Origin: Pseudarthrobacter sp. NIBRBAC000502770
Lineage (GTDB): Bacteria; Actinomycetota; Actinomycetes; Actinomycetales; Micrococcaceae
Length of the DNA: 64,000 bases
Assembly (NCBI RefSeq): GCF_006517815.1
Contig: NZ_CP041198.1
Location: 1,798,001 to 1,862,000 of the forward strand
Direction of reading: 5' to 3'
Part shown: piece after piece, positions 1 through 64,000 of the stretch
Layout: each line of letters begins with the position of its first letter
Numbering within the stretch: position 1 is the stretch's first letter
Position numbers and translations under genes: made by a program
The notes under the pieces: model-generated
Seen by the model: only the letters and a program-made list of their open reading frames with translations
Database searches by the model: none
What the model was told of the DNA's origin: nothing

Positions 1-468
1 CCGGGCGACCAGATCCAGATTCCCGGCGCCGGCTACACCGCAGCGCCGGCACCGGCCCCGGCTGCAGCACCCGTGCAGGCGGCAGCCGCCACCGCACCGG
101 CCAACACCGGCATGAACATGTCCTACGCCTCGGCAACGCCTGTGGCTTCCACTACGGGCACCGGCACCGGCGCGGCGATCCTCGCCTCGGCCTACAGCCA
201 GCTGGGTGTCCAGCAGGACTGCACCGCGATGGTTGAGAAGGCACTGCGCTCCGTCGGCAAGTCCGTAGGCGACCTGGCCCCCACCCAGTTCTTCCAGTAC
301 GGCACGGTGGTGGGCTCTCCCGCCCCCGGTGACCTGATCATCACCTCCGGCCACGTGGGCGTTTACGCAGGCAACGGCCAGGTTGTCAGCGGCGGCGTCA
401 ACGGCTTCGACACGCAGGTGCACTCCATCAGCTGGCTCGGCGGGTACTCCGCAGTGCGCGTAGCCTAG
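1..468 (+). CDS. LysM / NlpC-P60 peptidoglycan hydrolase (5' end missing)
   Basis: Partial gene that enters from the left edge, in frame from base 1. The first residues (PGDQIQIPG) look like the tail of a LysM peptidoglycan-binding repeat. An Ala/Pro linker follows, then an NlpC/P60-like cysteine peptidase domain. Its catalytic Cys is probably the one in QQDCTAMVEKAL and the His is in SGHVGVYAG. Such proteins are secreted and cut peptide cross-links in the cell wall during growth and division. The signal peptide and any further LysM repeats lie outside the window. A strong hairpin follows the stop codon, so this is the end of its transcription unit. Family assignment is fairly sure; bond specificity cannot be read. 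Confidence 0.85.
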   Translation, partial: PGDQIQIPGAGYTAAPAPAPAAAPVQAAAATAPANTGMNMSYASATPVASTTGTGTGAAILASAYSQLGVQQDCTAMVEKALRSVGKSVGDLAPTQFFQYGTVVGSPAPGDLIITSGHVGVYAGNGQVVSGGVNGFDTQVHSISWLGGYSAVRVA

Positions 469-507
469 TCCCTGCCGGTCGGGCCCGCATGGCGGTGCCG
501 ACTGTGA

Positions 508-545
508 AGGAGGGTGGCAGCCAGGAAACCGGCTGCCACCCTCCT
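508..545 (+). terminator. Intrinsic terminator hairpin
   Basis: Perfect 15-bp inverted repeat (508-522 with 531-545) around an 8-base loop. It lies 40 bp after the hydrolase stop and just before the 3' end of the convergent selO gene, so it can serve both strands. There is no long T-run, which is common in high-GC actinobacteria. Confidence 0.85.
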
Positions 546-575
546 GTCGTTAACGCACCCGCCGCGCCGCCGCGG

Positions 576-2039
576 TCAGGTCCCGCAGAACGTCATGTAG
601 CTGCCGAAGTCCTCCGGCGGTCCCTGCATATAGCGTTCCAGGCCGGGCCGTTCAGTGAAGGGGTGGCTGACAGCTGCCAGCAGCTGCTGCAGCGGAGCCC
701 GGTCCCCTCCGGTGGCTGCGGACAGCGCCTCCTCCACAAGGTGGTTCCGGGGAATGTACGCAGGATTCACGCTGTCCATCAGCTGAGCGTCCGGCTGGAG
801 ATCCTGCCACCGCACCACCCAGGAATCAAGGGCGGCAAGGTCAAGGACCATGCCGCGCACGGGGCGGCGGTCCCCTCGGGCGGCTTTACCCAGGTTGCGG
901 AAGAACAGGGTGTAGTCCACGGGTCCGTCCTTCAGGATGTCGAGGACATCATCCACCAAGGCCCCGGCGGCGCCGCTTTCATCGACGCCGTCCAGACCCA
1001 GCTTGGCCGCCATCCCGCGGGTCCATGCCTTGCTGTACTGGCCCCGGAAACCGCCCAGGACCTCCACCGCCGGGGCCACGGCTTTCTCCTGGTCCTGGTC
1101 AATCAGCGGGAGCATGGCCTCGGCGAGCCGGGCCAGGTTCCATTCGGCCAGGACCGGCTGGTTGGCGTAGGCGTAGCGTCCACCGACGTCGATGGAGCTG
1201 TAGACGGCGGCTGGGTTGAAGGCGTCCATGAACGCGCAGGGCCCGTAGTCGATGGTCTCGCCCGAGATGGTCATGTTGTCCGTGTTCATGACCCCGTGCA
1301 CGAAGCCAACGAGCATCCACCGGGCGACGAGCTCTGCGTGGGCGGAGACGACTGCCGCGAACAGCGCAAGGTAGGGGTTTGCGGCATCGGCCGCCTGCGG
1401 GTAGTGCCTGCCGATGGCGTGGTCCGCCAGCCGCTTCAGGAGGTCCATATTTTCGGTTGCGCGCGCGTACTGGAAGCTGCCAACGCGCAGGTGGCTGCCC
1501 GCAACCCGTGCCAGGACGGCGCCGGGCAGCATGTCATCGCGCCGAACCTGCCGCCCGGTGGCAACAACGGCGAGCGAACGGGTGGTGGGAATGTGCAGTG
1601 CGTGCATGGCCTCACTGACAATGTATTCACGCAGCATGGGCCCGACGACGGCGCGGCCATCCCCGGCGCGGGCGAATGGCGTCCGCCCCGAGCCTTTGAG
1701 GTGGACGTCCACGAGGCGGCCGCTCCGGTCAATGACCTCGCCCAGCAACAGCGCCCGTCCGTCACCGAGCAGGGGCGAGTACCCGCCGAACTGGTGTCCG
1801 GCATACGCCTGTGCCACAGGTGTGGCACCTGCTGGAACGTGGTTTCCCACCAAGAGCCGCACCCCCTCGGGGCTGCGCAGGTACTGCGGGTCAAGGCCCA
1901 GGTCCGCTGCCAGTTGGTCGTTCAGGACGAGGAGCTCCGGGCTGGGCGCTTCCTCGGCCCGCCAGGGCACGGCGAGTTCCGCCAGTTCCCGGGCGAATCG
2001 GCCATCGAACGTGACCGTGGATTCAGCTGCTGCCGTCAT
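576..2039 (-). CDS. selO: Protein adenylyltransferase SelO (YdiU family)
   Basis: 487 aa, the usual SelO length. SelO is a pseudokinase-fold enzyme that transfers AMP from ATP to Ser/Thr/Tyr of target proteins, linked in other organisms to redox stress. Recognisable family signatures are [19 protein letters not shown] near residue 80, [12 protein letters not shown] and [16 protein letters not shown], and the metal/ATP-binding segment HGVMNTDNM near residue 250. The start is supported by a TAGGGT hexamer exactly 6 bases upstream of the ATG, a leaderless promoter inside the 3' end of rnz. The gene overlaps rnz by 17 bp, so it can also be read through from upstream. Confidence 0.95.
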
Positions 2040-2970
2040 GGTTTAACCCTATCCCCGCAGTTGGACCGGCACCCTCCCGTGCCGGCTGCCGCCGCCGCGG
2101 AACGGGGATGCGGTCAAGGTCCTTGGCCGCGATCACAGTAACCCGCGGGGCCCGCGCCTGCGCTTGTCCTGCAAGCAGGGAGGCGTCGTCACCGTACCGT
2201 GCGGAGAAGTGGGTGAGCACCAGGGTGCGCGCCCGGGCGGACGCTGCCAGCTCTCCCGCTTGCCCCGCAGTGAGGTGGAGGTACTGCTGAGCCAGGGTAC
2301 CGTCGTCGTCACTGAACGTTGACTCGGTGACCAGCAGGTCTGCCCCGTCCGCCAGCTCTTCTGCGCCGGGGCACGGCGCCGTATCCATGATGAAGGCGAA
2401 GCGCTGGCCCGGCCTCGGACTGCTCATCTCTTCCAGCCTGACTGCCCCCAGTGCGCCATCGCGCTGGAGCCGGCCCACGTCCGGGCCGGAAATGCCTGCC
2501 CCCTGGAGCCGCTCCGGCAACAGGGTTCGTCCGTCAGCTTCCCGGAGCAGGTAGCCGTAGGTCTCGATGCGGTGCTTCAGGGGCCGGACCTCCAGGCCTT
2601 CCGCCACGGGCCCGGGGCCCGAATGCGGATGGAGCCGAAGGTCGATGCCGGGTGAACTGACTGACACCAGCGCCCGGACCACCGGGTCGCCGGAGGCCGG
2701 GTAGTGCAAATGGACAGGGTGCGGCACGCGGTCCAGTGCCATTCGGGACAGCACCCCGGGGAGGCCGTAGCAGTGGTCTCCGTGCACGTGGGTGAGGCAG
2801 ATCCTGGTGATGTGGCTGGCCGCCACACCCGCATGGATCATCTGGCGCTGGGTGCCCTCGCCGGGGTCGAAGAGCAGGCCCGCGCCGTCCCAGCGAAGAA
2901 AGCAACCGTTGTGGTTCCGGGTCCGGGTTGGGACCTGGGAAGCGGTGCCCAATACCACCAGTTCACGCAC
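2023..2970 (-). CDS. rnz: Ribonuclease Z / MBL-fold hydrolase
   Basis: 315 aa metallo-beta-lactamase-fold protein. It matches RNase Z, which removes the 3' trailer of tRNA precursors. The N-terminal [20 protein letters not shown] and the zinc motif [15 protein letters not shown] (near residue 60) are typical. Later ligands are seen in [17 protein letters not shown] and LTHFSARY. The start is GTG at 2968-2970, overlapping the upstream DinB-like gene by 8 bp, so the two are translationally linked. The Arg/Pro-rich C-terminal tail extends past the fold and overlaps selO. Confidence 0.9.
2046..2051 (-). promoter_or_regulatory. Leaderless -10 element of selO
   Basis: TAGGGT on the minus strand followed by exactly six bases and then the selO ATG, which places the predicted transcription start on the A of the ATG. 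It lies within the rnz coding sequence. No -35 is evident. Confidence 0.55.
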
Positions 2971-3487
2971 CGCGGGCGTCTGCCGTCCCTGGGTGCAGGC
3001 CCCGCGCGTATGCCGCCTGGCCGACGTGCTGGAGGCAGTCCCCCAGGATACTGACCAGCCGCACCCCGAGGGTCACCGGCGGGTCCCAGTGCCGGTCAAC
3101 CACACGGTCCAGGTCGGAATCGACGAGGCCGCCGAGGACTCTGGCGGTCTGCCGGTGCACGGCATCGTAGTACTCCTGGAGCAGTTCCCGGGGCGCCGTG
3201 ACGGCATCCACCTGCTGACTGGAGTGCCCATAACCTGTGTCACGCTCCCCGAGAGGAAGGCCAAAGCGGTCTACGAATCCTTCCGCCACCCAGACCTGCC
3301 CCAGTCCCGCGGCGGAGGCCACCTGCGCATCTTCAACCCGGCCCGTGTGCCAGATCAGCCAGGCAATTGAATTGCCCTGGCCGCCTGGGCGGTCCTGCAA
3401 CTGCGCTGCCTCCATGCCGTCGAGTGCCTGCCGGACCAGGCCAGGGAGCCGGCCGAAGGCCTCCTGCAGCAGTTCCTTGGATTGCAT
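2963..3487 (-). CDS. DinB/DUF664-like protein
   Basis: About 174 aa. A four-helix-bundle DinB-like protein; the family includes metal-binding thiol-dependent transferases and many members of unknown role. The helix with SIAWLIWHTGRVEDAQV and the C-terminal DCLQHVGQAAYARG supply typical metal-ligand histidines. I place the start at the ATG at 3485-3487 because a GGGGAGGAGA Shine-Dalgarno sits just upstream; the longer reading would put this site inside the gene. It is first in a DinB-rnz unit. Substrate unknown. Confidence 0.8.
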   Translation of the reverse strand: MQSKELLQEAFGRLPGLVRQALDGMEAAQLQDRPGGQGNSIAWLIWHTGRVEDAQVASAAGLGQVWVAEGFVDRFGLPLGERDTGYGHSSQQVDAVTAPRELLQEYYDAVHRQTARVLGGLVDSDLDRVVDRHWDPPVTLGVRLVSILGDCLQHVGQAAYARGLHPGTADARGA

Positions 3488-3533
3488 GGTTCTCCTCCCC
3501 ACTTCGGGCCGGGCCTGATACCCGCCCGGGTTG

Positions 3534-3965
3534 CTAGCGTTCCAGGTCGTCAGGCTCGAACTCGCTCAGGGGCGAGCCGCCAAAGTTTTCCTCGTCATCG
3601 CTGGCGTCGGCCTCAAGGCCGGTGGGGACTTCCCCAAAATCGACATCCGCGGCGGCTTCGCCGAGGGTGGGAGCGTCCGGCGGCACCTGCTCATCACCGG
3701 AGCGGTACCGCGCCTGGGCGCTTTCATCCCGCAGTGCCTGGTCGCTCAGGAAGTCTTCCTCCCCGCCCGTGCGGGCCTCGTCCTGCAGCAACGGGTCTTC
3801 CTGCCAGCGGTCCGGGTTGTTTTCGGCAGCGCCGGGGTAGTTGTCCGGCTCCCCCGCCACAGGGTCCAGTTCAAGGGACGACGCCGCGCCCGGGCTTCCA
3901 TCCAGAAGGACGTCGTCTTCCTCCACAACTTCCAGTTCATCGTCGGGGACGTTTTGTTCAGCCAT
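3534..3965 (-). CDS. Small acidic hypothetical protein
   Basis: 143 aa, extremely rich in Asp/Glu (for example DDELEVVEEDDVLLDG near the N-terminus and a C-terminal PLSEFEPDDLER). No membrane segment or catalytic motif is visible, and it is probably soluble and largely disordered. The ATG at 3963-3965 has AAAGG about 8 bases upstream. A much longer open frame continues upstream but lies antisense to the AI-2E-type gene and is not credible. Divergent from that gene. Function not recognised. Confidence 0.7.
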   Translation of the reverse strand: MAEQNVPDDELEVVEEDDVLLDGSPGAASSLELDPVAGEPDNYPGAAENNPDRWQEDPLLQDEARTGGEEDFLSDQALRDESAQARYRSGDEQVPPDAPTLGEAAADVDFGEVPTGLEADASDDEENFGGSPLSEFEPDDLER

Positions 3966-4067
3966 GGTGATGCCTTTCTGGTTGACTGTTGGGCAGACAA
4001 TAGTAAGCATACTGACCACCAAATGCTGATGGAACCTCGGGTGCACACGGCAGGCAAGGAGAAGGCC

Positions 4068-5222
4068 ATGGAACGGATTGATCCCCCCAACGGGGACGCG
4101 GCAGGCCCGTCCCGTCCGCAGTCCTTCACCGGCAGGATGTCGGTGCTTTGGACCGATGCCCTGGGCCGGGCAAGCATACGGGCCGTCCAGACGCTCGCCG
4201 TGCTGGCGCTCGCCTGGACGGTGGTGACGGCGGCTGTCCGGGTTCCGCTGGTCACCATCCCGGTCCTGGTGGCGCTGATCCTGGCCTCGGCGATGGCTCC
4301 CGCGGTCCGTTGGCTCGCGGCGCGTGGTTGGCCCCGCGCCCTGGCCGTCCTGTCGTCCTTCCTGCTGATCCTGGCCATTGCCGCAGGCGTGGTGGGCGGA
4401 ATCATCGCCCTGGTCCGCCAGGAAGCCTCCGTGCTGGCGGCCCGGGCAGAAGCAGGAATCGGCCAGTTGCAGCAGTTCGTCACCACCGGCCCCGTCGCCC
4501 TGACAAACGACCAGATCGGGGCCGCCCGCGCCGAGTTCCAGAAGTTCCTGGCCGGCGGCACCCTGGGCGCCGACGCGCTGACCGGGTTGAGGACTGCGGG
4601 TGAGATTGCAGCAGGTACGGTCCTGACGGCCGTCATCCTGTTCTTCTTCCTCAAAGACGGGGAGAAGATCCGGGCCTTCCTGATCGGGTTCCTTCCCGGA
4701 AGGCGCCAAGGGAAGGCCCATCTCGCTGCCGACCGCAGCATCGTGGTGCTCGGCGGATATGTGCGGGGAACCCTTGTCATTGCTGCCATTGACGCCGTCA
4801 TCGTCCTGATCGGGCTCCTGGTGCTGAGGGTTCCGCTGGCAGTCCCCCTGGCGGCGGTGGTTTTCCTGGGTGGCTTCATCCCCATTATTGGCGCAACCAC
4901 CGCAGGCAGCCTGGCCGTGCTGGTCGCCCTGGTCGAAAATGGGCCTGTTCCCGCACTCATCGTCCTGGTGCTCCTGGTGGCTGCCAACCAGTTTGAGCAC
5001 CACATCCTGCAGCCCCTCTTCATGGGCCGGGTACTGCGGATCCACGGATTGGTGATCATCCTGGCCCTGGCGGCAGGAGCCACCCTGGCAGGTGTCATCG
5101 GTGCCCTGCTGGCGGTCCCGCTCACCGCCGTCGGCTGGACCGTGTACAAGACCCTGGCGGAAGGCGATGCGCCCGGCCCGGAGCCCGTTGCCCCTGACGG
5201 ATCCGGGCCTGCGGGGTCCTGA
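4068..5222 (+). CDS. AI-2E/PerM-family membrane transporter
   Basis: 384 aa polytopic membrane protein of the AI-2E exporter (PerM/YdiK) family. Hydrophobic segments occur near residues 35-80, 85-110, 180-200 and in the C-terminal half. The family signature GGFIPIIGATTAGSLAVLVAL and the later ANQFEHHILQPLFMGRVLRIHGLVIILAL are clear. Family members export small molecules or ions; the substrate here is unknown. The start is the ATG at 4068, with AAGGAG at 4056-4061. It ends 11 bp before the first DosR-like box of the dormancy island. Confidence 0.88.
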   Translation: MERIDPPNGDAAGPSRPQSFTGRMSVLWTDALGRASIRAVQTLAVLALAWTVVTAAVRVPLVTIPVLVALILASAMAPAVRWLAARGWPRALAVLSSFLLILAIAAGVVGGIIALVRQEASVLAARAEAGIGQLQQFVTTGPVALTNDQIGAARAEFQKFLAGGTLGADALTGLRTAGEIAAGTVLTAVILFFFLKDGEKIRAFLIGFLPGRRQGKAHLAADRSIVVLGGYVRGTLVIAAIDAVIVLIGLLVLRVPLAVPLAAVVFLGGFIPIIGATTAGSLAVLVALVENGPVPALIVLVLLVAANQFEHHILQPLFMGRVLRIHGLVIILALAAGATLAGVIGALLAVPLTAVGWTVYKTLAEGDAPGPEPVAPDGSGPAGS

Positions 5223-5233
5223 CCCGCGCTTCG

Positions 5234-5275
5234 TGACCTTTGGCCCTACAGCCCCGGGCGCACCGGGGACAGTCT
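5234..5275 (+). promoter_or_regulatory. DosR-like box and -10 upstream of tandem USP gene
   Basis: Box TGACCTTTGGCCCTA at 5234-5248, with CAGTCT at 5270-5275 (21 bp gap). This puts the dyad centre near -42 and transcription start near 5282. A TTGACA at 5275-5280 has no matching -10 and is probably chance. Confidence 0.7.
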
Positions 5276-5316
5276 TGACAGGCAGACCCGGATTACGAGG
5301 AGCAGGAAGTGCGGCC

Positions 5317-6183
5317 ATGACATCCCAGAAACCCATCGCTGTGGGCACCAACGACTCAGCCCAGAGCCAGGCCGCCGTCCTGTGGGCAGCCCGCCGCGCC
5401 CACCGTGCGGGGCTGCCGCTGGTGGTCCTCCACGTGGTGGACGACCGCTGGGTTGCCGAGCCCTATCCATGGTTCGGGACGCTCCAGCAGGCGGGAGAGG
5501 AACTCCTCAAGACCGCCGTGGGACGCCTCGAAGGAGCCGTTCCCATCACCCCCGCAACTGAACTGCTCACCGGAAGCGTGGGCGGGTCACTGGCCAAGTA
5601 CTCCAAGAAGACCTCGATGATGGTGATCGGTTCCGGCAGCGGGCACTTCGGCGGATCCCTGGCCGACCGCGCACTCCAGGTCGCCACCGCCGCCAAGGTC
5701 CCTGTCGCCGTCGTCGGAACCCAGGACCTCGAGGGCAGGTCAGGGGTGGTGGTGGGCGTTGACGGATCGCCGGAGTCCACCCAGGCCGTGGCCTTCGCTG
5801 CCGCCGAGGCGGACCGGGAGGGAGACGAACTCACGGTGGTTTATGCGGTGAGCGTCCCCGACCCCATTGTCGACGCGGGCCTGACCCCGGCCACGCTCGC
5901 GGACCTCATTGTGGATGAGGACAGGGTGGTCCTCTCGGAAACCGTCGCCGGGCTGAAGGAAGACTACCCCGACCTGACCGTGCACCAGCGGCTGGAAAAC
6001 GACAGGGGCCCGGTGGACGCGCTTGTCGGCACGGCGGCCGGAGCCCGGCTCCTGGTCGTCGGCAGCCGGGGCCGCGGCGCCTTCAAGCGTCTGCTGCTCG
6101 GTTCCACGGCCCACGGTGTCCTCAAGCACCTGCCCTGCCCCACCATCATCACCCGGACGCAGGCCGCCAAGAACGCCATCTAG
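5317..6183 (+). CDS. Universal stress protein, two USP domains
   Basis: 288 aa with two tandem USP (UspA) folds. The first half (KPIAVGTNDSAQSQAAV) has a degenerate nucleotide loop (IGSGSGHFGG). The second begins VVVGVDGSPESTQAVAF and carries the intact ATP motif G-x2-G-x9-G-S in GSRGRGAFKRLLLGSTA. USPs bind ATP or AMP and support survival in non-growing or hypoxic cells; tandem forms are typical of mycobacterial DosR regulons. The ATG at 5317 has AGGAAG 8 bases upstream. The gene is close kin of the tandem USP at 13843 (shared KPIAVG and VVDDRW). It is first in a unit with the DUF4389 gene and is probably driven by the box at 5234. Confidence 0.92.
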   Translation: MTSQKPIAVGTNDSAQSQAAVLWAARRAHRAGLPLVVLHVVDDRWVAEPYPWFGTLQQAGEELLKTAVGRLEGAVPITPATELLTGSVGGSLAKYSKKTSMMVIGSGSGHFGGSLADRALQVATAAKVPVAVVGTQDLEGRSGVVVGVDGSPESTQAVAFAAAEADREGDELTVVYAVSVPDPIVDAGLTPATLADLIVDEDRVVLSETVAGLKEDYPDLTVHQRLENDRGPVDALVGTAAGARLLVVGSRGRGAFKRLLLGSTAHGVLKHLPCPTIITRTQAAKNAI

Positions 6184-6225
6184 GCCGCAGCGCCGGCCGC
6201 CCCGCAACGCGGAAGGTCCAATGCC

Positions 6226-7668
6226 ATGAAGAAGACCGCGGCCATCATCATGCTCATCCTCGGGATCCTGCTGACCCTCCCGGGCCTGGGCGCGCTGGCA
6301 GGCGGGGCCGTGGCGTCAGCCGTGGGAACCATCCAGGGAGATGGCTACCTCACGTCCGGCACGTCCCGTTTCTCCGTCAGTTCCTACGCCCTGACCTCCC
6401 GGCGCGCCGACGCCATCGGAGACGATGTTCCGGGCAGGCTGCCCTTCGACGTCGGCACCCTGCGGCTGCGCGTTGAACCGGTGGCCGCGGACAAACCGGT
6501 CTTCATCGGCATTGCCCCGCAGGCCGACGCCGAACAGTACCTCTCCGGGGTTCACCACTCGGAACTGCTCAACATCCGCCAACGGCCGTTCCGCGCCGAA
6601 TACCGCGACGTACCGGGCGGCAACCCGGCTTCACCGCCCGCGGACCAGCGCATCTGGACCGCCTCCGCGTCAGGAACGGGAGCGCAGGAGCTCACCTGGA
6701 ACATCACGCCCGGCACCTGGGAAGTGGTGGTAATGAACGCGGACGCCTCCGCCGGGATCGATGTGCAGGCGCAGGCCGGCTTCCGTTCCGACCTGATCCG
6801 GCCGGCCGCCATGGGACTGCTGGTGGGCGGCATCATCGCCCTGCTGATCGGTGTTCCCCTCCTTATTATTGGGGCCGCCGGGCTGGGCCGGCATACAGTT
6901 CCCCCAGCGCCATCCCCTGTAGGAACAGCCGCGGCCGGAGGGCTCCCCGGCTACCCGGCCCGGCTCTACGGCGAGATTGATCCGGCCCTTACCCGGTGGA
7001 TGTGGCTGGTCAAGTGGTTCCTGGCGATACCGCACTTCATCCTGCTCTTCTTCCTCTGGTTCGCATTCGCCATCACCACCATCGTGGCGGGGTTCGCCAT
7101 CCTGTTCACCGGCCGCTACCCGCGGGCACTCTTCGACTTCAACGTAGGCGTCCTGCGGTGGAACTGGCGTGTGGCCTTCTACGCTTACGCCGCCGTGGGG
7201 ACTGACCTTTACCCGCCGTTCACGCTCAAACGGGCCAACTACCCCGCCGACTTCGAGGTGGACTACCCACAACGGCTCTCGCGCGGACTGGTCCTGGTGA
7301 AGTGGTGGCTCCTGGCCGTCCCCCACCTGCTCCTGGTGGGCGCCTTCGCGGGGACCACGGGAGCTGTCTGGCGGTGGCAGGCCGACGACAACGTCTTCGG
7401 CAGCACCTACGAACGGGGTTCCGGCCTGTCCCTGCTGGGCCTGCTGGTGCTGGTCGCGGCAGTGATCCTGCTGTTCACCGGCCGGTACCAGCGCCCGCTC
7501 TTCGATTTCATCCTCGGCATCGACCGCTGGATCTACCGTGTCCTGGTGTACACCGCGCTGATGCGGGACGAATATCCGCCCTTCCGGCTGGACCAGGGCG
7601 CCGCCGAACCCGGCTGGCCCGCCCCGCCCCTTCCCCCGGCCGTGCCGCCGCCGCCCGTTGCGCCATGA
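6226..7668 (+). CDS. DUF4389 multi-pass membrane protein
   Basis: 480 aa. An N-terminal membrane segment (residues about 5-30) is followed by an extracytoplasmic region of about 150 aa and another membrane helix (about 188-212). Two DUF4389 repeats follow: WMWLVKWFLAIPHFILLFFLW...FTGRYPRALFDFNVGVLRW and VLVKWWLLAVPHLLLVGAF...FTGRYQRPLFDFILGIDRW. The tail is Pro-rich. Function unknown. It follows the USP gene by 42 bp with GGAAGG upstream and is probably cotranscribed from the DosR-like promoter. Its TGA stop is the first three bases of the next DosR-like box. Confidence 0.85.
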   Translation: MKKTAAIIMLILGILLTLPGLGALAGGAVASAVGTIQGDGYLTSGTSRFSVSSYALTSRRADAIGDDVPGRLPFDVGTLRLRVEPVAADKPVFIGIAPQADAEQYLSGVHHSELLNIRQRPFRAEYRDVPGGNPASPPADQRIWTASASGTGAQELTWNITPGTWEVVVMNADASAGIDVQAQAGFRSDLIRPAAMGLLVGGIIALLIGVPLLIIGAAGLGRHTVPPAPSPVGTAAAGGLPGYPARLYGEIDPALTRWMWLVKWFLAIPHFILLFFLWFAFAITTIVAGFAILFTGRYPRALFDFNVGVLRWNWRVAFYAYAAVGTDLYPPFTLKRANYPADFEVDYPQRLSRGLVLVKWWLLAVPHLLLVGAFAGTTGAVWRWQADDNVFGSTYERGSGLSLLGLLVLVAAVILLFTGRYQRPLFDFILGIDRWIYRVLVYTALMRDEYPPFRLDQGAAEPGWPAPPLPPAVPPPPVAP

Positions 7669-7707
7669 CCTTCGGCCCTAGCCCCAGCACGTATCCGCAG
7701 GCATGAT
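7666..7707 (+). promoter_or_regulatory. DosR-like box and -10 upstream of single USP gene
   Basis: Box TGACCTTCGGCCCTA at 7666-7680; its TGA is the stop codon of the DUF4389 gene. CATGAT at 7702-7707 lies 21 bp past the box, predicting transcription start near 7714 and a 29-nt leader to the ATG at 7743. Confidence 0.72.
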
Positions 7708-7742
7708 GGGCGGGACAACGCGGGTCCGATGAGGGAGCAGAC

Positions 7743-8210
7743 ATGAGCATTGCCGGGGCACCAATAGCCAGGATCGTTGTGGGCGTCGACGGGTCGGAAG
7801 CGTCCGTGGAGGCACTTCGGCAGGCCCAGAGGATGGCCATGCCCCTCGGCGCCAAGGTCCAGGCCCTCGCCTGCTGGGAATACCCGCAAATGTACAGCGG
7901 CTACGTGATGATGGGCGTCGAGGGCTTCGAGGAGGGTGCCAGGAAGGTCCTCGACGACGCAGTGGAACAAGCCTTCGGAGGCGAGACACCGGCCAACGTC
8001 ACGTCGACCCTGGTCCGCAGCCATCCCCGCGAAGCGCTGATCGACGCCAGCCGCGAGGCCGACATGGTCGTGGTGGGCCGGCGGGGGCACGGCGGGTTCG
8101 GCGGCCTGCTCCTGGGCTCGGTCAGCTCCGCCATCGTGGCGCACGCGCATTGCCCGGTGCTGGTAGTCCACACTCCGGAGACCGGACCCGGCGGCCCCAA
8201 AGGTTCCTGA
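7743..8210 (+). CDS. Universal stress protein, single domain
   Basis: 155 aa, one USP fold. It starts IVVGVDGSEASVEALRQA and carries a complete ATP-binding loop G-x2-G-x9-G-S in GRRGHGGFGGLLLGSVS, then HCPVLVVH. Probably ATP-binding and active as a dimer in the cytoplasm during growth arrest. AGGGAGCAG lies just before the ATG. Its closest relative in the window is the minus-strand USP at 9969, which has a shortened loop. Preceded by its own DosR-like promoter. Confidence 0.93.
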   Translation: MSIAGAPIARIVVGVDGSEASVEALRQAQRMAMPLGAKVQALACWEYPQMYSGYVMMGVEGFEEGARKVLDDAVEQAFGGETPANVTSTLVRSHPREALIDASREADMVVVGRRGHGGFGGLLLGSVSSAIVAHAHCPVLVVHTPETGPGGPKGS

Positions 8211-8253
8211 ACGGAACATCGGCGGCAAGGACGGCTGACATCCAAGGCAGGTG

Positions 8254-9237
8254 ATGGTGGTGCCGGCCGGTGAGGTACGACGACGGGCGGCCGCGATGGC
8301 GCTGGCCGCCGCCCTGGCGGTCCTCGCCATCATCCTGGCCCTGTTGCTTCCGGCACCCACGGCCGGACCGCCGTCGGCCGCTCCGTCCCCATCAGTGGCG
8401 CTTCCGCCGGCGCCGCCGGGATCACCCAATCCGCCGGCTCCGGGCGGTTCCGCGCCGGCGCAGGAGCTGCAGGAAACCGACACCCCCGAGGCAGGCCAGG
8501 CTCCGGTCCAGCCACCCGTGACCGAGCCGCCGGTTCCCGAACCAGGGCCACCCGAAGCTCCGGACCAGCCTCCGGAACCGCCCCGGCCGGTGCCGCTTCC
8601 GGAGTCCCTCCGGGGCCAGGACCTGACGGTAATCCCCGGCGCCGGCCGCGTAGTGGCCCTCACCTTCGACGCGGGAGCCAACGCGGCAGGGCTGGCAAAA
8701 ATCCTGTCCGCCCTTGCCGCCCGCGGCGTGCCCGGGACCTTCTTCCTGACCGGGAACTGGGCGGCGAACAACCCGCAGGCCGTGGCGCAGATCGCGGCCG
8801 CCGGGCACCGGGTGGCCAACCATTCAATGACCCATCCGGTGTTCACCGGACTGGGCGATGACCAGATCGTCCAGCAGGTGCGCGGTGCAGAGCAGGCCAT
8901 CCTGGCGGCCGGTGCCGACCCCAGGCCGCTGTTCCGCTTCCCCTACGGCGAACGCGACGCCCGCACCATCGCGGCGGTCAACGCACTGGGCTATGCGGCC
9001 GTGAGGTGGACCGTGGACACCCTGGGCTGGAAGGGGACCAGCGGCGGCGTGGACGTCCAAACGGTGGCAGACCGCGTCCAGGCGGGACTGCGGCCCGGCG
9101 AAATCGTCCTGATGCACATCGGGTCCAACCCCGACGACGGGACCACGCTCGATGCCGACGCCCTCCCCGGTGTCATCGACCGCGTCACGGCCGCGGGGTA
9201 TGGTTTCGCCACGCTCGACGCCCTGCTGGGCCACTGA
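8254..9237 (+). CDS. Membrane-anchored polysaccharide deacetylase (NodB fold)
   Basis: 327 aa. An N-terminal membrane anchor (residues about 10-30), a Pro-rich linker of about 80 residues, and a NodB/CE4 domain. The active-site block is LTFDAGANAAG (Asp139; the second Asp of the canonical TFDDG is Ala140). Metal ligands appear as His190-x3-His194 in NHSMTHP. FRFPYGERD and the C-terminal VLMHIG block are present. The family de-N-acetylates or de-O-acetylates cell-wall glycans. The ATG at 8254 is chosen because AAGG lies about 6 bases before it. It follows the USP by 43 bp without its own box, so it may be part of that transcript. Confidence 0.87.
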   Translation: MVVPAGEVRRRAAAMALAAALAVLAIILALLLPAPTAGPPSAAPSPSVALPPAPPGSPNPPAPGGSAPAQELQETDTPEAGQAPVQPPVTEPPVPEPGPPEAPDQPPEPPRPVPLPESLRGQDLTVIPGAGRVVALTFDAGANAAGLAKILSALAARGVPGTFFLTGNWAANNPQAVAQIAAAGHRVANHSMTHPVFTGLGDDQIVQQVRGAEQAILAAGADPRPLFRFPYGERDARTIAAVNALGYAAVRWTVDTLGWKGTSGGVDVQTVADRVQAGLRPGEIVLMHIGSNPDDGTTLDADALPGVIDRVTAAGYGFATLDALLGH

Positions 9238-9252
9238 CCCCGGGCCGGAACA

Positions 9253-9294
9253 GGACCAATGGCTCTCCCCCGCACCCCTGTGGGGCCAGATACT
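9253..9294 (+). promoter_or_regulatory. Degenerate DosR-like box and -10 upstream of SHOCT gene
   Basis: GGACCAATGGCTCTC at 9253-9267 matches the box at about 11 of 15 positions. GATACT at 9289-9294 sits at the same 21-bp spacing as elsewhere. If real, transcription starts near 9301, which excludes the ATG at 9259 as the start of the next gene. Confidence 0.45.
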
Positions 9295-9348
9295 GGAACG
9301 GAAAGCGGGCGGCTGGCGTCCGCCTTCATGGGACCGGAGGTCGCGGAA

Positions 9349-9606
9349 GTGTACGGCTGGAACGATGGCATGGGCCTGTGGGGCTATGTCCTGATGAGCA
9401 TCAGCATGGTGGTGGTCTGGGGTGCGATCATTACCGGCATCGTGCTGCTGGCCCGTTCCCTGCGGGCACCCTCCCCCTACGGCGCCCATCCACAGCCCCC
9501 TCGGACGGCCGAGGACGTACTGGCCGAGCGCTTCGCCCGCGGGGAGATCGACGCCGCGGAATACCAAAACAGGTTGGCCGTCCTGCGCGGCCACCCGGGT
9601 CCCTGA
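9349..9606 (+). CDS. Small membrane protein with C-terminal SHOCT domain
   Basis: About 85 aa: one membrane helix (LMSISMVVVWGAIITGIVLLA) and a C-terminal SHOCT motif (AEDVLAERFARGEIDAAEYQNRLAVL), a short domain often found at ends of membrane proteins. Function unknown. I prefer the GTG at 9349 because GGAGG at 9336-9340 sits 8 bases upstream and a DosR-like promoter at 9253-9294 would start transcription near 9301. In-frame ATGs at 9259 and 9328 are alternatives without good ribosome sites. Probably a dormancy-island member. Confidence 0.72.
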   Translation: MYGWNDGMGLWGYVLMSISMVVVWGAIITGIVLLARSLRAPSPYGAHPQPPRTAEDVLAERFARGEIDAAEYQNRLAVLRGHPGP

Positions 9607-9647
9607 GACCGTCGTTCCCGCAGGCAAAAGGACAGTGGGCTGCAGCC

Positions 9648-9965
9648 ATGCCACTCTCTGAATTCGAGAAACGCGAACTCGACCTGATCAGCAATGCCTT
9701 GGAGTCGGAAGACCCCAGGCTGGCTGCCCTGCTCAACAAGGATGCCTTTGCCGTTTCGCTGCGTACCCGCTTCCGGCGCGGACTGGCCCTGGTTGCCGCG
9801 GGCGCGGCCGTCCTGATCCTGGGGCTGGTGGTCCGGGTCCCGCTGCTGGGTATCGCGGGGTTCGCGGTCATGAACGGGGCAGCCTACTGGGCCATCAAGG
9901 ACCTCCGCTGGTCCCTGCGCACCACCAACCGCCATGCCACCCAACTGGAAGGCAACAGCGAATAA
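9648..9965 (+). CDS. DUF3040 membrane protein
   Basis: 105 aa. The N-terminus MPLSEFEKRELDLISNALESEDPRLA is the DUF3040 signature of actinobacteria. Two hydrophobic segments follow (GLALVAAGAAVLILGLVV and a second near residues 72-90), giving a small two-helix membrane protein. Function unknown. It lies 41 bp after the SHOCT gene, probably in the same transcript, and converges on the minus-strand USP only 3 bp away. Confidence 0.85.
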   Translation: MPLSEFEKRELDLISNALESEDPRLAALLNKDAFAVSLRTRFRRGLALVAAGAAVLILGLVVRVPLLGIAGFAVMNGAAYWAIKDLRWSLRTTNRHATQLEGNSE

Positions 9966-9968
9966 GCG

Positions 9969-10469
9969 TCAGGGCGCGGCAGTGGAATGGGCCGCGCCGG
10001 CGTCAGCCTTGGCTCCGGCTTCCGGGGCGTGCACCACCAGCACCGGGCAGTAGGCATGGCTCACGCAGGCTGAACTGACCGAGCCGGGCACGAAGTTTCC
10101 GTGCCCCCGCCTCCCGACAATCAGCAGTGAGGCGTTTCGGCTCGCATCGATCAGTGCGGGGCCGGGCCTGCCGCGCACCAGGCGGGGGTGCACGAAGGAC
10201 GGCACCTCACCGAAAGCGTCCGCCAGCGTCTGTTGGAGTACCTGGTCGGCGGCATACTTGAAGCCCTCGATCCCCACGGCGAGGTACACCCCGTAGCCCG
10301 CTGGAACGTCCCAGCATGCCCAGGCTTCCACCGGTGCTGAGAGGGGCTCCGCCATGGCCCGGGCCACCCGCAGCGCTGCGACGGATGCCTCGGATCCGTC
10401 CACTCCCACAATGATCCTGGGACGCTGGCCGGAGCCGGGCACCGCCGCCCCGTTCCCATGTTCTGCCAC
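9969..10469 (-). CDS. Universal stress protein with shortened nucleotide loop
   Basis: 166 aa single-domain USP (IIVGVDGSEASVAALRVARAM). The start is GTG at 10467-10469 with a strong AGGAGG a few bases upstream. The loop reads GRRGHGNFVPGSVS, leaving only six residues between the second Gly and the GS pair where ATP-binding USPs have nine. The close relative at 7743 has the full nine. A three-codon in-frame deletion may have weakened or abolished ATP binding. Tail is Ala-rich. Its promoter at 10495-10536 fires away from dosR. Confidence 0.9.
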   Translation of the reverse strand: MAEHGNGAAVPGSGQRPRIIVGVDGSEASVAALRVARAMAEPLSAPVEAWACWDVPAGYGVYLAVGIEGFKYAADQVLQQTLADAFGEVPSFVHPRLVRGRPGPALIDASRNASLLIVGRRGHGNFVPGSVSSACVSHAYCPVLVVHAPEAGAKADAGAAHSTAAP

Positions 10470-10494
10470 GTTGCCTCCTGTTTTCTCCCACCCC

Positions 10495-10536
10495 AGCGTG
10501 GACCGGAAGGGGTGCGGAGAACAGGGCCAAAGGTCA
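10495..10536 (-). promoter_or_regulatory. DosR-like box and -10 for the minus-strand USP
   Basis: Reading the minus strand, box TGACCTTTGGCCCTG (10536 to 10522) is followed after 21 bp by CACGCT (10500 to 10495). Predicted start near 10488, a leader of about 19 nt carrying the Shine-Dalgarno. Confidence 0.7.
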
Positions 10537-10597
10537 TCACGGCGGAACGCTGCTGTGGTGCCGGCCGCAGCCGCGGCGGCGACCTGCGGGGCCGGCC

Positions 10598-10639
10598 GGA
10601 CTTTGGTCCCTTCCCGCGCACCGCTGCGCAGGGAACAAT
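10598..10639 (+). promoter_or_regulatory. DosR-like box and -10 of dosR (autoregulation)
   Basis: GGACTTTGGTCCCTT at 10598-10612 is the copy most like the mycobacterial GGGACTTNAGTCCC box. AACAAT follows at 10634-10639 with the standard 21-bp gap. Predicted start near 10646. This suggests that the regulator activates its own gene. Confidence 0.7.
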
Positions 10640-10708
10640 GGGACCAGGCCCTTCCCGGGGGCCGCCCCGCGCAGGCGGGTTGAATCGTGGAGATTGTGGG
10701 AGCGTTCG

Positions 10709-11389
10709 GTGCAGATGCATGAGACTGGGGCTGATGAAGCGGCGGGATCTCCCGGGCAGGTCCGTGTGTTCATCCTTGATGACCACGAACTCGTCCGGCA
10801 GGGGCTGAAGGACCTGTTGGAGGGCGAAGGGTTCCTCGTGGTGGGCGAGAGCGGGTCCGCAGCAGAAGCCACGCGGCGCATCCCCGCGCTGCACCCGGAC
10901 ATCGCCATCCTCGACGGCCGGCTTCCGGACGGCACCGGGATCGAGGTCTGCCGGGATGTGCGCTCGCTTGATCCCCGCCTGCGCTGCCTGATCCTCACCA
11001 GCTACGACGACGAACAGGCCCTCCGGGGAGCGGTCCTGGCCGGCGCATCCGGGTACATCCTGAAGCAGATCAGGAGTGATGACCTCCTGGCCGGAATCCG
11101 GAGGGCTGCTGCCGGTGAGTCACTCTTTGATCCGGGAGTTGAGCAGCAGATCATTGCGGGCCTGTCCACGGCGCCTACCGACCCCCGGCTGGACGGCTTG
11201 AGCGCGCAGGAGAAGAAGGTCCTGGCCCTGATCGGCCAGGGGCTGACCAACCGCCAAATCGGCGATGACCTGTTCCTGGCCGAAAAAACCGTCAAGAACT
11301 ACGTTTCGTCCATCCTGGCCAAACTGGGCTTCGAGCGCCGGACGCAGGCAGCAGTCTTCGTCACCAGGAGTTCCACGGACCCTGCCTGA
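10709..11389 (+). CDS. dosR: DosR/DevR-like response regulator (NarL family)
   Basis: About 226 aa: receiver domain then LuxR-type HTH. Phospho-acceptor Asp69 lies in AILDGRLPDGTGIEVCRD, with acidic DD at 24-25, Thr97 (LILTSY) and Lys119 (AGASGYILK). The HTH region GLTNRQIGDDLFLAEKTVKNYVSSILAKLGFERRTQAAVF is nearly identical in pattern to M. tuberculosis DosR. In mycobacteria DosR switches on the dormancy regulon in low oxygen, NO or CO. GTG at 10709 is chosen because GGGAG lies 6 bases upstream; ATG 10715 is possible. It has its own box upstream and is tail-to-tail with the dosS-like kinase, 15 bp apart. Confidence 0.93.
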   Translation: MQMHETGADEAAGSPGQVRVFILDDHELVRQGLKDLLEGEGFLVVGESGSAAEATRRIPALHPDIAILDGRLPDGTGIEVCRDVRSLDPRLRCLILTSYDDEQALRGAVLAGASGYILKQIRSDDLLAGIRRAAAGESLFDPGVEQQIIAGLSTAPTDPRLDGLSAQEKKVLALIGQGLTNRQIGDDLFLAEKTVKNYVSSILAKLGFERRTQAAVFVTRSSTDPA

Positions 11390-11404
11390 CGCCGCCGCCT
11401 GGGG

Positions 11405-13138
<1,734 letters not shown>

Positions 13139-13281
13139 CTAAGTGTCCGAAACGGAAGTGCCGGCCTCCGCCCCCAATTCCGCCTTCACATGAGCATGAA
13201 GACGCTTCTCCTCCAATGGTAGGAGAGCAGGGCGAAAAATACCCTCAGTAGTCTTGGTATCGGCCCCCGGCCCGTTGGGCG

Positions 13282-13323
13282 GGACCTTCTTCCCTAGCCG
13301 CGGCGGCCCCACCGCCCTAGGCT
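13282..13323 (+). promoter_or_regulatory. DosR-like box and leaderless -10 for PPOX-USP-ATPase-hsp20 unit
   Basis: GGACCTTCTTCCCTA at 13282-13296, then TAGGCT at 13318-13323 after 21 bp, then six bases and the ATG at 13330. Transcription should start on the ATG itself. Confidence 0.7.
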
Positions 13324-13329
13324 ACGGCC

Positions 13330-13788
13330 ATGAACAGCGCAGCGACAGAACCGGAAATCAAGGAACTCGGCGTCCACGACTGCTGGCGGTACCTCCGATC
13401 CACGTCCCTTTGCAGGATCGCCTTCACCGACGGGGGCGGGGTGGAAAACTACCCCGTGAACTTTGTCCCCACTAACGGCACGCTGCTCATCCGTACCGGC
13501 GAAGGAACAAAGCTGGCCTCCCTTCCGGACCGGAAGGCGGTGGCCGTCGAAGCGGACGGAATGAACCAGTACGGCACCATCGCCTGGAGCGTCATCCTGA
13601 AGGGCCATGCCATGGTGGTGTCCGACGACGAGGAAATCAGGGACGCCATGGAGGCGGGCCTGTCCCCGTGGCAGCCGGGCCGGAAAAACGTCCTGGTCCG
13701 GATCACGCCGGAGGACATCAACGGCCGCCGGTTCGTCATCTCCGCCCCAACCCATTGGTGGCCGCCCCGGGAGCCCGCCGCAGACTAG
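13330..13788 (+). CDS. Pyridoxamine-5'-phosphate-oxidase-family flavin protein
   Basis: 152 aa split-beta-barrel protein (PPOX/FMN-binding family). Typical features are CWRYLRSTSLCRIAFTDGG, the strand NYPVNFVPTNGTLLIRTGEGTK and SVILKGHAMVVSDDEE. Such proteins bind FMN, F420 or heme; the cofactor cannot be fixed from sequence. PPOX-like proteins also occur in the mycobacterial DosR regulon. The mRNA is predicted to be leaderless, and no Shine-Dalgarno is seen. First gene of a unit with a tandem USP (54 bp downstream), a P-type ATPase and hsp20. Confidence 0.88.
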   Translation: MNSAATEPEIKELGVHDCWRYLRSTSLCRIAFTDGGGVENYPVNFVPTNGTLLIRTGEGTKLASLPDRKAVAVEADGMNQYGTIAWSVILKGHAMVVSDDEEIRDAMEAGLSPWQPGRKNVLVRITPEDINGRRFVISAPTHWWPPREPAAD

Positions 13789-13842
13789 GCCATGCAGCCC
13801 CACCCCTCACCACTCACGAAGAACCAGCAAAGGATGGTCCCC

Positions 13843-14706
13843 ATGGCACCTGCCAAGCCAATCGCCGTCGGCATCTCAGAAACTTCCGCGGCCAATGCTG
13901 CCCTGATGTGGGCAGCTGCCCGGGCCAACCGGCTCCACTGCCCGCTCGCCGTCGTGAACGTTGTTGACGACCGTTGGATGGCAGCAGAAGTCCTGCCGTA
14001 CCTGGAAGTCCTGCGTGAATCCGGCCTTGGGCTGCTGAAGGAGGCCGGCGAAAAGGCCACCGCCGCCCAACCGGGCCTGGAGGTCTCGCTGCAGCTCCTC
14101 GAAGGCGGCGTGGGGGCTGCACTGGGTGATTATTCCAAGAATGCCTCCATGCTTGTCATCGGGACCAGCGGGCACAACCGCGGCGCCCTGACGGACCGGG
14201 CGCTCCAGGCGGCTGCAACGGCCGAGTGCCCCGTGGCCGTCATCGGCGACGGCCAGTCGGAGGGCCGCGGCATCCTGGTCGGCGTGGACGGGTCACGGGA
14301 GGCAACCCAGGCAGTAGCGTTTGCGGCCGCCGAAGCTGACGCGCTGGGCGAGGAGCTGACCATTCTCTACGCTTTCACCGGCCCCAACCGGTGGATCGCT
14401 GCAGGACTCCCGCAGAGCAGCTTCGCCACCCATGTGGTCGAGGAGGAACGGATCGTGCTGTCCGAAACAGAAGCCGGCCTCCGGCAGGACTATCCGGACC
14501 TCGCGGTACACACCGTCATGGAAACCGTGCTGGAACCGGCGGACGCCCTGCTGCGCGCTGCCGCCGGCGCCCGGCTGCTGGTCCTGGGAAGCCGCGGAAA
14601 AGGTGCCTTCGGGAGGTTCGTCCTGGGGTCCACGGCGCATGCCGTGCTCACCCAACCACCGTGCCCCACCGTGATCACCCGGATGCACAAGCAACACGAC
14701 GGCTGA
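13843..14706 (+). CDS. Universal stress protein, two USP domains
   Basis: 287 aa tandem USP, paralogue of the gene at 5317. The first domain (KPIAVGISETSAANAAL) has a degenerate loop (IGTSGHNRGALTDRAL). The second (ILVGVDGSREATQAVAF) has a complete G-x2-G-x9-G-S motif in GSRGKGAFGRFVLGSTA. The ATG at 13843 is chosen because AAGGA at 13830-13834 lies 8 bases upstream; the ATG at 13834 overlaps that site. Lies in the PPOX-USP-ATPase-hsp20 unit. Confidence 0.92.
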   Translation: MAPAKPIAVGISETSAANAALMWAAARANRLHCPLAVVNVVDDRWMAAEVLPYLEVLRESGLGLLKEAGEKATAAQPGLEVSLQLLEGGVGAALGDYSKNASMLVIGTSGHNRGALTDRALQAAATAECPVAVIGDGQSEGRGILVGVDGSREATQAVAFAAAEADALGEELTILYAFTGPNRWIAAGLPQSSFATHVVEEERIVLSETEAGLRQDYPDLAVHTVMETVLEPADALLRAAAGARLLVLGSRGKGAFGRFVLGSTAHAVLTQPPCPTVITRMHKQHDG

Positions 14707-14775
14707 CCGGGCCTGCCGCCTGGCCGCACGATGCCGATACCTGCGGACCCCAGCCCACCGCGCCCGGGAGTGGAC

Positions 14776-17250
14776 ATGCGCCGTTCCCGGGACGGGCTCT
14801 CCACCGCCGAAGTAGGTGAGCGGACCGCTGCCGGGCGCGTCAACAGTGTGCCGACGGCAACCAGCAGGAGTGCCGGCGAGATCATCCAGGCGAATGTGTT
14901 CACCCTCTTCAATGCGGTGGTGGGAGGGTGTTTCATCCTGCTGCTGGTTTTGGGCCAGTGGCGGGACGCGCTCTTCGGCCTGTCAGCAGTCAGCAACTCA
15001 CTGATCGGCATTATCCAGGAGTACCGGGCCAAGCGGTCCCTCGACCAGCTGGCCATATTGCAGGCAGCCAGGAACATGGTGGTCCGGAACGGTGCCCGGG
15101 AAGTCATCTCCTCGGAAGATCTGGTTCCTGATGACCTCGTTTTGCTCAATGCCGGAGACCAGGTCACGGCAGACCTGTTGCTCATCGGCAACAGCCCGCT
15201 CGAAGTTGACGAGTCCCTGCTGACCGGCGAATCCGAGCCCGTCCCCAAACAGGACGGGGCCGTCCTGCTGTCCGGTTCACTGATCCTCGCGGGAAACGGG
15301 CAAGCCACCGTGCTCCGGGTTGGACCTGAAACGTCCGCTTACCGGCTGGCCGCCGAGGCACGGCGGTTCTCCCTGGTCACGTCGGAGATCCGCAGGAGCC
15401 TGGAGAAGGTCTTCACCGTCATCACCTGGCTGCTCCTGCCCGTTGCCTTGCTGCTCACTAATGCGCAGATGCAGGACCAGGGCGGTTGGGGCGGAGCGAT
15501 GGGATCGGGACGGTGGGTACCGGCGGTCGTGGGAGCCGTCGCCGGCATCATGGCCATGATTCCCCTGGGGCTCCTCCTGATGACCAGCGTGGCGTTTGCC
15601 GTGGGCGGGCTTCGGCTTGCCCGCCAGAAAGTCCTGATCCAGGAACTCGCCGCCGTGGAAGTACTGGCACGGGTGGACGTCCTCTGCCTGGATAAAACGG
15701 GCACACTGTCCTCCGGCTCCATGGTCTTCGATGCCGTCCACCACACCGGGGACGTCTGCCCACCCGGGTGGCGGCGGGCGGTGGAATGGTTTGGCGCAAG
15801 CCCGGACGCGAGCAGTACCGCTGCGGCGATCGGGGCAGCCTTTCCTGCCGAGATTCCGCTCACGGAGCAGGATTCAGTCCCGTTCTCCTCCGCCCGGAAG
15901 TGGAGTTCGGTGACGTTCGCGCCGGAATCCGCCGCTCCCGGAACGTGGGTCCTCGGAGCCCCCGACTCGGTGCTCGGCTCCCCTGGCTGCGGCAAGGTGC
16001 ACGGCATGGCGGTGGCCCTCGCATCCACCGGGCTGAGGACGCTGGCACTGGCACATCTCCCGGGACCGCTGCCGCCGGATGCCGCAGGGACTGACCTGCC
16101 GCCGGAGCTGGTGCCGGTCCTGCTGCTCACCTTCCGTGAGAGCATTCGTGCCGACGCCGCGGCAACGCTGGATTACTTCCGCCGGCAGGGGGTTACCGTC
16201 AAGATCATCTCCGGTGACGATCCCCGGACGGTGGCAGCGCTGGCCCGCGGGGTGGGCTTTGGAACCGGGACTGCCTACGACGCACGGACGCTTCCCGGCG
16301 ATCCGCTCCTGCTGGAGGAAGTCGTCGAGTCCCAAGACCTCTTCGGAAGTGTGACGCCATCCCAGAAGCGGGACCTGGTCCAGGCCCTGAAGCGACGGGG
16401 ACATACCGTGGCAATGACCGGGGACGGAGTGAACGACGTCCTGGCCCTCAAGGAGGCGGACCTGGGAATCGCCATGGACTCGGCGTCGCCTGCGACCAAG
16501 GCCGTGGCACGTATGGTCCTCCTCGACGGGCGTTTCGAAAGGCTGCCCGCTGTAGTGGACGAGGGACGCCGCGCCATCAGCAACATCGAACGCGTCTCCC
16601 TGGTCTTCCTGAGCAAGACCGTCTACGCAACGGTCATCTCCGTGGTCACCGGCATCCTGTTACTGGCCTTTCCGTTCCTGCCGCGCCAGCTTTCCGCCCT
16701 GGACGGCCTGACCATCGGCCTGCCGGCGTTCTTCCTGGCCCTGCAGCCAGGCGGCCAGCGCTACGCCGCCGGGTTCCTGCGGCGTTCCCTGACCTTCGCG
16801 GTCCCGGCAGGAACCTGCACGGCCCTGTGCGTCCTGGCGGTCAGCGCATATGGGCAGTTATGGGGCGGACACAGCCTTGCGTCCGCGCAGTCTGCGGCCA
16901 CCATAACCCTGGGACTGGTGGCGGCGTGGATCCTGGTGATGGCATCGCGCCCCCTCAACTGGACCAAGGTGCTGATCCTCGCCGGGATGTACGCGGGACT
17001 GGTCCTGTTGTTCAGCCTCCCATTGACGCAGGACTTCTTCCGGGTGGAGTGGCCGCCCTCCGGACTCCTTGCCGTGTCCGTTGCGGTTGCGGTTGCCGGG
17101 TGCCTGGCCATCGAAATTGTTGGCCGTTTCACCCGCCGGCCGTCCACGCCTGCCCGCGGAACAGGGCTGGGACCTTTGGCTCTGGAACCGGATTCCCGGG
17201 AAGGGGATGGTGGAACTGCCGGGCAACGCGATGGACCGGCATCCACCTGA
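14776..17250 (+). CDS. CtpE-like P-type ATPase lacking the TM4 glutamate
   Basis: 824 aa P-type ATPase most like mycobacterial CtpE, a calcium-associated pump. Present are the actuator loop LLTGESEPVPK, phosphorylation site CLDKTGTL (Asp306), and the hinge MTGDGVNDVLALKEADLGIAM. The N-terminus LSTAEVGERTAAGRVNSVP aligns with CtpE, and GGGAG five bases before the ATG at 14776 supports that start; an in-frame ATG at 14731 lacks one. TM4 reads MIPLGLLLMTS: the usual PEGL glutamate is Leu264, so ion coordination must differ. It sits 69 bp after the USP and 13 bp before hsp20. Confidence 0.88.
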   Translation: MRRSRDGLSTAEVGERTAAGRVNSVPTATSRSAGEIIQANVFTLFNAVVGGCFILLLVLGQWRDALFGLSAVSNSLIGIIQEYRAKRSLDQLAILQAARNMVVRNGAREVISSEDLVPDDLVLLNAGDQVTADLLLIGNSPLEVDESLLTGESEPVPKQDGAVLLSGSLILAGNGQATVLRVGPETSAYRLAAEARRFSLVTSEIRRSLEKVFTVITWLLLPVALLLTNAQMQDQGGWGGAMGSGRWVPAVVGAVAGIMAMIPLGLLLMTSVAFAVGGLRLARQKVLIQELAAVEVLARVDVLCLDKTGTLSSGSMVFDAVHHTGDVCPPGWRRAVEWFGASPDASSTAAAIGAAFPAEIPLTEQDSVPFSSARKWSSVTFAPESAAPGTWVLGAPDSVLGSPGCGKVHGMAVALASTGLRTLALAHLPGPLPPDAAGTDLPPELVPVLLLTFRESIRADAAATLDYFRRQGVTVKIISGDDPRTVAALARGVGFGTGTAYDARTLPGDPLLLEEVVESQDLFGSVTPSQKRDLVQALKRRGHTVAMTGDGVNDVLALKEADLGIAMDSASPATKAVARMVLLDGRFERLPAVVDEGRRAISNIERVSLVFLSKTVYATVISVVTGILLLAFPFLPRQLSALDGLTIGLPAFFLALQPGGQRYAAGFLRRSLTFAVPAGTCTALCVLAVSAYGQLWGGHSLASAQSAATITLGLVAAWILVMASRPLNWTKVLILAGMYAGLVLLFSLPLTQDFFRVEWPPSGLLAVSVAVAVAGCLAIEIVGRFTRRPSTPARGTGLGPLALEPDSREGDGGTAGQRDGPAST

Positions 17251-17263
17251 GCAGGAGACAACA

Positions 17264-17686
17264 ATGAATGACCTGATGAAATGGTTCGACAACCGCCGCT
17301 CCCCCATGGACGTCATCGAACGCCTTTTTGAAGGCGATGTGGGGACGTCCGCCATCCGGGTTGAAGAGATGGTGGACGGCAATACGCTGGTGGTGCGCGC
17401 CGAACTGCCCGGCGTCGATCCGGAGAAGGACGTGGACGTGACGGTCACCGACGGCGTCCTGACGATCAAAGGCGAACGGCAGGAAAAGAAGGAACACAAG
17501 GACAAGGACAGCTACCGTTCCGAGTTCCGCTACGGTTCGTTTGTCCGGCGGATTCCCCTCCCAAGTGGAGTTCAGCAGGGCGACATAACGGCATCGTACA
17601 AGGATGGAGTCCTTGAAGTCCGGGCGCCAATGCCGGACCAGGGACAGGCAGCCGCGGCGTCGAAGATCCCCATTAGCCGGGGTTAG
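17264..17686 (+). CDS. Hsp20 / alpha-crystallin small heat-shock protein
   Basis: 140 aa. The alpha-crystallin domain runs from about 35 to 125: VVRAELPGVDPEKDVDVTVTDGVLTIKGER, then YGSFVRRIPLP and the GVLEVRAP strand. A C-terminal KIPI supplies the I-x-I anchor used in oligomer assembly. It is an ATP-independent holdase for unfolding proteins. HspX/Acr, of the same family, is the hallmark product of the mycobacterial DosR regulon. AGGAG at 17253-17257 precedes the ATG. Last gene of the unit, followed by a strong terminator. Confidence 0.95.
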   Translation: MNDLMKWFDNRRSPMDVIERLFEGDVGTSAIRVEEMVDGNTLVVRAELPGVDPEKDVDVTVTDGVLTIKGERQEKKEHKDKDSYRSEFRYGSFVRRIPLPSGVQQGDITASYKDGVLEVRAPMPDQGQAAAASKIPISRG

Positions 17687-17709
17687 GAACAGCCAGGTTA
17701 CGACGCCGG

Positions 17710-17734
17710 TGCCTGGCCCTGTGAGGGCCAGGCA
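17710..17734. terminator. Bidirectional terminator between hsp20 and ppsA
   Basis: Perfect 11-bp stem (17710-17720 with 17724-17734) with a 3-base loop, followed by TTTATT on the plus strand. It sits between two convergent genes and can end both. Confidence 0.85.
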
Positions 17735-17736
17735 GT

Positions 17737-20154
17737 TTATTGCCCCTTGGCCAGGGCTGCCTCCGCTGCCGCAATGACGGGCAGCGTCCTGACGTAGGTA
17801 TCAGGATTCAGGGACACCGAGTCGATTCCCTCCCTGACCAGGAACTCCGCCAGGTCCGGATGGTTGCTGGGCCCCTGTCCGCAGATTCCGATTTTGATGC
17901 CGGCGGCGTGGGCCTTGCTGATCGCCTGGGCAATCATGGACATCACTGCCGGGTCCCGCTCATCGAACAATCCAGCAAGCTCCTCGGAGTCGCGGTCCAC
18001 ACCCAGCACCAGCTGGGTGAGATCGTTGGACCCGATGGAGAAGCCGTCAAAACGCTTGGCGAATTCCCCGGCCAGGACCACGTTGGACGGGATTTCGCAC
18101 ATCATGTAGAGCTGGAGCCCTTCCTGGCCGCGGACCAGCCCTTGCTCCTCCATCGCCTCGATGACCTGGTCCGCCTCGCGCACGGTGCGGCAGAACGGAA
18201 CCATGACAATGACGTTGCCGAATCCAGCCCGTTCCCGCACGCGTTTGAGGGCCCTGCACTCGAGTGCGAACCCTTCACGGTAGTGGCTGCTGTAGTAGCG
18301 TGAGGCGCCGCGGAACCCCAGCATGGGATTTTCCTCTGCACGCTCGAAAGCACTGCCGCCAATGAGGTGGCTGTATTCGTTGCTCTTGAAGTCGCTGAGC
18401 CGGACGATCACCGGCTTGGGGTGGAAGGGCGCCGCGATCTTGGCTATTCCGGTTGCCAGCACGTCGATAAAGTACTCCTGCGGATCCGGGTAGCCGCTGG
18501 TGAGCTGCCGTATCAGGGCGGCCTCTTCCGGATCCGCAACTTTTTCGGGATGGACCAGTGCCATCGGGTGGATGCGGACCAGGTTGTTGATGATGAACTC
18601 CATGCGGGCCAGGCCCACGCCGGCGGCGGGTAAACGCCACCACTTGAAGGCTGCCGCCGGGCTCGCAATGTTGATCATCACGGCCGTGCGGGTGGCTGGC
18701 AGTGCATGCATGTCCACGTCTTCCACGGAGAACTCCAACAGCCCCTCGTAGACGCGGCCCTCCTCGCCTTCCGCGCAGGACAAGGTGACCTCGACGCCGT
18801 CGGAAAGCACCTCGGTGGCGTTGCGGGACCCCACGACGGCGGGCACCCCCAATTCGCGGCTGACGATCGCTGCGTGGCTGGTTGGACCGCCGTGGTCGGT
18901 GATGATGCCCGCGGCCCGCTTCATGATGGGCACCCAGTCCGGGTCAGTCATCCGGGTGACCAGCACGGAGCCATCAACAAAGGACTCGATGTCCTTTGCA
19001 TCCTGGACCACGCATGCCCGGCCTTTGGCGATGGAGTCGCCGATTGCTGCTCCTGTGACGAGGACCCGGCCGGGCTTTGCCAGGTGGTACGTGCGGAAGC
19101 TGGACGTGCTCCGGCGCGCCTGCACCGTTTCCGGCCGGGCCTGCACCATGAAGAGTTCGCCGGTCACGCCGTCCTTGGCCCACTCCATATCCATCGCACG
19201 GCCGTAGTGGTCTTCTACGGCCACTGCCCACCGGGCCAGCAGGACCACTTCCGTGTCATTCAGCACCAGCGAGCGCTGCTCCCGCTCCGTAGTATCGACC
19301 ATCCGGGTCCGGGCATCCCCGCCCTGGCTGTAGACCATCTTGCGTTCTTTGGCCCCGATCTCCCTCTCGATGACCGGGCTGAAGCGCTGGTCTGCGAGGA
19401 GCCCCTTGAAGACCTGGTACTTGTCCGGGTTGATGGTCCCCTGCACCACTGTCTCCCCCAGTCCCCAGGCCGCACTGATAACCACCACGCCGGGGAATCC
19501 GGATTCGGTATCGAGCGAGAACATCACGCCGGATGCGCCAACGTCCGAACGGACCATGTGTTGCACGCCGACGGACAGGGCAACGTCCATGTGGCCGTAG
19601 CCCTTCATTTCGCGGTAGCTGATGGCCCGGTCCGTAAACAGCGAGGCGTAGCAGCGCCGGCACGCGTCGAGCACCCCGCGCTCGCCGGCCACGTTAAGGA
19701 AGGTTTCCTGCTGCCCGGCAAAGCTGGCATCCGGCAGGTCTTCCGCTGTGGCGCTGCTGCGGACCGCAACGGAAACCGCGGGCTGCCCGACCCGTTGGCA
19801 GAGGTTCCGGTAGTGCTCCTGGATGTCTGCGGCGATGCTTTCCGGGAAGGTTGCCTGCAGGAAGAGTTCACGGATCGCGGCCCCCGCCTGGCGCAGCGTG
19901 AGGGTCCCGGCGCGCTGTTCCTCCATGTGCATCTTGATCCGGGGCTCCAGGTTATTGGCAGCAAGGAATGCCCGGTAGGCGGCCGCCGTGGTAGCGAACC
20001 CTTCGGGAACCCTGACTCCTGCGGATTGGAGGGCCCGGCTGAGCTCCCCGAGGGAGGCGTTCTTTCCTCCCACGGAGGGGATGTCCGCGATTCCGGTGTC
20101 CTCGATCCATACGACGTTCGCGACTGTAACGGAGGATTCTGCGGCGGCACTCAT
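17737..20154 (-). CDS. ppsA: Phosphoenolpyruvate synthase
   Basis: 805 aa, normal for PpsA. Converts pyruvate plus ATP to PEP, AMP and phosphate, feeding gluconeogenesis. Domain order: ATP-grasp domain (GGKNASLGELSRAL near the start; SVAVRSSATAEDLPDASFAGQQET), swivelling phosphohistidine domain (GGPTSHAAIVSRELGVPAVVG, His427), and a C-terminal PEP/pyruvate barrel (SIGSNDLTQLVLGVDRDS and GICGQGPSNHPDLAEFLV). It lies 33 bp after the CtpF-like ATPase and is probably in a USP-ATPase-ppsA transcript under the box at 23251. Confidence 0.95.
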   Translation of the reverse strand: MSAAAESSVTVANVVWIEDTGIADIPSVGGKNASLGELSRALQSAGVRVPEGFATTAAAYRAFLAANNLEPRIKMHMEEQRAGTLTLRQAGAAIRELFLQATFPESIAADIQEHYRNLCQRVGQPAVSVAVRSSATAEDLPDASFAGQQETFLNVAGERGVLDACRRCYASLFTDRAISYREMKGYGHMDVALSVGVQHMVRSDVGASGVMFSLDTESGFPGVVVISAAWGLGETVVQGTINPDKYQVFKGLLADQRFSPVIEREIGAKERKMVYSQGGDARTRMVDTTEREQRSLVLNDTEVVLLARWAVAVEDHYGRAMDMEWAKDGVTGELFMVQARPETVQARRSTSSFRTYHLAKPGRVLVTGAAIGDSIAKGRACVVQDAKDIESFVDGSVLVTRMTDPDWVPIMKRAAGIITDHGGPTSHAAIVSRELGVPAVVGSRNATEVLSDGVEVTLSCAEGEEGRVYEGLLEFSVEDVDMHALPATRTAVMINIASPAAAFKWWRLPAAGVGLARMEFIINNLVRIHPMALVHPEKVADPEEAALIRQLTSGYPDPQEYFIDVLATGIAKIAAPFHPKPVIVRLSDFKSNEYSHLIGGSAFERAEENPMLGFRGASRYYSSHYREGFALECRALKRVRERAGFGNVIVMVPFCRTVREADQVIEAMEEQGLVRGQEGLQLYMMCEIPSNVVLAGEFAKRFDGFSIGSNDLTQLVLGVDRDSEELAGLFDERDPAVMSMIAQAISKAHAAGIKIGICGQGPSNHPDLAEFLVREGIDSVSLNPDTYVRTLPVIAAAEAALAKGQ

Positions 20155-20187
20155 GGCTCGATTCTTGCCGGGGGCAGCAGGGGGCAG

Positions 20188-22758
20188 TCAGAGGCTTTGG
20201 TCCTTGGTGCGGCGCAGGCGCCCCCGGACGGATTTGTGCATCCAGTCCGCCAGCAGGACAGCGGGGGCTGCCAGGAGGGCGAGGAGGAGCCCTTCGGGGG
20301 GCGGCGGGGACTGGCCCAGCAGCGCAGCGAGCGACGGCAGGTACAGGCACGCCCCCAGGATGGCAGCTTCTGCGAGCACGGCCCAGACCAGGAGCCGGTT
20401 CGTTCCCCAGCCCAGTTTCCATGGGGGCACCGTTGCGCTCCGGCAGGCAAAGGCGTTGGCGAGTTGTCCCAGGACGACGGCGGTGAAGGCGGCCCCGGAA
20501 GCGGCCATCAGCAAGGGCACCTGCGGGTCCCGCCCCCGGGTCCAGCCGCCGCCTGCCAGGACAGCGGAGAACACGGCCATTTCGACTGCCGCTTCCACCG
20601 GGCCCAGGATGCAGAACACGCGGATGATCAGGCGCCGGTCCATGAGGTGCCGGCGTTCGGGCGGTCGGGTCAGCACGCGCCTCCCCGGCGGCTCGGCACC
20701 CAGGGCGAGCGCCGGCAGCAGGTCGGTGCCGATGTCCAGGGCGAGGATCTGGAGGACACCCAGGGCCAGCGGAAAGTGGCCGCCGGAGAGCGCCCAGATG
20801 ACGAAGGGGGTCAGTTCGGCCACGTTGTCGGTGAGGTGGTAGGTGAGGAAACGGTGGATGTTGGCGTACGTTGCCCGGCCTTGTTCGATGGCGGCCACAA
20901 TGGTGCCGAAGTGGTCATCGAGGAGGACCAGGTCCGCGGCTTCGCGCGCCACGTCGGTTCCGCTCAGGCCCATGGCCACCCCGATGTCGGCTTCACGCAG
21001 GGCCGGGCCGTCGTTGACGCCGTCGCCGGTCATGGCTACCACGTGCCCGCGGGACTGCAGGGCCCTCGCGACCCGAAGTTTTTGCTCGGGTGAAACCCTG
21101 CTGACCACCACTCCGTCACGGTCCAGGAGCGCTCCGAGCACCTGGTCGTCTTCCGGCAGTGCTGCGCCTTCCAGTACGTATTCCGGCGTTCCCGTCAAAC
21201 CAATCTGCCGGGCGATCGCGGCGGCGGTGGCCGGATGGTCCCCGGTAATCATGGCCACCCTTAGACCTGCCTGCCGGGCTGTGCGGATCACGTCCCCGAC
21301 ATCCGGCCGCGGCGGGTCCTGCAGCCCGATCAGGCCCAGCAGTTCCATGCCCGTTTCAAGCTCCGCTGCGGCGGCGGACTGCCATGTTCCAGGGGCGCCT
21401 CCAAGCCGCCGGCGGGCCACCGCAATGACGCGCAGGCCCCGGTTCGCCATCACGTCCACCTGGTCCCTGACCGGGCCAGGAACGGACTCACACACGGGAA
21501 GGACGGTTTCCGGGGCACCTTTACAGAAAAGGTCCTGCCCCACGATCGCTGACTCCCTGCGCCGGGCAGGATCGAACGGGAACCGCCGCGACGGCACGGG
21601 CCCGGACACTGTGCCCGTCAGCCTGCGTGCCAGGACGTCCATGGCCGCTTCCATCGGATCACCCTGGGCACGCCATTGTCCGTCGTGGAGCTCGGCACGG
21701 CCCTGGGAAGCGGTGCGGGCGGCGAGCGCGGCCTGGGCAGCTTTCTCGACGCCACGGCCTTCGATGTGCGCCTCAGGGGAATACCCATCCCCTGCCACCT
21801 CGATGGCGCCGTCGGCCGTGAAGACTTCGACGGCGTTCATCCGGTTCTGCGTCAGGGTCCCGGTTTTGTCCGTGCAAATAAAAGTGGTTGAGCCCAGGGT
21901 TTCCACTGCTTCGAGGTTGCGGACCAGTCCCTTGCGCGATGCCATGCGCTGGGCGCCCATGGCCAGGGACAGCGTGACGGTGGGCAGGAGTCCTTCCGGC
22001 ACCAGCGCTACGGCAACGCCAATGGAGAACAGGAACGAATCGCGCCACTGGAAACCCACCAGCAGCGATGCCAGGAAGAAGACCGCCGCGATGCCCAATG
22101 CCATGCCCGCCGTAACCCGGACAATCCGCCGCAATTCCAGGGACAGGGGCGTTGGTGGCGGAACGGCAGCGCTGGTGAGGGCGGCGATCCCCGCGAGCCT
22201 GGTCTTGGCGCCTGTTGCGGCGACGGCGGCCTCCCCGTAACCGTTGACCAGGAAGGTGCCGCCCCAGGCCTGGTCCCCTGCGGATTTGGGCACCGGGTCG
22301 CTTTCGCCCGTCAGCATCGATTCGTCCACCGCGCAGGCCTGGGCAGTCAAGAGGACCACATCTGCCGGTACGCGGTCGCCGGCAGACAGCAGCACCACAT
22401 CTCCCACCACCAGTTCACTGGCGTGGACCTTTCGCACCTTTCCGTCCCGCCGGGCCAGTACGTCCGCCGGCAGCAGTCCCCGCAGTTTCGCGGCGGCGTG
22501 CTGGGCGCGTTCCTGCTGGATGTGGGCGAACACCCCGTTGACTATGACGACGACGATGATCGCCACTGCCAGTTGCGGCATGTCCGCGATGAAGGCCAGC
22601 GCGGCGGCGCACCACAGCATGAGGGCGAAGAAGTGCGTCATCTCGCCCCAGAGCTTCCGCCACTGGGATACGGGTTTCTCAGTGGGGAGCTGGTTGGGGC
22701 CTGCCTGTTTCAGGAGTTGCGCGGCCTCCGCTGAGCTCAGGCCCTCAGCGGTCCTCAC
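20188..22758 (-). CDS. CtpF-like cation-transporting P-type ATPase
   Basis: 856 aa P2-type ATPase. TM4 keeps VPEGLLPTVTLSLAMGAQRMA (Glu255), the actuator has MLTGESDPVPKS, phosphorylation site CTDKTGTLTQNRMNAVEVF (Asp297), and hinge MTGDGVNDGPALREADIGVAMGLSGTDVAREAADLVLLDD. Nearest known relative is mycobacterial CtpF, itself a DosR target; calcium, sodium or another cation is possible. The start is GTG, and GTGA forms a 4-nt overlap with the stop of the upstream USP, so the two are coupled. The USP-CtpF neighbourhood resembles Rv1996-Rv1997. Confidence 0.9.
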   Translation of the reverse strand: MRTAEGLSSAEAAQLLKQAGPNQLPTEKPVSQWRKLWGEMTHFFALMLWCAAALAFIADMPQLAVAIIVVVIVNGVFAHIQQERAQHAAAKLRGLLPADVLARRDGKVRKVHASELVVGDVVLLSAGDRVPADVVLLTAQACAVDESMLTGESDPVPKSAGDQAWGGTFLVNGYGEAAVAATGAKTRLAGIAALTSAAVPPPTPLSLELRRIVRVTAGMALGIAAVFFLASLLVGFQWRDSFLFSIGVAVALVPEGLLPTVTLSLAMGAQRMASRKGLVRNLEAVETLGSTTFICTDKTGTLTQNRMNAVEVFTADGAIEVAGDGYSPEAHIEGRGVEKAAQAALAARTASQGRAELHDGQWRAQGDPMEAAMDVLARRLTGTVSGPVPSRRFPFDPARRRESAIVGQDLFCKGAPETVLPVCESVPGPVRDQVDVMANRGLRVIAVARRRLGGAPGTWQSAAAAELETGMELLGLIGLQDPPRPDVGDVIRTARQAGLRVAMITGDHPATAAAIARQIGLTGTPEYVLEGAALPEDDQVLGALLDRDGVVVSRVSPEQKLRVARALQSRGHVVAMTGDGVNDGPALREADIGVAMGLSGTDVAREAADLVLLDDHFGTIVAAIEQGRATYANIHRFLTYHLTDNVAELTPFVIWALSGGHFPLALGVLQILALDIGTDLLPALALGAEPPGRRVLTRPPERRHLMDRRLIIRVFCILGPVEAAVEMAVFSAVLAGGGWTRGRDPQVPLLMAASGAAFTAVVLGQLANAFACRSATVPPWKLGWGTNRLLVWAVLAEAAILGACLYLPSLAALLGQSPPPPEGLLLALLAAPAVLLADWMHKSVRGRLRRTKDQSL

Positions 22759-23216
22759 ACGGCGTCCGCCTCCTGCCCTACCAGGAGTACCGGGCAGTTG
22801 GAGTGGGCGGCGCAGGCCTTGCTGACCGAGCCCATGGCTGCCTTCAGCAGGCCGCCCTCGCCGTGCCGTCCCACCACCAGCATCTGCGCCCGCCGGCTCT
22901 CCTCCACCAGCACCTTTGCCGGTGGTCCAAACTTGATGGTGACGTCGATGTTTTCGGGCCGGTCGCCGGAAAAGGCCCGGCCCAGGGCGTCCTCAACCAG
23001 CCGGCCCGCCGCATCCTCAAGCCTGGCGGTGAATTGCCGGTCCGCCCCTTCCAGGCGTGACATCACCAGGTAGTCAGGCATCCCGACGCAGGAGATGACT
23101 TCGAGGCGGGTGCCCAGACGGGCTGCAAGCGTGCCCGCGTAGCGAAGCGCGGCGGAGGAGTATTCAGAACCGTCCACACCCACGATGACGGGCTTGGCCC
23201 CTGTTTCTGCGTTCAT
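22755..23216 (-). CDS. Universal stress protein, single domain
   Basis: 153 aa USP (VIVGVDGSEYSSAALRYAGTLA) with a full ATP loop G-x2-G-x9-G-S in GRHGEGGLLKAAMGSVS and then NCPVLLVG. I start at the ATG at 23214-23216: the DosR-like promoter predicts transcription from about 23217, making this a leaderless mRNA, and the longer open frame runs through the box. First gene of the USP-CtpF-like-ppsA unit, overlapping the ATPase start by 4 nt. Confidence 0.92.
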   Translation of the reverse strand: MNAETGAKPVIVGVDGSEYSSAALRYAGTLAARLGTRLEVISCVGMPDYLVMSRLEGADRQFTARLEDAAGRLVEDALGRAFSGDRPENIDVTIKFGPPAKVLVEESRRAQMLVVGRHGEGGLLKAAMGSVSKACAAHSNCPVLLVGQEADAV

Positions 23217-23223
23217 GGGAACC

Positions 23224-23265
23224 ACGATCCCGGCCGGGCAATGCCGAGGGAAGGGCCAAAGGTCA
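23224..23265 (-). promoter_or_regulatory. DosR-like box and -10 for USP-ctpF-ppsA unit
   Basis: Minus-strand box TGACCTTTGGCCCTT (23265 to 23251), then GATCGT (23229 to 23224) after 21 bp. The TGA of the box is the stop codon of the upstream heavy-metal-type ATPase. Predicted start about one base before the USP ATG. Confidence 0.72.
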
Positions 23266-25218
23266 TGCCGGCGGCGCAGCCGGCTTCCGGTCAGCACCGT
23301 GAAGCGCGCGCAGCCCGTTCAGGATGGTGGCCAGGTCCACGAACTCCTGCAGGAGGGCACCGGCGACGGCGGGAATGTACCCCGTCATGGCTATTGCCAT
23401 CAGGACCAGGCTGAGCCCTATCCCGGTCCAGATGCTCACCAAAGCCACCGAGACGGTCCGTTTGCCAATGGCCACGGCCTGCGCAACTTTCGAGACGTCG
23501 TCGAGCATGATCACAACGTCCGCCGATTCACTGGCCGCGGTGGCACCCTTGGCACCCATCGCGATCCCCACGTCCGCCGCTGCGAGGACAGGTGCATCAT
23601 TGACGCCGTCCCCCACCATCAGCACCGGCCGTTCCATGATGGCGGCCACCGTGTTGACCTTGTCCTCGGGGAGGCAATCCGCCTGGACGCGGCCGATCCC
23701 CGCTTCCTCGGCAATATGGGCTGCCGTGGCCTGCGCGTCACCTGTCAGCAGCATGGTGTTCCGCACGCCCAGGCTGCGCAGGCGGGCCAGGGTGTCCACG
23801 GCATTGCGGCGCAGCGGATCCTTCATGACCAGGGCACCGGCGTATCCGCCGTCCACGGCCACATGGACCGCCAGCTGCCCGCTGTGGACGGTGGCCTCCT
23901 GGAATCCGGTTGAGGAATTCCGCACCAGGCCGGCTTTGCCTACCACCACCCGCTGGCCGTCGCAGACGGCTTCCACGCCGTGGGTTGCGTTCTCCGTGGC
24001 CTGCTGCACGGGAAGGAGTGTCAGGCCGGCGGCCGCGGCGGCTTCGATGACGGAGCCTGCCAGTACGTGCGAGGAGTACTGTTCGGCGGAGGCGGCCAGT
24101 TGCAGGATTCTCTGGCTGCCCAATGCCTCGCCTTGGCCCGGTGCCACCTGGATGCGGTCCAGGACCGGGCGCCCCGACGTGAGGGTTCCGGTCTTGTCGA
24201 AAACCGCTGTCTGGGCCTTCGCCAGCTGCTCGAGGGTGCGGGTGTTCTTAATGATGATGCCCTTGTGGGCGGCCTGGCTGGTACCGGCAAGGAAGGCCAC
24301 CGGCGCCGCGATGAGGAGTGGGCAGGGTGTGGCCACCACCAGCACCTGGGCGAAGCGGAGGGGCTCGCCGGACAGGAACCACGCGGTGCCGGCCATGGCC
24401 AGGGCCAGGATGGTGAAGGGAACGGCGTAGCGGTCAGCAAGCCGGACCACCGGCGCGCGGCTGTTGGACGCCTCTTCGACCAGCGCGATGATCCGGCTGT
24501 ACTGGGAGTCCGCGGCGGTGGCTGACGCGCGCATGCGGATGGCGGCCACCCCGTTGACAGAGCCGCTGAGCAGGGTTTCCCCCATGGTGTGCTCCACCGG
24601 CAGGCTTTCCCCGGTCAATGAGGACTCGTCGAGGCTGGCCGAGTCGGACAGGAGTTCGCCGTCCACGGGTACCAGTTCGGAGGGGCGGACCACCAGCACG
24701 TCCCCCTGGGCCACGTCGCCGATTGGGGTGTCCTCAAGGACCGCACCAGCTCCCTCGCGGTGGGCAAAACGCGGCGCCCGGTCCAGGAGGGACCGCAGTT
24801 CACGCGCGGCTCGTCCCTGGGCAAAGTCCTCCAGCGCCTCGCCGCCGGTAAGCATCAGGATGACCACCAGCGCAGCGAGGTATTCGCCCACCACCACCGT
24901 ACTGACGATCGCCATCAGTGCCAGCAGGTCGATCCCCCAGCGTCCCTCCCGCAAGGACCGGACCATGCCGGCAGAACGTGCCACCACGATGACGGCAGCG
25001 TAGGCCGACGCGAGGACGCGGACCTGCAGTTCCAAACCGAATTGGAGCAGCACCAGCACCGCTGCGAGCACCACACAGGTCAGCGCGACGACGGGATACC
25101 GCCTCATAAAGCCCCAGGCCCTTTCGACGGGCGACCCAGCGGATCCCCCTGCGTCCAAGCTGCCCGGGCTCCCGCCGGTGGCCGCAGGCAGGGCAGCAGG
25201 CTTCCTCATCCAGGACAC
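23263..25218 (-). CDS. P1B-type (heavy-metal class) P-type ATPase, CPL subtype
   Basis: 651 aa with the P1B layout but no N-terminal metal-binding domain. It has SSLTGESLPVEHTMG, TM motif ATPCPLLIAAPVAFLAG (Cys299-Pro-Leu), phosphorylation site FDKTGTLTSGRP (Asp341) and hinge MVGDGVNDAPVLAAADVGIAMG. Two canonical P1B marks differ: CPC/CPH is CPL, and the HP locus of the nucleotide domain reads SSHVLAG (His384-Val385). Metal specificity is therefore unclear. GTG at 25218 or ATG at 25209 may be the start. Its stop codon is part of the DosR-like box of the next gene. No box of standard geometry precedes this gene itself. Confidence 0.87.
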   Translation of the reverse strand: MSWMRKPAALPAATGGSPGSLDAGGSAGSPVERAWGFMRRYPVVALTCVVLAAVLVLLQFGLELQVRVLASAYAAVIVVARSAGMVRSLREGRWGIDLLALMAIVSTVVVGEYLAALVVILMLTGGEALEDFAQGRAARELRSLLDRAPRFAHREGAGAVLEDTPIGDVAQGDVLVVRPSELVPVDGELLSDSASLDESSLTGESLPVEHTMGETLLSGSVNGVAAIRMRASATAADSQYSRIIALVEEASNSRAPVVRLADRYAVPFTILALAMAGTAWFLSGEPLRFAQVLVVATPCPLLIAAPVAFLAGTSQAAHKGIIIKNTRTLEQLAKAQTAVFDKTGTLTSGRPVLDRIQVAPGQGEALGSQRILQLAASAEQYSSHVLAGSVIEAAAAAGLTLLPVQQATENATHGVEAVCDGQRVVVGKAGLVRNSSTGFQEATVHSGQLAVHVAVDGGYAGALVMKDPLRRNAVDTLARLRSLGVRNTMLLTGDAQATAAHIAEEAGIGRVQADCLPEDKVNTVAAIMERPVLMVGDGVNDAPVLAAADVGIAMGAKGATAASESADVVIMLDDVSKVAQAVAIGKRTVSVALVSIWTGIGLSLVLMAIAMTGYIPAVAGALLQEFVDLATILNGLRALHGADRKPAAPPA

Positions 25219-25312
25219 TTCCGCAGGTGCTTCATACGGTCCTCACACATGAAGCCGAACCTACCCTGCCGTCGACAGCCGGGCTAGGGCATTTCGCCCC
25301 GGCAAGCCGGCA

Positions 25313-25354
25313 TGACCTTTGGCCCTGCCCCAACATCCGGTCCGGGGCGAATGT
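25313..25354 (+). promoter_or_regulatory. DosR-like box and -10 upstream of flavodoxin gene
   Basis: TGACCTTTGGCCCTG at 25313-25327 and GAATGT at 25349-25354 (21-bp gap). Predicted start near 25361, giving a leader of about 31 nt. In the opposite direction, toward the P1B ATPase, no hexamer fits. Confidence 0.7.
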
Positions 25355-25391
25355 TAAGGGGCCACCATCAACCCCCACTCCGGAGCCCACC

Positions 25392-25841
25392 ATGAACGCC
25401 GTCGTCCTCTACGACACCGCCTATGGGAACACCCGCACAGTCGCCGAATCCATAGCGTCCGCGCTGGGACTGGGTGCCTCCGCCGTTCCGGTTGACGGTT
25501 TCGATCCAGCCACCCTCTGCCCGGGCGACCTGCTCGTCGTCGGGAGCCCCATCAATGGCTGGAAGCCTACTGCCCGCATTGCTGAATCCTTGGCCAACCT
25601 CGCCCGCCGCGGACTGAACGGTGTCCACGCCGCCGCATTCGACACGCGGGTGAAACTGTTCATCCACGGCGACGCCGCCAAGAAAATGACCAAATCCCTG
25701 GCGGAGGCCGGTGCCACCATCGTCTCCGGGCCCATGGCCTTCTATGTCAAGGGCAGCGAAGGTCCGCTCCTGGAAGGTGAGGTGGAGCGGGCCGCATCAT
25801 GGGCGGCAGACCTGGCGGCCTCGTTGCAGGGCCATGCGTAA
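25392..25841 (+). CDS. Flavodoxin-like protein
   Basis: 149 aa. The N-terminus MNAVVLYDTAYGNTRTVAESIA is the FMN phosphate-binding loop of flavodoxins, and LVVGSPINGWKPTA matches the isoalloxazine-binding region. Probably a small FMN electron carrier or quinone/NADPH-linked flavoprotein in the cytoplasm; the redox partner is not known. It lies 73 bp downstream of a DosR-like box and diverges from the P1B ATPase. Confidence 0.88.
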   Translation: MNAVVLYDTAYGNTRTVAESIASALGLGASAVPVDGFDPATLCPGDLLVVGSPINGWKPTARIAESLANLARRGLNGVHAAAFDTRVKLFIHGDAAKKMTKSLAEAGATIVSGPMAFYVKGSEGPLLEGEVERAASWAADLAASLQGHA

Positions 25842-25916
25842 CCGGGGCCGAAGGCGTGAACCCGCTAACGGTGGAGCGGTTCGTCGACGGCGCACCGGAC
25901 CACCCACGGCCTCTAG

Positions 25917-25958
25917 AGTCCTAAGGCCCTGTCGTGCCGGGGCATGGACCGCGAGGCT
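25917..25958 (+). promoter_or_regulatory. DosR-like box and leaderless -10 upstream of GyrI-like gene
   Basis: AGTCCTAAGGCCCTG at 25917-25931 (a weaker copy) and GAGGCT at 25953-25958 at the standard gap, then six bases and the ATG at 25965. Same geometry as the PPOX promoter at 13282-13330. Confidence 0.55.
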
Positions 25959-25964
25959 GGTGCA

Positions 25965-26435
25965 ATGACTGAACCAGGCCCGCAGCCGCAAAAGATCCAC
26001 ATCACCGAACAGCCCGTGGCAGTGGTCCGCGAGCGGGTTCCCATGGACGCGCTCACCAGTTTCTTCGGCCGGGCCTTCGGTGCGGTGATGTCCGCGGTCC
26101 AGGTGCAGGGCGCCAGTCCGGCGGGTCCGCCGTTTGCGCGCTACCACGGAATGCCGGGCGAAACGGTGGACGTCGAAGCCGGGTTTCCTGTCACCGGCAA
26201 CTTCCACGGCACCGGCGAGGTGGCCAGCGCGGTACTCCCGGACGCAGATGCCTTCGAAGCCATCCACACCGGTCCCTACGACACGCTGGCTGCCACGTAT
26301 GACGCCATCCGGCAGAGCATGGAAGCGGACGGAGCCACCCCGGCGGACTCCATGTGGGAGTACTACCTGACCGATCCTGAACAGCAGCCTGATCCAGCCA
26401 CCTGGCAGACCAGGGTGGTCTGGCCACTCGCCTGA
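25965..26435 (+). CDS. GyrI-like small-molecule-binding protein
   Basis: 156 aa of the GyrI-like/AraC effector-binding fold (SOUL-type beta barrel). Starts KIHITEQPVAVVRERVPMDAL, with PPFARYHGMPGETVDVEAGFPV and the C-terminal WEYYLTDPEQQPDPATWQTRVVWPL typical of the family. Stand-alone members bind hydrophobic compounds or hydrolyse toxins. The ATG at 25965 is exactly where the DosR-like promoter would start transcription; an in-frame ATG at 25944 is less likely. Probably cotranscribed with the membrane protein 33 bp downstream. Confidence 0.85.
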   Translation: MTEPGPQPQKIHITEQPVAVVRERVPMDALTSFFGRAFGAVMSAVQVQGASPAGPPFARYHGMPGETVDVEAGFPVTGNFHGTGEVASAVLPDADAFEAIHTGPYDTLAATYDAIRQSMEADGATPADSMWEYYLTDPEQQPDPATWQTRVVWPLA

Positions 26436-26467
26436 AGCTTCGGCAGGCCCGTCCCGAGGAGGGCACC

Positions 26468-27226
26468 ATGGCCAGTCACCGCCCGGGCCCCCAGCCTGGG
26501 ACTGCCGTTGCCGGCGCCGGCGACCAGCACGGCTGGGCGCACCTCTACCTCGTGGCAGGGGCGTCGTCGATCCTTTTCGTGTTCCTGTTGATCGCCGCCC
26601 TGGTGCTCGACTTCATGGCGCCTCCCCCTGTGCACGGCGGGGCCGCGACACTTGGGTTCATCGCCTCGAACAAGGCCGGCTATGTTGCGGAGCAGATCCT
26701 GTGGATCCTGCCAAATGTCTTGCCGGTGCTGGTGTTCACGGCCCTTTTCGTGGCGTTGTCGACGGTGCGGAGAAGCCTGCCCCTGATAGCGCTGATCTTT
26801 GGTGCACTGCCCTGGGCGCTGCTGCTTGCGGTACCGGTCAGCAGCCGGGGCTCCCTGAACCTGGTCTACCTCAGCGACCGCTTCATGGCTGCCGGGTCGG
26901 AGGACGAACAGCGGATTTACGCTACCGCAGCTGAAGCCATCATCGCCGAGAACAACACCCCGGCAATCGTTGGCGTGCTCTCCGCCCTCGGGATCCTGCT
27001 GATGGGCCTGGCGATGCTCAGGGCCGGACAGGCAATTTTCCCCCGCTCCCTGGCCTGGGTCGGCATCGCCACCGGGGCCCTGGGGGTGGTCAGTGAGGTC
27101 CTGCGCCACGCGGCCCCCAGCTTCTACTGGGGTTACGGAATTTTGCTGTGGATATGGTTCGTCGCCACGGGCATTGCGCTGATCCGCCTGTCGCGCTCTG
27201 CTGCCCTGCGTCTCCGGCGCGACTGA
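26468..27226 (+). CDS. DUF4386-like multi-pass membrane protein
   Basis: 252 aa with about six hydrophobic segments: near 25-50, 80-95, 105-125, 165-185, 197-215 and 222-240. The pattern resembles DUF4386-type proteins but I am not certain of the family. GAGGAGGG just before the ATG is a strong ribosome site. It follows the GyrI-like gene and precedes the next DosR-like box. Role unknown. Confidence 0.72.
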   Translation: MASHRPGPQPGTAVAGAGDQHGWAHLYLVAGASSILFVFLLIAALVLDFMAPPPVHGGAATLGFIASNKAGYVAEQILWILPNVLPVLVFTALFVALSTVRRSLPLIALIFGALPWALLLAVPVSSRGSLNLVYLSDRFMAAGSEDEQRIYATAAEAIIAENNTPAIVGVLSALGILLMGLAMLRAGQAIFPRSLAWVGIATGALGVVSEVLRHAAPSFYWGYGILLWIWFVATGIALIRLSRSAALRLRRD

Positions 27227-27246
27227 CCTCCGGCGCCCCTGATCAA

Positions 27247-27288
27247 GGACCTTGGTCCCTAAAGCCGGTACGGGCCCTTTGAGATGGT
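27247..27288 (+). promoter_or_regulatory. DosR-like box and -10 upstream of YegP-like gene
   Basis: GGACCTTGGTCCCTA at 27247-27261, a nearly perfect dyad, and GATGGT at 27283-27288. Predicted start near 27295 leaves an unusually long leader of about 109 nt. Confidence 0.7.
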
Positions 27289-27403
27289 GGTTGGGCCGGG
27301 AAGGTGCGCAACGCTGGAGTCGCGCCCCTTTGGTGGCCGTGCCGGAAGCGGGCACGGCGTGCAGCCCCATCCACGGGGCATGATTTTGAGGAGGACACGG
27401 CTT

Positions 27404-27676
27404 ATGGCAGGTACGTTCGAACTGTTTGTCGATGATGATTCACAGATTCGGTTCCGGCTTGTGATGCCCGATGGACACGTGCTGGCGGTTTCCGGACAAT
27501 TCGCCGACAAGCAGGCGGCCGCCGCTGCCATCGAGGAGGTCCGCGAGTGCGCCGGCACGGGCCTGATCCAGGACGTGGTACCGCCGCGTCCCGGTGTTGT
27601 CCGCGCCTCCCCGCAGCACCCCCGCTATGCCGTGCACCGTGCGCCGCGGAGGCTCAATAACCTCGGGGCCGCCTGA
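27404..27676 (+). CDS. YegP/DUF1508-like small protein
   Basis: 90 aa. The fold signature is FELFVDDDSQIRFRLVMPDGHVLAVSGQFADKQAAAAAIEEVRECA, a DUF1508 (YegP) beta-beta-beta-alpha unit, here once. The tail is basic and Pro-rich. Function unknown; related proteins occur in stress-induced sets. The ATG at 27404 has GAGGAGG about 9 bases upstream. Transcribed from a DosR-like promoter and followed by a hairpin. Confidence 0.8.
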   Translation: MAGTFELFVDDDSQIRFRLVMPDGHVLAVSGQFADKQAAAAAIEEVRECAGTGLIQDVVPPRPGVVRASPQHPRYAVHRAPRRLNNLGAA

Positions 27677-27721
27677 GTCCGGCCTGGCACGGAACCCGCC
27701 TTTCGGGCAACCCATTCAGGT

Positions 27722-27751
27722 AGTGGGGCACGTCCAACGACGGGCCCCACT
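27722..27751. terminator. Terminator hairpin between convergent genes
   Basis: AGTGGGGC (27722-27729) pairs with GCCCCACT (27744-27751), with an inner CGTC/GACG pairing; GCTTT follows on the plus strand. It lies between the YegP-like gene and the convergent TPM-like gene. Confidence 0.65.
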
Positions 27752-27784
27752 GCTTTGTCCGCGACGGCGTGCCTGCCCGCTGCG

Positions 27785-29242
27785 CTAGAAGCTTGAGGAA
27801 CTGCCGGATCCGGAGAAGCTGCCGCCGCTGCTGCCGTATCCGGTGGTGCCGCCACCACCCCTGGCTGAATTGACGCTGCTGACCCCCGTATTGAAGCCGG
27901 AGTTGAAGGTGGCCACGGAGAAGAACGTGTAGGACGGGTACACCGTGCCGAGGATGCTCGGTTCGTACGTCCGCTGCCTGCGGTGGTCCGTGCCGCCGTG
28001 GGCCGTTTCCATCTGTTCCCGCATCAGCCGTGCTTCGCGGTCTGTCCGGGCGAAGCCCTGGATCACGGTTTCGGCATGGTTCTCCAGCAGCTCCGAGAGC
28101 CGGGAACGGGCGCTGTACAGCCGGTCCAGGGCCTCCTCCGGCGTGATCCGCCGCTCGGCCAGTGCGGCCGTCCAGCGCTCAATGTCCCGCAGGCTTTCGT
28201 CACGGAAGGACCGGAGCGCCGTGGCAGTGGCCGAGTCCCCCTGCCCGTGGCGTTTGGCCAGGAGCTGCTCCAACCCGGCGAGGTCTTTACGGAAGGGAGC
28301 AAGCTGCCGGTCCCAGGCCGTAGGCCAGGTATCGGCACGGTTCAGCAGGGCATTGCTGTCCGAGATGACGTCGTCCAGGGCGTCCAGCTCCGCCGCACTG
28401 TCGGCGAACCGGCGGGCCAGCTTGAGGTTCTTCCTGCTGCTCAACGCCCGCTTACCCAGTGCGTGAACCTGGTTGGACAGCTCCGTCGCTGCGGCATACT
28501 TGCTGAGGAACGTCCTGTGTTTCTCAAGGACCTGGCTTCCGTAGCGGGATGATTCCGGGATAGTGCCGGCATTCAGTTCCGTAACCTCCAGGTCCATGCT
28601 GACGTTGGAGTAGCTGCGGTCCCCGCGTTCAATCTGCTTTCGGCATCCGCTCCTGGTCACGGCACGCACAATCAGCCAAGCGGCTGCACCCAGGGCCGCG
28701 GTTCCGGCGAGAACCCAGGTCGTGACCAGGAACGCCGTCGAGCGGTACCAGGGCTGGTTGATGAGCTCTGCCCCGCGGCGGATTCCGGCAACTGTGCCGT
28801 CGGTCCACTGGGCGTCGCGAAACAGTTCCTTGGACGCATCCTGGATGTCGCTGCGCTGCTCGAGGGACACTTTCCGGTCCTCGCCCATGTACGTCCCCAC
28901 GTGCCGGCCCACGGGGTCAAGGGCGAAAATGAACAGTCCGTCGGCCCATTTTTGGCCGTCCGGGCTGATCCACTCCGGGTGCGTGGACCGCGCGAAATTC
29001 AGGACTTGTTCGTTGAGGTTGTCCGCCGGGGTGCCGTTGTAGGTGAAGACAGCAACACGGGTGGGCTCATAGAACTGGATGCGTTCGACGGCGGGCACCA
29101 GCGTGTTCTGGTCAAGCACCCCTGCGGTGTCCGCCACGATGACGGCCACAGGCGCCACCGCGGTGCCGGGGGCCGCGGCGCCGACCAGCAGGGCGGCGAG
29201 GGCAAGCACCACCACGGCTATCCGGCGCATGATGCTGCCCAT
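27785..29242 (-). CDS. Secreted/membrane TPM-like protein with Gly/Ser-rich tail
   Basis: About 485 aa. Signal peptide (IAVVVLALAALLVGAAAPG), then an extracellular TPM-like domain (VIVADTAGVLDQNTLVPAVERI... ADGLFIFALDPVGRHVGTYMGEDRKVSLEQ). A membrane helix lies near residue 165-190, then a long helical cytoplasmic region, and a C-terminal GGGGTTGYGSSGG tail as in DUF5129-type actinobacterial proteins. Role not known; TPM proteins have been linked to photosystem repair and phosphatase activity. The start at 29242 is preceded by GGGGAGGA. A DosR-like box lies about 50 bp upstream, facing this gene. Confidence 0.75.
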   Translation of the reverse strand: MGSIMRRIAVVVLALAALLVGAAAPGTAVAPVAVIVADTAGVLDQNTLVPAVERIQFYEPTRVAVFTYNGTPADNLNEQVLNFARSTHPEWISPDGQKWADGLFIFALDPVGRHVGTYMGEDRKVSLEQRSDIQDASKELFRDAQWTDGTVAGIRRGAELINQPWYRSTAFLVTTWVLAGTAALGAAAWLIVRAVTRSGCRKQIERGDRSYSNVSMDLEVTELNAGTIPESSRYGSQVLEKHRTFLSKYAAATELSNQVHALGKRALSSRKNLKLARRFADSAAELDALDDVISDSNALLNRADTWPTAWDRQLAPFRKDLAGLEQLLAKRHGQGDSATATALRSFRDESLRDIERWTAALAERRITPEEALDRLYSARSRLSELLENHAETVIQGFARTDREARLMREQMETAHGGTDHRRQRTYEPSILGTVYPSYTFFSVATFNSGFNTGVSSVNSARGGGGTTGYGSSGGSFSGSGSSSSF

Positions 29243-29293
29243 GTTCCTCCCCACTGTTTAGAATCAGGATGAAACCAGGGAGCAGGGCCGCCA

Positions 29294-29308
29294 AAGGGCC
29301 TAAGGTCC
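29294..29308 (-). promoter_or_regulatory. DosR-like box between divergent TPM-like and USP genes
   Basis: Minus-strand GGACCTTAGGCCCTT (29308 to 29294) matches the consensus well, but no NANNNT hexamer lies at the standard distance on either strand (CATCCT is 2 bp further out toward the TPM-like gene). It could serve either or both genes. Confidence 0.5.
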
Positions 29309-29341
29309 TGTGAAGATCGTGTTGGTCAGGAGCGCAGTGCC

Positions 29342-30193
29342 GTGGCGCAGGATGCAGGGTCCATTGTGGCCGGTTTTGACGGTTCGGAGGAGGCTGCGGC
29401 CGCCGTCCGCTGGGCGGCGCGCCACGCGCACGCCATCGGTTGCCCCCTTCATGTTGTGCACTGTTCGCTGTGGCCACTCCTGACCCGGCACCTCGGTCCG
29501 GTTCCCGGTGTGTCAGGCAGTGGCCTGGAACAGTCCGCCCGGTCCATCCTCGAAGACGGCGTGGCGGTTGCCACCGCGGAAGTACCCGGGCTTCAGGTCA
29601 GGAGCACCCTGCTTCACGGATTGCCGGCGCAGCTGCTGGCCGAAATATCCGCGGGCGAACGCATGCTGGTGGTGGGCAGCCGCGGCCTGGGCGGCTTCCT
29701 TGGCCTCCTGGTCGGCTCGGTGAGCCTTGAACTGGCAGCCACTGCCGCCTGCCCTGTCGCCGTGATCCGGGAGGAACACCACCCGGCCGGACCCGTCGTC
29801 GCCGCCGTCGATGACTCGGGTTCCCCTGCCGCGCTGGATGACGCGTGTGCGCTGGCAGCTGTGTGGCACGCGCCCCTCAAAGTGGTCCATGTCCGGCACC
29901 AGCCTGCGGGCTACCGGCTGCTGGAAGGACAGGACGCGGCGGCCGGCGCCCAGGCCGTCCTGGCGTCGGCCTTGAACCGTGCAGCGGCTGTGGCGCCCGC
30001 GGTCCGGGTGGAGACGGAGTTGCTGACGGACAGCTCGGTCCCGCACGCGCTCCTCAAAGCCGCTGAATCGGCCCGGATGATTGTTGTGGGCACGCAGGGC
30101 CGCGGAGTGCTCAGGGAAACCATTGGTTCAACGGCCCACGCAGTATTGCATCACGCCCGCGGACCCGTCCTTGTCTCACGGCGGGGCGGATGA
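29342..30193 (+). CDS. Universal stress protein, two USP domains
   Basis: 283 aa tandem USP. First domain: VAGFDGSEEAAAAVRWAARHAHA and complete loop GSRGLGGFLGLLVGSVS. Second domain: VVAAVDDSGSPAALDDACA and loop GTQGRGVLRETIGSTA, one residue short of the nine-residue spacing. This reverses the order in the tandem USPs at 5317 and 13843, where the second loop is the intact one. GTG start with AGGAG about 9 bases upstream. Rightmost member of the dormancy island. Confidence 0.9.
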   Translation: MAQDAGSIVAGFDGSEEAAAAVRWAARHAHAIGCPLHVVHCSLWPLLTRHLGPVPGVSGSGLEQSARSILEDGVAVATAEVPGLQVRSTLLHGLPAQLLAEISAGERMLVVGSRGLGGFLGLLVGSVSLELAATAACPVAVIREEHHPAGPVVAAVDDSGSPAALDDACALAAVWHAPLKVVHVRHQPAGYRLLEGQDAAAGAQAVLASALNRAAAVAPAVRVETELLTDSSVPHALLKAAESARMIVVGTQGRGVLRETIGSTAHAVLHHARGPVLVSRRGG

Positions 30194-30240
30194 CGCACAG
30201 TACTCCGGGTGTCGGGCCGGTTGCCTGCCGGGCCTCCGCC

Positions 30241-30246
30241 TAAGCT
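30241..30246 (+). promoter_or_regulatory. Leaderless -10 element
   Basis: TAAGCT followed by exactly six bases and the GTG start at 30253. Confidence 0.55.
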
Positions 30247-30252
30247 GGTCGC

Positions 30253-30783
30253 GTGACCCCTGTTCCCTCCCCCGGCCCGCTGGACGTTGTGGTCCATTCC
30301 GGACCGGCGGACTGGTGGGTCATCCTTGCCGGTTTGGGGCCTCTCGCGGTTCTCACAGCTGCCGTGCTGGCCTTTTACATCAACTGGCGCACGCTCAAGC
30401 AGCGCACCGCTGCGGACAAGACAGCGCTCGACCAGAAACGCGAGGCTGACGCCAACGCGCTGCAGCAAAAGACCGAGGCGGACAGCCGGGCGGAGTGGTG
30501 GCGCCGGACCCAGTGGGCGCTGGACCGGGCCTTGGATCCGGATGAAGGCACCAAGGCGCTGGGGCTGGCGACGCTGGAAGTCCTGGCCAGGAGCGAATTG
30601 GCGCGCACCGAGGAACTCGAGCTGTTCGACATCGCCTGGAAGAGCGTGTCCGGCGACGAGAACGGGGACGATGCCGCGCCCGAGCCCGGTTCCGGGCAGG
30701 AGGCGGCCTTCGTGGACGACCGCCACAACTTAGGCGAGAATGGAACAACGGATGAAGACAGCAGCAAGGAGGTTGGACCATGA
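30253..30783 (+). CDS. Hypothetical single-span membrane protein with coiled-coil
   Basis: 176 aa. One membrane helix (WWVILAGLGPLAVLTAAVLAFYI) then a charged helical stretch (TLKQRTAADKTALDQKREADANALQQKTEADSRAEWW) likely to form a coiled coil, and an acidic tail. GTG start from a leaderless promoter. Its TGA overlaps the next ATG (ATGA). Function not recognised. Confidence 0.75.
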   Translation: MTPVPSPGPLDVVVHSGPADWWVILAGLGPLAVLTAAVLAFYINWRTLKQRTAADKTALDQKREADANALQQKTEADSRAEWWRRTQWALDRALDPDEGTKALGLATLEVLARSELARTEELELFDIAWKSVSGDENGDDAAPEPGSGQEAAFVDDRHNLGENGTTDEDSSKEVGP

Positions 30784-30974
30784 GTGCAACGTCGCCTGAG
30801 CACCGGTACGTCCACGCTCCGCGGAACAGCGCTGCCAAACCCGCCCAAAAGAAGACCACCCCGGCCGAGCACCGTGTCCAGGTTGCCGCCGCGCGGCTGC
30901 GGGTCACGCTGGATGAACGGCTGGGACGCGAGACGCCGGCAAAGACCAAAGCGCTGGCCAAGGAACCGATCTAG
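30780..30974 (+). CDS. Small basic hypothetical protein
   Basis: 64 aa, Lys/Arg/Ala-rich (SAAKPAQKKTTPAEHRVQVAAARLRVTLDERLG). Starts within the stop of the preceding gene (ATGA overlap) and is preceded by AAGGAGG, which strongly supports translation. No known domain. Probably works with its upstream partner. Confidence 0.7.
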   Translation: MSATSPEHRYVHAPRNSAAKPAQKKTTPAEHRVQVAAARLRVTLDERLGRETPAKTKALAKEPI

Positions 30975-31072
30975 CGCGCCTTGCCGGCACTTGGGGGTCG
31001 ACGACGCGTGGCGGGTTTTGGTGGTCAGCTGTCCGATGGACAGCCGCGAAGCGAGTACGGACCCGGTGACCA

Positions 31073-31942
31073 GTGGCCGCGGTAATCCTGAGATGTGACG
31101 CAGAGGTCCTGCGCCGCTGGAACTACCATGCCGTCGTCGAACAAGTGGCCGGATCCGGGATATTCCTTGACCGCTGGCGCGCGGACTCTTGTCCCGGCGT
31201 TGATCCCGGCAGCGAGGCGTGGCTCGTCGTGGAGGGCAGCACTGAGGCTTCCAGTGGCTTGATCGGCCACGGGTTCGTGACGTCCCAGCCGTACCGAATT
31301 GCGGCCCCCGCCGATCCCGGACCCGCTCACTGGTTCTTCTGGGTGGCCTGGGATTCCCTTCTTCCGCTTGGCGAGCAGGTACGGCCCGGACTCCTGGGCG
31401 AGGCACTCACCGACGACCTTGCGTCGAGGGCGGACGGACCGTCCCTGGTGACCCTGCCGCCGTCGTCCGTCCCTGTACTGCGCCGGCTGTGGCGCGCCCA
31501 CGCGCCGTCCACGGCGGATCCCCTCGAGGTGGCGGGTGGAACCTTTCCTCCGGAGACCCTCCGCACCGTCCGCGTGAACCGGTACGAGCGCGACCCCGAC
31601 GGGCGCCGGGCGTGCATTGCGTTCCACGGCACGCAGTGCGCCGCGTGCGGCTTCTCGTTCGAGTCCGCTTACGGCGTGGCAGGGGTGGGAGCAATCGACG
31701 TCCACCATCTAGTGCCCCCGGAGATCCTGGACGGCGCTTATCAGCTTGACCCCATTGCGGACCTTGTCCCGCTCTGCCACAACTGCCATGCCATGGCACA
31801 CACCGCGACCCCGCCGCTGACCGTGGGTGAACTCCGAAGCATTATGTCCGCGGTCGGCCACCTAAAGGGTGAGGTGGTCACGGAGGTGGCCCTCCAAGCG
31901 CAGGAAGATGCGCGGCGGATCCTCGATGGCGGCCGGATGTAG
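31073..31942 (+). CDS. HNH endonuclease-domain protein
   Basis: 289 aa. A C-terminal HNH domain is visible: CAACGFSFESAYGVAGVGAIDVHHLVPPE and DLVPLCHNCHAMAH, giving the zinc cysteines (CxxC, CxxC) and the DVHH catalytic block, as in McrA-type HNH proteins. The N-terminal 180 residues match nothing I recognise and may bind DNA or a partner; FFWVAWDSLLP is notable. GTG start at 31073 without an obvious ribosome site, so the start is uncertain. Could be a stand-alone restriction-type nuclease. Confidence 0.75.
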   Translation: MAAVILRCDAEVLRRWNYHAVVEQVAGSGIFLDRWRADSCPGVDPGSEAWLVVEGSTEASSGLIGHGFVTSQPYRIAAPADPGPAHWFFWVAWDSLLPLGEQVRPGLLGEALTDDLASRADGPSLVTLPPSSVPVLRRLWRAHAPSTADPLEVAGGTFPPETLRTVRVNRYERDPDGRRACIAFHGTQCAACGFSFESAYGVAGVGAIDVHHLVPPEILDGAYQLDPIADLVPLCHNCHAMAHTATPPLTVGELRSIMSAVGHLKGEVVTEVALQAQEDARRILDGGRM

Positions 31943-31952
31943 GCTGCTGGAC

Positions 31953-31958
31953 TATCTT
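31953..31958 (+). promoter_or_regulatory. Leaderless -10 element
   Basis: TATCTT, then six bases, then the ATG at 31965. Confidence 0.6.
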
Positions 31959-31964
31959 GGGACC

Positions 31965-32912
31965 ATGGCGGAGCCGGGCCGGAAGGAATACGGGGTAGAC
32001 CCCGAGGAATTCCGTTCTGCCCAGGTTGATGCGGCCGCCCTGCTGGATGCCGGATTGGGCGACGTCGATTGGTCGGTTCCACCACCGGGCGCCGTCCGGT
32101 TCACCATCGACGTTCCCAGTGGGAAGCTGGCCGCCATGGCCTTGGGCAAGCCGGATGATCCCAGCGTGGTGCTGGTGCCCGGCGCCACCGGGTCGAAAGA
32201 GGATTTCTCGCTGATGATGCCTGGCCTCGCCGAGGCCGGCTACTACGCCCTGACGTACGATCTGGCGGGCCAGTACCAGTCGGCCGGCGCCGGCCCCGAG
32301 AACCTGGTGCCGCCCCGACAGCACTACGACTACCAGTTATTTGTGGACGATTTCCTGGCAGTCCTGGAAACCACAGCTACCCCGGCCCACGTGGTGGCCT
32401 ATTCCTTCGCCGGCATTATCGCCCAACTCGCCTACGTGCAGCGGCCCGAACTGTTCCGGTCCATCACGTTCCTGGGCTGCCCGCCGGAACCCGGCCAGAC
32501 CTTCCGGGGCGTGAGCCGTATTGGCCGGTTCAGCACATGGGTGAACGGGCGGGCTGGTGCAGCCCTCCTGATTTGGGGCATCCGGAGCGGCCGGGTGGCA
32601 CATGTGCCGCCGGGACGGCAGCGGTTCGTCAACTACCGGTTCCGTTTCACCCGCCGCGCCTCCGTCCGCGATATCTACACCCTGATGCAGAACGTCCCGG
32701 ACCTTCGGGCGGAACTGGCAGAGGCGCCGCTGCCCAAATTCGTGGCCGTGGGCGAACATGACCTGTGGCCGCTCCAGTTGCACCGGCTGTTCGCCCAGGC
32801 AATCCGGGCCCGCATAGGGGTGTACCGGGGCGGGCACAGTCCGTGCGAAACATCCCCGCATGAGTTCAGCCGCGACCTCCTGGCCCTGTACGCCAGGGAC
32901 GGGGACGCTTAG
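31965..32912 (+). CDS. Alpha/beta hydrolase
   Basis: 315 aa alpha/beta-hydrolase fold. Plausible triad: Ser147 in VVAYSFAGIIAQL (a variant nucleophile elbow with Ala in place of the first Gly), Asp266 in VGEHDLWPL, His291 in YRGGHSPCE. An oxyanion-hole strand VVLVPGATGSKEDFSLM is present. Soluble esterase/lipase-like enzyme with unknown substrate. The ATG at 31965 is fixed by a leaderless -10. Confidence 0.85.
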   Translation: MAEPGRKEYGVDPEEFRSAQVDAAALLDAGLGDVDWSVPPPGAVRFTIDVPSGKLAAMALGKPDDPSVVLVPGATGSKEDFSLMMPGLAEAGYYALTYDLAGQYQSAGAGPENLVPPRQHYDYQLFVDDFLAVLETTATPAHVVAYSFAGIIAQLAYVQRPELFRSITFLGCPPEPGQTFRGVSRIGRFSTWVNGRAGAALLIWGIRSGRVAHVPPGRQRFVNYRFRFTRRASVRDIYTLMQNVPDLRAELAEAPLPKFVAVGEHDLWPLQLHRLFAQAIRARIGVYRGGHSPCETSPHEFSRDLLALYARDGDA

Positions 32913-33159
32913 CACCCAGGCAGCCCGCCGCCGTCGTGCCTGGTCAACAAGGCGCCGCAGGGCGTCAAAGTTCCGTTGCAGCCCCGACTGGTCACCCCCG
33001 GCCAGCACCCTCCCCCTGCGTGCCGTTGAACTTACGACGCCGGCAGGCACCGTTGGAGATCCGCCGCACCCACTTCCAGACACCGGGCCTCCAGGGCTAC
33101 GATCTTCCGGCACGCTCCAACGCCAGGGTGGGGGCCAGCGGCAGAGGGAGGACACCGAC

Positions 33160-33687
33160 GTGGCCGGACGAGCAGGAATGAACGGTCCGCATTGGCGGCG
33201 GGTGCTGGCAACGCTTGGCAACACGGACGCGAGGATTGCGTACGCGCAGATCGTACTGGGAGCCGCTCACGCCGACCTGCTGCCCGATGTGAAGCCGCAG
33301 CGGAGGCAGCGGGCCCTGGCGGCCCTGCTTGAGTCCGGGCTCGTGGGGCGGCAGGCGTCGGGTGTGTTGATTGCGCAGGACTCCGTGTTCAGCGACTTCA
33401 GCGACCTGCTCGCCCAGCAGCCGCGCCGGCAGCAGCGGACCGGACTGGACAGATTCATGCGTCTGGGGCGGATCGAGCGATACCCCGCCAACGTGGCCGA
33501 GCGGCGGGCCCTGCTGGCAAGGATCGCCAATGAGATCATCGAACCCGGCGAGAAGCTCACGGAGAGGCAGATCAATGAGCGGCTGCTCAGCTATACCGAC
33601 GACGTCGTCCTGCTTCGCCGCTACATGATCGACTTCGGCCTGCTGCAGCGCACGGCCACGGGCTCTTCGTATTCTTTGCCGGAATAA
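33160..33687 (+). CDS. DUF2087 protein
   Basis: 175 aa. The C-terminal half (FMRLGRIERYPANVAERRALLARIANEIIEPGEKLTERQINERL...YMIDFGLLQRTATGSSYSL) is a clear DUF2087 winged-helix-like domain. The N-terminal part (ARIAYAQIVLGAA... QRRQRALAALLESGLV) resembles a second winged helix, so this may be a small transcription regulator. The GTG at 33160 is favoured by GGGAGG 8 bases upstream. Nothing convincing is seen in the roughly 250 bases before it except a TACGAT-like -10 near 33098. Confidence 0.75.
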   Translation: MAGRAGMNGPHWRRVLATLGNTDARIAYAQIVLGAAHADLLPDVKPQRRQRALAALLESGLVGRQASGVLIAQDSVFSDFSDLLAQQPRRQQRTGLDRFMRLGRIERYPANVAERRALLARIANEIIEPGEKLTERQINERLLSYTDDVVLLRRYMIDFGLLQRTATGSSYSLPE

Positions 33688-33716
33688 CCAACTGCCCGCC
33701 GTGTGATGGCGTGCAG

Positions 33717-33722
33717 TAGCTT
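33717..33722 (+). promoter_or_regulatory. Probable leaderless -10 element
   Basis: TAGCTT with seven bases to the ATG at 33730. Confidence 0.45.
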
Positions 33723-33729
33723 GGACAGC

Positions 33730-34215
33730 ATGGGCGAGACGCCGGGCTTGAGGCCTGCAGGCAGTCGGAAGGGGGCCATCGCTTTCGGCGCGGTGGCACT
33801 CATGTGTGTTGTGGCAGGCGGGTTGGTCGCGGCAGTTACCGGGCCGCTGCACCTTGAGCACGGATCGTGGGCCGCTGCCTATCTGGTGCTCGTCGGAGGA
33901 GTAGCCCAGGGCGCGTTGGGCATCGTCCAGTACTTCCTGGCGGCGCAACGCTTTGTGGGGTGGAGAGTTATTGCGGAATTGGTGGCGTGGAACGGCGCGT
34001 CCGCGGCAGTTATTGGCGGGACGCTGGTTGGTAACCCGTGGGTTGTGGATGCCGGCGGCGCAATGCTGGTTGTTTCGCTGGCGTTGATGTTCCGGACTGT
34101 TCACTGGCGGAGCGCGATGTCTGGTTGGGTCCCCTGGGGATACCGGGCCCTGTTGCTGGTGATCGCCGTCAGCATACCCATCGGGCTGGTGCTGGCTCAC
34201 TTTCGCGCTCCGTGA
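33730..34215 (+). CDS. Small four-helix membrane protein
   Basis: 161 aa with four hydrophobic segments (about 15-37, 48-68, 80-115 and 138-158). No conserved motif recognised. Start chosen from the adjacent -10; in-frame codons further upstream are less likely. Function unknown. Confidence 0.65.
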   Translation: MGETPGLRPAGSRKGAIAFGAVALMCVVAGGLVAAVTGPLHLEHGSWAAAYLVLVGGVAQGALGIVQYFLAAQRFVGWRVIAELVAWNGASAAVIGGTLVGNPWVVDAGGAMLVVSLALMFRTVHWRSAMSGWVPWGYRALLLVIAVSIPIGLVLAHFRAP

Positions 34216-34260
34216 ACTCTCCTGCGGCATGACAGGCCGCGCCGCCGATGGGATCTCGCC

Positions 34261-34266
34261 TAGAAT
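34261..34266 (+). promoter_or_regulatory. Leaderless -10 element
   Basis: TAGAAT, then six bases, then the ATG at 34273. The hexamer is close to the TATAAT consensus. Confidence 0.65.
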
Positions 34267-34272
34267 TCTGAC

Positions 34273-34827
34273 ATGCCTACACTTGTTCACGAGTTCACCT
34301 GGCCGGATCGGGTCGTCATCGGCACCGTCGGAGCTCCTGGTGCGCGCACGTTCTACCTGCAGGTACGCGCCGGGGCGCAGCTGGTGAGCATCGCCATGGA
34401 GAAGCAGCAATCGGCCCTGCTTGCGGAGAAGATCGATGAAATACTCGACCAGCTCATCACCCTGGACGGCAACCCGTTCAGCGTTCCCACCGGCACGCCC
34501 GTCGAACTGGTTGACAACGATCCGCTGGAAGCCGTTGAGGAGCAATTCCGGACTGGCGCCATGGGCCTGGGTTGGGACCCGGCGACGGCTCAGGTGGTGA
34601 TTGAGGCTTATCCCCTCACTGAAGCAGATGCTGATCCGGATGATGAAGCATTGGACCAGGACGGCGTCGAGGCCCCCGAAATGCTGTTGGTGCGGATGCC
34701 GGTGGGCACCGCCCGAGCGTTCACCAAGCGCACGCGTGAGGTTGTGGGCGCGGGCCGTCCGCTCTGTCCGCTATGCGGATACCCGATGGACCCCGAGGGG
34801 CACGTCTGCACCCCGCCAGAACTCTAG
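34273..34827 (+). CDS. DUF3090 protein with C-terminal zinc ribbon
   Basis: 184 aa. The start HEFTWPDRVVIGTVGAPGARTFYLQVRAGAQLVSIAMEKQQSALLAEKIDEIL is the actinobacterial DUF3090 pattern. CPLCGYPMDPEGHVC at the C-terminus forms a probable zinc ribbon. In many actinobacteria DUF3090 neighbours a histidine-phosphatase gene and an SCO1664 gene; those are not here. Role unknown. Leaderless start. Confidence 0.88.
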   Translation: MPTLVHEFTWPDRVVIGTVGAPGARTFYLQVRAGAQLVSIAMEKQQSALLAEKIDEILDQLITLDGNPFSVPTGTPVELVDNDPLEAVEEQFRTGAMGLGWDPATAQVVIEAYPLTEADADPDDEALDQDGVEAPEMLLVRMPVGTARAFTKRTREVVGAGRPLCPLCGYPMDPEGHVCTPPEL

Positions 34828-34854
34828 TCCTGACGGCCTGCCGGCCAAGGACTA
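34825..34854. terminator. Convergent terminator containing both stop codons
   Basis: TAGTCCT (34825-34831) pairs with AGGACTA (34848-34854), with a GC-rich centre. The left arm holds the TAG of the DUF3090 gene and the right arm the TAG (minus strand) of the convergent gene. Confidence 0.55.
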
Positions 34855-35397
34855 CGAGGATTCGGACTCGATGGCATGCTCGATTTTCTGGAGGGTAGCC
34901 GGTCCGGCTGCGATTTCAATGACGCCGCCGTCTGAGCCCAGGGTGATGATCCGGAAGTCCAGCGGCACGTCCTGTTGATTGTCGTGGCGGTTCGCTTTCC
35001 GCACCGGGACGTCCACAACCCCAACTCCAGTGAGAGTCCTCCCGCGGCCACTGGGGGTCAACGTGTCGTCGACGATGGGCTGGAATTCGATCCTCTCTGC
35101 GCCGGGGACAGCGATTCCCATCCGCCAGACGCTGTTCAAGGAGCCCAGCGATGATTGAGGGAATCGCAGGAAGACAACCAAGTCGCCGTGTTCATCGAGT
35201 CTCTCCGCGGCCGTCTGGAACCGCTTCGTCATGAAGAAGACGACGCCCCCGATCATCATCGCGTAGAAGATGGCGTTGGCCGCGGCGTCGTCGAGGCTTT
35301 GCCCGGCGATAAGGCTGGCCGCCAGGATGACAGCGCAGGCTGCTGCGCCAACCAGGACGGCCCGGAGCGCGGGATGCATCTCGCCCCACTTCCTCAT
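34852..35397 (-). CDS. Hypothetical two-helix membrane protein
   Basis: 181 aa. Two N-terminal membrane helices (ALRAVLVGAAACAVILAASLIAG and NAIFYAMMIGGVVFFM) and a C-terminal soluble beta-rich region (VVFLRFPQSSLGSLNSVWRMG... DFRIITLGSDGGVIEIAAGPATLQKIEHAI). Family not recognised. The start is supported by TAGGAT six bases before the ATG. Confidence 0.7.
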   Translation of the reverse strand: MRKWGEMHPALRAVLVGAAACAVILAASLIAGQSLDDAAANAIFYAMMIGGVVFFMTKRFQTAAERLDEHGDLVVFLRFPQSSLGSLNSVWRMGIAVPGAERIEFQPIVDDTLTPSGRGRTLTGVGVVDVPVRKANRHDNQQDVPLDFRIITLGSDGGVIEIAAGPATLQKIEHAIESESS

Positions 35398-35403
35398 GGC
35401 GCC

Positions 35404-35409
35404 ATCCTA
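35404..35409 (-). promoter_or_regulatory. Leaderless -10 element (minus strand)
   Basis: TAGGAT, six bases, then the minus-strand ATG at 35397. Confidence 0.6.
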
Positions 35410-35743
35410 GGGGCAGGATTTTCCCGCAGCTACGGCCGCATCGTTTGGAACGTCTAAGTGATGACGCGCCCACTCTTGAGCGAACCTTGCGCCCATCGTG
35501 GGTTGCCGTTCAGCAACGGGTCCTATCGTTGGGGCCAGGATCCGGCCGCTGGGGCAGGGTCTGGAGTTGGACAGGGCCGGCGGCTGGAGCATCCCGAGAC
35601 CGGATGCAGCCCCCCAATCCGCCGCCGGCCCACACCGCCTTGGCTGCAGCCGCCGCAGTTCGTCCCAACACAGGCGTGACAAGGATTTGCGGCAAAAAGT
35701 CGTGCCCCGTCCACCACCCGCCCGAAATGTCAGACCCTCCCTT

Positions 35744-35749
35744 CATGAT
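35744..35749 (+). promoter_or_regulatory. Leaderless -10 element
   Basis: CATGAT, six bases, then the ATG at 35756. Confidence 0.5.
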
Positions 35750-35755
35750 GAGTAC

Positions 35756-37285
35756 ATGGGAAGCGGCACGGCAGCACGGGCGTTTGAGGCGATCGAGGCT
35801 GCCTTGTCCGTGCTCCGTGGCGAGGTAGCCAGAGCCGCAAACGGACCGCTCGCACAGAGCGATCCCTTGGCCGCCGTCGCCGATGAATGCCTGGACATCC
35901 TGGCCGGAGTGGCCCGCACCGAAGCCCGTGTAGCGGCGCTGAAAGCCGCGGCTGCGGCTGCGTTCGCGGAGTCAGCGCGGTGTATGGCTCCCCCAGACAT
36001 GCCGGTGCAGGCGCAGGAAATGGCCGTCGCCGCGGAGGTGGGCTGCATTCTCGCCATCGGTGACCGCGCCGCCGGTGCACTTCTGGCACAGTCTTACGCT
36101 CTCACCACCTCTCTGCCCCGGACCTTGGAAGCGCTCACGGAGGGAACCATGTCGTGGCAGCACGCCCGCGTCATGGTGGACGAAACCGCCACCCTCAGCT
36201 CGAAGGCCGCGACCGCATTGGAAGCCCACTTCCTCGATCCGGATGCGCCGAACGCCGCCCGGGGGTGCCCCGCCGGGGAGATGCCGGCGTACCGATTCCG
36301 GCACAAGGCCCGCGTCTGGCGCGAACGTCACCACCCGGAGAGCATCGAAAAACGGCATGCAAAGGGCATCGAAGACAGGTGCCTAGAGTTCTCTCCGGAG
36401 CAGGACGGCATGGCGCGCTTGTCCGCACGCCTGCCGGCCGACCAGGCCATGGCCATCTGGAACCGCTACACTGCCATCGCCCGAGGGCTCCAGGGACGCA
36501 ACGAGGAACGCACACTCACCCAGCTTCGCGCGGATCTGTTCGCCGCCACTGCGCTTCGCGGGGGCACCGGCTGCACCGGTTGCTGCGGCTGGAACGGGGT
36601 CGGAGTGGACGAGGCCGGAAACCCACCGAAGGGGCTCGCCGATGTGCAGGTTCCCCGGGCGGAAGTGCTGGTCACCGTCCCCGTGTTTTCCCTCCTCGGA
36701 GCCACCGACGAACCCGCCATGCTTGACGGCTATGGCCCCATCCCGGCTTCCATGGCACGGGACCTCGTAGCTAATGGAGCCGCTTCGTTCTACCGGGTGC
36801 TCGTGGACCCCCGCGACGGCGCGCCGCTGGAAATCGGACGCACCAGCTACCGCCCCGGGAAGGCCATGCGAAGGTGGCTGCGCTTGCGGGACGGCAAGTG
36901 CCCCTTCCCTGGGTGCAACAACAATTCCCTGGACAACGAAGCCGATCACCTGCTCGCCTGGCACCAAGGCGGGACCACCGGCATCAGCAACCTTGGCCAA
37001 CCATGTCCAAAGCACCACCGGTTGCGGCACGTCAGCAGGTGGCGTCCAACGGCTGCATCGAAGAATGAGCCGCCCGGCTGGGTTTCGCCCTCAGGACGCA
37101 AATACAGGAGCGAGCACCAGGACTGGGAACCGCCAGAGTTGCCTCCGCCGCTTCAGGCGCGCGCTGGCATCCTGACTCAACCAGGCCGCGACGCAATGAT
37201 GCCGAATAAAGGCACAGTGGACTACTTCCGCCCGCCAAGGTCCCACGTAGAAGAATGCCTGGCCGAGTACCTCGCGGCGCGGTGA
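35756..37285 (+). CDS. DUF222 / HNH endonuclease (13E12-type)
   Basis: 509 aa. A DUF222 region (about 60-330; TEGTMSWQHARVMVDET, MARLSARLPADQAMAIWNRY) is followed by an HNH nuclease domain near 390-440: CPFPGCNNNSLDNEADHLLAWHQGGTTGISNLGQPCPKHHRLRH. This family, called 13E12 repeat proteins in mycobacteria, is multicopy in many actinobacteria and suspected of mobility. No flanking repeats are visible here. The ATG at 35756 is chosen from the -10; a longer frame upstream lacks a matching N-terminus. Confidence 0.88.
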   Translation: MGSGTAARAFEAIEAALSVLRGEVARAANGPLAQSDPLAAVADECLDILAGVARTEARVAALKAAAAAAFAESARCMAPPDMPVQAQEMAVAAEVGCILAIGDRAAGALLAQSYALTTSLPRTLEALTEGTMSWQHARVMVDETATLSSKAATALEAHFLDPDAPNAARGCPAGEMPAYRFRHKARVWRERHHPESIEKRHAKGIEDRCLEFSPEQDGMARLSARLPADQAMAIWNRYTAIARGLQGRNEERTLTQLRADLFAATALRGGTGCTGCCGWNGVGVDEAGNPPKGLADVQVPRAEVLVTVPVFSLLGATDEPAMLDGYGPIPASMARDLVANGAASFYRVLVDPRDGAPLEIGRTSYRPGKAMRRWLRLRDGKCPFPGCNNNSLDNEADHLLAWHQGGTTGISNLGQPCPKHHRLRHVSRWRPTAASKNEPPGWVSPSGRKYRSEHQDWEPPELPPPLQARAGILTQPGRDAMMPNKGTVDYFRPPRSHVEECLAEYLAAR

Positions 37286-37319
37286 GCGGTGGTGTTCTGG
37301 AGATTCGTCCCGGGAAACA

Positions 37320-37354
37320 CAATGGACCCCGCACAGAACGTGCGGGGTCCATTG
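37320..37354. terminator. Bidirectional terminator between HNH gene and nrdF
   Basis: Perfect 15-bp stem (37320-37334 with 37340-37354) and a 5-base loop, between convergent genes. Confidence 0.85.
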
Positions 37355-37405
37355 AAGCCGGCTGTAACAGAACAGGCCGTGCCGCCGGCGTACCGGCGAA
37401 ACCGG

Positions 37406-38461
<1,056 letters not shown>

Positions 38462-38477
38462 TTAGTTGAAGCTGCAA

Positions 38478-40649
38478 CTACAGCATGCAGCTGACGCAGC
38501 CCTCAACCTCGGTCCCTTCCAGCGCGAGCTGGCGGAGACGGATGTAGTAGATGGTCTTGATGCCCTTCTTCCAGGCGTAGATCTGGGCCTTGTTGATGTC
38601 GCGCGTGGTGGCGGTGTCCTTGAAGAACAGCGTCAGCGACAAGCCCTGGTCCACGTGCTGCGTAGCGGCGGCGTAGGTGTCGATGACCTTCTCGTAGCCG
38701 ATCTCGTACGCATCCTGGTAGTACTCCAGGTTGTCGTTGGTCAGGTACGGCGCCGGGTAGTACACGCGGCCCAGCTTGCCTTCCTTGCGGATCTCGATCT
38801 TGGACGCCACCGGGTGGATCGAGGAGGTGGAGTTGTTGATGTAGGAGATCGAGCCGGTGGGCGGAACGGCCTGCAGGTTCTGGTTGTAGATGCCGTGCTC
38901 CATCACGGAGGCCTTCAGCTCGCGCCAGTCAGCCTGCGTGGGGATGTGAACGTTCTTGAAGAGCTCGCGGACCTTTTCGGTCTGCGGAACCCATTCCTGC
39001 TCCGTGTACTTGTCGAAGAACTCGCCCGAGGCGTACTTGGACTTCTCGAAGCCGCCGAACGTTTGGCCGGTTTCGATGGCCAGCAGGTTGGAGGCGCGCA
39101 CCGCGTGGTACACCACCGAGTAGAAGTAGATGTTGGTGAAGTCCAGGCCCTCTTCGGAGCCGTAGTGGACCCGCTCCCGCGCCAGGTAGCCGTGCAGGTT
39201 CATCTGGCCCAGGCCAATCGCGTGGCTCTGGTCGTTGCCCTTGGCGATGGACGGCACCGAGGTGATGTTGGACATGTCCGAGACGGCGGACAGCGAGCGG
39301 ATGGCCGTCTCGATGGTCAGGCCGAAGTCCGGCGAGTCCATGGTCTTGGCGATGTTCAGCGAGCCCAGGTTGCAGGAGATGTCCTTGCCGGTGTCGGCGT
39401 AGGACAGGTCATCGTTGTACGTGGTGGGCTGGGAAACCTGGAGGATCTCCGAGCACAGGTTGGACATGATGATCTTGCCGTCGATCGGGTTGGCCCGGTT
39501 CACGGTGTCTTCGAACATGATGTACGGGTAGCCGGACTCGAACTGGATCTCGGCGAGGGTCTGGAAGAACTCGCGCGCCTTGATCTTGGTCTTCTTGATC
39601 CGGGAATCGTCCACCATCTCGTAGTACTTTTCGGTGACCGAGACGTCGGAGAACGGCATGCCGTAGACGCGTTCGACGTCGTACGGCGAGAACAGGTACA
39701 TGTCCTCGTCCTTCTTGGCCAGCTCAAACGTGATGTCCGGGATGACGACGCCCAGGGAGAGGGTCTTGATGCGGATCTTCTCGTCCGCGTTCTCGCGCTT
39801 GGTGTCCAGGAACCGGTAGATGTCCGGGTGGTGCGCGTGCAGGTACACGGCACCGGCACCCTGGCGGGCACCAAGCTGGTTGGCGTAGGAGAAGCTGTCT
39901 TCGAGGAGCTTCATCACGGGGATGACGCCGGAGGACTGGTTCTCGATCTGCTTGATGGGCGCACCCACCTCGCGGATGTTGGTCAGTGCGAACGCCACAC
40001 CGCCGCCGCGCTTGGACAGCTGCAGTGCGGAGTTGATGGAGCGGCCGATCGACTCCATGTTGTCTTCGATGCGGAGCAGGAAGCAGGAGACCAGCTCGCC
40101 GCGCTGCTTCTTGCCGGCGTTCAGGAAGGTGGGGGTGGCCGGCTGGAAACGGCCGTCGATGATCTCGTCCACCATCTGCATGGCCAGCTGTTCGTTGCCG
40201 CGCGCCAAGTGCAGGGCCACCATGCAGACGCGGTCCTCGTAGCGTTCAAGGAAGCGCTTGCCGTCGAACGTCTTCAGCGTGTACGAAGTGTAGAACTTGA
40301 AGGCGCCCAGGAAGGTCTCGAAGCGGAACTTCTTCTTGTAGGCACGGTTGAACAGGTCACGGATGAAGTTCATCGTGTACTGGTCCAGCGTCTCGCGCTC
40401 GTAGTACTGGTTCTTCACCAGGTAATCGAGCTTCTCTTCCAGGTCGTGGAAGAACACGGTGTTGTTGTTAACGTGCTGCAGGAAGTACTGGTGGGCGGCC
40501 TCGCGGTCAGCCTCGAACTGGATTTCGCCATTGGGACCATAAAGGTTCAGCATGGCGTTCAGCTCGTGATAACCCAAGCCCTTGTAGGCAGCCGGCATCT
40601 CAGGCTTCTGGGCCCTGGTTACTTCTGTGTCTGCGACAGTCGTGTCCAA
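38478..40649 (-). CDS. nrdE: Class Ib ribonucleotide reductase alpha subunit
   Basis: About 723 aa. Catalytic subunit that reduces ribonucleoside diphosphates using NrdH thiols. Visible are [42 protein letters not shown], the active-site loop [10 protein letters not shown], the [18 protein letters not shown] segment, and the C-terminal redox pair in VEGCVSCML. The start is inferred as TTG at 40649, which gives the normal length and overlaps the nrdI end by 31 bp; the next ATG ([10 protein letters not shown]) is an alternative. Part of nrdHIE. Confidence 0.95.
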
Positions 40650-41143
40650 AACGTGTCCAATCCTTGGTTGACCCGGGTGACGTCTTCCGGCGTTCCCATG
40701 AGTTCGAATCGATAGAGGTGGGGTACCTGGCATTTGGCGGCGATGATGTCCGCGGCCATGCAGTAGTTTTCCCCGAAGTTTGTATTGCCGGCGCCGATGA
40801 CGCCGCGGAGCAGTTGCCTGTTCTGCGGGTTGTTCAGGAACCGGATGACCTGCTTGGGAACGGATCCCTCTCCCCCGGTGCCGCCGTAGGTTGGCACCAC
40901 CAGCACGAACGGCCGGGTGGCGAGGAGGGGTGCGTCCTTTGGATACAACGGGATCCGGGCCATCTCACGGCCAAGCTTCGCGACGAAGCGGCTGGTGTTC
41001 TCGGATGCCGAGGAAAAGTAGATGAGCTGGCTGTCCGTGACAACCTGCTCCGGCTGGTGGTGCGAAGTGGCCGGCGGGGACACCTCCACGCGCTGAGCCG
41101 CGTGGTGTTGCGAAGCGCTTCGCTGTGCTGTTGGTGCTGCCAT
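40619..41143 (-). CDS. nrdI: NrdI flavodoxin, class Ib RNR activase
   Basis: 174 aa. The NrdI core starts [19 protein letters not shown] and includes [23 protein letters not shown] and [22 protein letters not shown]. It supplies oxidant to assemble the NrdF dimanganese-tyrosyl cofactor. A 35-residue N-terminal extension ([14 protein letters not shown]) is longer than in E. coli; a Shine-Dalgarno (GAGGTGA) precedes this ATG. Lies between nrdH and nrdE. Confidence 0.94.
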
Positions 41144-41192
41144 GGGAGTCACCTCAGCTGGTTGATGGTTGCCGGCAGGAAAAGCGGAACTC

Positions 41193-41438
41193 CTAGGCCA
41201 CGGAGGAAACGGCCGACAGCGCGAGTTCCTCGATCTTGTCGGGGCGGAAGCCGGACCAGTGGTCCTGGTCGGTGACCACAACGGGAGCCTGCATGTAGCC
41301 CAGTGCCTTCAGGCGCTCGAGTGCCTCGGCGTCCTGGGAGATGTCAACGCTCTGGTAGGTGATGCCCTTCTTGTCGAGCGCGCGGTAAGTGGCGTTGCAC
41401 TGAACACAAGCAGGCTTCGTGTATACCGTTACGGTCAT
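41193..41438 (-). CDS. nrdH: NrdH glutaredoxin-like redoxin
   Basis: 81 aa. CVQC redox motif at residues 11-14, [18 protein letters not shown], and the NrdH-specific [12 protein letters not shown] near the C-terminus. Delivers electrons from thioredoxin reductase to NrdE. First gene of nrdHIE, with the NrdR-like box about 65 bp upstream. Confidence 0.95.
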
Positions 41439-41500
41439 TGTCCCTGTCCCCTTAGTTGAACTCTTTTGCTGGGCCGGTGTCCCCGTCCAGCTGTATGTAG

Positions 41501-41516
41501 ATACTACATGTAGTGC
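41501..41516. promoter_or_regulatory. NrdR-like box upstream of nrdHIE
   Basis: ATACTACATGTAGTGC contains a perfect 12-bp palindrome (41503-41514) and resembles the NrdR repressor box ACACnATATnTnGTGT. A looser AT-rich partner (GTATTACAAGTATG, 41545-41558) lies about four helical turns away. The rest of the 359-bp gap (41439-41797) holds a long hairpin. Confidence 0.6.
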
Positions 41517-41721
41517 AGACGCCTCTTTGGAACCCCAAGATGATGTATTACAAGTATGTCATTTAATGCACCGTTAATCCACAGGCGGGGACCGGAAAAA
41601 TGCCCGTGATCCCGGGTTTTTTGCGGGCTGGGTCCACAACCTGTGGACGGGGTTGCACACTTTTGCACAGTGCGCGTGTCGTGATTTCCCGGCGTGTCGC
41701 GCTGCCTGCCCCGACGCCGAA

Positions 41722-41763
41722 GAAGGGTCCCTCATCACTAGACGTAGTGATGAGGGACCCTTC
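41722..41763. terminator. 19-bp perfect inverted repeat downstream of tspO
   Basis: 41722-41740 pairs with 41745-41763 around a 4-base loop. It lies after the tspO stop on the minus strand and upstream of the nrd promoter. No T-run on either side; most likely a terminator that insulates nrdHIE. Confidence 0.7.
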
Positions 41764-41797
41764 GATCAAGCACCTCAGCCGAGGATTTCCTTCGCTT

Positions 41798-42316
41798 CTA
41801 CCTGCTGGCGGGATTGAGCCGGGCGATGGCCGTGGACAACACAGTGGCGAAACTGCACCATGCCGCGTACGGAGCCAGCGATGCTCCGGCAACCCGGTTC
41901 AACCGGTACGTCCGCCGCACCAGGTCCGCGCTGCTGGCCGCCAGTACCGCCGCCTCGGCAGCGGCCAGCCACGGCCGGCGGGAGCGCCAGAAGAACCAGC
42001 TCCATGAAGCGTTGAGCAGCAGGTTGGCGGCCAGCGCACCACGGTAGGCGCGCAGTTCCCGGCTGTGGTCGTTCCTGACCGGCCCCGGACTGTCGGCACG
42101 GTCCAGTTCAGCAGCCCGGTCCAACGCCACGGCGGACGTCACGGCCAGGTCCGCGTACAGTGCCGTCCACACCACGGGAAAGGCAATTGCGGGTGGCTGC
42201 CAGTCCGGCTTGCGCAGCTTCAGGTACCAGCCACTTCGGGGGTCCGTCGCAACACCGCCCGCCGCGGCGGTGGCCACCGTCGCCGCGGTGGTCCATGCGA
42301 GTGTCTTTAGTTTCAT
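41798..42316 (-). CDS. TspO/MBR family membrane protein
   Basis: 172 aa, five membrane helices. Typical blocks: WYLKLRKPDWQPPAIAFPVVWTALYADLAVTSAVAL, then NLLLNASWSWFFWRSRRPWLAA and YAAWCSFATVLSTAIARLN. TspO binds tetrapyrroles and regulates stress responses. AGGAGG precedes the ATG. It follows the CFA-like gene by 35 bp on the same strand. N-terminus replaces the usual first helix with a short hydrophobic stretch. Confidence 0.92.
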   Translation of the reverse strand: MKLKTLAWTTAATVATAAAGGVATDPRSGWYLKLRKPDWQPPAIAFPVVWTALYADLAVTSAVALDRAAELDRADSPGPVRNDHSRELRAYRGALAANLLLNASWSWFFWRSRRPWLAAAEAAVLAASSADLVRRTYRLNRVAGASLAPYAAWCSFATVLSTAIARLNPASR

Positions 42317-42351
42317 GCGTCCTCCTGTCCCCGCTGGATACACGGTGAAAC

Positions 42352-43728
42352 CTACAGCTGCGCCTCCCGGCGGTCCAGCACAATCTGCTGGACGTCCAGG
42401 TAGCCGGACTGGAACCCGGCGCGCGAGTAGCAGAGGTAGAACAGCCACATCCGCTGGAACACGGCGTCGAAGCCCAGGTCCCCTACCTCGCGGGAGCGGG
42501 CGAGGAACCGTTCCTCCCACAGCCGCAGGGTGGCTGCGTAGTGGTCGCCCATGCCCATCCGCTCCCGCACGCGCAGGGTGGTGTGCTGCTGGGTCACGCC
42601 CTCGATGGCCCGGACGGACGGCAGGAAGCCGCCGGGGAAGATGTATTTGTGCACCCACGTGTAGGCGTTGCGGGTGGCGAGCATGCGCCCGTGCGGCATG
42701 GTGATCGCCTGGATGGCCACCTTTCCGCCCGGGGCCAGGACGCGGTCGATCGTCTGGAAGTAGATGGGCCAGTACTCGTACCCCACGGCCTCGATCATCT
42801 CGACCGACACGACGGCGTCGTACTCCCCTTCCACGGCACGGTAGTCCTGCAGGGCCACCGTCACGCGGTCCGCGAACCCGGCCGCCGCGATGCGTTCCTG
42901 CGCCAGCGCCTGCTGCTCGCTGGACAGCGTGACGCTGTAGACGGTGGCACCACGGGCAGCGGCACGCAGGGCAAGCTCGCCCCAGCCGGTACCAATTTCC
43001 AGCAGCCGGGTACCGTCGCCCACCCCGGCTTTGTCCAGCAACCGGTCGATCTTGGCCTGCTGGGCCTCCGCCAGGGAATCCCACGCCACCTCGGACAGCG
43101 GCCCGGCCCCGCCGGGAAACAGCGCCGACGAGTAGCTCATGGTGGAGTCCAGGAAGTTGGAAAACAAATCGTTGGACAGGTCGTAGTGCCGCGAAATGTT
43201 GCTGCGGGTGTTCTGCTCGGCGTTGCGCTCCTGTCGGGGCGTCCGCGGCAGGTACAGCGAGCGCAGCTTTTGCAGCGGCACGGGGATGAGCGTGTCCACG
43301 GAGGCGGCGAAGACTTCCAGCACCGCGGCCAGGTCGGAGGCTTCCCAGTCTCCGGCCATGAAGGACTCGCCCAGTCCGATCAGCCCGTTGTCGCCGATCC
43401 GGGCTTCGAATGCCGCGGGCCGCACCATGGTCATTACGGGAGCGTCCGGGCCGCCCATCCCCAGGACCGAACCGTCAGGGTATTCGACGCGCAGCGGCAG
43501 CCGCCTGACCGCGCCCTTGAACATCAGGCCTGCAGCCTTCCCTGCCACGTCGGCCTTGAGGCCCGACGGCGGCTGGGCAACACCGGGCCACAGGTCAGGA
43601 TCGATGGTGGCCGGCGCAGCGGGGACACCACCGGCGGTCCAGGCTGCGGGCGAGTGGGTGGCGGCCGGCCCGTGGGTCTTGTTGTCGGCGGAAGCTGAAG
43701 CAGTTCCGTTGTCGTCAGTCATTGTCAT
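42352..43728 (-). CDS. Cyclopropane-fatty-acyl-phospholipid synthase-like methyltransferase
   Basis: 458 aa, longer than E. coli Cfa owing to an Ala/Pro-rich N-terminus. SAM-binding motif LLEIGTGWGELALRAAARG, and preceding NISRHYDLSNDLFSNFLDSTMSYSSALFP, are diagnostic, with YWPIYFQTIDRVLAPGGKVAIQAIT. It methylates unsaturated acyl chains in membrane lipids; cyclopropane, 10-methyl or furan products are all possible. The ATG overlaps the DUF1365 stop (ATGA), third gene of the FAD-DUF1365-CFA cassette. Confidence 0.92.
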   Translation of the reverse strand: MTMTDDNGTASASADNKTHGPAATHSPAAWTAGGVPAAPATIDPDLWPGVAQPPSGLKADVAGKAAGLMFKGAVRRLPLRVEYPDGSVLGMGGPDAPVMTMVRPAAFEARIGDNGLIGLGESFMAGDWEASDLAAVLEVFAASVDTLIPVPLQKLRSLYLPRTPRQERNAEQNTRSNISRHYDLSNDLFSNFLDSTMSYSSALFPGGAGPLSEVAWDSLAEAQQAKIDRLLDKAGVGDGTRLLEIGTGWGELALRAAARGATVYSVTLSSEQQALAQERIAAAGFADRVTVALQDYRAVEGEYDAVVSVEMIEAVGYEYWPIYFQTIDRVLAPGGKVAIQAITMPHGRMLATRNAYTWVHKYIFPGGFLPSVRAIEGVTQQHTTLRVRERMGMGDHYAATLRLWEERFLARSREVGDLGFDAVFQRMWLFYLCYSRAGFQSGYLDVQQIVLDRREAQL

Positions 43729-44456
43729 TGAACTGCCTCCTGTGAGGGGTGATGTGGTCTGGCAACGACGGGCAGGCGTCTTGCCCAGAGTTTAACGCCC
43801 TGGACCCGGATCAGGGCGGATACCAGCAGCGGCGCGGCAGGCACTGTCAGTGCCGCCACAAGGATGTTGGGGACGGTGGCGGCCCGGCGCCTGCCGTCCA
43901 TGGTGGCCACGAAGGGACGGTGCCCTTCGCGCTCCAGGATGATGGACACCGCGAGCCTGTCCCCGGGCGCTGGGACTTTCATCCTGTACTGCCCGTCGAC
44001 GTCATTGAACGGGGACACATAGAACGCCTTCGGCACCGAGGCGCGGCCGCCGGGATCGGTCCGCAGCAAATAGCAATGCCGCTCCCCGTAAGTGTTGTGG
44101 ACCTCGGCCACCACGCACTGGAGTTCCCCGCTGGGGCGGTAGCACCAGAACAGGGTGAGCGGATTGAAGACGTACCCAAAAACCCTGGCGCTGGTCAGCA
44201 TGTGGATGGCGCCGCCGTCGGGCTCTATGCCCTGGGTCCGCAGGAACCGCTCCACGTTGGAGCGGATGTCCGCGTCCGGATCGCCCAGGTGGTCACCGGC
44301 CCGGAACACCGCCAGGGGCCGGAGCAGGAGGGGAAGCCGCGGAAGGTGGTCCACGTCCACGAACCAGCTGTAGCTCCGGTAAGTGAAGGCATTCTTCAAC
44401 GGGGTGCGCCGCACATGGGAAATGGAGGTGCGGTAGATCGAGGCGTCCATGGTCAC
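43725..44456 (-). CDS. DUF1365 protein
   Basis: 243 aa DUF1365 protein: IYRTSISHVRRTPLKNAFTYRSYSWFVDVD, FGYVFNPLTLFWCYRPSGELQCVVAEVHNTYGERHCYLL and PKAFYVSPFNDVDGQYRM are family signatures. Enzymatic role unproven, but it is almost always next to an FAD oxidoreductase and a CFA-like gene. Four-base overlaps link it to both neighbours (ATGA each side), so all three are translated together. Confidence 0.92.
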   Translation of the reverse strand: MTMDASIYRTSISHVRRTPLKNAFTYRSYSWFVDVDHLPRLPLLLRPLAVFRAGDHLGDPDADIRSNVERFLRTQGIEPDGGAIHMLTSARVFGYVFNPLTLFWCYRPSGELQCVVAEVHNTYGERHCYLLRTDPGGRASVPKAFYVSPFNDVDGQYRMKVPAPGDRLAVSIILEREGHRPFVATMDGRRRAATVPNILVAALTVPAAPLLVSALIRVQGVKLWARRLPVVARPHHPSQEAVQ

Positions 44457-45850
44457 ACCGGTTCTGCGGACAGCAGTTCCCGCTCCCCCTCGCCGGTGGA
44501 GTCCGCGGAATCGGCGGCGCGGGCCACGGGCCAGGTGCGGCCCAGCTTCTCAGCAGCCCGCACCCCGGAGAGGGCGCCGTCCTCGTGGAAGCCCCAGCCA
44601 AGGAACGCCCCGGCGTACGCGATCCTGCCGTCGCTCAGCGCGGCGATGGCCTGCTGGGCCTTCAGGGATTCAGGGGTGTACTGCGGGTGTTCGTACACCA
44701 TCCGTTCCAGCACGGCGCTGTCGGAGATGAGTTCGGACTCGCCCAGGCTCACCAGGTAGGGCCTCCCGTCCACGGGCTCGAGCCGCTGCAGCCGTGTGAG
44801 GTCGTAGCTCACCAGGACCTTGTCCGGGCGGGCGTCGCACGCCGGAAGCCGGTAGTTCCAGGACGCCTTGGCGTTGTCCGCCGCCGGCAGGACAGCGGGG
44901 TCCTGGTGGAACACGGTGTGGTTCACCGAGTATGGCATCCCACCCAGCGCCTCCTTCTCCTCCGGGGTGGCATCGGCCAGGAAGCCGAGTGCCTGGGCAG
45001 GATGGGTGGCGATCACGACTGCGTCGAAGTCTTCCAGCCCGCCTGCCGTTGCGAGCTCCACGCCCTCGGGCAGGCGCCGGATGGCGGTGACGGGAGTGTT
45101 GAGGCGCACGTCGGGGAGCGTGGCGGCAAGTTTTTCGACGTATCGTGCCGAGCCGCCTGTCACGGTGCGCCACTGCGGTGAGCCCTTGATGCCGAGCATC
45201 CCGTGGTGGCCGAGGAACGTGAAGAGGTAGCGCGCCGGATACGCGAGTGCGGTGGTGGGATCGCATGACCAGACAGCGCTGACCACCGGGGTCATGAAGT
45301 GGGAAATGAAGTAACTGCTGAATTTTTCCCGCGCCAGGAACTCCCCCAGCGTCAGTTCGGGGACGTCAACTTCGCCGCTGACGGCCGACGGCGCCGCGGT
45401 CCTGAGCAGTTCCCTCGCCTTCCGGTAGAAACGGGTGACCTCAAGCAGCATCAGCAGGTAGCGGCCGCGCAGCAGGCTGGAGGGCTTGGCAATGATGCCG
45501 CGGGCGCCGTCGCGGGCGCCGGCGTATTCCAGGCCGCAGCCGTCGCAGCGGATGGACATGCTCATCTCCGAATCCTGGGTCTCGACGCCAAGTTCCGCGA
45601 AGAGCCGCAGCAGGGTGGGATACGTCCGTTCGTTGTGCACGATAAACCCGGTATCCACGCCGATGACGCTTCCGTCGGCCTGGGGCATGTCATGGGTGTG
45701 GGCATGGCCGCCCAGGCGTGAATCGGCCTCGAACAGGGTGACGTCGTCCTGCCTGTTCAGTACGTAGGCGGCGGTCAATCCGGCCACCCCGCTGCCGATC
45801 ACGGCGACGCGCCGCCGGCCGCCTGCACTTACTGCTGGGTCAAGTGACAC
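44453..45850 (-). CDS. FAD-dependent oxidoreductase / desaturase-like (CFA cassette)
   Basis: 465 aa. N-terminal dinucleotide-binding motif VAVIGSGVAGLTAAYVL and ADSRLGGHAHTH, internal DTGFIVHNERTYPTLLRL, and C-terminal YAGAFLGWGFHEDGALSGVRAAEKLG close the FAD site. It is related to amine-oxidase-type flavoproteins found with DUF1365 and CFA synthases; in alphaproteobacteria a similar set makes furan fatty acids. GTG start with AGAGGAG upstream. First gene of the cassette and divergent from lysR. Confidence 0.88.
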   Translation of the reverse strand: MSLDPAVSAGGRRRVAVIGSGVAGLTAAYVLNRQDDVTLFEADSRLGGHAHTHDMPQADGSVIGVDTGFIVHNERTYPTLLRLFAELGVETQDSEMSMSIRCDGCGLEYAGARDGARGIIAKPSSLLRGRYLLMLLEVTRFYRKARELLRTAAPSAVSGEVDVPELTLGEFLAREKFSSYFISHFMTPVVSAVWSCDPTTALAYPARYLFTFLGHHGMLGIKGSPQWRTVTGGSARYVEKLAATLPDVRLNTPVTAIRRLPEGVELATAGGLEDFDAVVIATHPAQALGFLADATPEEKEALGGMPYSVNHTVFHQDPAVLPAADNAKASWNYRLPACDARPDKVLVSYDLTRLQRLEPVDGRPYLVSLGESELISDSAVLERMVYEHPQYTPESLKAQQAIAALSDGRIAYAGAFLGWGFHEDGALSGVRAAEKLGRTWPVARAADSADSTGEGERELLSAEPV

Positions 45851-45933
45851 TTCAGGCTCCTCTGCTGAACATTGCCGCTGTTCTGGTTATACAGAGGGCT
45901 ATTCGGCGCGGTCGCGGCGGCGGATGGGTGCAG

Positions 45934-45939
45934 TACTGT
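45934..45939 (+). promoter_or_regulatory. Leaderless -10 element of lysR-type gene
   Basis: TACTGT, six bases, then in-frame GTG at 45946. Confidence 0.55.
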
Positions 45940-45945
45940 GAACTG

Positions 45946-46863
45946 GTGGTAAATCCCGTGCACCTGAAGACCCTCCTGGAGGTCACGCGGCTGGGCTCGT
46001 TCGCTGCGGCAGCCGCAACGCTTGGCTACACGGCCTCTGCCGTCTCGCAGCAGATGTCCGCGCTGGAGCGGGAAACGGGCGTCACCCTCTTCCAGCGGTC
46101 GGCGCGCGCCGTGATCCCTACGGAAGCCGCCGTCGTCATGACCCGGCACGCCGCCAAGGTGCTCACGGACATCGAAGCGCTGATGGCCGCCGCCTCACGG
46201 ACGCAGGACACCGGGAGCCAGGAACTGCGGCTGGGCATCTTCCCCAGCCTGGCCACGTATGTCCTGCCGCGGATCCTGAAGAATCCGGCGTGGAAGAGGC
46301 TGGGGATCGACCTGCGGGTCTCCGTCGCGGAACCGGGCCAGACCATCCAGGGGCTGCGCACCGGTGGCGACCTGGACCTGGCGGTGGTGTTCCAGGTGGG
46401 CCAGACCGGCTTCGCGTGGCCCAACACGATCAACCGGCAATGGATCGGCGACGATGATTTCCGGGTGGTCCTGCCCGCCGGGTGGGGCTTCCGGGCCGAT
46501 GCGAAGGTCGCGGCCGACCACCTGTCGGAGATGCCCTGGATCATGCATCATCCGGGCACCAGCGACGCCATGGTGATCGAGCGGCTGTTTGCCGGCTGCA
46601 ACCTGCACCCCCGGGTGGTGGCGCACAGCGATGACTTCCACGCCAGCCTGGAGATGGCAGCCGCCGGCCTGGGCGCCGCCCTGGTTCCCGAACTGGCGCT
46701 CCGGAACAAACCCGCCGGCGTGGTGGTGCTGGACGTGCCGGAAATCCGGCTGGCCCGGAACGTCTTTGCGCTGCTGATCAATGACCGGAAAACCGCCAGG
46801 GTGCAGCTCTTCGTAGACCTGCTGGCCGAGACTCTCGCCGGGATGCGCACCGCGGTGAATTAG
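45946..46863 (+). CDS. LysR-family transcriptional regulator
   Basis: 305 aa. HTH at residues 4-62 (HLKTLLEVTRLGSFAAAAATLGYTASAVSQQMSALERETGVTLFQRSARAVIPTEA) and a periplasmic-binding-like effector domain. The GTG at 45946 is selected from the adjacent -10 and gives a normal LysR length; an upstream ATG would add 34 unrelated residues. Divergent from the FAD-DUF1365-CFA cassette, which it may control. Effector unknown. Confidence 0.88.
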   Translation: MVNPVHLKTLLEVTRLGSFAAAAATLGYTASAVSQQMSALERETGVTLFQRSARAVIPTEAAVVMTRHAAKVLTDIEALMAAASRTQDTGSQELRLGIFPSLATYVLPRILKNPAWKRLGIDLRVSVAEPGQTIQGLRTGGDLDLAVVFQVGQTGFAWPNTINRQWIGDDDFRVVLPAGWGFRADAKVAADHLSEMPWIMHHPGTSDAMVIERLFAGCNLHPRVVAHSDDFHASLEMAAAGLGAALVPELALRNKPAGVVVLDVPEIRLARNVFALLINDRKTARVQLFVDLLAETLAGMRTAVN

Positions 46864-46896
46864 GCGCGAACGCTGGAATGGTCTGCCCTTCGGGTC

Positions 46897-46902
46897 TATG
46901 TT
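46897..46902 (+). promoter_or_regulatory. Leaderless -10 element
   Basis: TATGTT, six bases, then the ATG at 46909. Confidence 0.6.
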
Positions 46903-46908
46903 GAGACT

Positions 46909-47415
46909 ATGAACAAGGTAGCGAGCCAGCACTTTGGGGAGATTGAGCTCAACCACGGCATGGATCATCTCTTCGCCGCCAAACATGAGCTGCGCGGCCA
47001 TCCGCTGGAACTCGACCTGAAAATCAACGCCCACGACCACTTCGATGAAGCCGCACTGCGCAAGGTCGAATACCGGCTCCGCTTCCTGCCCGAACTGGTG
47101 GACGAGGTCCGGGGAATGATCGCCGAGGAGCTGGAGCAGGACGGCACCAGTCCGCAGGAATACCTGCACTTCCACTGCAACGCGCTCAAGGACGAACAAC
47201 TGCATAAGGTCTTCGGCGTCCAGGACCGGAGCCAGCTCACCAACGAGGTGTTCCTCAAAGCCCTGAAGCTGGGGCATGTAGCCATCTACCCCGGGCAGCC
47301 GGAACGCTACTTCGTCCTGGACTTCACCCTCGGGGAGCACTTCACCGATGAGATCCTGGTGGCATCCGCTGACCAGGACGGCGTGGTGGACGACGAAATC
47401 GTCTGGGAGTCCTGA
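46909..47415 (+). CDS. DUF2004 protein
   Basis: 168 aa soluble acidic protein. LDLKINAHDHFDEAALRKVEYRLRFLPELVDEVRGMIAEEL and YFVLDFTLGEHFTDEILVASADQDGVVDDEIVWES fit DUF2004. Function unknown. Leaderless start. Stands alone between lysR and a membrane-protein gene. Confidence 0.8.
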   Translation: MNKVASQHFGEIELNHGMDHLFAAKHELRGHPLELDLKINAHDHFDEAALRKVEYRLRFLPELVDEVRGMIAEELEQDGTSPQEYLHFHCNALKDEQLHKVFGVQDRSQLTNEVFLKALKLGHVAIYPGQPERYFVLDFTLGEHFTDEILVASADQDGVVDDEIVWES

Positions 47416-47479
47416 AGGGGACAATCTCCGGGGCGTTTGACCCTGGTGCTGCCGCGCTGCCGGTCCCAGCATAGGTGTT

Positions 47480-48193
47480 ATGCAAGAGATCAGAACCGGT
47501 ACGTGGCGGCTCGCTGCGTCGCTGATACTCGCCGGCGTGCTGGCATCGATATTCGCCGGCGTGTTCCACGCTGAGTCCCACGACGCCAACGACCACGTGG
47601 CCTCCTTCACTGCATACGCCAACAGCGGCATCTGGACCGCCGTGCATCTGGGCCAGTTCCTGGGGATGGCGTTGGTGTGCGCTGGACTCGTTTCCCTGTG
47701 GTCAGCAAGTGGCGCGCAGCGCCACGCCATGACCTGGATTGCCCGGTTTGGTGCCCTTGCCGCCGCTGCCGCCCTGGCACTCTATGCCGCCCTGCAGGCA
47801 GTGGACGGCGTGGCCCTGAAGCAAGCGGTGGATGCATGGGCCGCAGCTCCGGAACCCGAAAAGGCAGCCCGGTTCGCCACGGCCGAAGGCATCCGCTGGC
47901 TGGAGTGGGGAATGCGCAGCTACCACAGCTTCCTGCTGGGAGCCGCGCTGGTACTGCTGGGCGTTGTTGTGGTGGCCATGCACCGTGTTCCCCGGATCAT
48001 CGGATTACTGATGGCGCTGTCCGGAATGGGCTATTTGGCGCAGGGGTGGATCATCGGCGAAACAGGGTTCTCGGGTGCCAACTCGGTGCCAACTTTGGTT
48101 GCTATCGTGGCGATCGTCGCCGCGAGTGTATGGCTGTTCATCACCGCCGTGCGGATGAAGGACACCACGACGGCGGCGGCCCACCCAAGGTGA
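47480..48193 (+). CDS. Multi-pass membrane protein (DUF4386-like)
   Basis: 237 aa with six hydrophobic segments (about 12-30, 50-70, 85-105, 150-168, 172-190 and 205-225). Start MQEIRTGTWRLAASLILAGVLASIFAG. Resembles small DUF4386-like integral membrane proteins; role unknown. A CAGCAT hexamer seven bases upstream could be a leaderless -10. A convergent terminator overlaps its 3' end. Confidence 0.7.
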   Translation: MQEIRTGTWRLAASLILAGVLASIFAGVFHAESHDANDHVASFTAYANSGIWTAVHLGQFLGMALVCAGLVSLWSASGAQRHAMTWIARFGALAAAAALALYAALQAVDGVALKQAVDAWAAAPEPEKAARFATAEGIRWLEWGMRSYHSFLLGAALVLLGVVVVAMHRVPRIIGLLMALSGMGYLAQGWIIGETGFSGANSVPTLVAIVAIVAASVWLFITAVRMKDTTTAAAHPR

Positions 48194-48206
48194 CCCGCCG
48201 CCGTCG
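48168..48206. terminator. Convergent terminator before metE end
   Basis: 12-bp perfect stem (48168-48179 with 48195-48206) that includes the stop of the plus-strand membrane protein; the metE stop lies 10 bp beyond. Confidence 0.75.
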
Positions 48207-48215
48207 AGCGTTGCC

Positions 48216-50546
48216 TTACTTCGCCGTTTCCAGCAGGCCGGCGCGCACCGTCTGCGTGGCCTTGACCAGGTTCCGCAAGGACTCTTCAGTCTCGGCGTAG
48301 CCGCGGGTCTTCAGCCCGCAGTCAGGGTTGACCCAGAGCTGGCGGGACGGGACATGCCGGACGGCGGTGCTGAGCAGCTCCGTGACTTCCTGCTCGCCGG
48401 GAACGCGCGGGGAGTGGATGTCGTAGACGCCCGGGCCAACCCCGCGGCCAAAGCCGTGGGCCTCGAGGTCGTGGACCACCTCCATGCGGGAACGGGCGGC
48501 CTCGATGGAGGTCACGTCGGCGTCCAGGCCGTCGATCGCGTCGATGATCACGCCGAACTCGGAGTAGCAGAGGTGGGTGTGGATCTGGGTGGAATCGGCG
48601 GCACCGGCCGTGGCCAGGCGGAATGAGCCGACGGACCACTTCAGGTAGTCGGCCTGGTCGGCCTTGCGCAGCGGCAGCAGTTCGCGCAGGGCCGGCTCGT
48701 CCACCTGGATGACCTTGATGCCGGCGGCTTCGAGGTCGGCAATCTCGTCCCGCAGCGCCAGTCCCACCTGGTTGGCGGTTTCGCCCAGCGGCTGGTCGTC
48801 GCGGACGAAGGACCAGGCCAGGATGGTGACCGGGCCGGTGAGCATGCCCTTCATCGGCTTGCTGGTCAGGGACTGCGCGTACTCCGCCCACTTGACGGTT
48901 ATGGGGGCACTGCGGGTGACATCTCCCCAGAGGATGGAGGGCCGGGTGCAGCGTGAACCGTAGGACTGGACCCAGCCGTGGACGGTGACGTCGAAGCCTT
49001 CCAGGTTTTCGGCGAAGTACTGCACCATGTCGTTGCGCTCGGGCTCACCGTGCACCAGGACGTCGTAGCCCAGCTCTTCCTGCAGGTCCACCACGCGCTT
49101 GATCTCGTCCTTCATGAGCTGCTCGTACTGTTCATCACTCAGCTCGCCCTTGGTGTTGCGCGCGCGGGCGGAGCGGATCTCTGACGTCTGCGGGAAGGAG
49201 CCGATGGTGGTGGTGGGCAGCGGCGGCAGGTGCAGCGCCTCCTCCTGGGCCGCTTCGCGCACCGCGTAGTCGGACCGGGTGAAGTCCGCAGCGGTCAGGG
49301 CTTCGGTGCGGGCCCGGACGTCCGCGCGGTGGACGCCTTCTGTGGTGGCACGCGAGGCGATCACGGCGGCTGCCTGGTCGATGGCGGCTTTGGCGGAGGC
49401 GGGGTCTGCCAGGTAGGAGGCCAGGGTGGTGACCTCCGCGGCTTTCTGGTCCGCGAACGCAAGCCAGCTGCGGAGCTGCGCGGGCAGCCGGGTCTCCTCG
49501 TCAACGTCATGCGGGACGTGCTGGGTTGAGGTGGACGTGGAGACTGCCACCTTGCCTGCGGCGGCCCTCAGCCCATCGAGTTTCGCGGCGGAGGCGGCGA
49601 GGTCGTTGCGCCAGATGTTGTGGCCGTCCACGACGCCGGCAACCAGGGTCTTGCTGCCCAGGCCCGCCAGTGCTGCGGCGGAGGGAACAGCGCCCTTGAA
49701 GACGTCGATGTGCAAGGCGTCGATGTTAGTGGCGGCAAGCGTCCCCAGCTGGCCGCCGAGGGACCCGTAGGGGGTGGAGACGAGGATCTGCGGGCGGTTG
49801 GCCGCCGCGGTGAGGATGTCGTAGGCGCGGGCAACCGCTGCTTCGACCTCTGCAGCGGGGGTGTCCTGGTCGACCACCAGTGCGGGTTCGTCGAGCTGCA
49901 CCCAGCCGGCGCCGGCGGCGGCCAGCTTTTCGAGCAGCTGGACGTACACCGGCAGGACGTCCTCGAGGCGGGACAGCGGCGCGAAGCCCGCCGGGGCGTC
50001 GTCGGAGGCCTTGGACAGGAGCAGGTAGGTAACCGGGCCGACGATATACGGGCGGGTTTCGATGCCGTTGGCCAGTGCGAAGGCGAACTCGTCGACCTTG
50101 GCGGTGGAGGCCAGGGTGAATTCGGTTTCGGGGCCGATCTCAGGGACCAGGTAGTGGTAGTTGGTGTCGAACCACTTGGTCATTTCCAGCGGCTGCTGGT
50201 CCTTGGTGCCGCGGGCCAGGGTGAAGTAGCCGTCGATGTCCAGCTGCCCGGCGGCGTTGAGGAGCCTGCCGAAGCGTGCGGGTACGGCACCCAGGTGGGC
50301 GGTGGTATCCAGGACCTGGTCGTAGTAGGAGAACGTGCCGGGGACGGCTGCGGCCTCGGTCAGTCCCAGGTCATGGAGGCGCCTGGCGGTGGACAGCTGG
50401 ATGTCCTTGGCGGCCGCGTCCAGTGCGGCGGCGTCGATTCGGCCGGCCCAGTAGGCTTCGACGGCCTTCTTGAGTTCGCGGCGGCGGCCGATCCTCGGGT
50501 AGCCGAGGAGTGAGGCGGACGGGAAGGGCGTGTTGTTTTCAGGCAT
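48216..50546 (-). CDS. metE: Cobalamin-independent methionine synthase
   Basis: 776 aa, standard MetE length. Transfers methyl from methyltetrahydrofolate-triglutamate to homocysteine. N-terminal LLGYPRIGRRRELKKAVEAYW, the catalytic barrel GPVTILAWSFVRDDQP, zinc-ligand blocks THLCYSEFGVIIDAI (His, Cys) and WVNPDCGLKTRGYAE (Cys). No B12 riboswitch is seen in the 80 bp before it. Downstream of metF in the same direction. Confidence 0.96.
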   Translation of the reverse strand: MPENNTPFPSASLLGYPRIGRRRELKKAVEAYWAGRIDAAALDAAAKDIQLSTARRLHDLGLTEAAAVPGTFSYYDQVLDTTAHLGAVPARFGRLLNAAGQLDIDGYFTLARGTKDQQPLEMTKWFDTNYHYLVPEIGPETEFTLASTAKVDEFAFALANGIETRPYIVGPVTYLLLSKASDDAPAGFAPLSRLEDVLPVYVQLLEKLAAAGAGWVQLDEPALVVDQDTPAAEVEAAVARAYDILTAAANRPQILVSTPYGSLGGQLGTLAATNIDALHIDVFKGAVPSAAALAGLGSKTLVAGVVDGHNIWRNDLAASAAKLDGLRAAAGKVAVSTSTSTQHVPHDVDEETRLPAQLRSWLAFADQKAAEVTTLASYLADPASAKAAIDQAAAVIASRATTEGVHRADVRARTEALTAADFTRSDYAVREAAQEEALHLPPLPTTTIGSFPQTSEIRSARARNTKGELSDEQYEQLMKDEIKRVVDLQEELGYDVLVHGEPERNDMVQYFAENLEGFDVTVHGWVQSYGSRCTRPSILWGDVTRSAPITVKWAEYAQSLTSKPMKGMLTGPVTILAWSFVRDDQPLGETANQVGLALRDEIADLEAAGIKVIQVDEPALRELLPLRKADQADYLKWSVGSFRLATAGAADSTQIHTHLCYSEFGVIIDAIDGLDADVTSIEAARSRMEVVHDLEAHGFGRGVGPGVYDIHSPRVPGEQEVTELLSTAVRHVPSRQLWVNPDCGLKTRGYAETEESLRNLVKATQTVRAGLLETAK

Positions 50547-50626
50547 GGCAAAGGTCCTCAGGTCGGAGGTAGGTCAAAAAGGGCGTGGGTCAGCGCGGTG
50601 AAGCGTGGAGGGTGCCGGGCCGGCGT

Positions 50627-51592
50627 TCAGCTGGCCAGCTGGGTCCGGGCAGCGGCGGCGCGGGCGTGGCTGCTGCGGTTATGCCGCGGCAGGGCCAGCT
50701 TGTCCAGGACTTCCAGCGCGCTTTGGTGCTCGTTGAAGGTGTAGAGGTGGAGTCCGGGGGCTCCGGCGTCGAGGGCGGCATTGGCCAGGTCGACGGTGGC
50801 GTCGACGCCGATGTGGAGCCGTTCAATGTCGTTATCGGCAGCCGCGAGGCGATCCATCAGCCTGGGTGCCGGTTCCACTCCCGCCAACTCCCCCAGCCGC
50901 TTGAGGCGGCGGAGGCTGGTGAACGGCATGACGCCGGGAATGATGGGAATGGTCACGCCGGCACGGCGGGCCCGGGTGAGCAGGTCCTCGTACTGCGAGG
51001 CTTCGAAGAACACCTGGGTAATGGCGAAATCGGCGCCGGAACGCTGCTTGGCGAGCAGCACTTCGACGTCGTGGTCTTCGCTGGGTGACTCCGGGTGGCG
51101 GGTGGGGTAGGCCGCCACGCCAACAGCGATCTTCCCGGCACAGAGCAGGGCCGAACGGCGCTGCTCCACCCGGCGGATGAGGTCGATGAGGTCCTGGGCG
51201 TACCGCAGGGACCCGGCCGCCGGCGGGGCGCCGTCCTGGGGGAGGTCGCCGCGCAGGGCGAGGATGCCACGCACCCCGATGTCCAGTAGGTCGCCGATGA
51301 TCGCAGCGAGTTCCTGGGGGGTGTTGCCCACGCAGGTCAGGTGGGCCAATGGCCGCAGCGTAGTTTCGACCAGGAGCCGGTTAATGAGCTCGAGGGCGGT
51401 GTCCCGGTTCGATCCGCTGGCGCCGTAGGTGACGGAGACGTAGTCGGGCTCAGTAGTCTCCAACTCCCGGATTGTGGTCCAGAGGGTCTCCGCCGCCGCG
51501 GGCGAACGCGGCGGGAACAGCTCATAGGAGAGAGCCACCGGGGCGGTCTCGGATAACTGGGGATGTGCGTCAATAAGGCTCGGTGGTGACAT
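50627..51592 (-). CDS. metF: Methylenetetrahydrofolate reductase
   Basis: About 321 aa from the ATG at 51592. FAD-dependent barrel enzyme that makes methyl-THF for MetE. Recognisable are VALSYELFPPRSPAAAETLW, PDYVSVTYGASGSNRD, LAHLTCVGNT, GILALRGDLPQ and ADFAITQVFFEASQYEDLL. A longer open frame (48 more residues from a TTG at 51736) lacks family similarity. First of metF-metE, with a 24-bp palindrome 195 bp upstream. Confidence 0.94.
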   Translation of the reverse strand: MSPPSLIDAHPQLSETAPVALSYELFPPRSPAAAETLWTTIRELETTEPDYVSVTYGASGSNRDTALELINRLLVETTLRPLAHLTCVGNTPQELAAIIGDLLDIGVRGILALRGDLPQDGAPPAAGSLRYAQDLIDLIRRVEQRRSALLCAGKIAVGVAAYPTRHPESPSEDHDVEVLLAKQRSGADFAITQVFFEASQYEDLLTRARRAGVTIPIIPGVMPFTSLRRLKRLGELAGVEPAPRLMDRLAAADNDIERLHIGVDATVDLANAALDAGAPGLHLYTFNEHQSALEVLDKLALPRHNRSSHARAAAARTQLAS

Positions 51593-51786
51593 TTGCGTCC
51601 TTGGCTTTTGGGCCATTGGGGCTGCCTGCCCAAAGGGGCGGACAACCGGCAATGAATTTGAGTTTGGGAACACGGAGGGACTCCACGAGGACGCAGCCGC
51701 GACTGTTACGCCTGGAATGAAGTAGTCCGTGAGCAAATGTCAGGCCCACATGGGGGCACCCACACCCTCCGGAGCGGAGGATCGCT

Positions 51787-51810
51787 GACACGTTACCGCG
51801 GTAACTTGTC
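51787..51810. promoter_or_regulatory. 24-bp operator-like palindrome upstream of metF
   Basis: A perfect 14-bp core GTTACCGCGGTAAC (51792-51805) is flanked by GACA and TGTC arms, one mismatch per arm. A second small palindrome GTCTAAGAC (51808-51816) overlaps its edge. The rest of the 326-bp gap (51593-51918) shows no gene and no riboswitch I could recognise. Confidence 0.65.
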
Positions 51811-51918
51811 TAAGACTCTAAGGGGCCCGGCGGGCCGGGGACAAGTCGGTACCGAATTAAGACGCAGTTTTACGGGTTGTTTCTTGCGACAACAGAATAA
51901 TGTTCGTGAATGGGCGCC

Positions 51919-52635
51919 CTACCACGGTCGCTCCGGGGCGGTGGCGTCCCCGCCGTCCAGGTATTCTTCCCGTTCGCGCCCGCTGTTCCGCTCCCGTTCC
52001 GCTTGCCGGGCACTGTCCTGCAATTGGTCCAGCTGACCCTGCCGGTTGTCACCGGACGGGTCCGGGGACGGCTCCCCCGCCGGCGCAGGTTCCTGCGCCG
52101 CTTTTTGTCCGGCGGCCCCCAGTTTGTCTTCCAGCCGGCCTTCAGCGTCCGACAACCGGCCGCCCGCTCCACCATCCGCGTCGTTGGACCGGCAGCTTTC
52201 CGGCGCCTGCCCGGCAACGTCCAGCCCCTGCGTGAACAGTTGAACGGCCGACGCCGGGTCCCCGGCCTGGAGGCGCTGGTCACCCAAACGTTCAATCACC
52301 AGGACGAGGTTCACGCGCACCGGGCATTCGTCACCGGATCCGTCCGGGACCATCGCCAGCGACTGTTCGAACAAGGTCCGGGCACTCCGGTGGTCACCCG
52401 ACAGCACGGCAGCATCGCCGGCGGCAAACGGGGCCTTGTGCGGCTCCACCAGGTTGGCTATTCCAAGGCCGCCGGCCGCACTGCCCACCGCGGACGTGTT
52501 TTCGGCGACGAAACCGGTGGCGGCCTGACGGGCGAGGACGCCCAGGCTGAGGAGCTTGGCGGCGACACACAGCGCCAGGAGCACCGGCAGGGCGGACCAC
52601 AGCAGCAGGCGGCGCCTGCGGATGTTGGCCGTCAC
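51919..52635 (-). CDS. Membrane-anchored TPR-like protein of the Bat-like operon
   Basis: 238 aa. N-terminal membrane helix (LLLWSALPVLLALCVAAKLLSL), then two TPR-like helical pairs (AGDAAVLSGDHRSARTLFEQSLAMVP and LGDQRLQAGDPASAVQLFTQGLDVA), then a charged low-complexity tail. It corresponds to the BatC/BatE-type partner of VWA proteins. GTG start, GTGA overlap with the VWA stop. Last gene of the operon. Confidence 0.75.
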   Translation of the reverse strand: MTANIRRRRLLLWSALPVLLALCVAAKLLSLGVLARQAATGFVAENTSAVGSAAGGLGIANLVEPHKAPFAAGDAAVLSGDHRSARTLFEQSLAMVPDGSGDECPVRVNLVLVIERLGDQRLQAGDPASAVQLFTQGLDVAGQAPESCRSNDADGGAGGRLSDAEGRLEDKLGAAGQKAAQEPAPAGEPSPDPSGDNRQGQLDQLQDSARQAERERNSGREREEYLDGGDATAPERPW

Positions 52636-54599
52636 CGTTTGCCCCCATTGCGGGACGCGGGACGGAGCCCCTGGAGTTGACGGATGATGCCCACCGCTTC
52701 CGGCAGGGCCAGCAGGAAGGCGCCGATGGACAAGGCCCAGTAGAGCTCGCTGGCAGCTCCCACCGATCCGTCCTGGACCGTTCGTTCGGCCCTGCCGGGG
52801 TGGGCCCGTTCCATCATGGCTGCCACAGGATCGCCGGCAGAACGGTGGAGGTAGGGCACGCCCAGCTGGGAAGCGACGGTCCGCAGCCGCCCTTCGTCGA
52901 TGACGGACAGCGCGTCCCCGGAGCTGCCGGGCCGGGTGTCCTGCACGTAGTTCGCCGGGGCACCGCTGCCGCCGCCGTCGGAAGCCTGGCCGGTGTTCGC
53001 TTTCATCCGGCCGCCGCCGGAGGTGCCGTACCCCAGCACCGCGCCCCCGGCCACCAGCCCGCCGTCGACCTTCATGGCCTCCGGCTCCTTGCCGCTGGTC
53101 TGTTCACCGTCCCCCAGGTAGTACACCAGCCGGGGCCGGTCCGGCCGGCTGTCCCGGGCAGCGGCCAGCCGTTCGGAAAGGACCTGCCTGGCCGCGGTGA
53201 TGCTGCTGCCCCTGGCGTAGGCGGTCACCTGGGGTTCCATGACGTCCGTAATGGTTTCCAGCGCCAGGGTGTCGGTGCTGAGCGGCATCCGGACATGCGC
53301 CGTGGTGTCGAAGGTGATGACGGAGAAGCGGGCTCCCGGCAACTGTTCGGCGATGGCCATGATGTCCCCGCGGACGCCGTCCAGCCGCGGGGACCTGTTG
53401 CCGTAGTCCTCGGCCACCATGCTGGTGGTGGTGTCCACCACGAAGAACACGTTCAGGTCGGCGGTGGCGGCCTGCACCGAACCGCCGGGCATGGCGGGCC
53501 GGAGGGCTGCCACCAGGACCAGCAGGACAATCCCGCCCCGCCGCACCGCCACGCGGCTGCGCAGCGGTGTCCGCTGCAGGTGCCACAGGACCGCGGACAG
53601 TACGAGCCCGGACAGCAGCGCAACGGCCAGCGGCAGGCCCGGCACTTCGGAAAACACTGCCCGCGGTGCTCCCTGGATCGCCGCCCTTTCGGTCTGCTCC
53701 ACGGCGGTGACAATTTCCGGCACAGCATCGGGACTGCCAAGGGAGTAGTACGAACCGCCGGTAGACAAAGCAGCGGCGCGCAGCCGGGCACCGGGTTGGT
53801 CGGAATCGCCGCCGTAGTCCAGATCGCCCGGATTAAGAGCGTAGACATGCACCGACCGCTCCTTCGCCAGCTGGGCAGCCTGCTCCAAGGTCATGATCGG
53901 CTTGCCCGAAAGGAAGTTGTCCGTCGCCAGCACCACAGACCGCGAACGCGTGGGCATACTGCCGCCGCCTGCCGCGTTCCCGTCCTCACCGGAGGGTCCG
54001 CCGGTGGCTCCCGGGAAGCTGTTGAGGCAGGAGGCCAGGCCATCCCCGATAAGCGAGGATCCCCTGCTGCTCCAGGTGCCGTCCAGGAATCCGGAGCTGC
54101 CTGGTTTGCCGTCAAAGGCGTCCTTGGCAGCCTGCAGCTGCTCCTGGGCGTAGGCATAGTCATCGGTCAGCGGAAACACCTGGATGGCGCTGCTGTCGAA
54201 GATGGTCAGGCCGATCCGCTCGCCGCGGAAGCTCTTCGCCAGGCCGGCGAAGACCTCCGCGACCGCAGCGTCGGCACCGCTCATGGAGCCGGAGGCGTCC
54301 AGGCAGAGCATGACGTCGCGGTTGTGCTGCTCAGGGCGGATGGTGGTCACGTCCGCCGGCCGCGCTGCCGCAACGGCCGTGGCGGCCAGCAGCACCGTGC
54401 AGGCGGTCGCGGCAGCGGCCAGCCAGCGGCGGTGCCGCCGGAGGGCTGCCTGGTATTCCGGGAGGGCGGTGAGCCTGTCGGCGTGCGCCACGGGCCGGCG
54501 CCGTACGTTGGAGCCCCCGCGCCCGCGCAGCGCAACCCAGGCCGCCGCACCGGCGGCCACAGCGGCGAGCGGCAGCAGCCACCAGAAGATCAGTTCCAT
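52632..54599 (-). CDS. Fused double-VWA membrane protein (BatA-BatB-like)
   Basis: 655 aa. Two von Willebrand A domains in one chain: the first with MIDAS DASGSMS (near residue 100), the second with the variant DTTTSMVAEDYG (near residue 390). Membrane helices lie at the N-terminus, around 60-80, between the domains (LPLAVALLSGLVLSAVLW) and at the C-terminus. In most bacteria BatA and BatB are separate genes. Starts 10 bp inside the preceding gene. Likely metal-dependent partner of the MoxR ATPase. Confidence 0.82.
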   Translation of the reverse strand: MELIFWWLLPLAAVAAGAAAWVALRGRGGSNVRRRPVAHADRLTALPEYQAALRRHRRWLAAAATACTVLLAATAVAAARPADVTTIRPEQHNRDVMLCLDASGSMSGADAAVAEVFAGLAKSFRGERIGLTIFDSSAIQVFPLTDDYAYAQEQLQAAKDAFDGKPGSSGFLDGTWSSRGSSLIGDGLASCLNSFPGATGGPSGEDGNAAGGGSMPTRSRSVVLATDNFLSGKPIMTLEQAAQLAKERSVHVYALNPGDLDYGGDSDQPGARLRAAALSTGGSYYSLGSPDAVPEIVTAVEQTERAAIQGAPRAVFSEVPGLPLAVALLSGLVLSAVLWHLQRTPLRSRVAVRRGGIVLLVLVAALRPAMPGGSVQAATADLNVFFVVDTTTSMVAEDYGNRSPRLDGVRGDIMAIAEQLPGARFSVITFDTTAHVRMPLSTDTLALETITDVMEPQVTAYARGSSITAARQVLSERLAAARDSRPDRPRLVYYLGDGEQTSGKEPEAMKVDGGLVAGGAVLGYGTSGGGRMKANTGQASDGGGSGAPANYVQDTRPGSSGDALSVIDEGRLRTVASQLGVPYLHRSAGDPVAAMMERAHPGRAERTVQDGSVGAASELYWALSIGAFLLALPEAVGIIRQLQGLRPASRNGGKR

Positions 54600-55066
54600 G
54601 CGCGCACCGCCTCGGAAGCTTTTGCTGCCGAGGCAGCCACGGAGGGCAGCGGTCCGGGGCCGAATTCGGCGGGATAGAGGGCCTCGATGACGTGTGCCGC
54701 AGCCGGGAGCGGGTGCCGGGCCAGGTCCTGGTGCGTCATCCTGGTGGCATCGACTCCCGTTGCGTCCCGCACGAACCCGCGCAGCAGGAGGCTGACCTGC
54801 TGGTGCGCTGCGCGTGCGTCAAGGTTTCCCGCCGCCGCCTCCTGTTCCACATCGCGGATCCGCTGCAGGTACGCCGCCTTCAGCCCGGGCAGGTCCGTCA
54901 AGGCGGACCGGGAGCGGGCCCGGCCGGCCGTGGAGCGCACAGGAGGACGCGTGGTGGCAAACACGAAGACGTACCACCCCGCCACCAGGGCCAGGACTGC
55001 CGCGCCGCACCACATCCAGGCCGTGCTGTACTGCAGCGGGCCGTAGAACCCAGGGTCAGCCTGCAC
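54590..55066 (-). CDS. DUF4381-like membrane protein of the MoxR-VWA operon
   Basis: About 158 aa. One membrane helix (STAWMWCGAAVLALVAGWYVFVFA) and a helical cytoplasmic part (DARAAHQQVSLLLRGFVRDATGVDATRMTHQDL), the position and layout of DUF4381 proteins. GTG at 55066 chosen because GGAGAGG lies about 8 bases upstream; the longer frame is antisense-like. Overlaps the DUF58 end by 11 bp and the VWA start by 10 bp. Confidence 0.7.
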   Translation of the reverse strand: MQADPGFYGPLQYSTAWMWCGAAVLALVAGWYVFVFATTRPPVRSTAGRARSRSALTDLPGLKAAYLQRIRDVEQEAAAGNLDARAAHQQVSLLLRGFVRDATGVDATRMTHQDLARHPLPAAAHVIEALYPAEFGPGPLPSVAASAAKASEAVRAWN

Positions 55067-55958
55067 GCCGGTGCCTCTCCAGGAGGGCAAACAAGCCGGC
55101 GATGACATCCCCGCTGCCGGCCACCTCACCTTCGGTGATTCCGGCCGATTGCAGCATGGCTTTGCGGGCCGCGTCACGGTCCTTAGCGGCTGCGGCGTAG
55201 GCCGCCGCTACCACGGAGGACGTGGCCGGCTGCCAGGCCAGGAGGGAGGAATCTGCCACGCTGTAGGAGTCGCCGCTCCGCTGTAACCTTGCGTCGGCCA
55301 GGGGTGGAGGAACCAGTTCCGCATCCCTGACCGTCAGCCACAGGATCTCATGCTGGGCGCACAGCCTGCGCAGGAGGCGTCCGGTGGCATCGTCCGCAGC
55401 CAGTTCATCCGCGACGACGAACAGCAGGTGCCGTCCGCTGATGTTCCGTGCGATGTAGTCGAGCTGGTCCCGGATGCTGCTGCCAGGCGCGTCGAGGCCA
55501 GTGTGTGAGTCCACGTGCCGGAGCAGCCGTTCGAGATGCGCCTCTCCGCCCTTCGCCGGGAAGGACCGGGTTGCGGCCGAGTCACCGCACACCATTCCCA
55601 CCACGTCGCCGTGACGGAGGGCCAGGTAGCCCAGGACGCCGAGGGACAGCACGGCAATGTCCTTCTTCGCTTCCCCGGACCGCGCCTCCGCCGCCATGTT
55701 GCGTCCGGTATCGGTGACCAGGAGGACTGTCTGCCTGCGGACGGCCACGTAACGCCGGATCAAGGGCGAGCCGTGGCGCGCCGACGCTTTCCAGTCAATG
55801 TCGCGGACTTCGTCACCGGGGACGTAGGCGCGCAGGTCGTCGAAGTCCAGGCTGCGGCCCCTGAACACGGAACCGTATTCGCCGTCGAGCATGCCGCGGG
55901 CTTTGCGGTGCGCGAAGATGGCAACCTTCGATTTCACGCGCTGGAGGAGGGTGGCCAT
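55056..55958 (-). CDS. DUF58 protein
   Basis: 300 aa. DUF58 core: GEYGSVFRGRSLDFDDLRAYVPGDEVRDIDWKASARHGSPLIRRY, a VWA-like fold normally found next to MoxR. Thought to act as client or adaptor of the ATPase. Starts 6 bp after the moxR-like stop. Confidence 0.9.
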   Translation of the reverse strand: MATLLQRVKSKVAIFAHRKARGMLDGEYGSVFRGRSLDFDDLRAYVPGDEVRDIDWKASARHGSPLIRRYVAVRRQTVLLVTDTGRNMAAEARSGEAKKDIAVLSLGVLGYLALRHGDVVGMVCGDSAATRSFPAKGGEAHLERLLRHVDSHTGLDAPGSSIRDQLDYIARNISGRHLLFVVADELAADDATGRLLRRLCAQHEILWLTVRDAELVPPPLADARLQRSGDSYSVADSSLLAWQPATSSVVAAAYAAAAKDRDAARKAMLQSAGITEGEVAGSGDVIAGLFALLERHRRAG

Positions 55959-55964
55959 GCGGGG

Positions 55965-56972
55965 TCAGGGAGTCTGGACGGCGGCGACGATGGCGTCGAT
56001 CACCGATTCCACGGGAACCTGCTCGGCCACCGCGTCAAAGTTCAGGATGAGCCGGTGCCGGAGCACCCGGTGGGCCAGCGACCTGACGTCCTCGGGGATA
56101 ACGTGGTCCCTGCCGTTCAGCAGGGCCACCGCCCGGGCTGCCTGGCTGAAGGCAATGCTGGCCCGGGGGCTGGCGCCAAACTCGATGAACCCGGCAAGTT
56201 TCGCATCAATGTACGCGGACGCATTCCGGGTCACGTACACCAACCCCACGATGTAGTTGATCACCGCCGGATCGATGTAGATGCGGGCAGCCAGTTGCTG
56301 GATCCCGGTGACGGCGTCCAGGGAGGCGGCAGCGGCGGGCTTCTGCTCCGGGGTGTAGACGCCGGCGTCGATCCTGCGGATGATCTCGACCTCTTCGGCC
56401 GGGCTGGGGTAATCCAGGACGTCCTTGAGCATAAACCGGTCCATCTGCGCTTCTGGCAGCTGGTAGGTACCCTCCTGCTCGATGGGGTTCTGGGTGGCCA
56501 GGACAAGGAATGGCGAGGGCAGCCGGTAGTCCTGCCCGCCGATGGACGTCTGGCGTTCCTGCATCGCCTCGAGCATTGCGCTCTGGGTCTTGGCGCTGGA
56601 GCGGTTGATCTCGTCCAGCAGCACAATGTTGGCGTGGACCGGTCCGAGCTGGGTGTGGAAGCTTCCCTTGGCGGCGTCGTAGATCTGGGTTCCCACGATG
56701 TCGCTGGGCAACAGGTCCGGGGTGCACTGGATCCGGCGGAATTCACCGCTGACGGCGGCGGCAAGGGCCTGCGCGGCGGTGGTCTTCGCCAGCCCCGGGA
56801 CGCTCTCCAGCAGGATGTGTCCACCGGTCAGCAGGCCCACCAGCAGCGATTCCCGCAGCCGGGACTGCCCCACCACCTTGGCATCGAAACTTCGCGAAAT
56901 GTTGGCGGCCACCTGCTGCGCCCTGGCCAGCTCCGCGGGTTGGATTCGTGCGGGCACGCTGGTCGAAAGCAC
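55965..56972 (-). CDS. MoxR-type AAA+ ATPase
   Basis: 335 aa. Walker A in ESVPGLAKTTAAQAL, Walker B IVLLDEINRSSAKTQSAMLEAM, sensor 1 LVLATQNPIEQEGTYQLPEAQMDRF, then GASPRASIAFSQAARAVAL. Chaperone-like ATPase that matures or remodels complexes with its VWA partners. GTG start with AGGGGGAA upstream. First gene of the five-gene Bat-like operon, all overlapping or within 6 bp. Confidence 0.93.
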   Translation of the reverse strand: MLSTSVPARIQPAELARAQQVAANISRSFDAKVVGQSRLRESLLVGLLTGGHILLESVPGLAKTTAAQALAAAVSGEFRRIQCTPDLLPSDIVGTQIYDAAKGSFHTQLGPVHANIVLLDEINRSSAKTQSAMLEAMQERQTSIGGQDYRLPSPFLVLATQNPIEQEGTYQLPEAQMDRFMLKDVLDYPSPAEEVEIIRRIDAGVYTPEQKPAAAASLDAVTGIQQLAARIYIDPAVINYIVGLVYVTRNASAYIDAKLAGFIEFGASPRASIAFSQAARAVALLNGRDHVIPEDVRSLAHRVLRHRLILNFDAVAEQVPVESVIDAIVAAVQTP

Positions 56973-57099
56973 TGGATTCCCCCTGATGACGGTGTTGGGC
57001 GGACGGTCCGGGCCGGCCGCGTCCCGTCCGTCATCCTATCCAAGCCGGGCAGCCCCGGCCCGGCAATGGGCACCCCTCCCCATGCGGGTCCGGCAGGTC

Positions 57100-57105
57100 T
57101 ATCCT
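57100..57105 (+). promoter_or_regulatory. Leaderless -10 element
   Basis: TATCCT, six bases, then the ATG at 57112. Confidence 0.6.
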
Positions 57106-57111
57106 TTTGCC

Positions 57112-57309
57112 ATGATTGAGCTCCCAGCCAGTTACAAGGAATATCTCGCCGACAAGAGCCAGATGGTCATCGACACCGTCAGGCCCGTCCTGATGCAGTC
57201 CGCTGCCGATAAACTCCACGGCGTCCGCGTGGTGGACACCCACCACGGCCACCAGGCCCATCTGGACGACACCCTGCCGTTCGGTGTGGTGCTTGAGGAC
57301 ATCGATTAG
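57112..57309 (+). CDS. 65-aa hypothetical protein
   Basis: 65 aa, MIELPASYKEYLADKSQMVI at the start and a His-rich centre (VVDTHHGHQAHLDD). Soluble, acidic; no family recognised. Supported as real by its leaderless -10 and its isolation between divergent and convergent genes; its stop overlaps the convergent permease stop by 4 bp. A longer frame reads antisense to moxR and is rejected. Confidence 0.65.
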   Translation: MIELPASYKEYLADKSQMVIDTVRPVLMQSAADKLHGVRVVDTHHGHQAHLDDTLPFGVVLEDID

Positions 57310-58136
57310 CCCCTTACAGCTCCCGACAGGGCCAGTGAGTTGCCGGACCCGCGCGCCACGATGGCGTAGAGGGCCAGGACCGGAATCGAATAGAGGATCG
57401 AGAATGCGGCCAGTTGGCCGTAGGCAACTGCCCCGTGCTGGCCGAAGAAGCTGAAGATCGATACTGCTGCCGGCTGCCTGCCCTCGGAGAGCAGCAGCAC
57501 GAACGGGACGAAGAAGTTCCCCCAGGCCTGGATGAAGGCGAAGATGAATACCACGCCCAGCCCCGGGCCCATGAGCGGCAGCACGATTGCACGCAGGCCC
57601 GCCAGCCGGGAGGCACCGTCCACCCAGGCCGCCTCCTCCAGCGCCAGGGGCACGGCATCCATGAAGTTCCTGGTCATCCAGATGGCCATGGGCAGGCTGG
57701 TGGCTGCCAGGAACAGCACCGTGGCCGGGAGGGAATCCAGCAGCCGGAACTGCACGAACAGGCCATAGACGGGCACCATGATGGCCGTGACGGGCAGGCA
57801 GGTTCCGAAGAGGATGCCGGACATGAACGGGGTGGTGAAGCGGGAGCGGTAGCGGGACAGCGGGTAGGCGGCGAGAACGGCGGCGGCCAGCGTCACGATC
57901 CCCGTCCCGGCGGACAGCAGCAGGCTGTTCCACAGCGGCCGGAACAGCAGTTCCGGAGTGAGGACGGCGGCGAAATTGTCCAGGGCCGGCCGTTGCGGGA
58001 CCTTGACCGCATGTCCCGCGGCAGGATCCAGCGAGCCGAGGACCAGCCAGAGCAGCGGCAGCAGGAAGCACCCCCCAATCAGCAGCAGGACCACATCCGC
58101 CAGGGTGCTGCGCCTGCCTTTTCGCCCGGCGGTCAC
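57306..58136 (-). CDS. Sugar ABC transporter permease (MalG type)
   Basis: 276 aa, six membrane helices, with the permease EAA loop EEAAWVDGASRLAGLRAIVLPLMGPG. GTG start overlaps the upstream permease stop (GTGA). Second permease of a carbohydrate importer. No ATPase gene is nearby, so a shared MsiK-type ATPase is likely. Confidence 0.92.
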   Translation of the reverse strand: MTAGRKGRRSTLADVVLLLIGGCFLLPLLWLVLGSLDPAAGHAVKVPQRPALDNFAAVLTPELLFRPLWNSLLLSAGTGIVTLAAAVLAAYPLSRYRSRFTTPFMSGILFGTCLPVTAIMVPVYGLFVQFRLLDSLPATVLFLAATSLPMAIWMTRNFMDAVPLALEEAAWVDGASRLAGLRAIVLPLMGPGLGVVFIFAFIQAWGNFFVPFVLLLSEGRQPAAVSIFSFFGQHGAVAYGQLAAFSILYSIPVLALYAIVARGSGNSLALSGAVRG

Positions 58137-59014
58137 GGCTTCTGCTCCTTCAGCAAACGAAGGTATGCTCCCCCGAATACTCCGCCGATGAGGATCAGGA
58201 CCGTAGCGACGGCGGTGCCATAGCCGATGTCTCCGAACTTGAAGGCCTCCTGGTAGGCCAGCACGGGCAGCGTGGTGCTGCCGTTGGCAGGACCGCCGGC
58301 GGTCATGACCCAGATCAGGGTGAAGACGGCCAGGGTCTGCAGCGTGACCAGCATCAGGTTGGTGGCTATGCTGCCCCGGATCACCGGAAGGGTAATGGAC
58401 ACCAGCCGCTGCCAGGCGCCGGCACCGTCCATCTGTGCAGCTTCGGTCAGCTCGCCGGGGACTCCGGCAAGCGCGGACCGGTAGACCAGCATGGAGAAGG
58501 CGGTCCCGCGCCACACGTTCGCCAGGATCACGGCCGCCATGGGAACCGCGTAGAGCCAGTCTGTCTCCGCCAGTCCCAGCCCGCCGAGCAGCTGGTTGAG
58601 TGTCCCGTCGCGGCTGAAGAAGGCGTAGGCTGCGAACGCCGCCACGATCTCCGGCAGGACCCAGGCGGCGACGACGGCGGTGCCGACAGTTGCGGAGACC
58701 ACCGGCCGTGCACGCCGCATCAGGACCGCGAGGGCGAGCCCCAGCACATTTTGGCCCAGGATCGCCGAACCGGCGACGAAGAGGACGGTTAAGGCCAACG
58801 ACAGCGGAAAGGTTTGGTCCTGCAGCAGCCGCTGGTAGTTGTCCAGGCCCACCCAGTCGGGGTTCCTGGCGTGGCGCCCGGTGAGTGCGGCGTTGGTCAG
58901 GGAGGCGTGGAAGGCCCACAGCACCGGACCGGCGAGGAACACAAGCAGAAGCACGACGGCGGGCAGCACCGGCAGGTACCGGACCACGTGCCGGGTGCGG
59001 TGGCTGGCGGGCAC
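58133..59014 (-). CDS. Sugar ABC transporter permease (MalF type)
   Basis: 293 aa, six membrane helices (first YLPVLPAVVLLLVFLAGPVLWAF). EAA loop ELTEAAQMDGAGAWQRLVSITLPVI. Sits 3 bp after the binding-protein gene and is coupled to the second permease. Confidence 0.93.
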   Translation of the reverse strand: MPASHRTRHVVRYLPVLPAVVLLLVFLAGPVLWAFHASLTNAALTGRHARNPDWVGLDNYQRLLQDQTFPLSLALTVLFVAGSAILGQNVLGLALAVLMRRARPVVSATVGTAVVAAWVLPEIVAAFAAYAFFSRDGTLNQLLGGLGLAETDWLYAVPMAAVILANVWRGTAFSMLVYRSALAGVPGELTEAAQMDGAGAWQRLVSITLPVIRGSIATNLMLVTLQTLAVFTLIWVMTAGGPANGSTTLPVLAYQEAFKFGDIGYGTAVATVLILIGGVFGGAYLRLLKEQKP

Positions 59015-59017
59015 CGC

Positions 59018-60370
59018 TTACTTCCGGATGGTTTTGTCGCCGCCCACAATGCCGGCCACGGCCGCGTCGTAATCGGCTGCCGCCTGTTCCGGGGTCCTGT
59101 TACCGGTGATAACGGCTTCGGTGGCCTCCTGCACGGCAGCGGAGATCCGCGGATAGTCGGACGTCGCGGGGCGGTACCGGGTGACTGCGACCAGGCTGGA
59201 CACGTCCTTCACGAACGGGTTGGCAGATTGGTAGCCGGGGTCGGCAGCGACGTCGGTGCGGACGGCGATCTGCGAGCTGTCCACCGTGAACCTGAGGGAG
59301 TTCTTTGCGTCCAGGGCGGTGGTTAGGAATTTGAACGCGAGGTCGGGCTGCTTGGTTTCCGCGCCCACGGCCAACGTCCATCCTCCGGACATGCTCACTG
59401 CGCCGGGCGGGCCCCCTGCCTGGGTGGGGAACGGGGCCACTCCCATGTCCTGCCCGTACTCCGGCCAGGCGTAGCTGCCGCCATCCTGCCAGAACGACGG
59501 CGCGTAGGAGCCTTCCACGGTTGCGCCAAGTTTTGCCTTCGGGAACCATTCGCCGAACACCTTTTTCCAGACGTTCGGATCCAGCGCCTCAGCCGGAGGC
59601 ACTGCGAGCTTTTCCCCATAGAGGGTTTTGAGGAAGGCCAGCGAATCCTTGAAGCCGGCCGAGCCCACAACCCACTTCTTCGAATCCTGGTCATAAAGGG
59701 CCGCCCCGGTGCTGTACAGGAGCTCGTAGAAACCCTGCATCACGCTTCCTTCACCGGTGCCCTTGCCGGCATACATGTTGAAGGGAATCACATCCGGCTG
59801 GGAGGCCTTGATCTTCCTGGCGGTGTCCAGGATCTCCTGCCAGCTTGACGGGCGCCACGGCAGGCCAATGCCGGCAGCCTCAAAAACCTTCTTGTTGTAC
59901 CAGATGGCACGCGTGTCGGTGCCCAGCGGGACCGCGTACGTGCCGCCGTCGTCCGCTTTGCCTGCTTCCTTGGCGCCGGCATCGAACTTGTTCCAGTCCC
60001 CCCACCCGGACAGGCGGCTGTCCAGGTTCAGGAGGTAGCCGGCGTCCACGTCGGAGCGGACCTTGAACGTGTCCTCGTAGAAGACGTCCGGGGCGGTGGC
60101 GGGCGACCGCAGCGCCAGCGCCAGCTTGGTGCCGTAATCGTCGTCATTGGCCTGGATGGGCTGCAGCTCAATTGCCACACCCTGGTTGGCGGCCTCGAAC
60201 TCCTTCTTCGCCTCCTGGAACATGGTGTCCAGTGCCGTGAACGAGTCTGTTTTCTGGTACGCCACCTTGATGGTCCGGTTTCCGCCGGCAGGATCGGCGG
60301 GGGTGCAGGCCGCGAGGACCAGGACTGCGGCGGCCGCCAGCGATGCGGCTTTGGATGCCCGGCGGAACAC
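59018..60370 (-). CDS. Sugar ABC transporter substrate-binding lipoprotein
   Basis: 450 aa. Lipoprotein signal with lipobox VLVLAACTP, then a family 1 solute-binding fold (TFAYQKT-like start, AIWYNKKVFEAAGIGLPWRPSSWQEILDTARK). Captures an oligosaccharide outside the membrane; sugar identity cannot be read. It begins 7 bp after the ROK regulator. Confidence 0.9.
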   Translation of the reverse strand: MFRRASKAASLAAAAVLVLAACTPADPAGGNRTIKVAYQKTDSFTALDTMFQEAKKEFEAANQGVAIELQPIQANDDDYGTKLALALRSPATAPDVFYEDTFKVRSDVDAGYLLNLDSRLSGWGDWNKFDAGAKEAGKADDGGTYAVPLGTDTRAIWYNKKVFEAAGIGLPWRPSSWQEILDTARKIKASQPDVIPFNMYAGKGTGEGSVMQGFYELLYSTGAALYDQDSKKWVVGSAGFKDSLAFLKTLYGEKLAVPPAEALDPNVWKKVFGEWFPKAKLGATVEGSYAPSFWQDGGSYAWPEYGQDMGVAPFPTQAGGPPGAVSMSGGWTLAVGAETKQPDLAFKFLTTALDAKNSLRFTVDSSQIAVRTDVAADPGYQSANPFVKDVSSLVAVTRYRPATSDYPRISAAVQEATEAVITGNRTPEQAAADYDAAVAGIVGGDKTIRK

Positions 60371-60377
60371 GGCCCCG

Positions 60378-61628
60378 TCAGCTTTCCAGCAGGAGCCGCT
60401 GGGCGCGCGGCGCGAGCGTATGTTCCAGGACCAGCGAGGCGGCGCCGATGGCGCCCACGTCCTCCCCCACCCCTGTACCCACGACTTCGATGGGGTGGAT
60501 CAGGCGTGCGGCGCTGTTGGCGTCCAGCAGCGGCGGGACCAGTTCGAGGTAGCGCTGCGACAGGCAGGTCCAGAACGGGCCACCGAAGACCACCCGTTCA
60601 ACATCCAGGGTGTTGGTGACCACCGAGACCGCCCGGGCAACCAGGACGGCGGACTTGTCCAGGATGGCGGCGGCGCCCTCGTCGCCGGCGTAGGCACGGG
60701 CGCACAGCTCGGAAAAGCTCTGCTGGATTTCGGCGGCACTTCCGGCCTGGGCCCCCTCCAGGACTCCCGCTGCCACAGCTTCCGCCACCAGGACCTGCGG
60801 TATGCAGGATGACTTCACGCAGCCGCGCTGGCCGCAATCGCAGGGCGGTCCGTCCGGGTCCACGATGATGTGGCCGATCTCGCCGGCGTTGCCGGATGTG
60901 CCGCGGACCACCTCATCGTTCAGGACGATCCCGCAGCCGATGCCGGTCCCCATGTACATGAACACGAAACTGCCGGCGCCGCTGGGGCCGCCCGCCCATG
61001 TTTCCGCCACGGCGGCGCTGGTGACGTCCTTGTCCACCAGCACGGAATAGCCGGTGGCCTTGGCCAGCGCGTTCCGCAGTTCCACCCTGTCCCATCCGGG
61101 AAGCAGTGGCGGGTCCACCACGGTGCCGTGGTCCAGGTCGATGGGACCTGGAGCGGCCACTCCGAGTCCTGCGATGCGGGCATGGTCCACGCCGGAATCC
61201 TCCACGAGCTGGGCCAGCTCCGCGGCGATGGTGGCGATCACGGCGGCGGGATCGTTTCCGCCCGGGGTCTTGATCCGGGAGTGCCGCACCACGGCTCCCA
61301 CGAGGTCAAGCACCACGAATGTGGTCACGGCCGGGTCCAGGTGGACACCGAGGGCGTACATGCCGCCGGGGTTCAGGCGCAGGATGGTGCGGGGCTTGCC
61401 GGGGCCGCTGCCCTCCTTGCCGGCTTCGACGATCAGGTTCTGGTCCAGCAGGCGGCGGGATATGTTCGAGATGGTCTGCGGCGACAGGCCAACGATCTGG
61501 GCGAGTTCCACCCGGCTCAGTCCCCCGGAGGTCCTGCGGATTGCGTCGAGGATGACCGTGAGGTTGAAGTCCCCCATCCTGGGCAAGTTGGTTCCGCGCC
61601 TCGGAGAGGATTGGCGGATCTCAGACAC
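60378..61628 (-). CDS. ROK-family transcriptional regulator
   Basis: 416 aa. N-terminal winged HTH (TSGGLSRVELAQIVGLSPQTISNISRRLLDQNLIVEAG) and a ROK domain with the zinc motif CDCGQRGCVKSSC and EIGHIIVDPDG. GTG at 61628 is chosen from AGGGGA just upstream; the longer open frame belongs to the frameshifted methyltransferase. Likely sugar-responsive repressor of the ABC genes that follow 7 bp downstream. Confidence 0.9.
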   Translation of the reverse strand: MSEIRQSSPRRGTNLPRMGDFNLTVILDAIRRTSGGLSRVELAQIVGLSPQTISNISRRLLDQNLIVEAGKEGSGPGKPRTILRLNPGGMYALGVHLDPAVTTFVVLDLVGAVVRHSRIKTPGGNDPAAVIATIAAELAQLVEDSGVDHARIAGLGVAAPGPIDLDHGTVVDPPLLPGWDRVELRNALAKATGYSVLVDKDVTSAAVAETWAGGPSGAGSFVFMYMGTGIGCGIVLNDEVVRGTSGNAGEIGHIIVDPDGPPCDCGQRGCVKSSCIPQVLVAEAVAAGVLEGAQAGSAAEIQQSFSELCARAYAGDEGAAAILDKSAVLVARAVSVVTNTLDVERVVFGGPFWTCLSQRYLELVPPLLDANSAARLIHPIEVVGTGVGEDVGAIGAASLVLEHTLAPRAQRLLLES

Positions 61629-61758
61629 GGTGTCCCCTAAACGTCTTCGGCTACCTGGCGGTGGTGATGCTTTGAATCGTACGTTACGCGTCCGCCACCG
61701 CCCACATGTCCTGCCAGCGGCGCGGCGGATGTCGTGGCCGGTGAGGGGATGGAAGGGG

Positions 61759-62981
61759 TCAGTGGGACCTGCGGGTGCTGCGGGTGACGGTGAACTTCGG
61801 GTTACGGCCCTCCACCGCGGTGGGCCCGGCGGACCGCTCCAGGGCGGGCAGGTAGTCCAGGTGCCGGTTGTACACCGTCCACAGCTCGCCCCCGGAGCCA
61901 GGACCCGTCCCGCGGCTTCGATCATCTTCACCCCGGCGCCGGCGTGCACCCCGGCACCAACATGGAACGGCGGGTTCAGGAGTACGGCGTCCACCGAGCC
62001 GTCCGCGAAGGTGCTGAGCGCATCGTCCTGCAGCACCGTGATCCGGTTCCCAAGACCATTCAGGCGGGCGGTGGCCAGGGCGGACTGGACGGCCGCCGCG
62101 GACTGGTCGGTTGCCGTCACCGCGGCCTCCGGGAACTGCCTGGCATACATTGCGGCGAGGATACCGGTGCCGCATCCGAGGTCGACGGCGTGGCGTGCCG
62201 GCTTCATGGCGGGCAGGAACGTCAGCAGGAAGCGCGTGCCGATGTCCAGCCTGGCGCCGGCGAAGACAGCGCCGTGCGCGGCGACGTCCAGGTCCAGTTC
62301 CGCAAGGTGTTCAACCACCGGAAAACGCGGGGATGCGGCGGCGGTTTTGGGACCGGCCGCGAGGAGGATCCGCGATTTTTGCCGCGCCAGCTGCGGCTGC
62401 ACGGACACGAAATACCGTTCAAGGACGGCGTTCATGCCCAGTGACATGTGCTTCACCCGCCCACCTGCGAGCAGCCGGACATCCGGTGCGGCGTACCTGG
62501 CAACGGCGGCAGCGATCTCCTCAAGCTCGGCGAGGGTCTTGGGGAGTTGCAGCAGGACGGTGTCCGCTCCGGCCAGCAGTTCGGGCCCCAGGGGCAGCTG
62601 CATGAAACTGGACCCGGCGCTGTCTGCCGGAAGCCCGGCAGCCTCCCGCCTCGCTGACAGTTCGGCCGCGTTCAGCCGCAGGGCCCGCTCCCCGGTGACC
62701 AGGTCCTGGTGCACGCGAAGCGACGCCGGAGCCAAGGTCTCGGCGGTGCCGAGAGTGAGTGCTCCGTAGCGGTCTCCAATAACCGCCACGCCACCGCCCG
62801 CCCGTCCCAGGGCGACAGCTGTTTCCAGCAAGAGCCGGTCGGTGGCATCCCAGGCCTGCAGGTTGGGGGCTTCCACATCAGGCCGCCGTCGCAGCCCGTC
62901 GAAGATGTCCGCCAGGGTGTTTGCTGCCACCGGTGTGCTGCCGCCTTCTGTCGCCTCTGCCGGCCCCGGGACCCGGGGCAT
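61759..62981 (-). pseudogene. RsmC/RlmG-like rRNA methyltransferase, frameshifted
   Basis: The gene reads normally from the ATG at 62981 through SAM motif HAVDLGCGTGILAAMYARQFPEA and catalytic DAVLLNPPFHVGAG up to GRVLAPG, then breaks. The expected end GGELWTVYNRHLDYLPALERS... lies in another frame, ending at 61759. One extra C in the run at 61889-61893 (5 instead of 6) would restore it. Either a recent mutation or a sequencing error in a homopolymer. An intact gene would be about 407 aa and methylate a guanine in rRNA. Start overlaps the upstream monooxygenase stop (TGATG). Confidence 0.8.
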
Positions 62982-64000
62982 CACCCCCACGTTACCGGTT
63001 CCGCCGCCGTCACCGTCGCCATCGCCGGCAGCTTCAGGATCGCTGCCACTGCTGCCCGTCCGGCACGGTTGGCGCCGATGGTGGACGACGACGGGCCGTA
63101 CCCGACCAGGTGGACGCGCGGCTCGGCCGCCACCTGCGTTCCGTCCATGGCGATCCCGCCGCCCGGTCCCCGCAGCTGGAGCGGCGCCAGGTGTTCCAGT
63201 TCCGCCCTGAACCCTGTGGCCCACAGGATGACGTCGGCCTTGAGCAGGGTGCCGTCGGCGCGGCGGACCCCCTCGGGTTCAATGGCGGTAAACATGGGCT
63301 GCCGGGCCAGCGCGCCCCGTTCCTTCGCTGCACGAAGGGCGCGCGTCCAGATCAGGCCCGTCACCGATACGACGCTTTGCGGTGGGAGCCCCATGCGGAC
63401 GCGCTCCTCCACGAGTGCCACGGCGTCATGGCCCGCCCTGGCATCAAACGCTTCGTCGCGCCACACCGGCTCCCGGCGCGTGAACCAGCTGGTGGAAGTG
63501 ACGCGGGAAATCTCCTCCAGCAGCCCCACGGCAGAAATCCCGCCGCCCACCACGATCACGTGCCGGCCGCGGAACTCATCCGCGGACACGTAGTCGGCCA
63601 CATGCAGTTGCCTGCCGCGGAACGAGGAACGGCCGGGATAGATGGGCCAGAACGGGCGGGTCCACGTGCCCGTGGCGTTGATGAGTGCCTTGGCGCGCCA
63701 GTCGCCGTCGGACGTTTCGATCCGCAGCCGCCCGGCCGGATTGCTGTCCTCGCGCCGCACGGCCCGCACCTTCACCGGCCGGTGGACGGCAAGCCCCAGC
63801 TCCGCCTCATAGCCGGCGAAATAGCGGGTCAGGAATTCCGAGCTTGGTTCCGCGGGGTCCACCTCCGGCTTGGCGATCCCGGGAAGGTCGCTGATCCCGT
63901 TGACGGTGGCCATGCGCAAGCTCTTCCAGCGGTGCCGCCACGCGCCGCCGGGACCTTCCTCGGCGTCGAGCACGGCGAAGCTGAGCCCGCGGCGCTGGAG
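62981..64000 (-). CDS. Flavin-containing monooxygenase-like oxidoreductase (5' end missing)
   Basis: At least 339 aa, running off the right edge. LDAEEGPGGAWRHRW is the FAD-side segment of FMO/BVMO-type enzymes, and VIVVGGGISAVGLLEE is the NADPH-binding Rossmann motif. ALINATGTWTRPFWPIYPG and ILWATGFRAELEHLAPLQL are the two ATG-type motifs. The first FAD motif lies outside the window. Substrate unknown. Confidence 0.88.
   Translation of the reverse strand, partial: LQRRGLSFAVLDAEEGPGGAWRHRWKSLRMATVNGISDLPGIAKPEVDPAEPSSEFLTRYFAGYEAELGLAVHRPVKVRAVRREDSNPAGRLRIETSDGDWRAKALINATGTWTRPFWPIYPGRSSFRGRQLHVADYVSADEFRGRHVIVVGGGISAVGLLEEISRVTSTSWFTRREPVWRDEAFDARAGHDAVALVEERVRMGLPPQSVVSVTGLIWTRALRAAKERGALARQPMFTAIEPEGVRRADGTLLKADVILWATGFRAELEHLAPLQLRGPGGGIAMDGTQVAAEPRVHLVGYGPSSSTIGANRAGRAAVAAILKLPAMATVTAAEPVTWG

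Follow-up and report, generated by a model that had tools for sequence, protein, structure and literature searches.

The window analysed here, a stretch of 64,000 nucleotides from Pseudarthrobacter sp. NIBRBAC000502770, contains a cluster of about 24 kb in which a response regulator gene, dosR, is convergent with a sensor kinase gene, dosS, and which holds twelve DosR-type boxes, eleven of them followed by a promoter-like element exactly 22 bp on. The product of dosR (10694–11389, plus strand; start at TTG 10694 or ATG 10715) is a NarL-type response regulator with receiver and GerE domains (Pfam) that is orthologous to DevR of Mycobacterium tuberculosis: DevR is its best relative of solved structure (3c3w, E = 6.5e-66), the contact residues K179, K182, and N183 are identical, and the DNA-reading helix is equal in the two proteins. 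K..KN is kept in all 77 first-class DosR rows with a readable helix (from 111 rows, in which the window DosR stands twice, after leaving out 33 without helix residues and one misread); this conservation is ascertained in the named loci, because the search that yielded them relied in part on the peptide AEKTVKNY, whereas the genus DosR loci were collected without that peptide and are free of this bias. The partner kinase gene, dosS (11405–13087, minus strand), encodes a GAF-GAF-HisKA_3 protein (Pfam) of the DosS/DosT type, whose GAF region matches DevS/DosT GAF structures with E-values of 2.9e-54 and weaker. Its pocket retains the His and Tyr and has a Gly as in the DosT-type chain 2vzw, and by this similarity the domain is predicted to bind haem.

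The boxes stand upstream of the target genes and of dosR itself and share a near-palindromic, GGGnC-type core of 14 bases, KGACCTTNGKCCCT, from which all offsets below are measured; it is exact in seven of the twelve, and occurs with one mismatch in three and with three mismatches in two. Exact copies lie ahead of universal stress protein (USP) genes at 5234–5247 (plus strand; -10 element CAGTCT at 5270–5275, offset 22; gene 5338–6183, PF00582), at 7666–7679 (plus; CATGAT, 7702–7707, offset 22; gene 7743–8210), where the box and -10 are found in relatives too among the matches listed, at 10523–10536 (minus; CACGCT, 10500–10495, offset 22; gene 9969–10469), and at 23252–23265 (minus; GATCGT, 23229–23224, offset 22), where the predicted +1 precedes the ATG at 23216 by one base. 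The USP gene at this last site (22755–23216) probably forms one operon with the genes for a cation P-type ATPase (20188–22758) and a PEP-synthase-like enzyme (17737–20154; both minus strand, Pfam), judging by shared strand and close spacing. Further exact copies precede a flavodoxin gene (box 25313–25326, plus; GAATGT, 25349–25354, offset 22; likely ATG 25392, end 25841, plus strand, PF00258) and a YegP-like (DUF1508) gene (box 27247–27260, plus; GATGGT, 27283–27288, offset 22; PF07411), which ends at 27676 and for which the spacing is 23 in some relatives among the matches listed. The exact copy at 29295–29308 (minus), ahead of a DUF5129 gene (27785–29254, PF17173), has its -10 element, CATCCT, at 29271–29266, a spacing of 23 that puts it 1 bp off the 22-bp ruler.

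Among the boxes with one mismatch, GGACTTTGGTCCCT at 10598–10611 (plus; AACAAT, 10634–10639, offset 22) lies ahead of dosR and is a predicted autoregulation site, conserved in relatives together with its -10 among the matches listed. A second (13282–13295, plus; TAGGCT, 13318–13323, offset 22) precedes a PPOX gene (13330–13788), the A of whose ATG coincides with the predicted +1; at this site GGACCTTCTTCCCTA is invariant in 17 of 17 rows among the matches listed. The third, GGACCTTTGGCTCT at 17170–17183 (plus; GATGGT, 17206–17211, offset 22), sits within the 3' end of a P-type ATPase gene and ahead of an hsp20/alpha-crystallin gene (17264–17686, plus; PF00011, E = 4.5e-22). A box-like sequence and -10 recur there in the 11 aligned rows among the matches listed, a conservation that may be partly coding because the box overlaps coding sequence. 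A small RNA was also considered behind this box, as M. tuberculosis has an sRNA under DosR control (PMC5360333), and was rejected, the stretch encoding Hsp20. The two boxes with three mismatches, GGACCAATGGCTCT at 9253–9266 (plus; GATACT, 9289–9294, offset 22) ahead of a SHOCT protein gene (plus; likely ATG 9328, end 9606) and AGTCCTAAGGCCCT at 25917–25930 (plus; GAGGCT, 25953–25958, offset 22) ahead of a GyrI-like gene whose ATG at 25965 begins with the predicted +1, had possibly been chosen for their -10 elements and were therefore tested by conservation: 10 of 11 aligned rows retain the former, and the latter can be made out by eye in 16 of 16. Ahead of dosS we found no fitting combination of box and -10.

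A sequence-only reading of this DNA had listed eleven boxes, all of which lie where it placed them, and had claimed a NANNNT hexamer exactly 22 bp after ten; this offset indeed accounts for 10 of the 11 boxes, and any other offset from 10 to 49 for at most two. The box at 17170 was absent from its coordinates, yet has its hexamer at exactly 22 bp and brings the tally to 11 of 12, with NANNNT at 23 in the remaining one (29295, minus). The contention that such placement of the A and T is improbable by chance also holds for boxes picked by sequence alone (at most one mismatch), of which nine in ten fit the ruler (binomial tail of 7e-11 after multiplication by 60 offsets, given a local NANNNT frequency of 0.037). 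At this fixed distance the box would overlap the -35 position with its dyad predicted at -42.5, in support of the earlier proposal of a DosR-type regulon with dyad centres near -42.

In the whole genome, seven of the eight exact boxes lie within the cluster. Looser patterns gave no excess over their reversed controls across the genome, whether the box with up to one mismatch (34 matches vs 56) or the box plus -10 with up to two (45 vs 60), and we gave them up as a means of finding further members of the regulon. In 17 related genomes, by contrast with its reversed control, which had no match, the composite of box and -10 gave 97. That the ruler is an artefact of sites selected for a chance A and T, as the two of eleven originally listed boxes that lie three mismatches from the consensus might suggest, is scarcely credible against these counts, against the fit of the sequence-chosen boxes and of the unlisted one at 17170, and against the 35 boxes found in 26 genomes upstream of dosR2, a gene discussed below, all of which have NANNNT at 22 bp (16 boxes) or 23 bp (19 boxes).

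The genome has 14 GerE-domain matches, and the boxes might in principle belong to another NarL/LuxR-type regulator, with the neighbouring DosR a coincidence. We regard this as quite improbable: dosR has a conserved box and -10 of its own, its DNA-reading helix is that of DevR, the motif equals known sites of the Streptomyces coelicolor regulator OsdR (PMC5069765), and 72 of the 97 composite sites in the 17 genomes fall within 30 kb of dosR. A further 16 fall within 12 kb of dosR2, giving 88 at the two loci and nine at neither, both distance windows having been set after the matches were seen.

The one proposal of the earlier reading that we abandon is that the GC-shifted operator defines a lineage-specific DosR code. 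The OsdR consensus of S. coelicolor, AGGGCCGATCGGCCCT, is equally GC-shifted, and CGGGACCTTCGGCCCT, one of its predicted sites (PMC5069765), exactly matches the motif of the earlier reading; K179, K182, and N183 of the recognition helix are unchanged; and OsdR also binds Dev-box promoters of M. tuberculosis (PMC5069765). The ruler, too, recurs: loci from other actinobacterial families show a NANNNT peak at 22/23 bp, in a count that takes in coding as well as intergenic DNA and related species that are not independent.

By sequence, then, the cluster belongs with the DosR/OsdR systems, of which it is a compact example. It shares with the mycobacterial DosR/DevR regulon a response regulator that is orthologous and identical in its DNA contacts, a GAF kinase of the DosS/DosT type, predicted USP and Hsp20 targets, and a box predicted to lie over the -35, as described for the proximal box in M. 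tuberculosis (PMC3029386); the hexamer contains ANNNT, the main -10 in Mycobacterium smegmatis (PMC6448022). It differs in its half-site, TGACC/GGACC here and GGGAC with a T there, in having dosR and dosS convergent rather than in one operon, and in the concentration of most sites in one 24-kb cluster. With OsdR/OsdK it shares the GC-rich boxes and an island of target genes surrounding the regulator, USP, pyruvate phosphate dikinase, and PPOX genes among them; in S. coelicolor, eight sites suffice for 20 of the island's 22 genes (PMC5069765). There, however, osdR and osdK form an operon, and 43 sites are predicted, nitrate reductase genes included (PMC5069765).

We consider it highly likely that this DosR/DosS pair and the twelve boxes set 22/23 bp before a -10 constitute a hypoxia/dormancy regulon of compact layout, whose neighbouring promoters phosphorylated DosR would activate from about -42.5. 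DosS would sense low O2 (or NO/CO) via a haem GAF domain and phosphorylate DosR, which would bind the dyad over the -35 position, replace the missing -35, and let RNA polymerase fire. DosR would amplify its own expression, whereas dosS, convergent with it and devoid of a fitting box and -10, would be expressed independently. The predicted outputs are the USPs, Hsp20, P-type ATPases, the PEP-synthase-like enzyme, flavodoxin, and PPOX, along with the GyrI-like, SHOCT, YegP-like, and DUF5129 proteins.

A second convergent pair, DosS2/DosR2, lies elsewhere in the genome, and 26 DosR2 orthologues were found among 198 genomes of the genus, forming one clade in a tree that calls for caution because the branches of the DosR2 stem and of L246 are long. 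Equivalents of K179, K182, and N183 are absent from all 26, and DosR2 was accordingly rejected as a plain second DosR. DosR boxes stand upstream of dosR2 in 26 of 26 genomes (control, 0 of 26), and induction of the pair would pass through boxes of this kind. The DosR-like paralogues L202 and L205 (G059, G020), with RTTVKIQVA and one of the three contacts kept, belong to neither class.

Having a receiver but lost DNA contacts, DosR2 may act as a brake. It is possible, though we would stop short of calling it probable, that in one Arthrobacter-type clade a DosR-induced, non-DNA-binding DosR2 keeps the dormancy response in check, either by drawing phosphate off the Dos kinases or by tying up DosR. 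A comparable principle is known from non-cognate response regulators of higher affinity that sequester a kinase, where the regulator need not act on DNA and holding the phosphorylated kinase sets a threshold (PMC10368727). DosR2 departs from that pattern in being a paralogue with a DosS2 of its own, whose predicted inducer is the very regulator that DosR2 would restrain. The competing account, to which we would likewise give somewhat under an even chance, is that DosR2 is no brake and is either a decaying duplicate or the reader of a new DNA target. The orthologues differ in their recognition helix (pN 0.225), the gene of one (G134) contains a stop codon in frame, the phospho-Asp, kept in 23 of 26, is Asn in three, and the HTH helices are still predicted. 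Against this stand a dN/dS of 0.165 over the gene, pointing to purifying selection overall (computed, like pN, from 9 loci and 36 pairs per kind), the single clade in 26 genomes, the boxes upstream of every copy, and a PAPIPRAWELLH-like tail common to many; a freely varying helix speaks against one shared new target.

These observations extend the DosR/OsdR dormancy switch to a soil genus for which no paper describing it was listed in our literature searches. The composite signature of box, 22 bp, and -10 had 97 matches against none in the control across 17 genomes, and therefore DosR promoters are predictable to the base. That a spacing of 22/23 bp is seen in several actinobacterial families suggests an ancestral geometry of activation, one open to study in harmless soil strains, and DosR2 makes it testable whether a dormancy response carries an inducible phospho-sink.

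A motif search of the window recovered every one of the eleven 14-base DosR-type boxes listed by the sequence-only reading across the 24-kb dosR/dosS region (about 5234-29308). Seven match KGACCTTNGKCCCT exactly (5234+, 7666+, 10523-, 23252-, 25313+, 27247+ and 29295-), those at 10598+ and 13282+ carry one mismatch, and those at 9253+ and 25917+ carry three; an extra one-mismatch box, at 17170+, is missing from that reading's coordinate list. With the spacing measured from where the 14-mer ends, a -10-like NANNNT hexamer stands at 22 bp in ten of the eleven, as had been claimed, and every other offset from 10 to 49 has at most two. The hexamer is likewise at 22 bp in 11 of 12 boxes once 17170 is added, and in nine of the ten with no more than one mismatch; the binomial tail multiplied by 60 offsets gives a significance of 7e-11, for a local NANNNT background of 0.037. 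The exception is box 29295-, whose hexamer is at 23. If +1 is placed seven bases after the hexamer, the predicted dyad centre falls at -42.5, in agreement with the earlier placement at about -42, and at -43.5 for box 29295-. The same rule puts the predicted +1 on the first base of the ATG start codon for the PPOX gene at 13330 (promoter 13318-13330) and the GyrI-like gene at 25965 (promoter 25953-25965), and one base 5' of the USP gene's ATG at 23216 (promoter 23216-23229); these three mRNAs are predicted to be leaderless or nearly so.

The regulator of the cluster, DosR (10694-11389, + strand; receiver and GerE domains), has DevR as its best solved relative (3c3w, E 6.5e-66), and EKTVKNYV is identical in the two. 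DosR thus keeps K179, K182 and N183, described as core DNA-binding residues, with K182 acetylation abolishing binding (PMC5999986). The DosS kinase (11405-13087, - strand) combines GAF, HisKA_3 and HATPase domains, and its first GAF matches 2vzw (E 2.9e-54) as well as DevS chains. At the Gly/Glu position that tunes O2 access, this GAF has Gly, as does 2vzw (DosT), against Glu in DevS 2w3d; the histidine of HPPM and the tyrosine of LYLT are conserved, the three residues being numbered E87, H149 and Y171. The two genes are convergent in the window, and convergent and adjacent in 38 of 80 named loci, including 19 of the 20 from Micrococcaceae, while 15 of the 80 have no dosS within the stretch examined. 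In the dosS direction, box 13282 is followed at 22 bp by TACCAA and not by NANNNT; dosS is therefore probably not driven by this box.

The unlisted box (17170-17183, + strand) sits inside a P-type ATPase gene, at its 3' end, and is followed at exactly 22 bp by GATGGT; the next gene (17264-17686) encodes an Hsp20/alpha-crystallin protein (PF00011, E 4.5e-22), the family of M. tuberculosis HspX. At this position, which overlaps coding sequence, 11 aligned rows hold a site resembling the box (GGACCTTTGnCTCT) with GATGGT or GAAGGT. The SHOCT box (9253+) is conserved in 10 of 11 rows, the gyrI box (25917+) can be made out by eye in all 16, and all 17 rows carry the PPOX box GGACCTTCTTCCCTA unchanged, whereas most of its spacer varies. 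Several relatives have, between the polysaccharide deacetylase and SHOCT genes, an additional P-type ATPase-like gene that is missing from the window (9237-9253) and is about 36% identical to the P-type ATPase gene at 20188-22758.

Across the 4.48-Mb genome, seven of the eight exact boxes fall inside the cluster; the eighth, at 3725943, is without a -10. The composite of a zero-mismatch box, 22 bp and NANNNT occurs at eight genome sites: the cluster holds seven, and the remaining one, at 534010, is some 5 kb away from a second dosRS pair. This perfect site (GGACTTTAGTCCCT, -10 TAGCTT; L182:4011-4809, a locus on contig C2 of this genome, G000:C2:534010) recurs in several relatives and in this genome precedes a lipoprotein-like gene, for which a Pfam search gave no match, and then a cation P-type ATPase gene. 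A slightly wider composite yields 97 sites in 17 genomes versus 0 in all 17 for the backwards pattern: 72 are no more than 30 kb from dosR, 16 no more than 12 kb from dosR2 and nine at neither locus, three of the nine being GGACTTTAGTCCCT..TAGCTT. Loose whole-genome scans gave no excess over the reversed control, either for boxes with up to one mismatch (34 vs 56) or for composites with up to two (45 vs 60); a larger scattered regulon may or may not exist.

The further claim, of a lineage-specific DosR code, was not supported. The OsdR consensus is given as AGGGCCGATCGGCCCT, with AGGGACCTTCGGCCCC and CGGGACCTTCGGCCCT among its predicted sites, and in the osdR island eight nearby sites serve 20 of 22 genes, including USP, PPDK and PPOX genes; osdR-osdK form an operon there (PMC5069765), whereas the dosR and dosS of the window converge. 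For M. smegmatis the stringent input motif is reported as GGGACTTNNGNCCCT, with a -10 that is mainly ANNNT (PMC6448022), and in M. tuberculosis the TSP-proximal box is described as overlapping the -35 (PMC3029386). When the 80 named loci, whose species are not independent and whose counts are descriptive, were scanned with a simple search for dyads, NANNNT stood at 22 and 23, respectively, in 18 and 13 of 74 sites in Micrococcaceae, 10 and 5 of 48 in Nocardioidaceae, 12 and 12 of 64 in Micromonosporaceae, 3 and 3 of 16 in Streptomycetaceae, and 2 and 3 of 20 in the remaining families, with 0-6 at other offsets. These peaks across actinobacterial families point to an ancestral 22/23-bp geometry. 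A literature search for DosR or DevS with Arthrobacter listed no paper with a title or abstract describing a Dos regulon there, although six contain both the word 'Arthrobacter' and the word 'DosR'. Assignment to this genus is an inference: two genomes from the genus of the window are about 94% identical in nucleotide sequence to Paenarthrobacter and Arthrobacter records, and others fall among named Arthrobacter in the tree. The boxes and their spacing are as first observed, and a DosR regulon with its ruler is well supported at the sequence level; the cluster is a compact variant of a known DosR/OsdR-type regulon, and the DosR-type code itself is not new.

The second pair, DosS2 and DosR2, is encoded convergently outside the window (G000:C2, about 537.6-540.2 kb; L182:7623-10188). 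DosS2 is 63% identical to DosS, and the nearest solved relative of DosR2 is likewise DevR (E 4.5e-41). Orthologues of DosR2 (at least 63% identity) are listed in 26 of the 198 genus genomes, 25 of which have an additional match at E 1e-40 or better, and dosS2 adjoins dosR2 in all 13 loci viewed with wider flanks. They form a single clade (100/99); its sister in the tree, which carries a long-branch warning, is the protein of locus L246, which reads EPVVKNYVS and is an apparent intermediate.

Other dos-like loci also occur. Two (L202 and L205, in genomes G059 and G020) have a further DosR-like paralogue adjoining a DosS-like gene, its recognition helix, RTTVKIQVA, keeping one of the three contacts. 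In genome G017 a third dos locus (L214, G017:C1:3404000-3417000) has a partial DosR match (residues 23-161), together with DosR2-like and DosS2-like matches and five box-like sites. Many DosR2 orthologues (loci L219-L244) have a common new C-terminal tail, PAPIPRAWELLH or near it, replacing the DosR C-terminal segment.

DosR2 reads AVVGASVS where DosR has KTVKNYVS, and the three contacts are absent in all 26 orthologues. The phosphorylation position is Asp in 23 and Asn in three, and in the 21 rows scored one Asp of the acidic pair is replaced by Asn (20) or Thr (1). All 26 loci have, in the roughly 1.5 kb upstream of dosR2, boxes that depart from a slightly relaxed pattern by no more than one mismatch (reversed pattern, 0/26; shuffled sequence, mean 0.2/26; opposite strand, 6/26), and all 35 of these boxes have NANNNT, at 22 (16) or 23 (19). 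Median dN/dS, from 36 pairs for each protein, is 0.165 in DosR2 versus 0.045 in DosR, and the non-synonymous difference is 0.225 versus 0.000 in the helix and 0.108 versus 0.026 in the receiver. A structure model of DosR2 (mean pLDDT 74.7) retains the receiver and HTH helices, with pLDDT below 50 at residues 212-223 and 225-228. DosR2 therefore looks maintained, yet freed from DNA reading. Non-cognate regulators are reported to be able to sequester kinases, setting thresholds (PMC10368727), and the simplest fit is that DosR2 may be a new brake.
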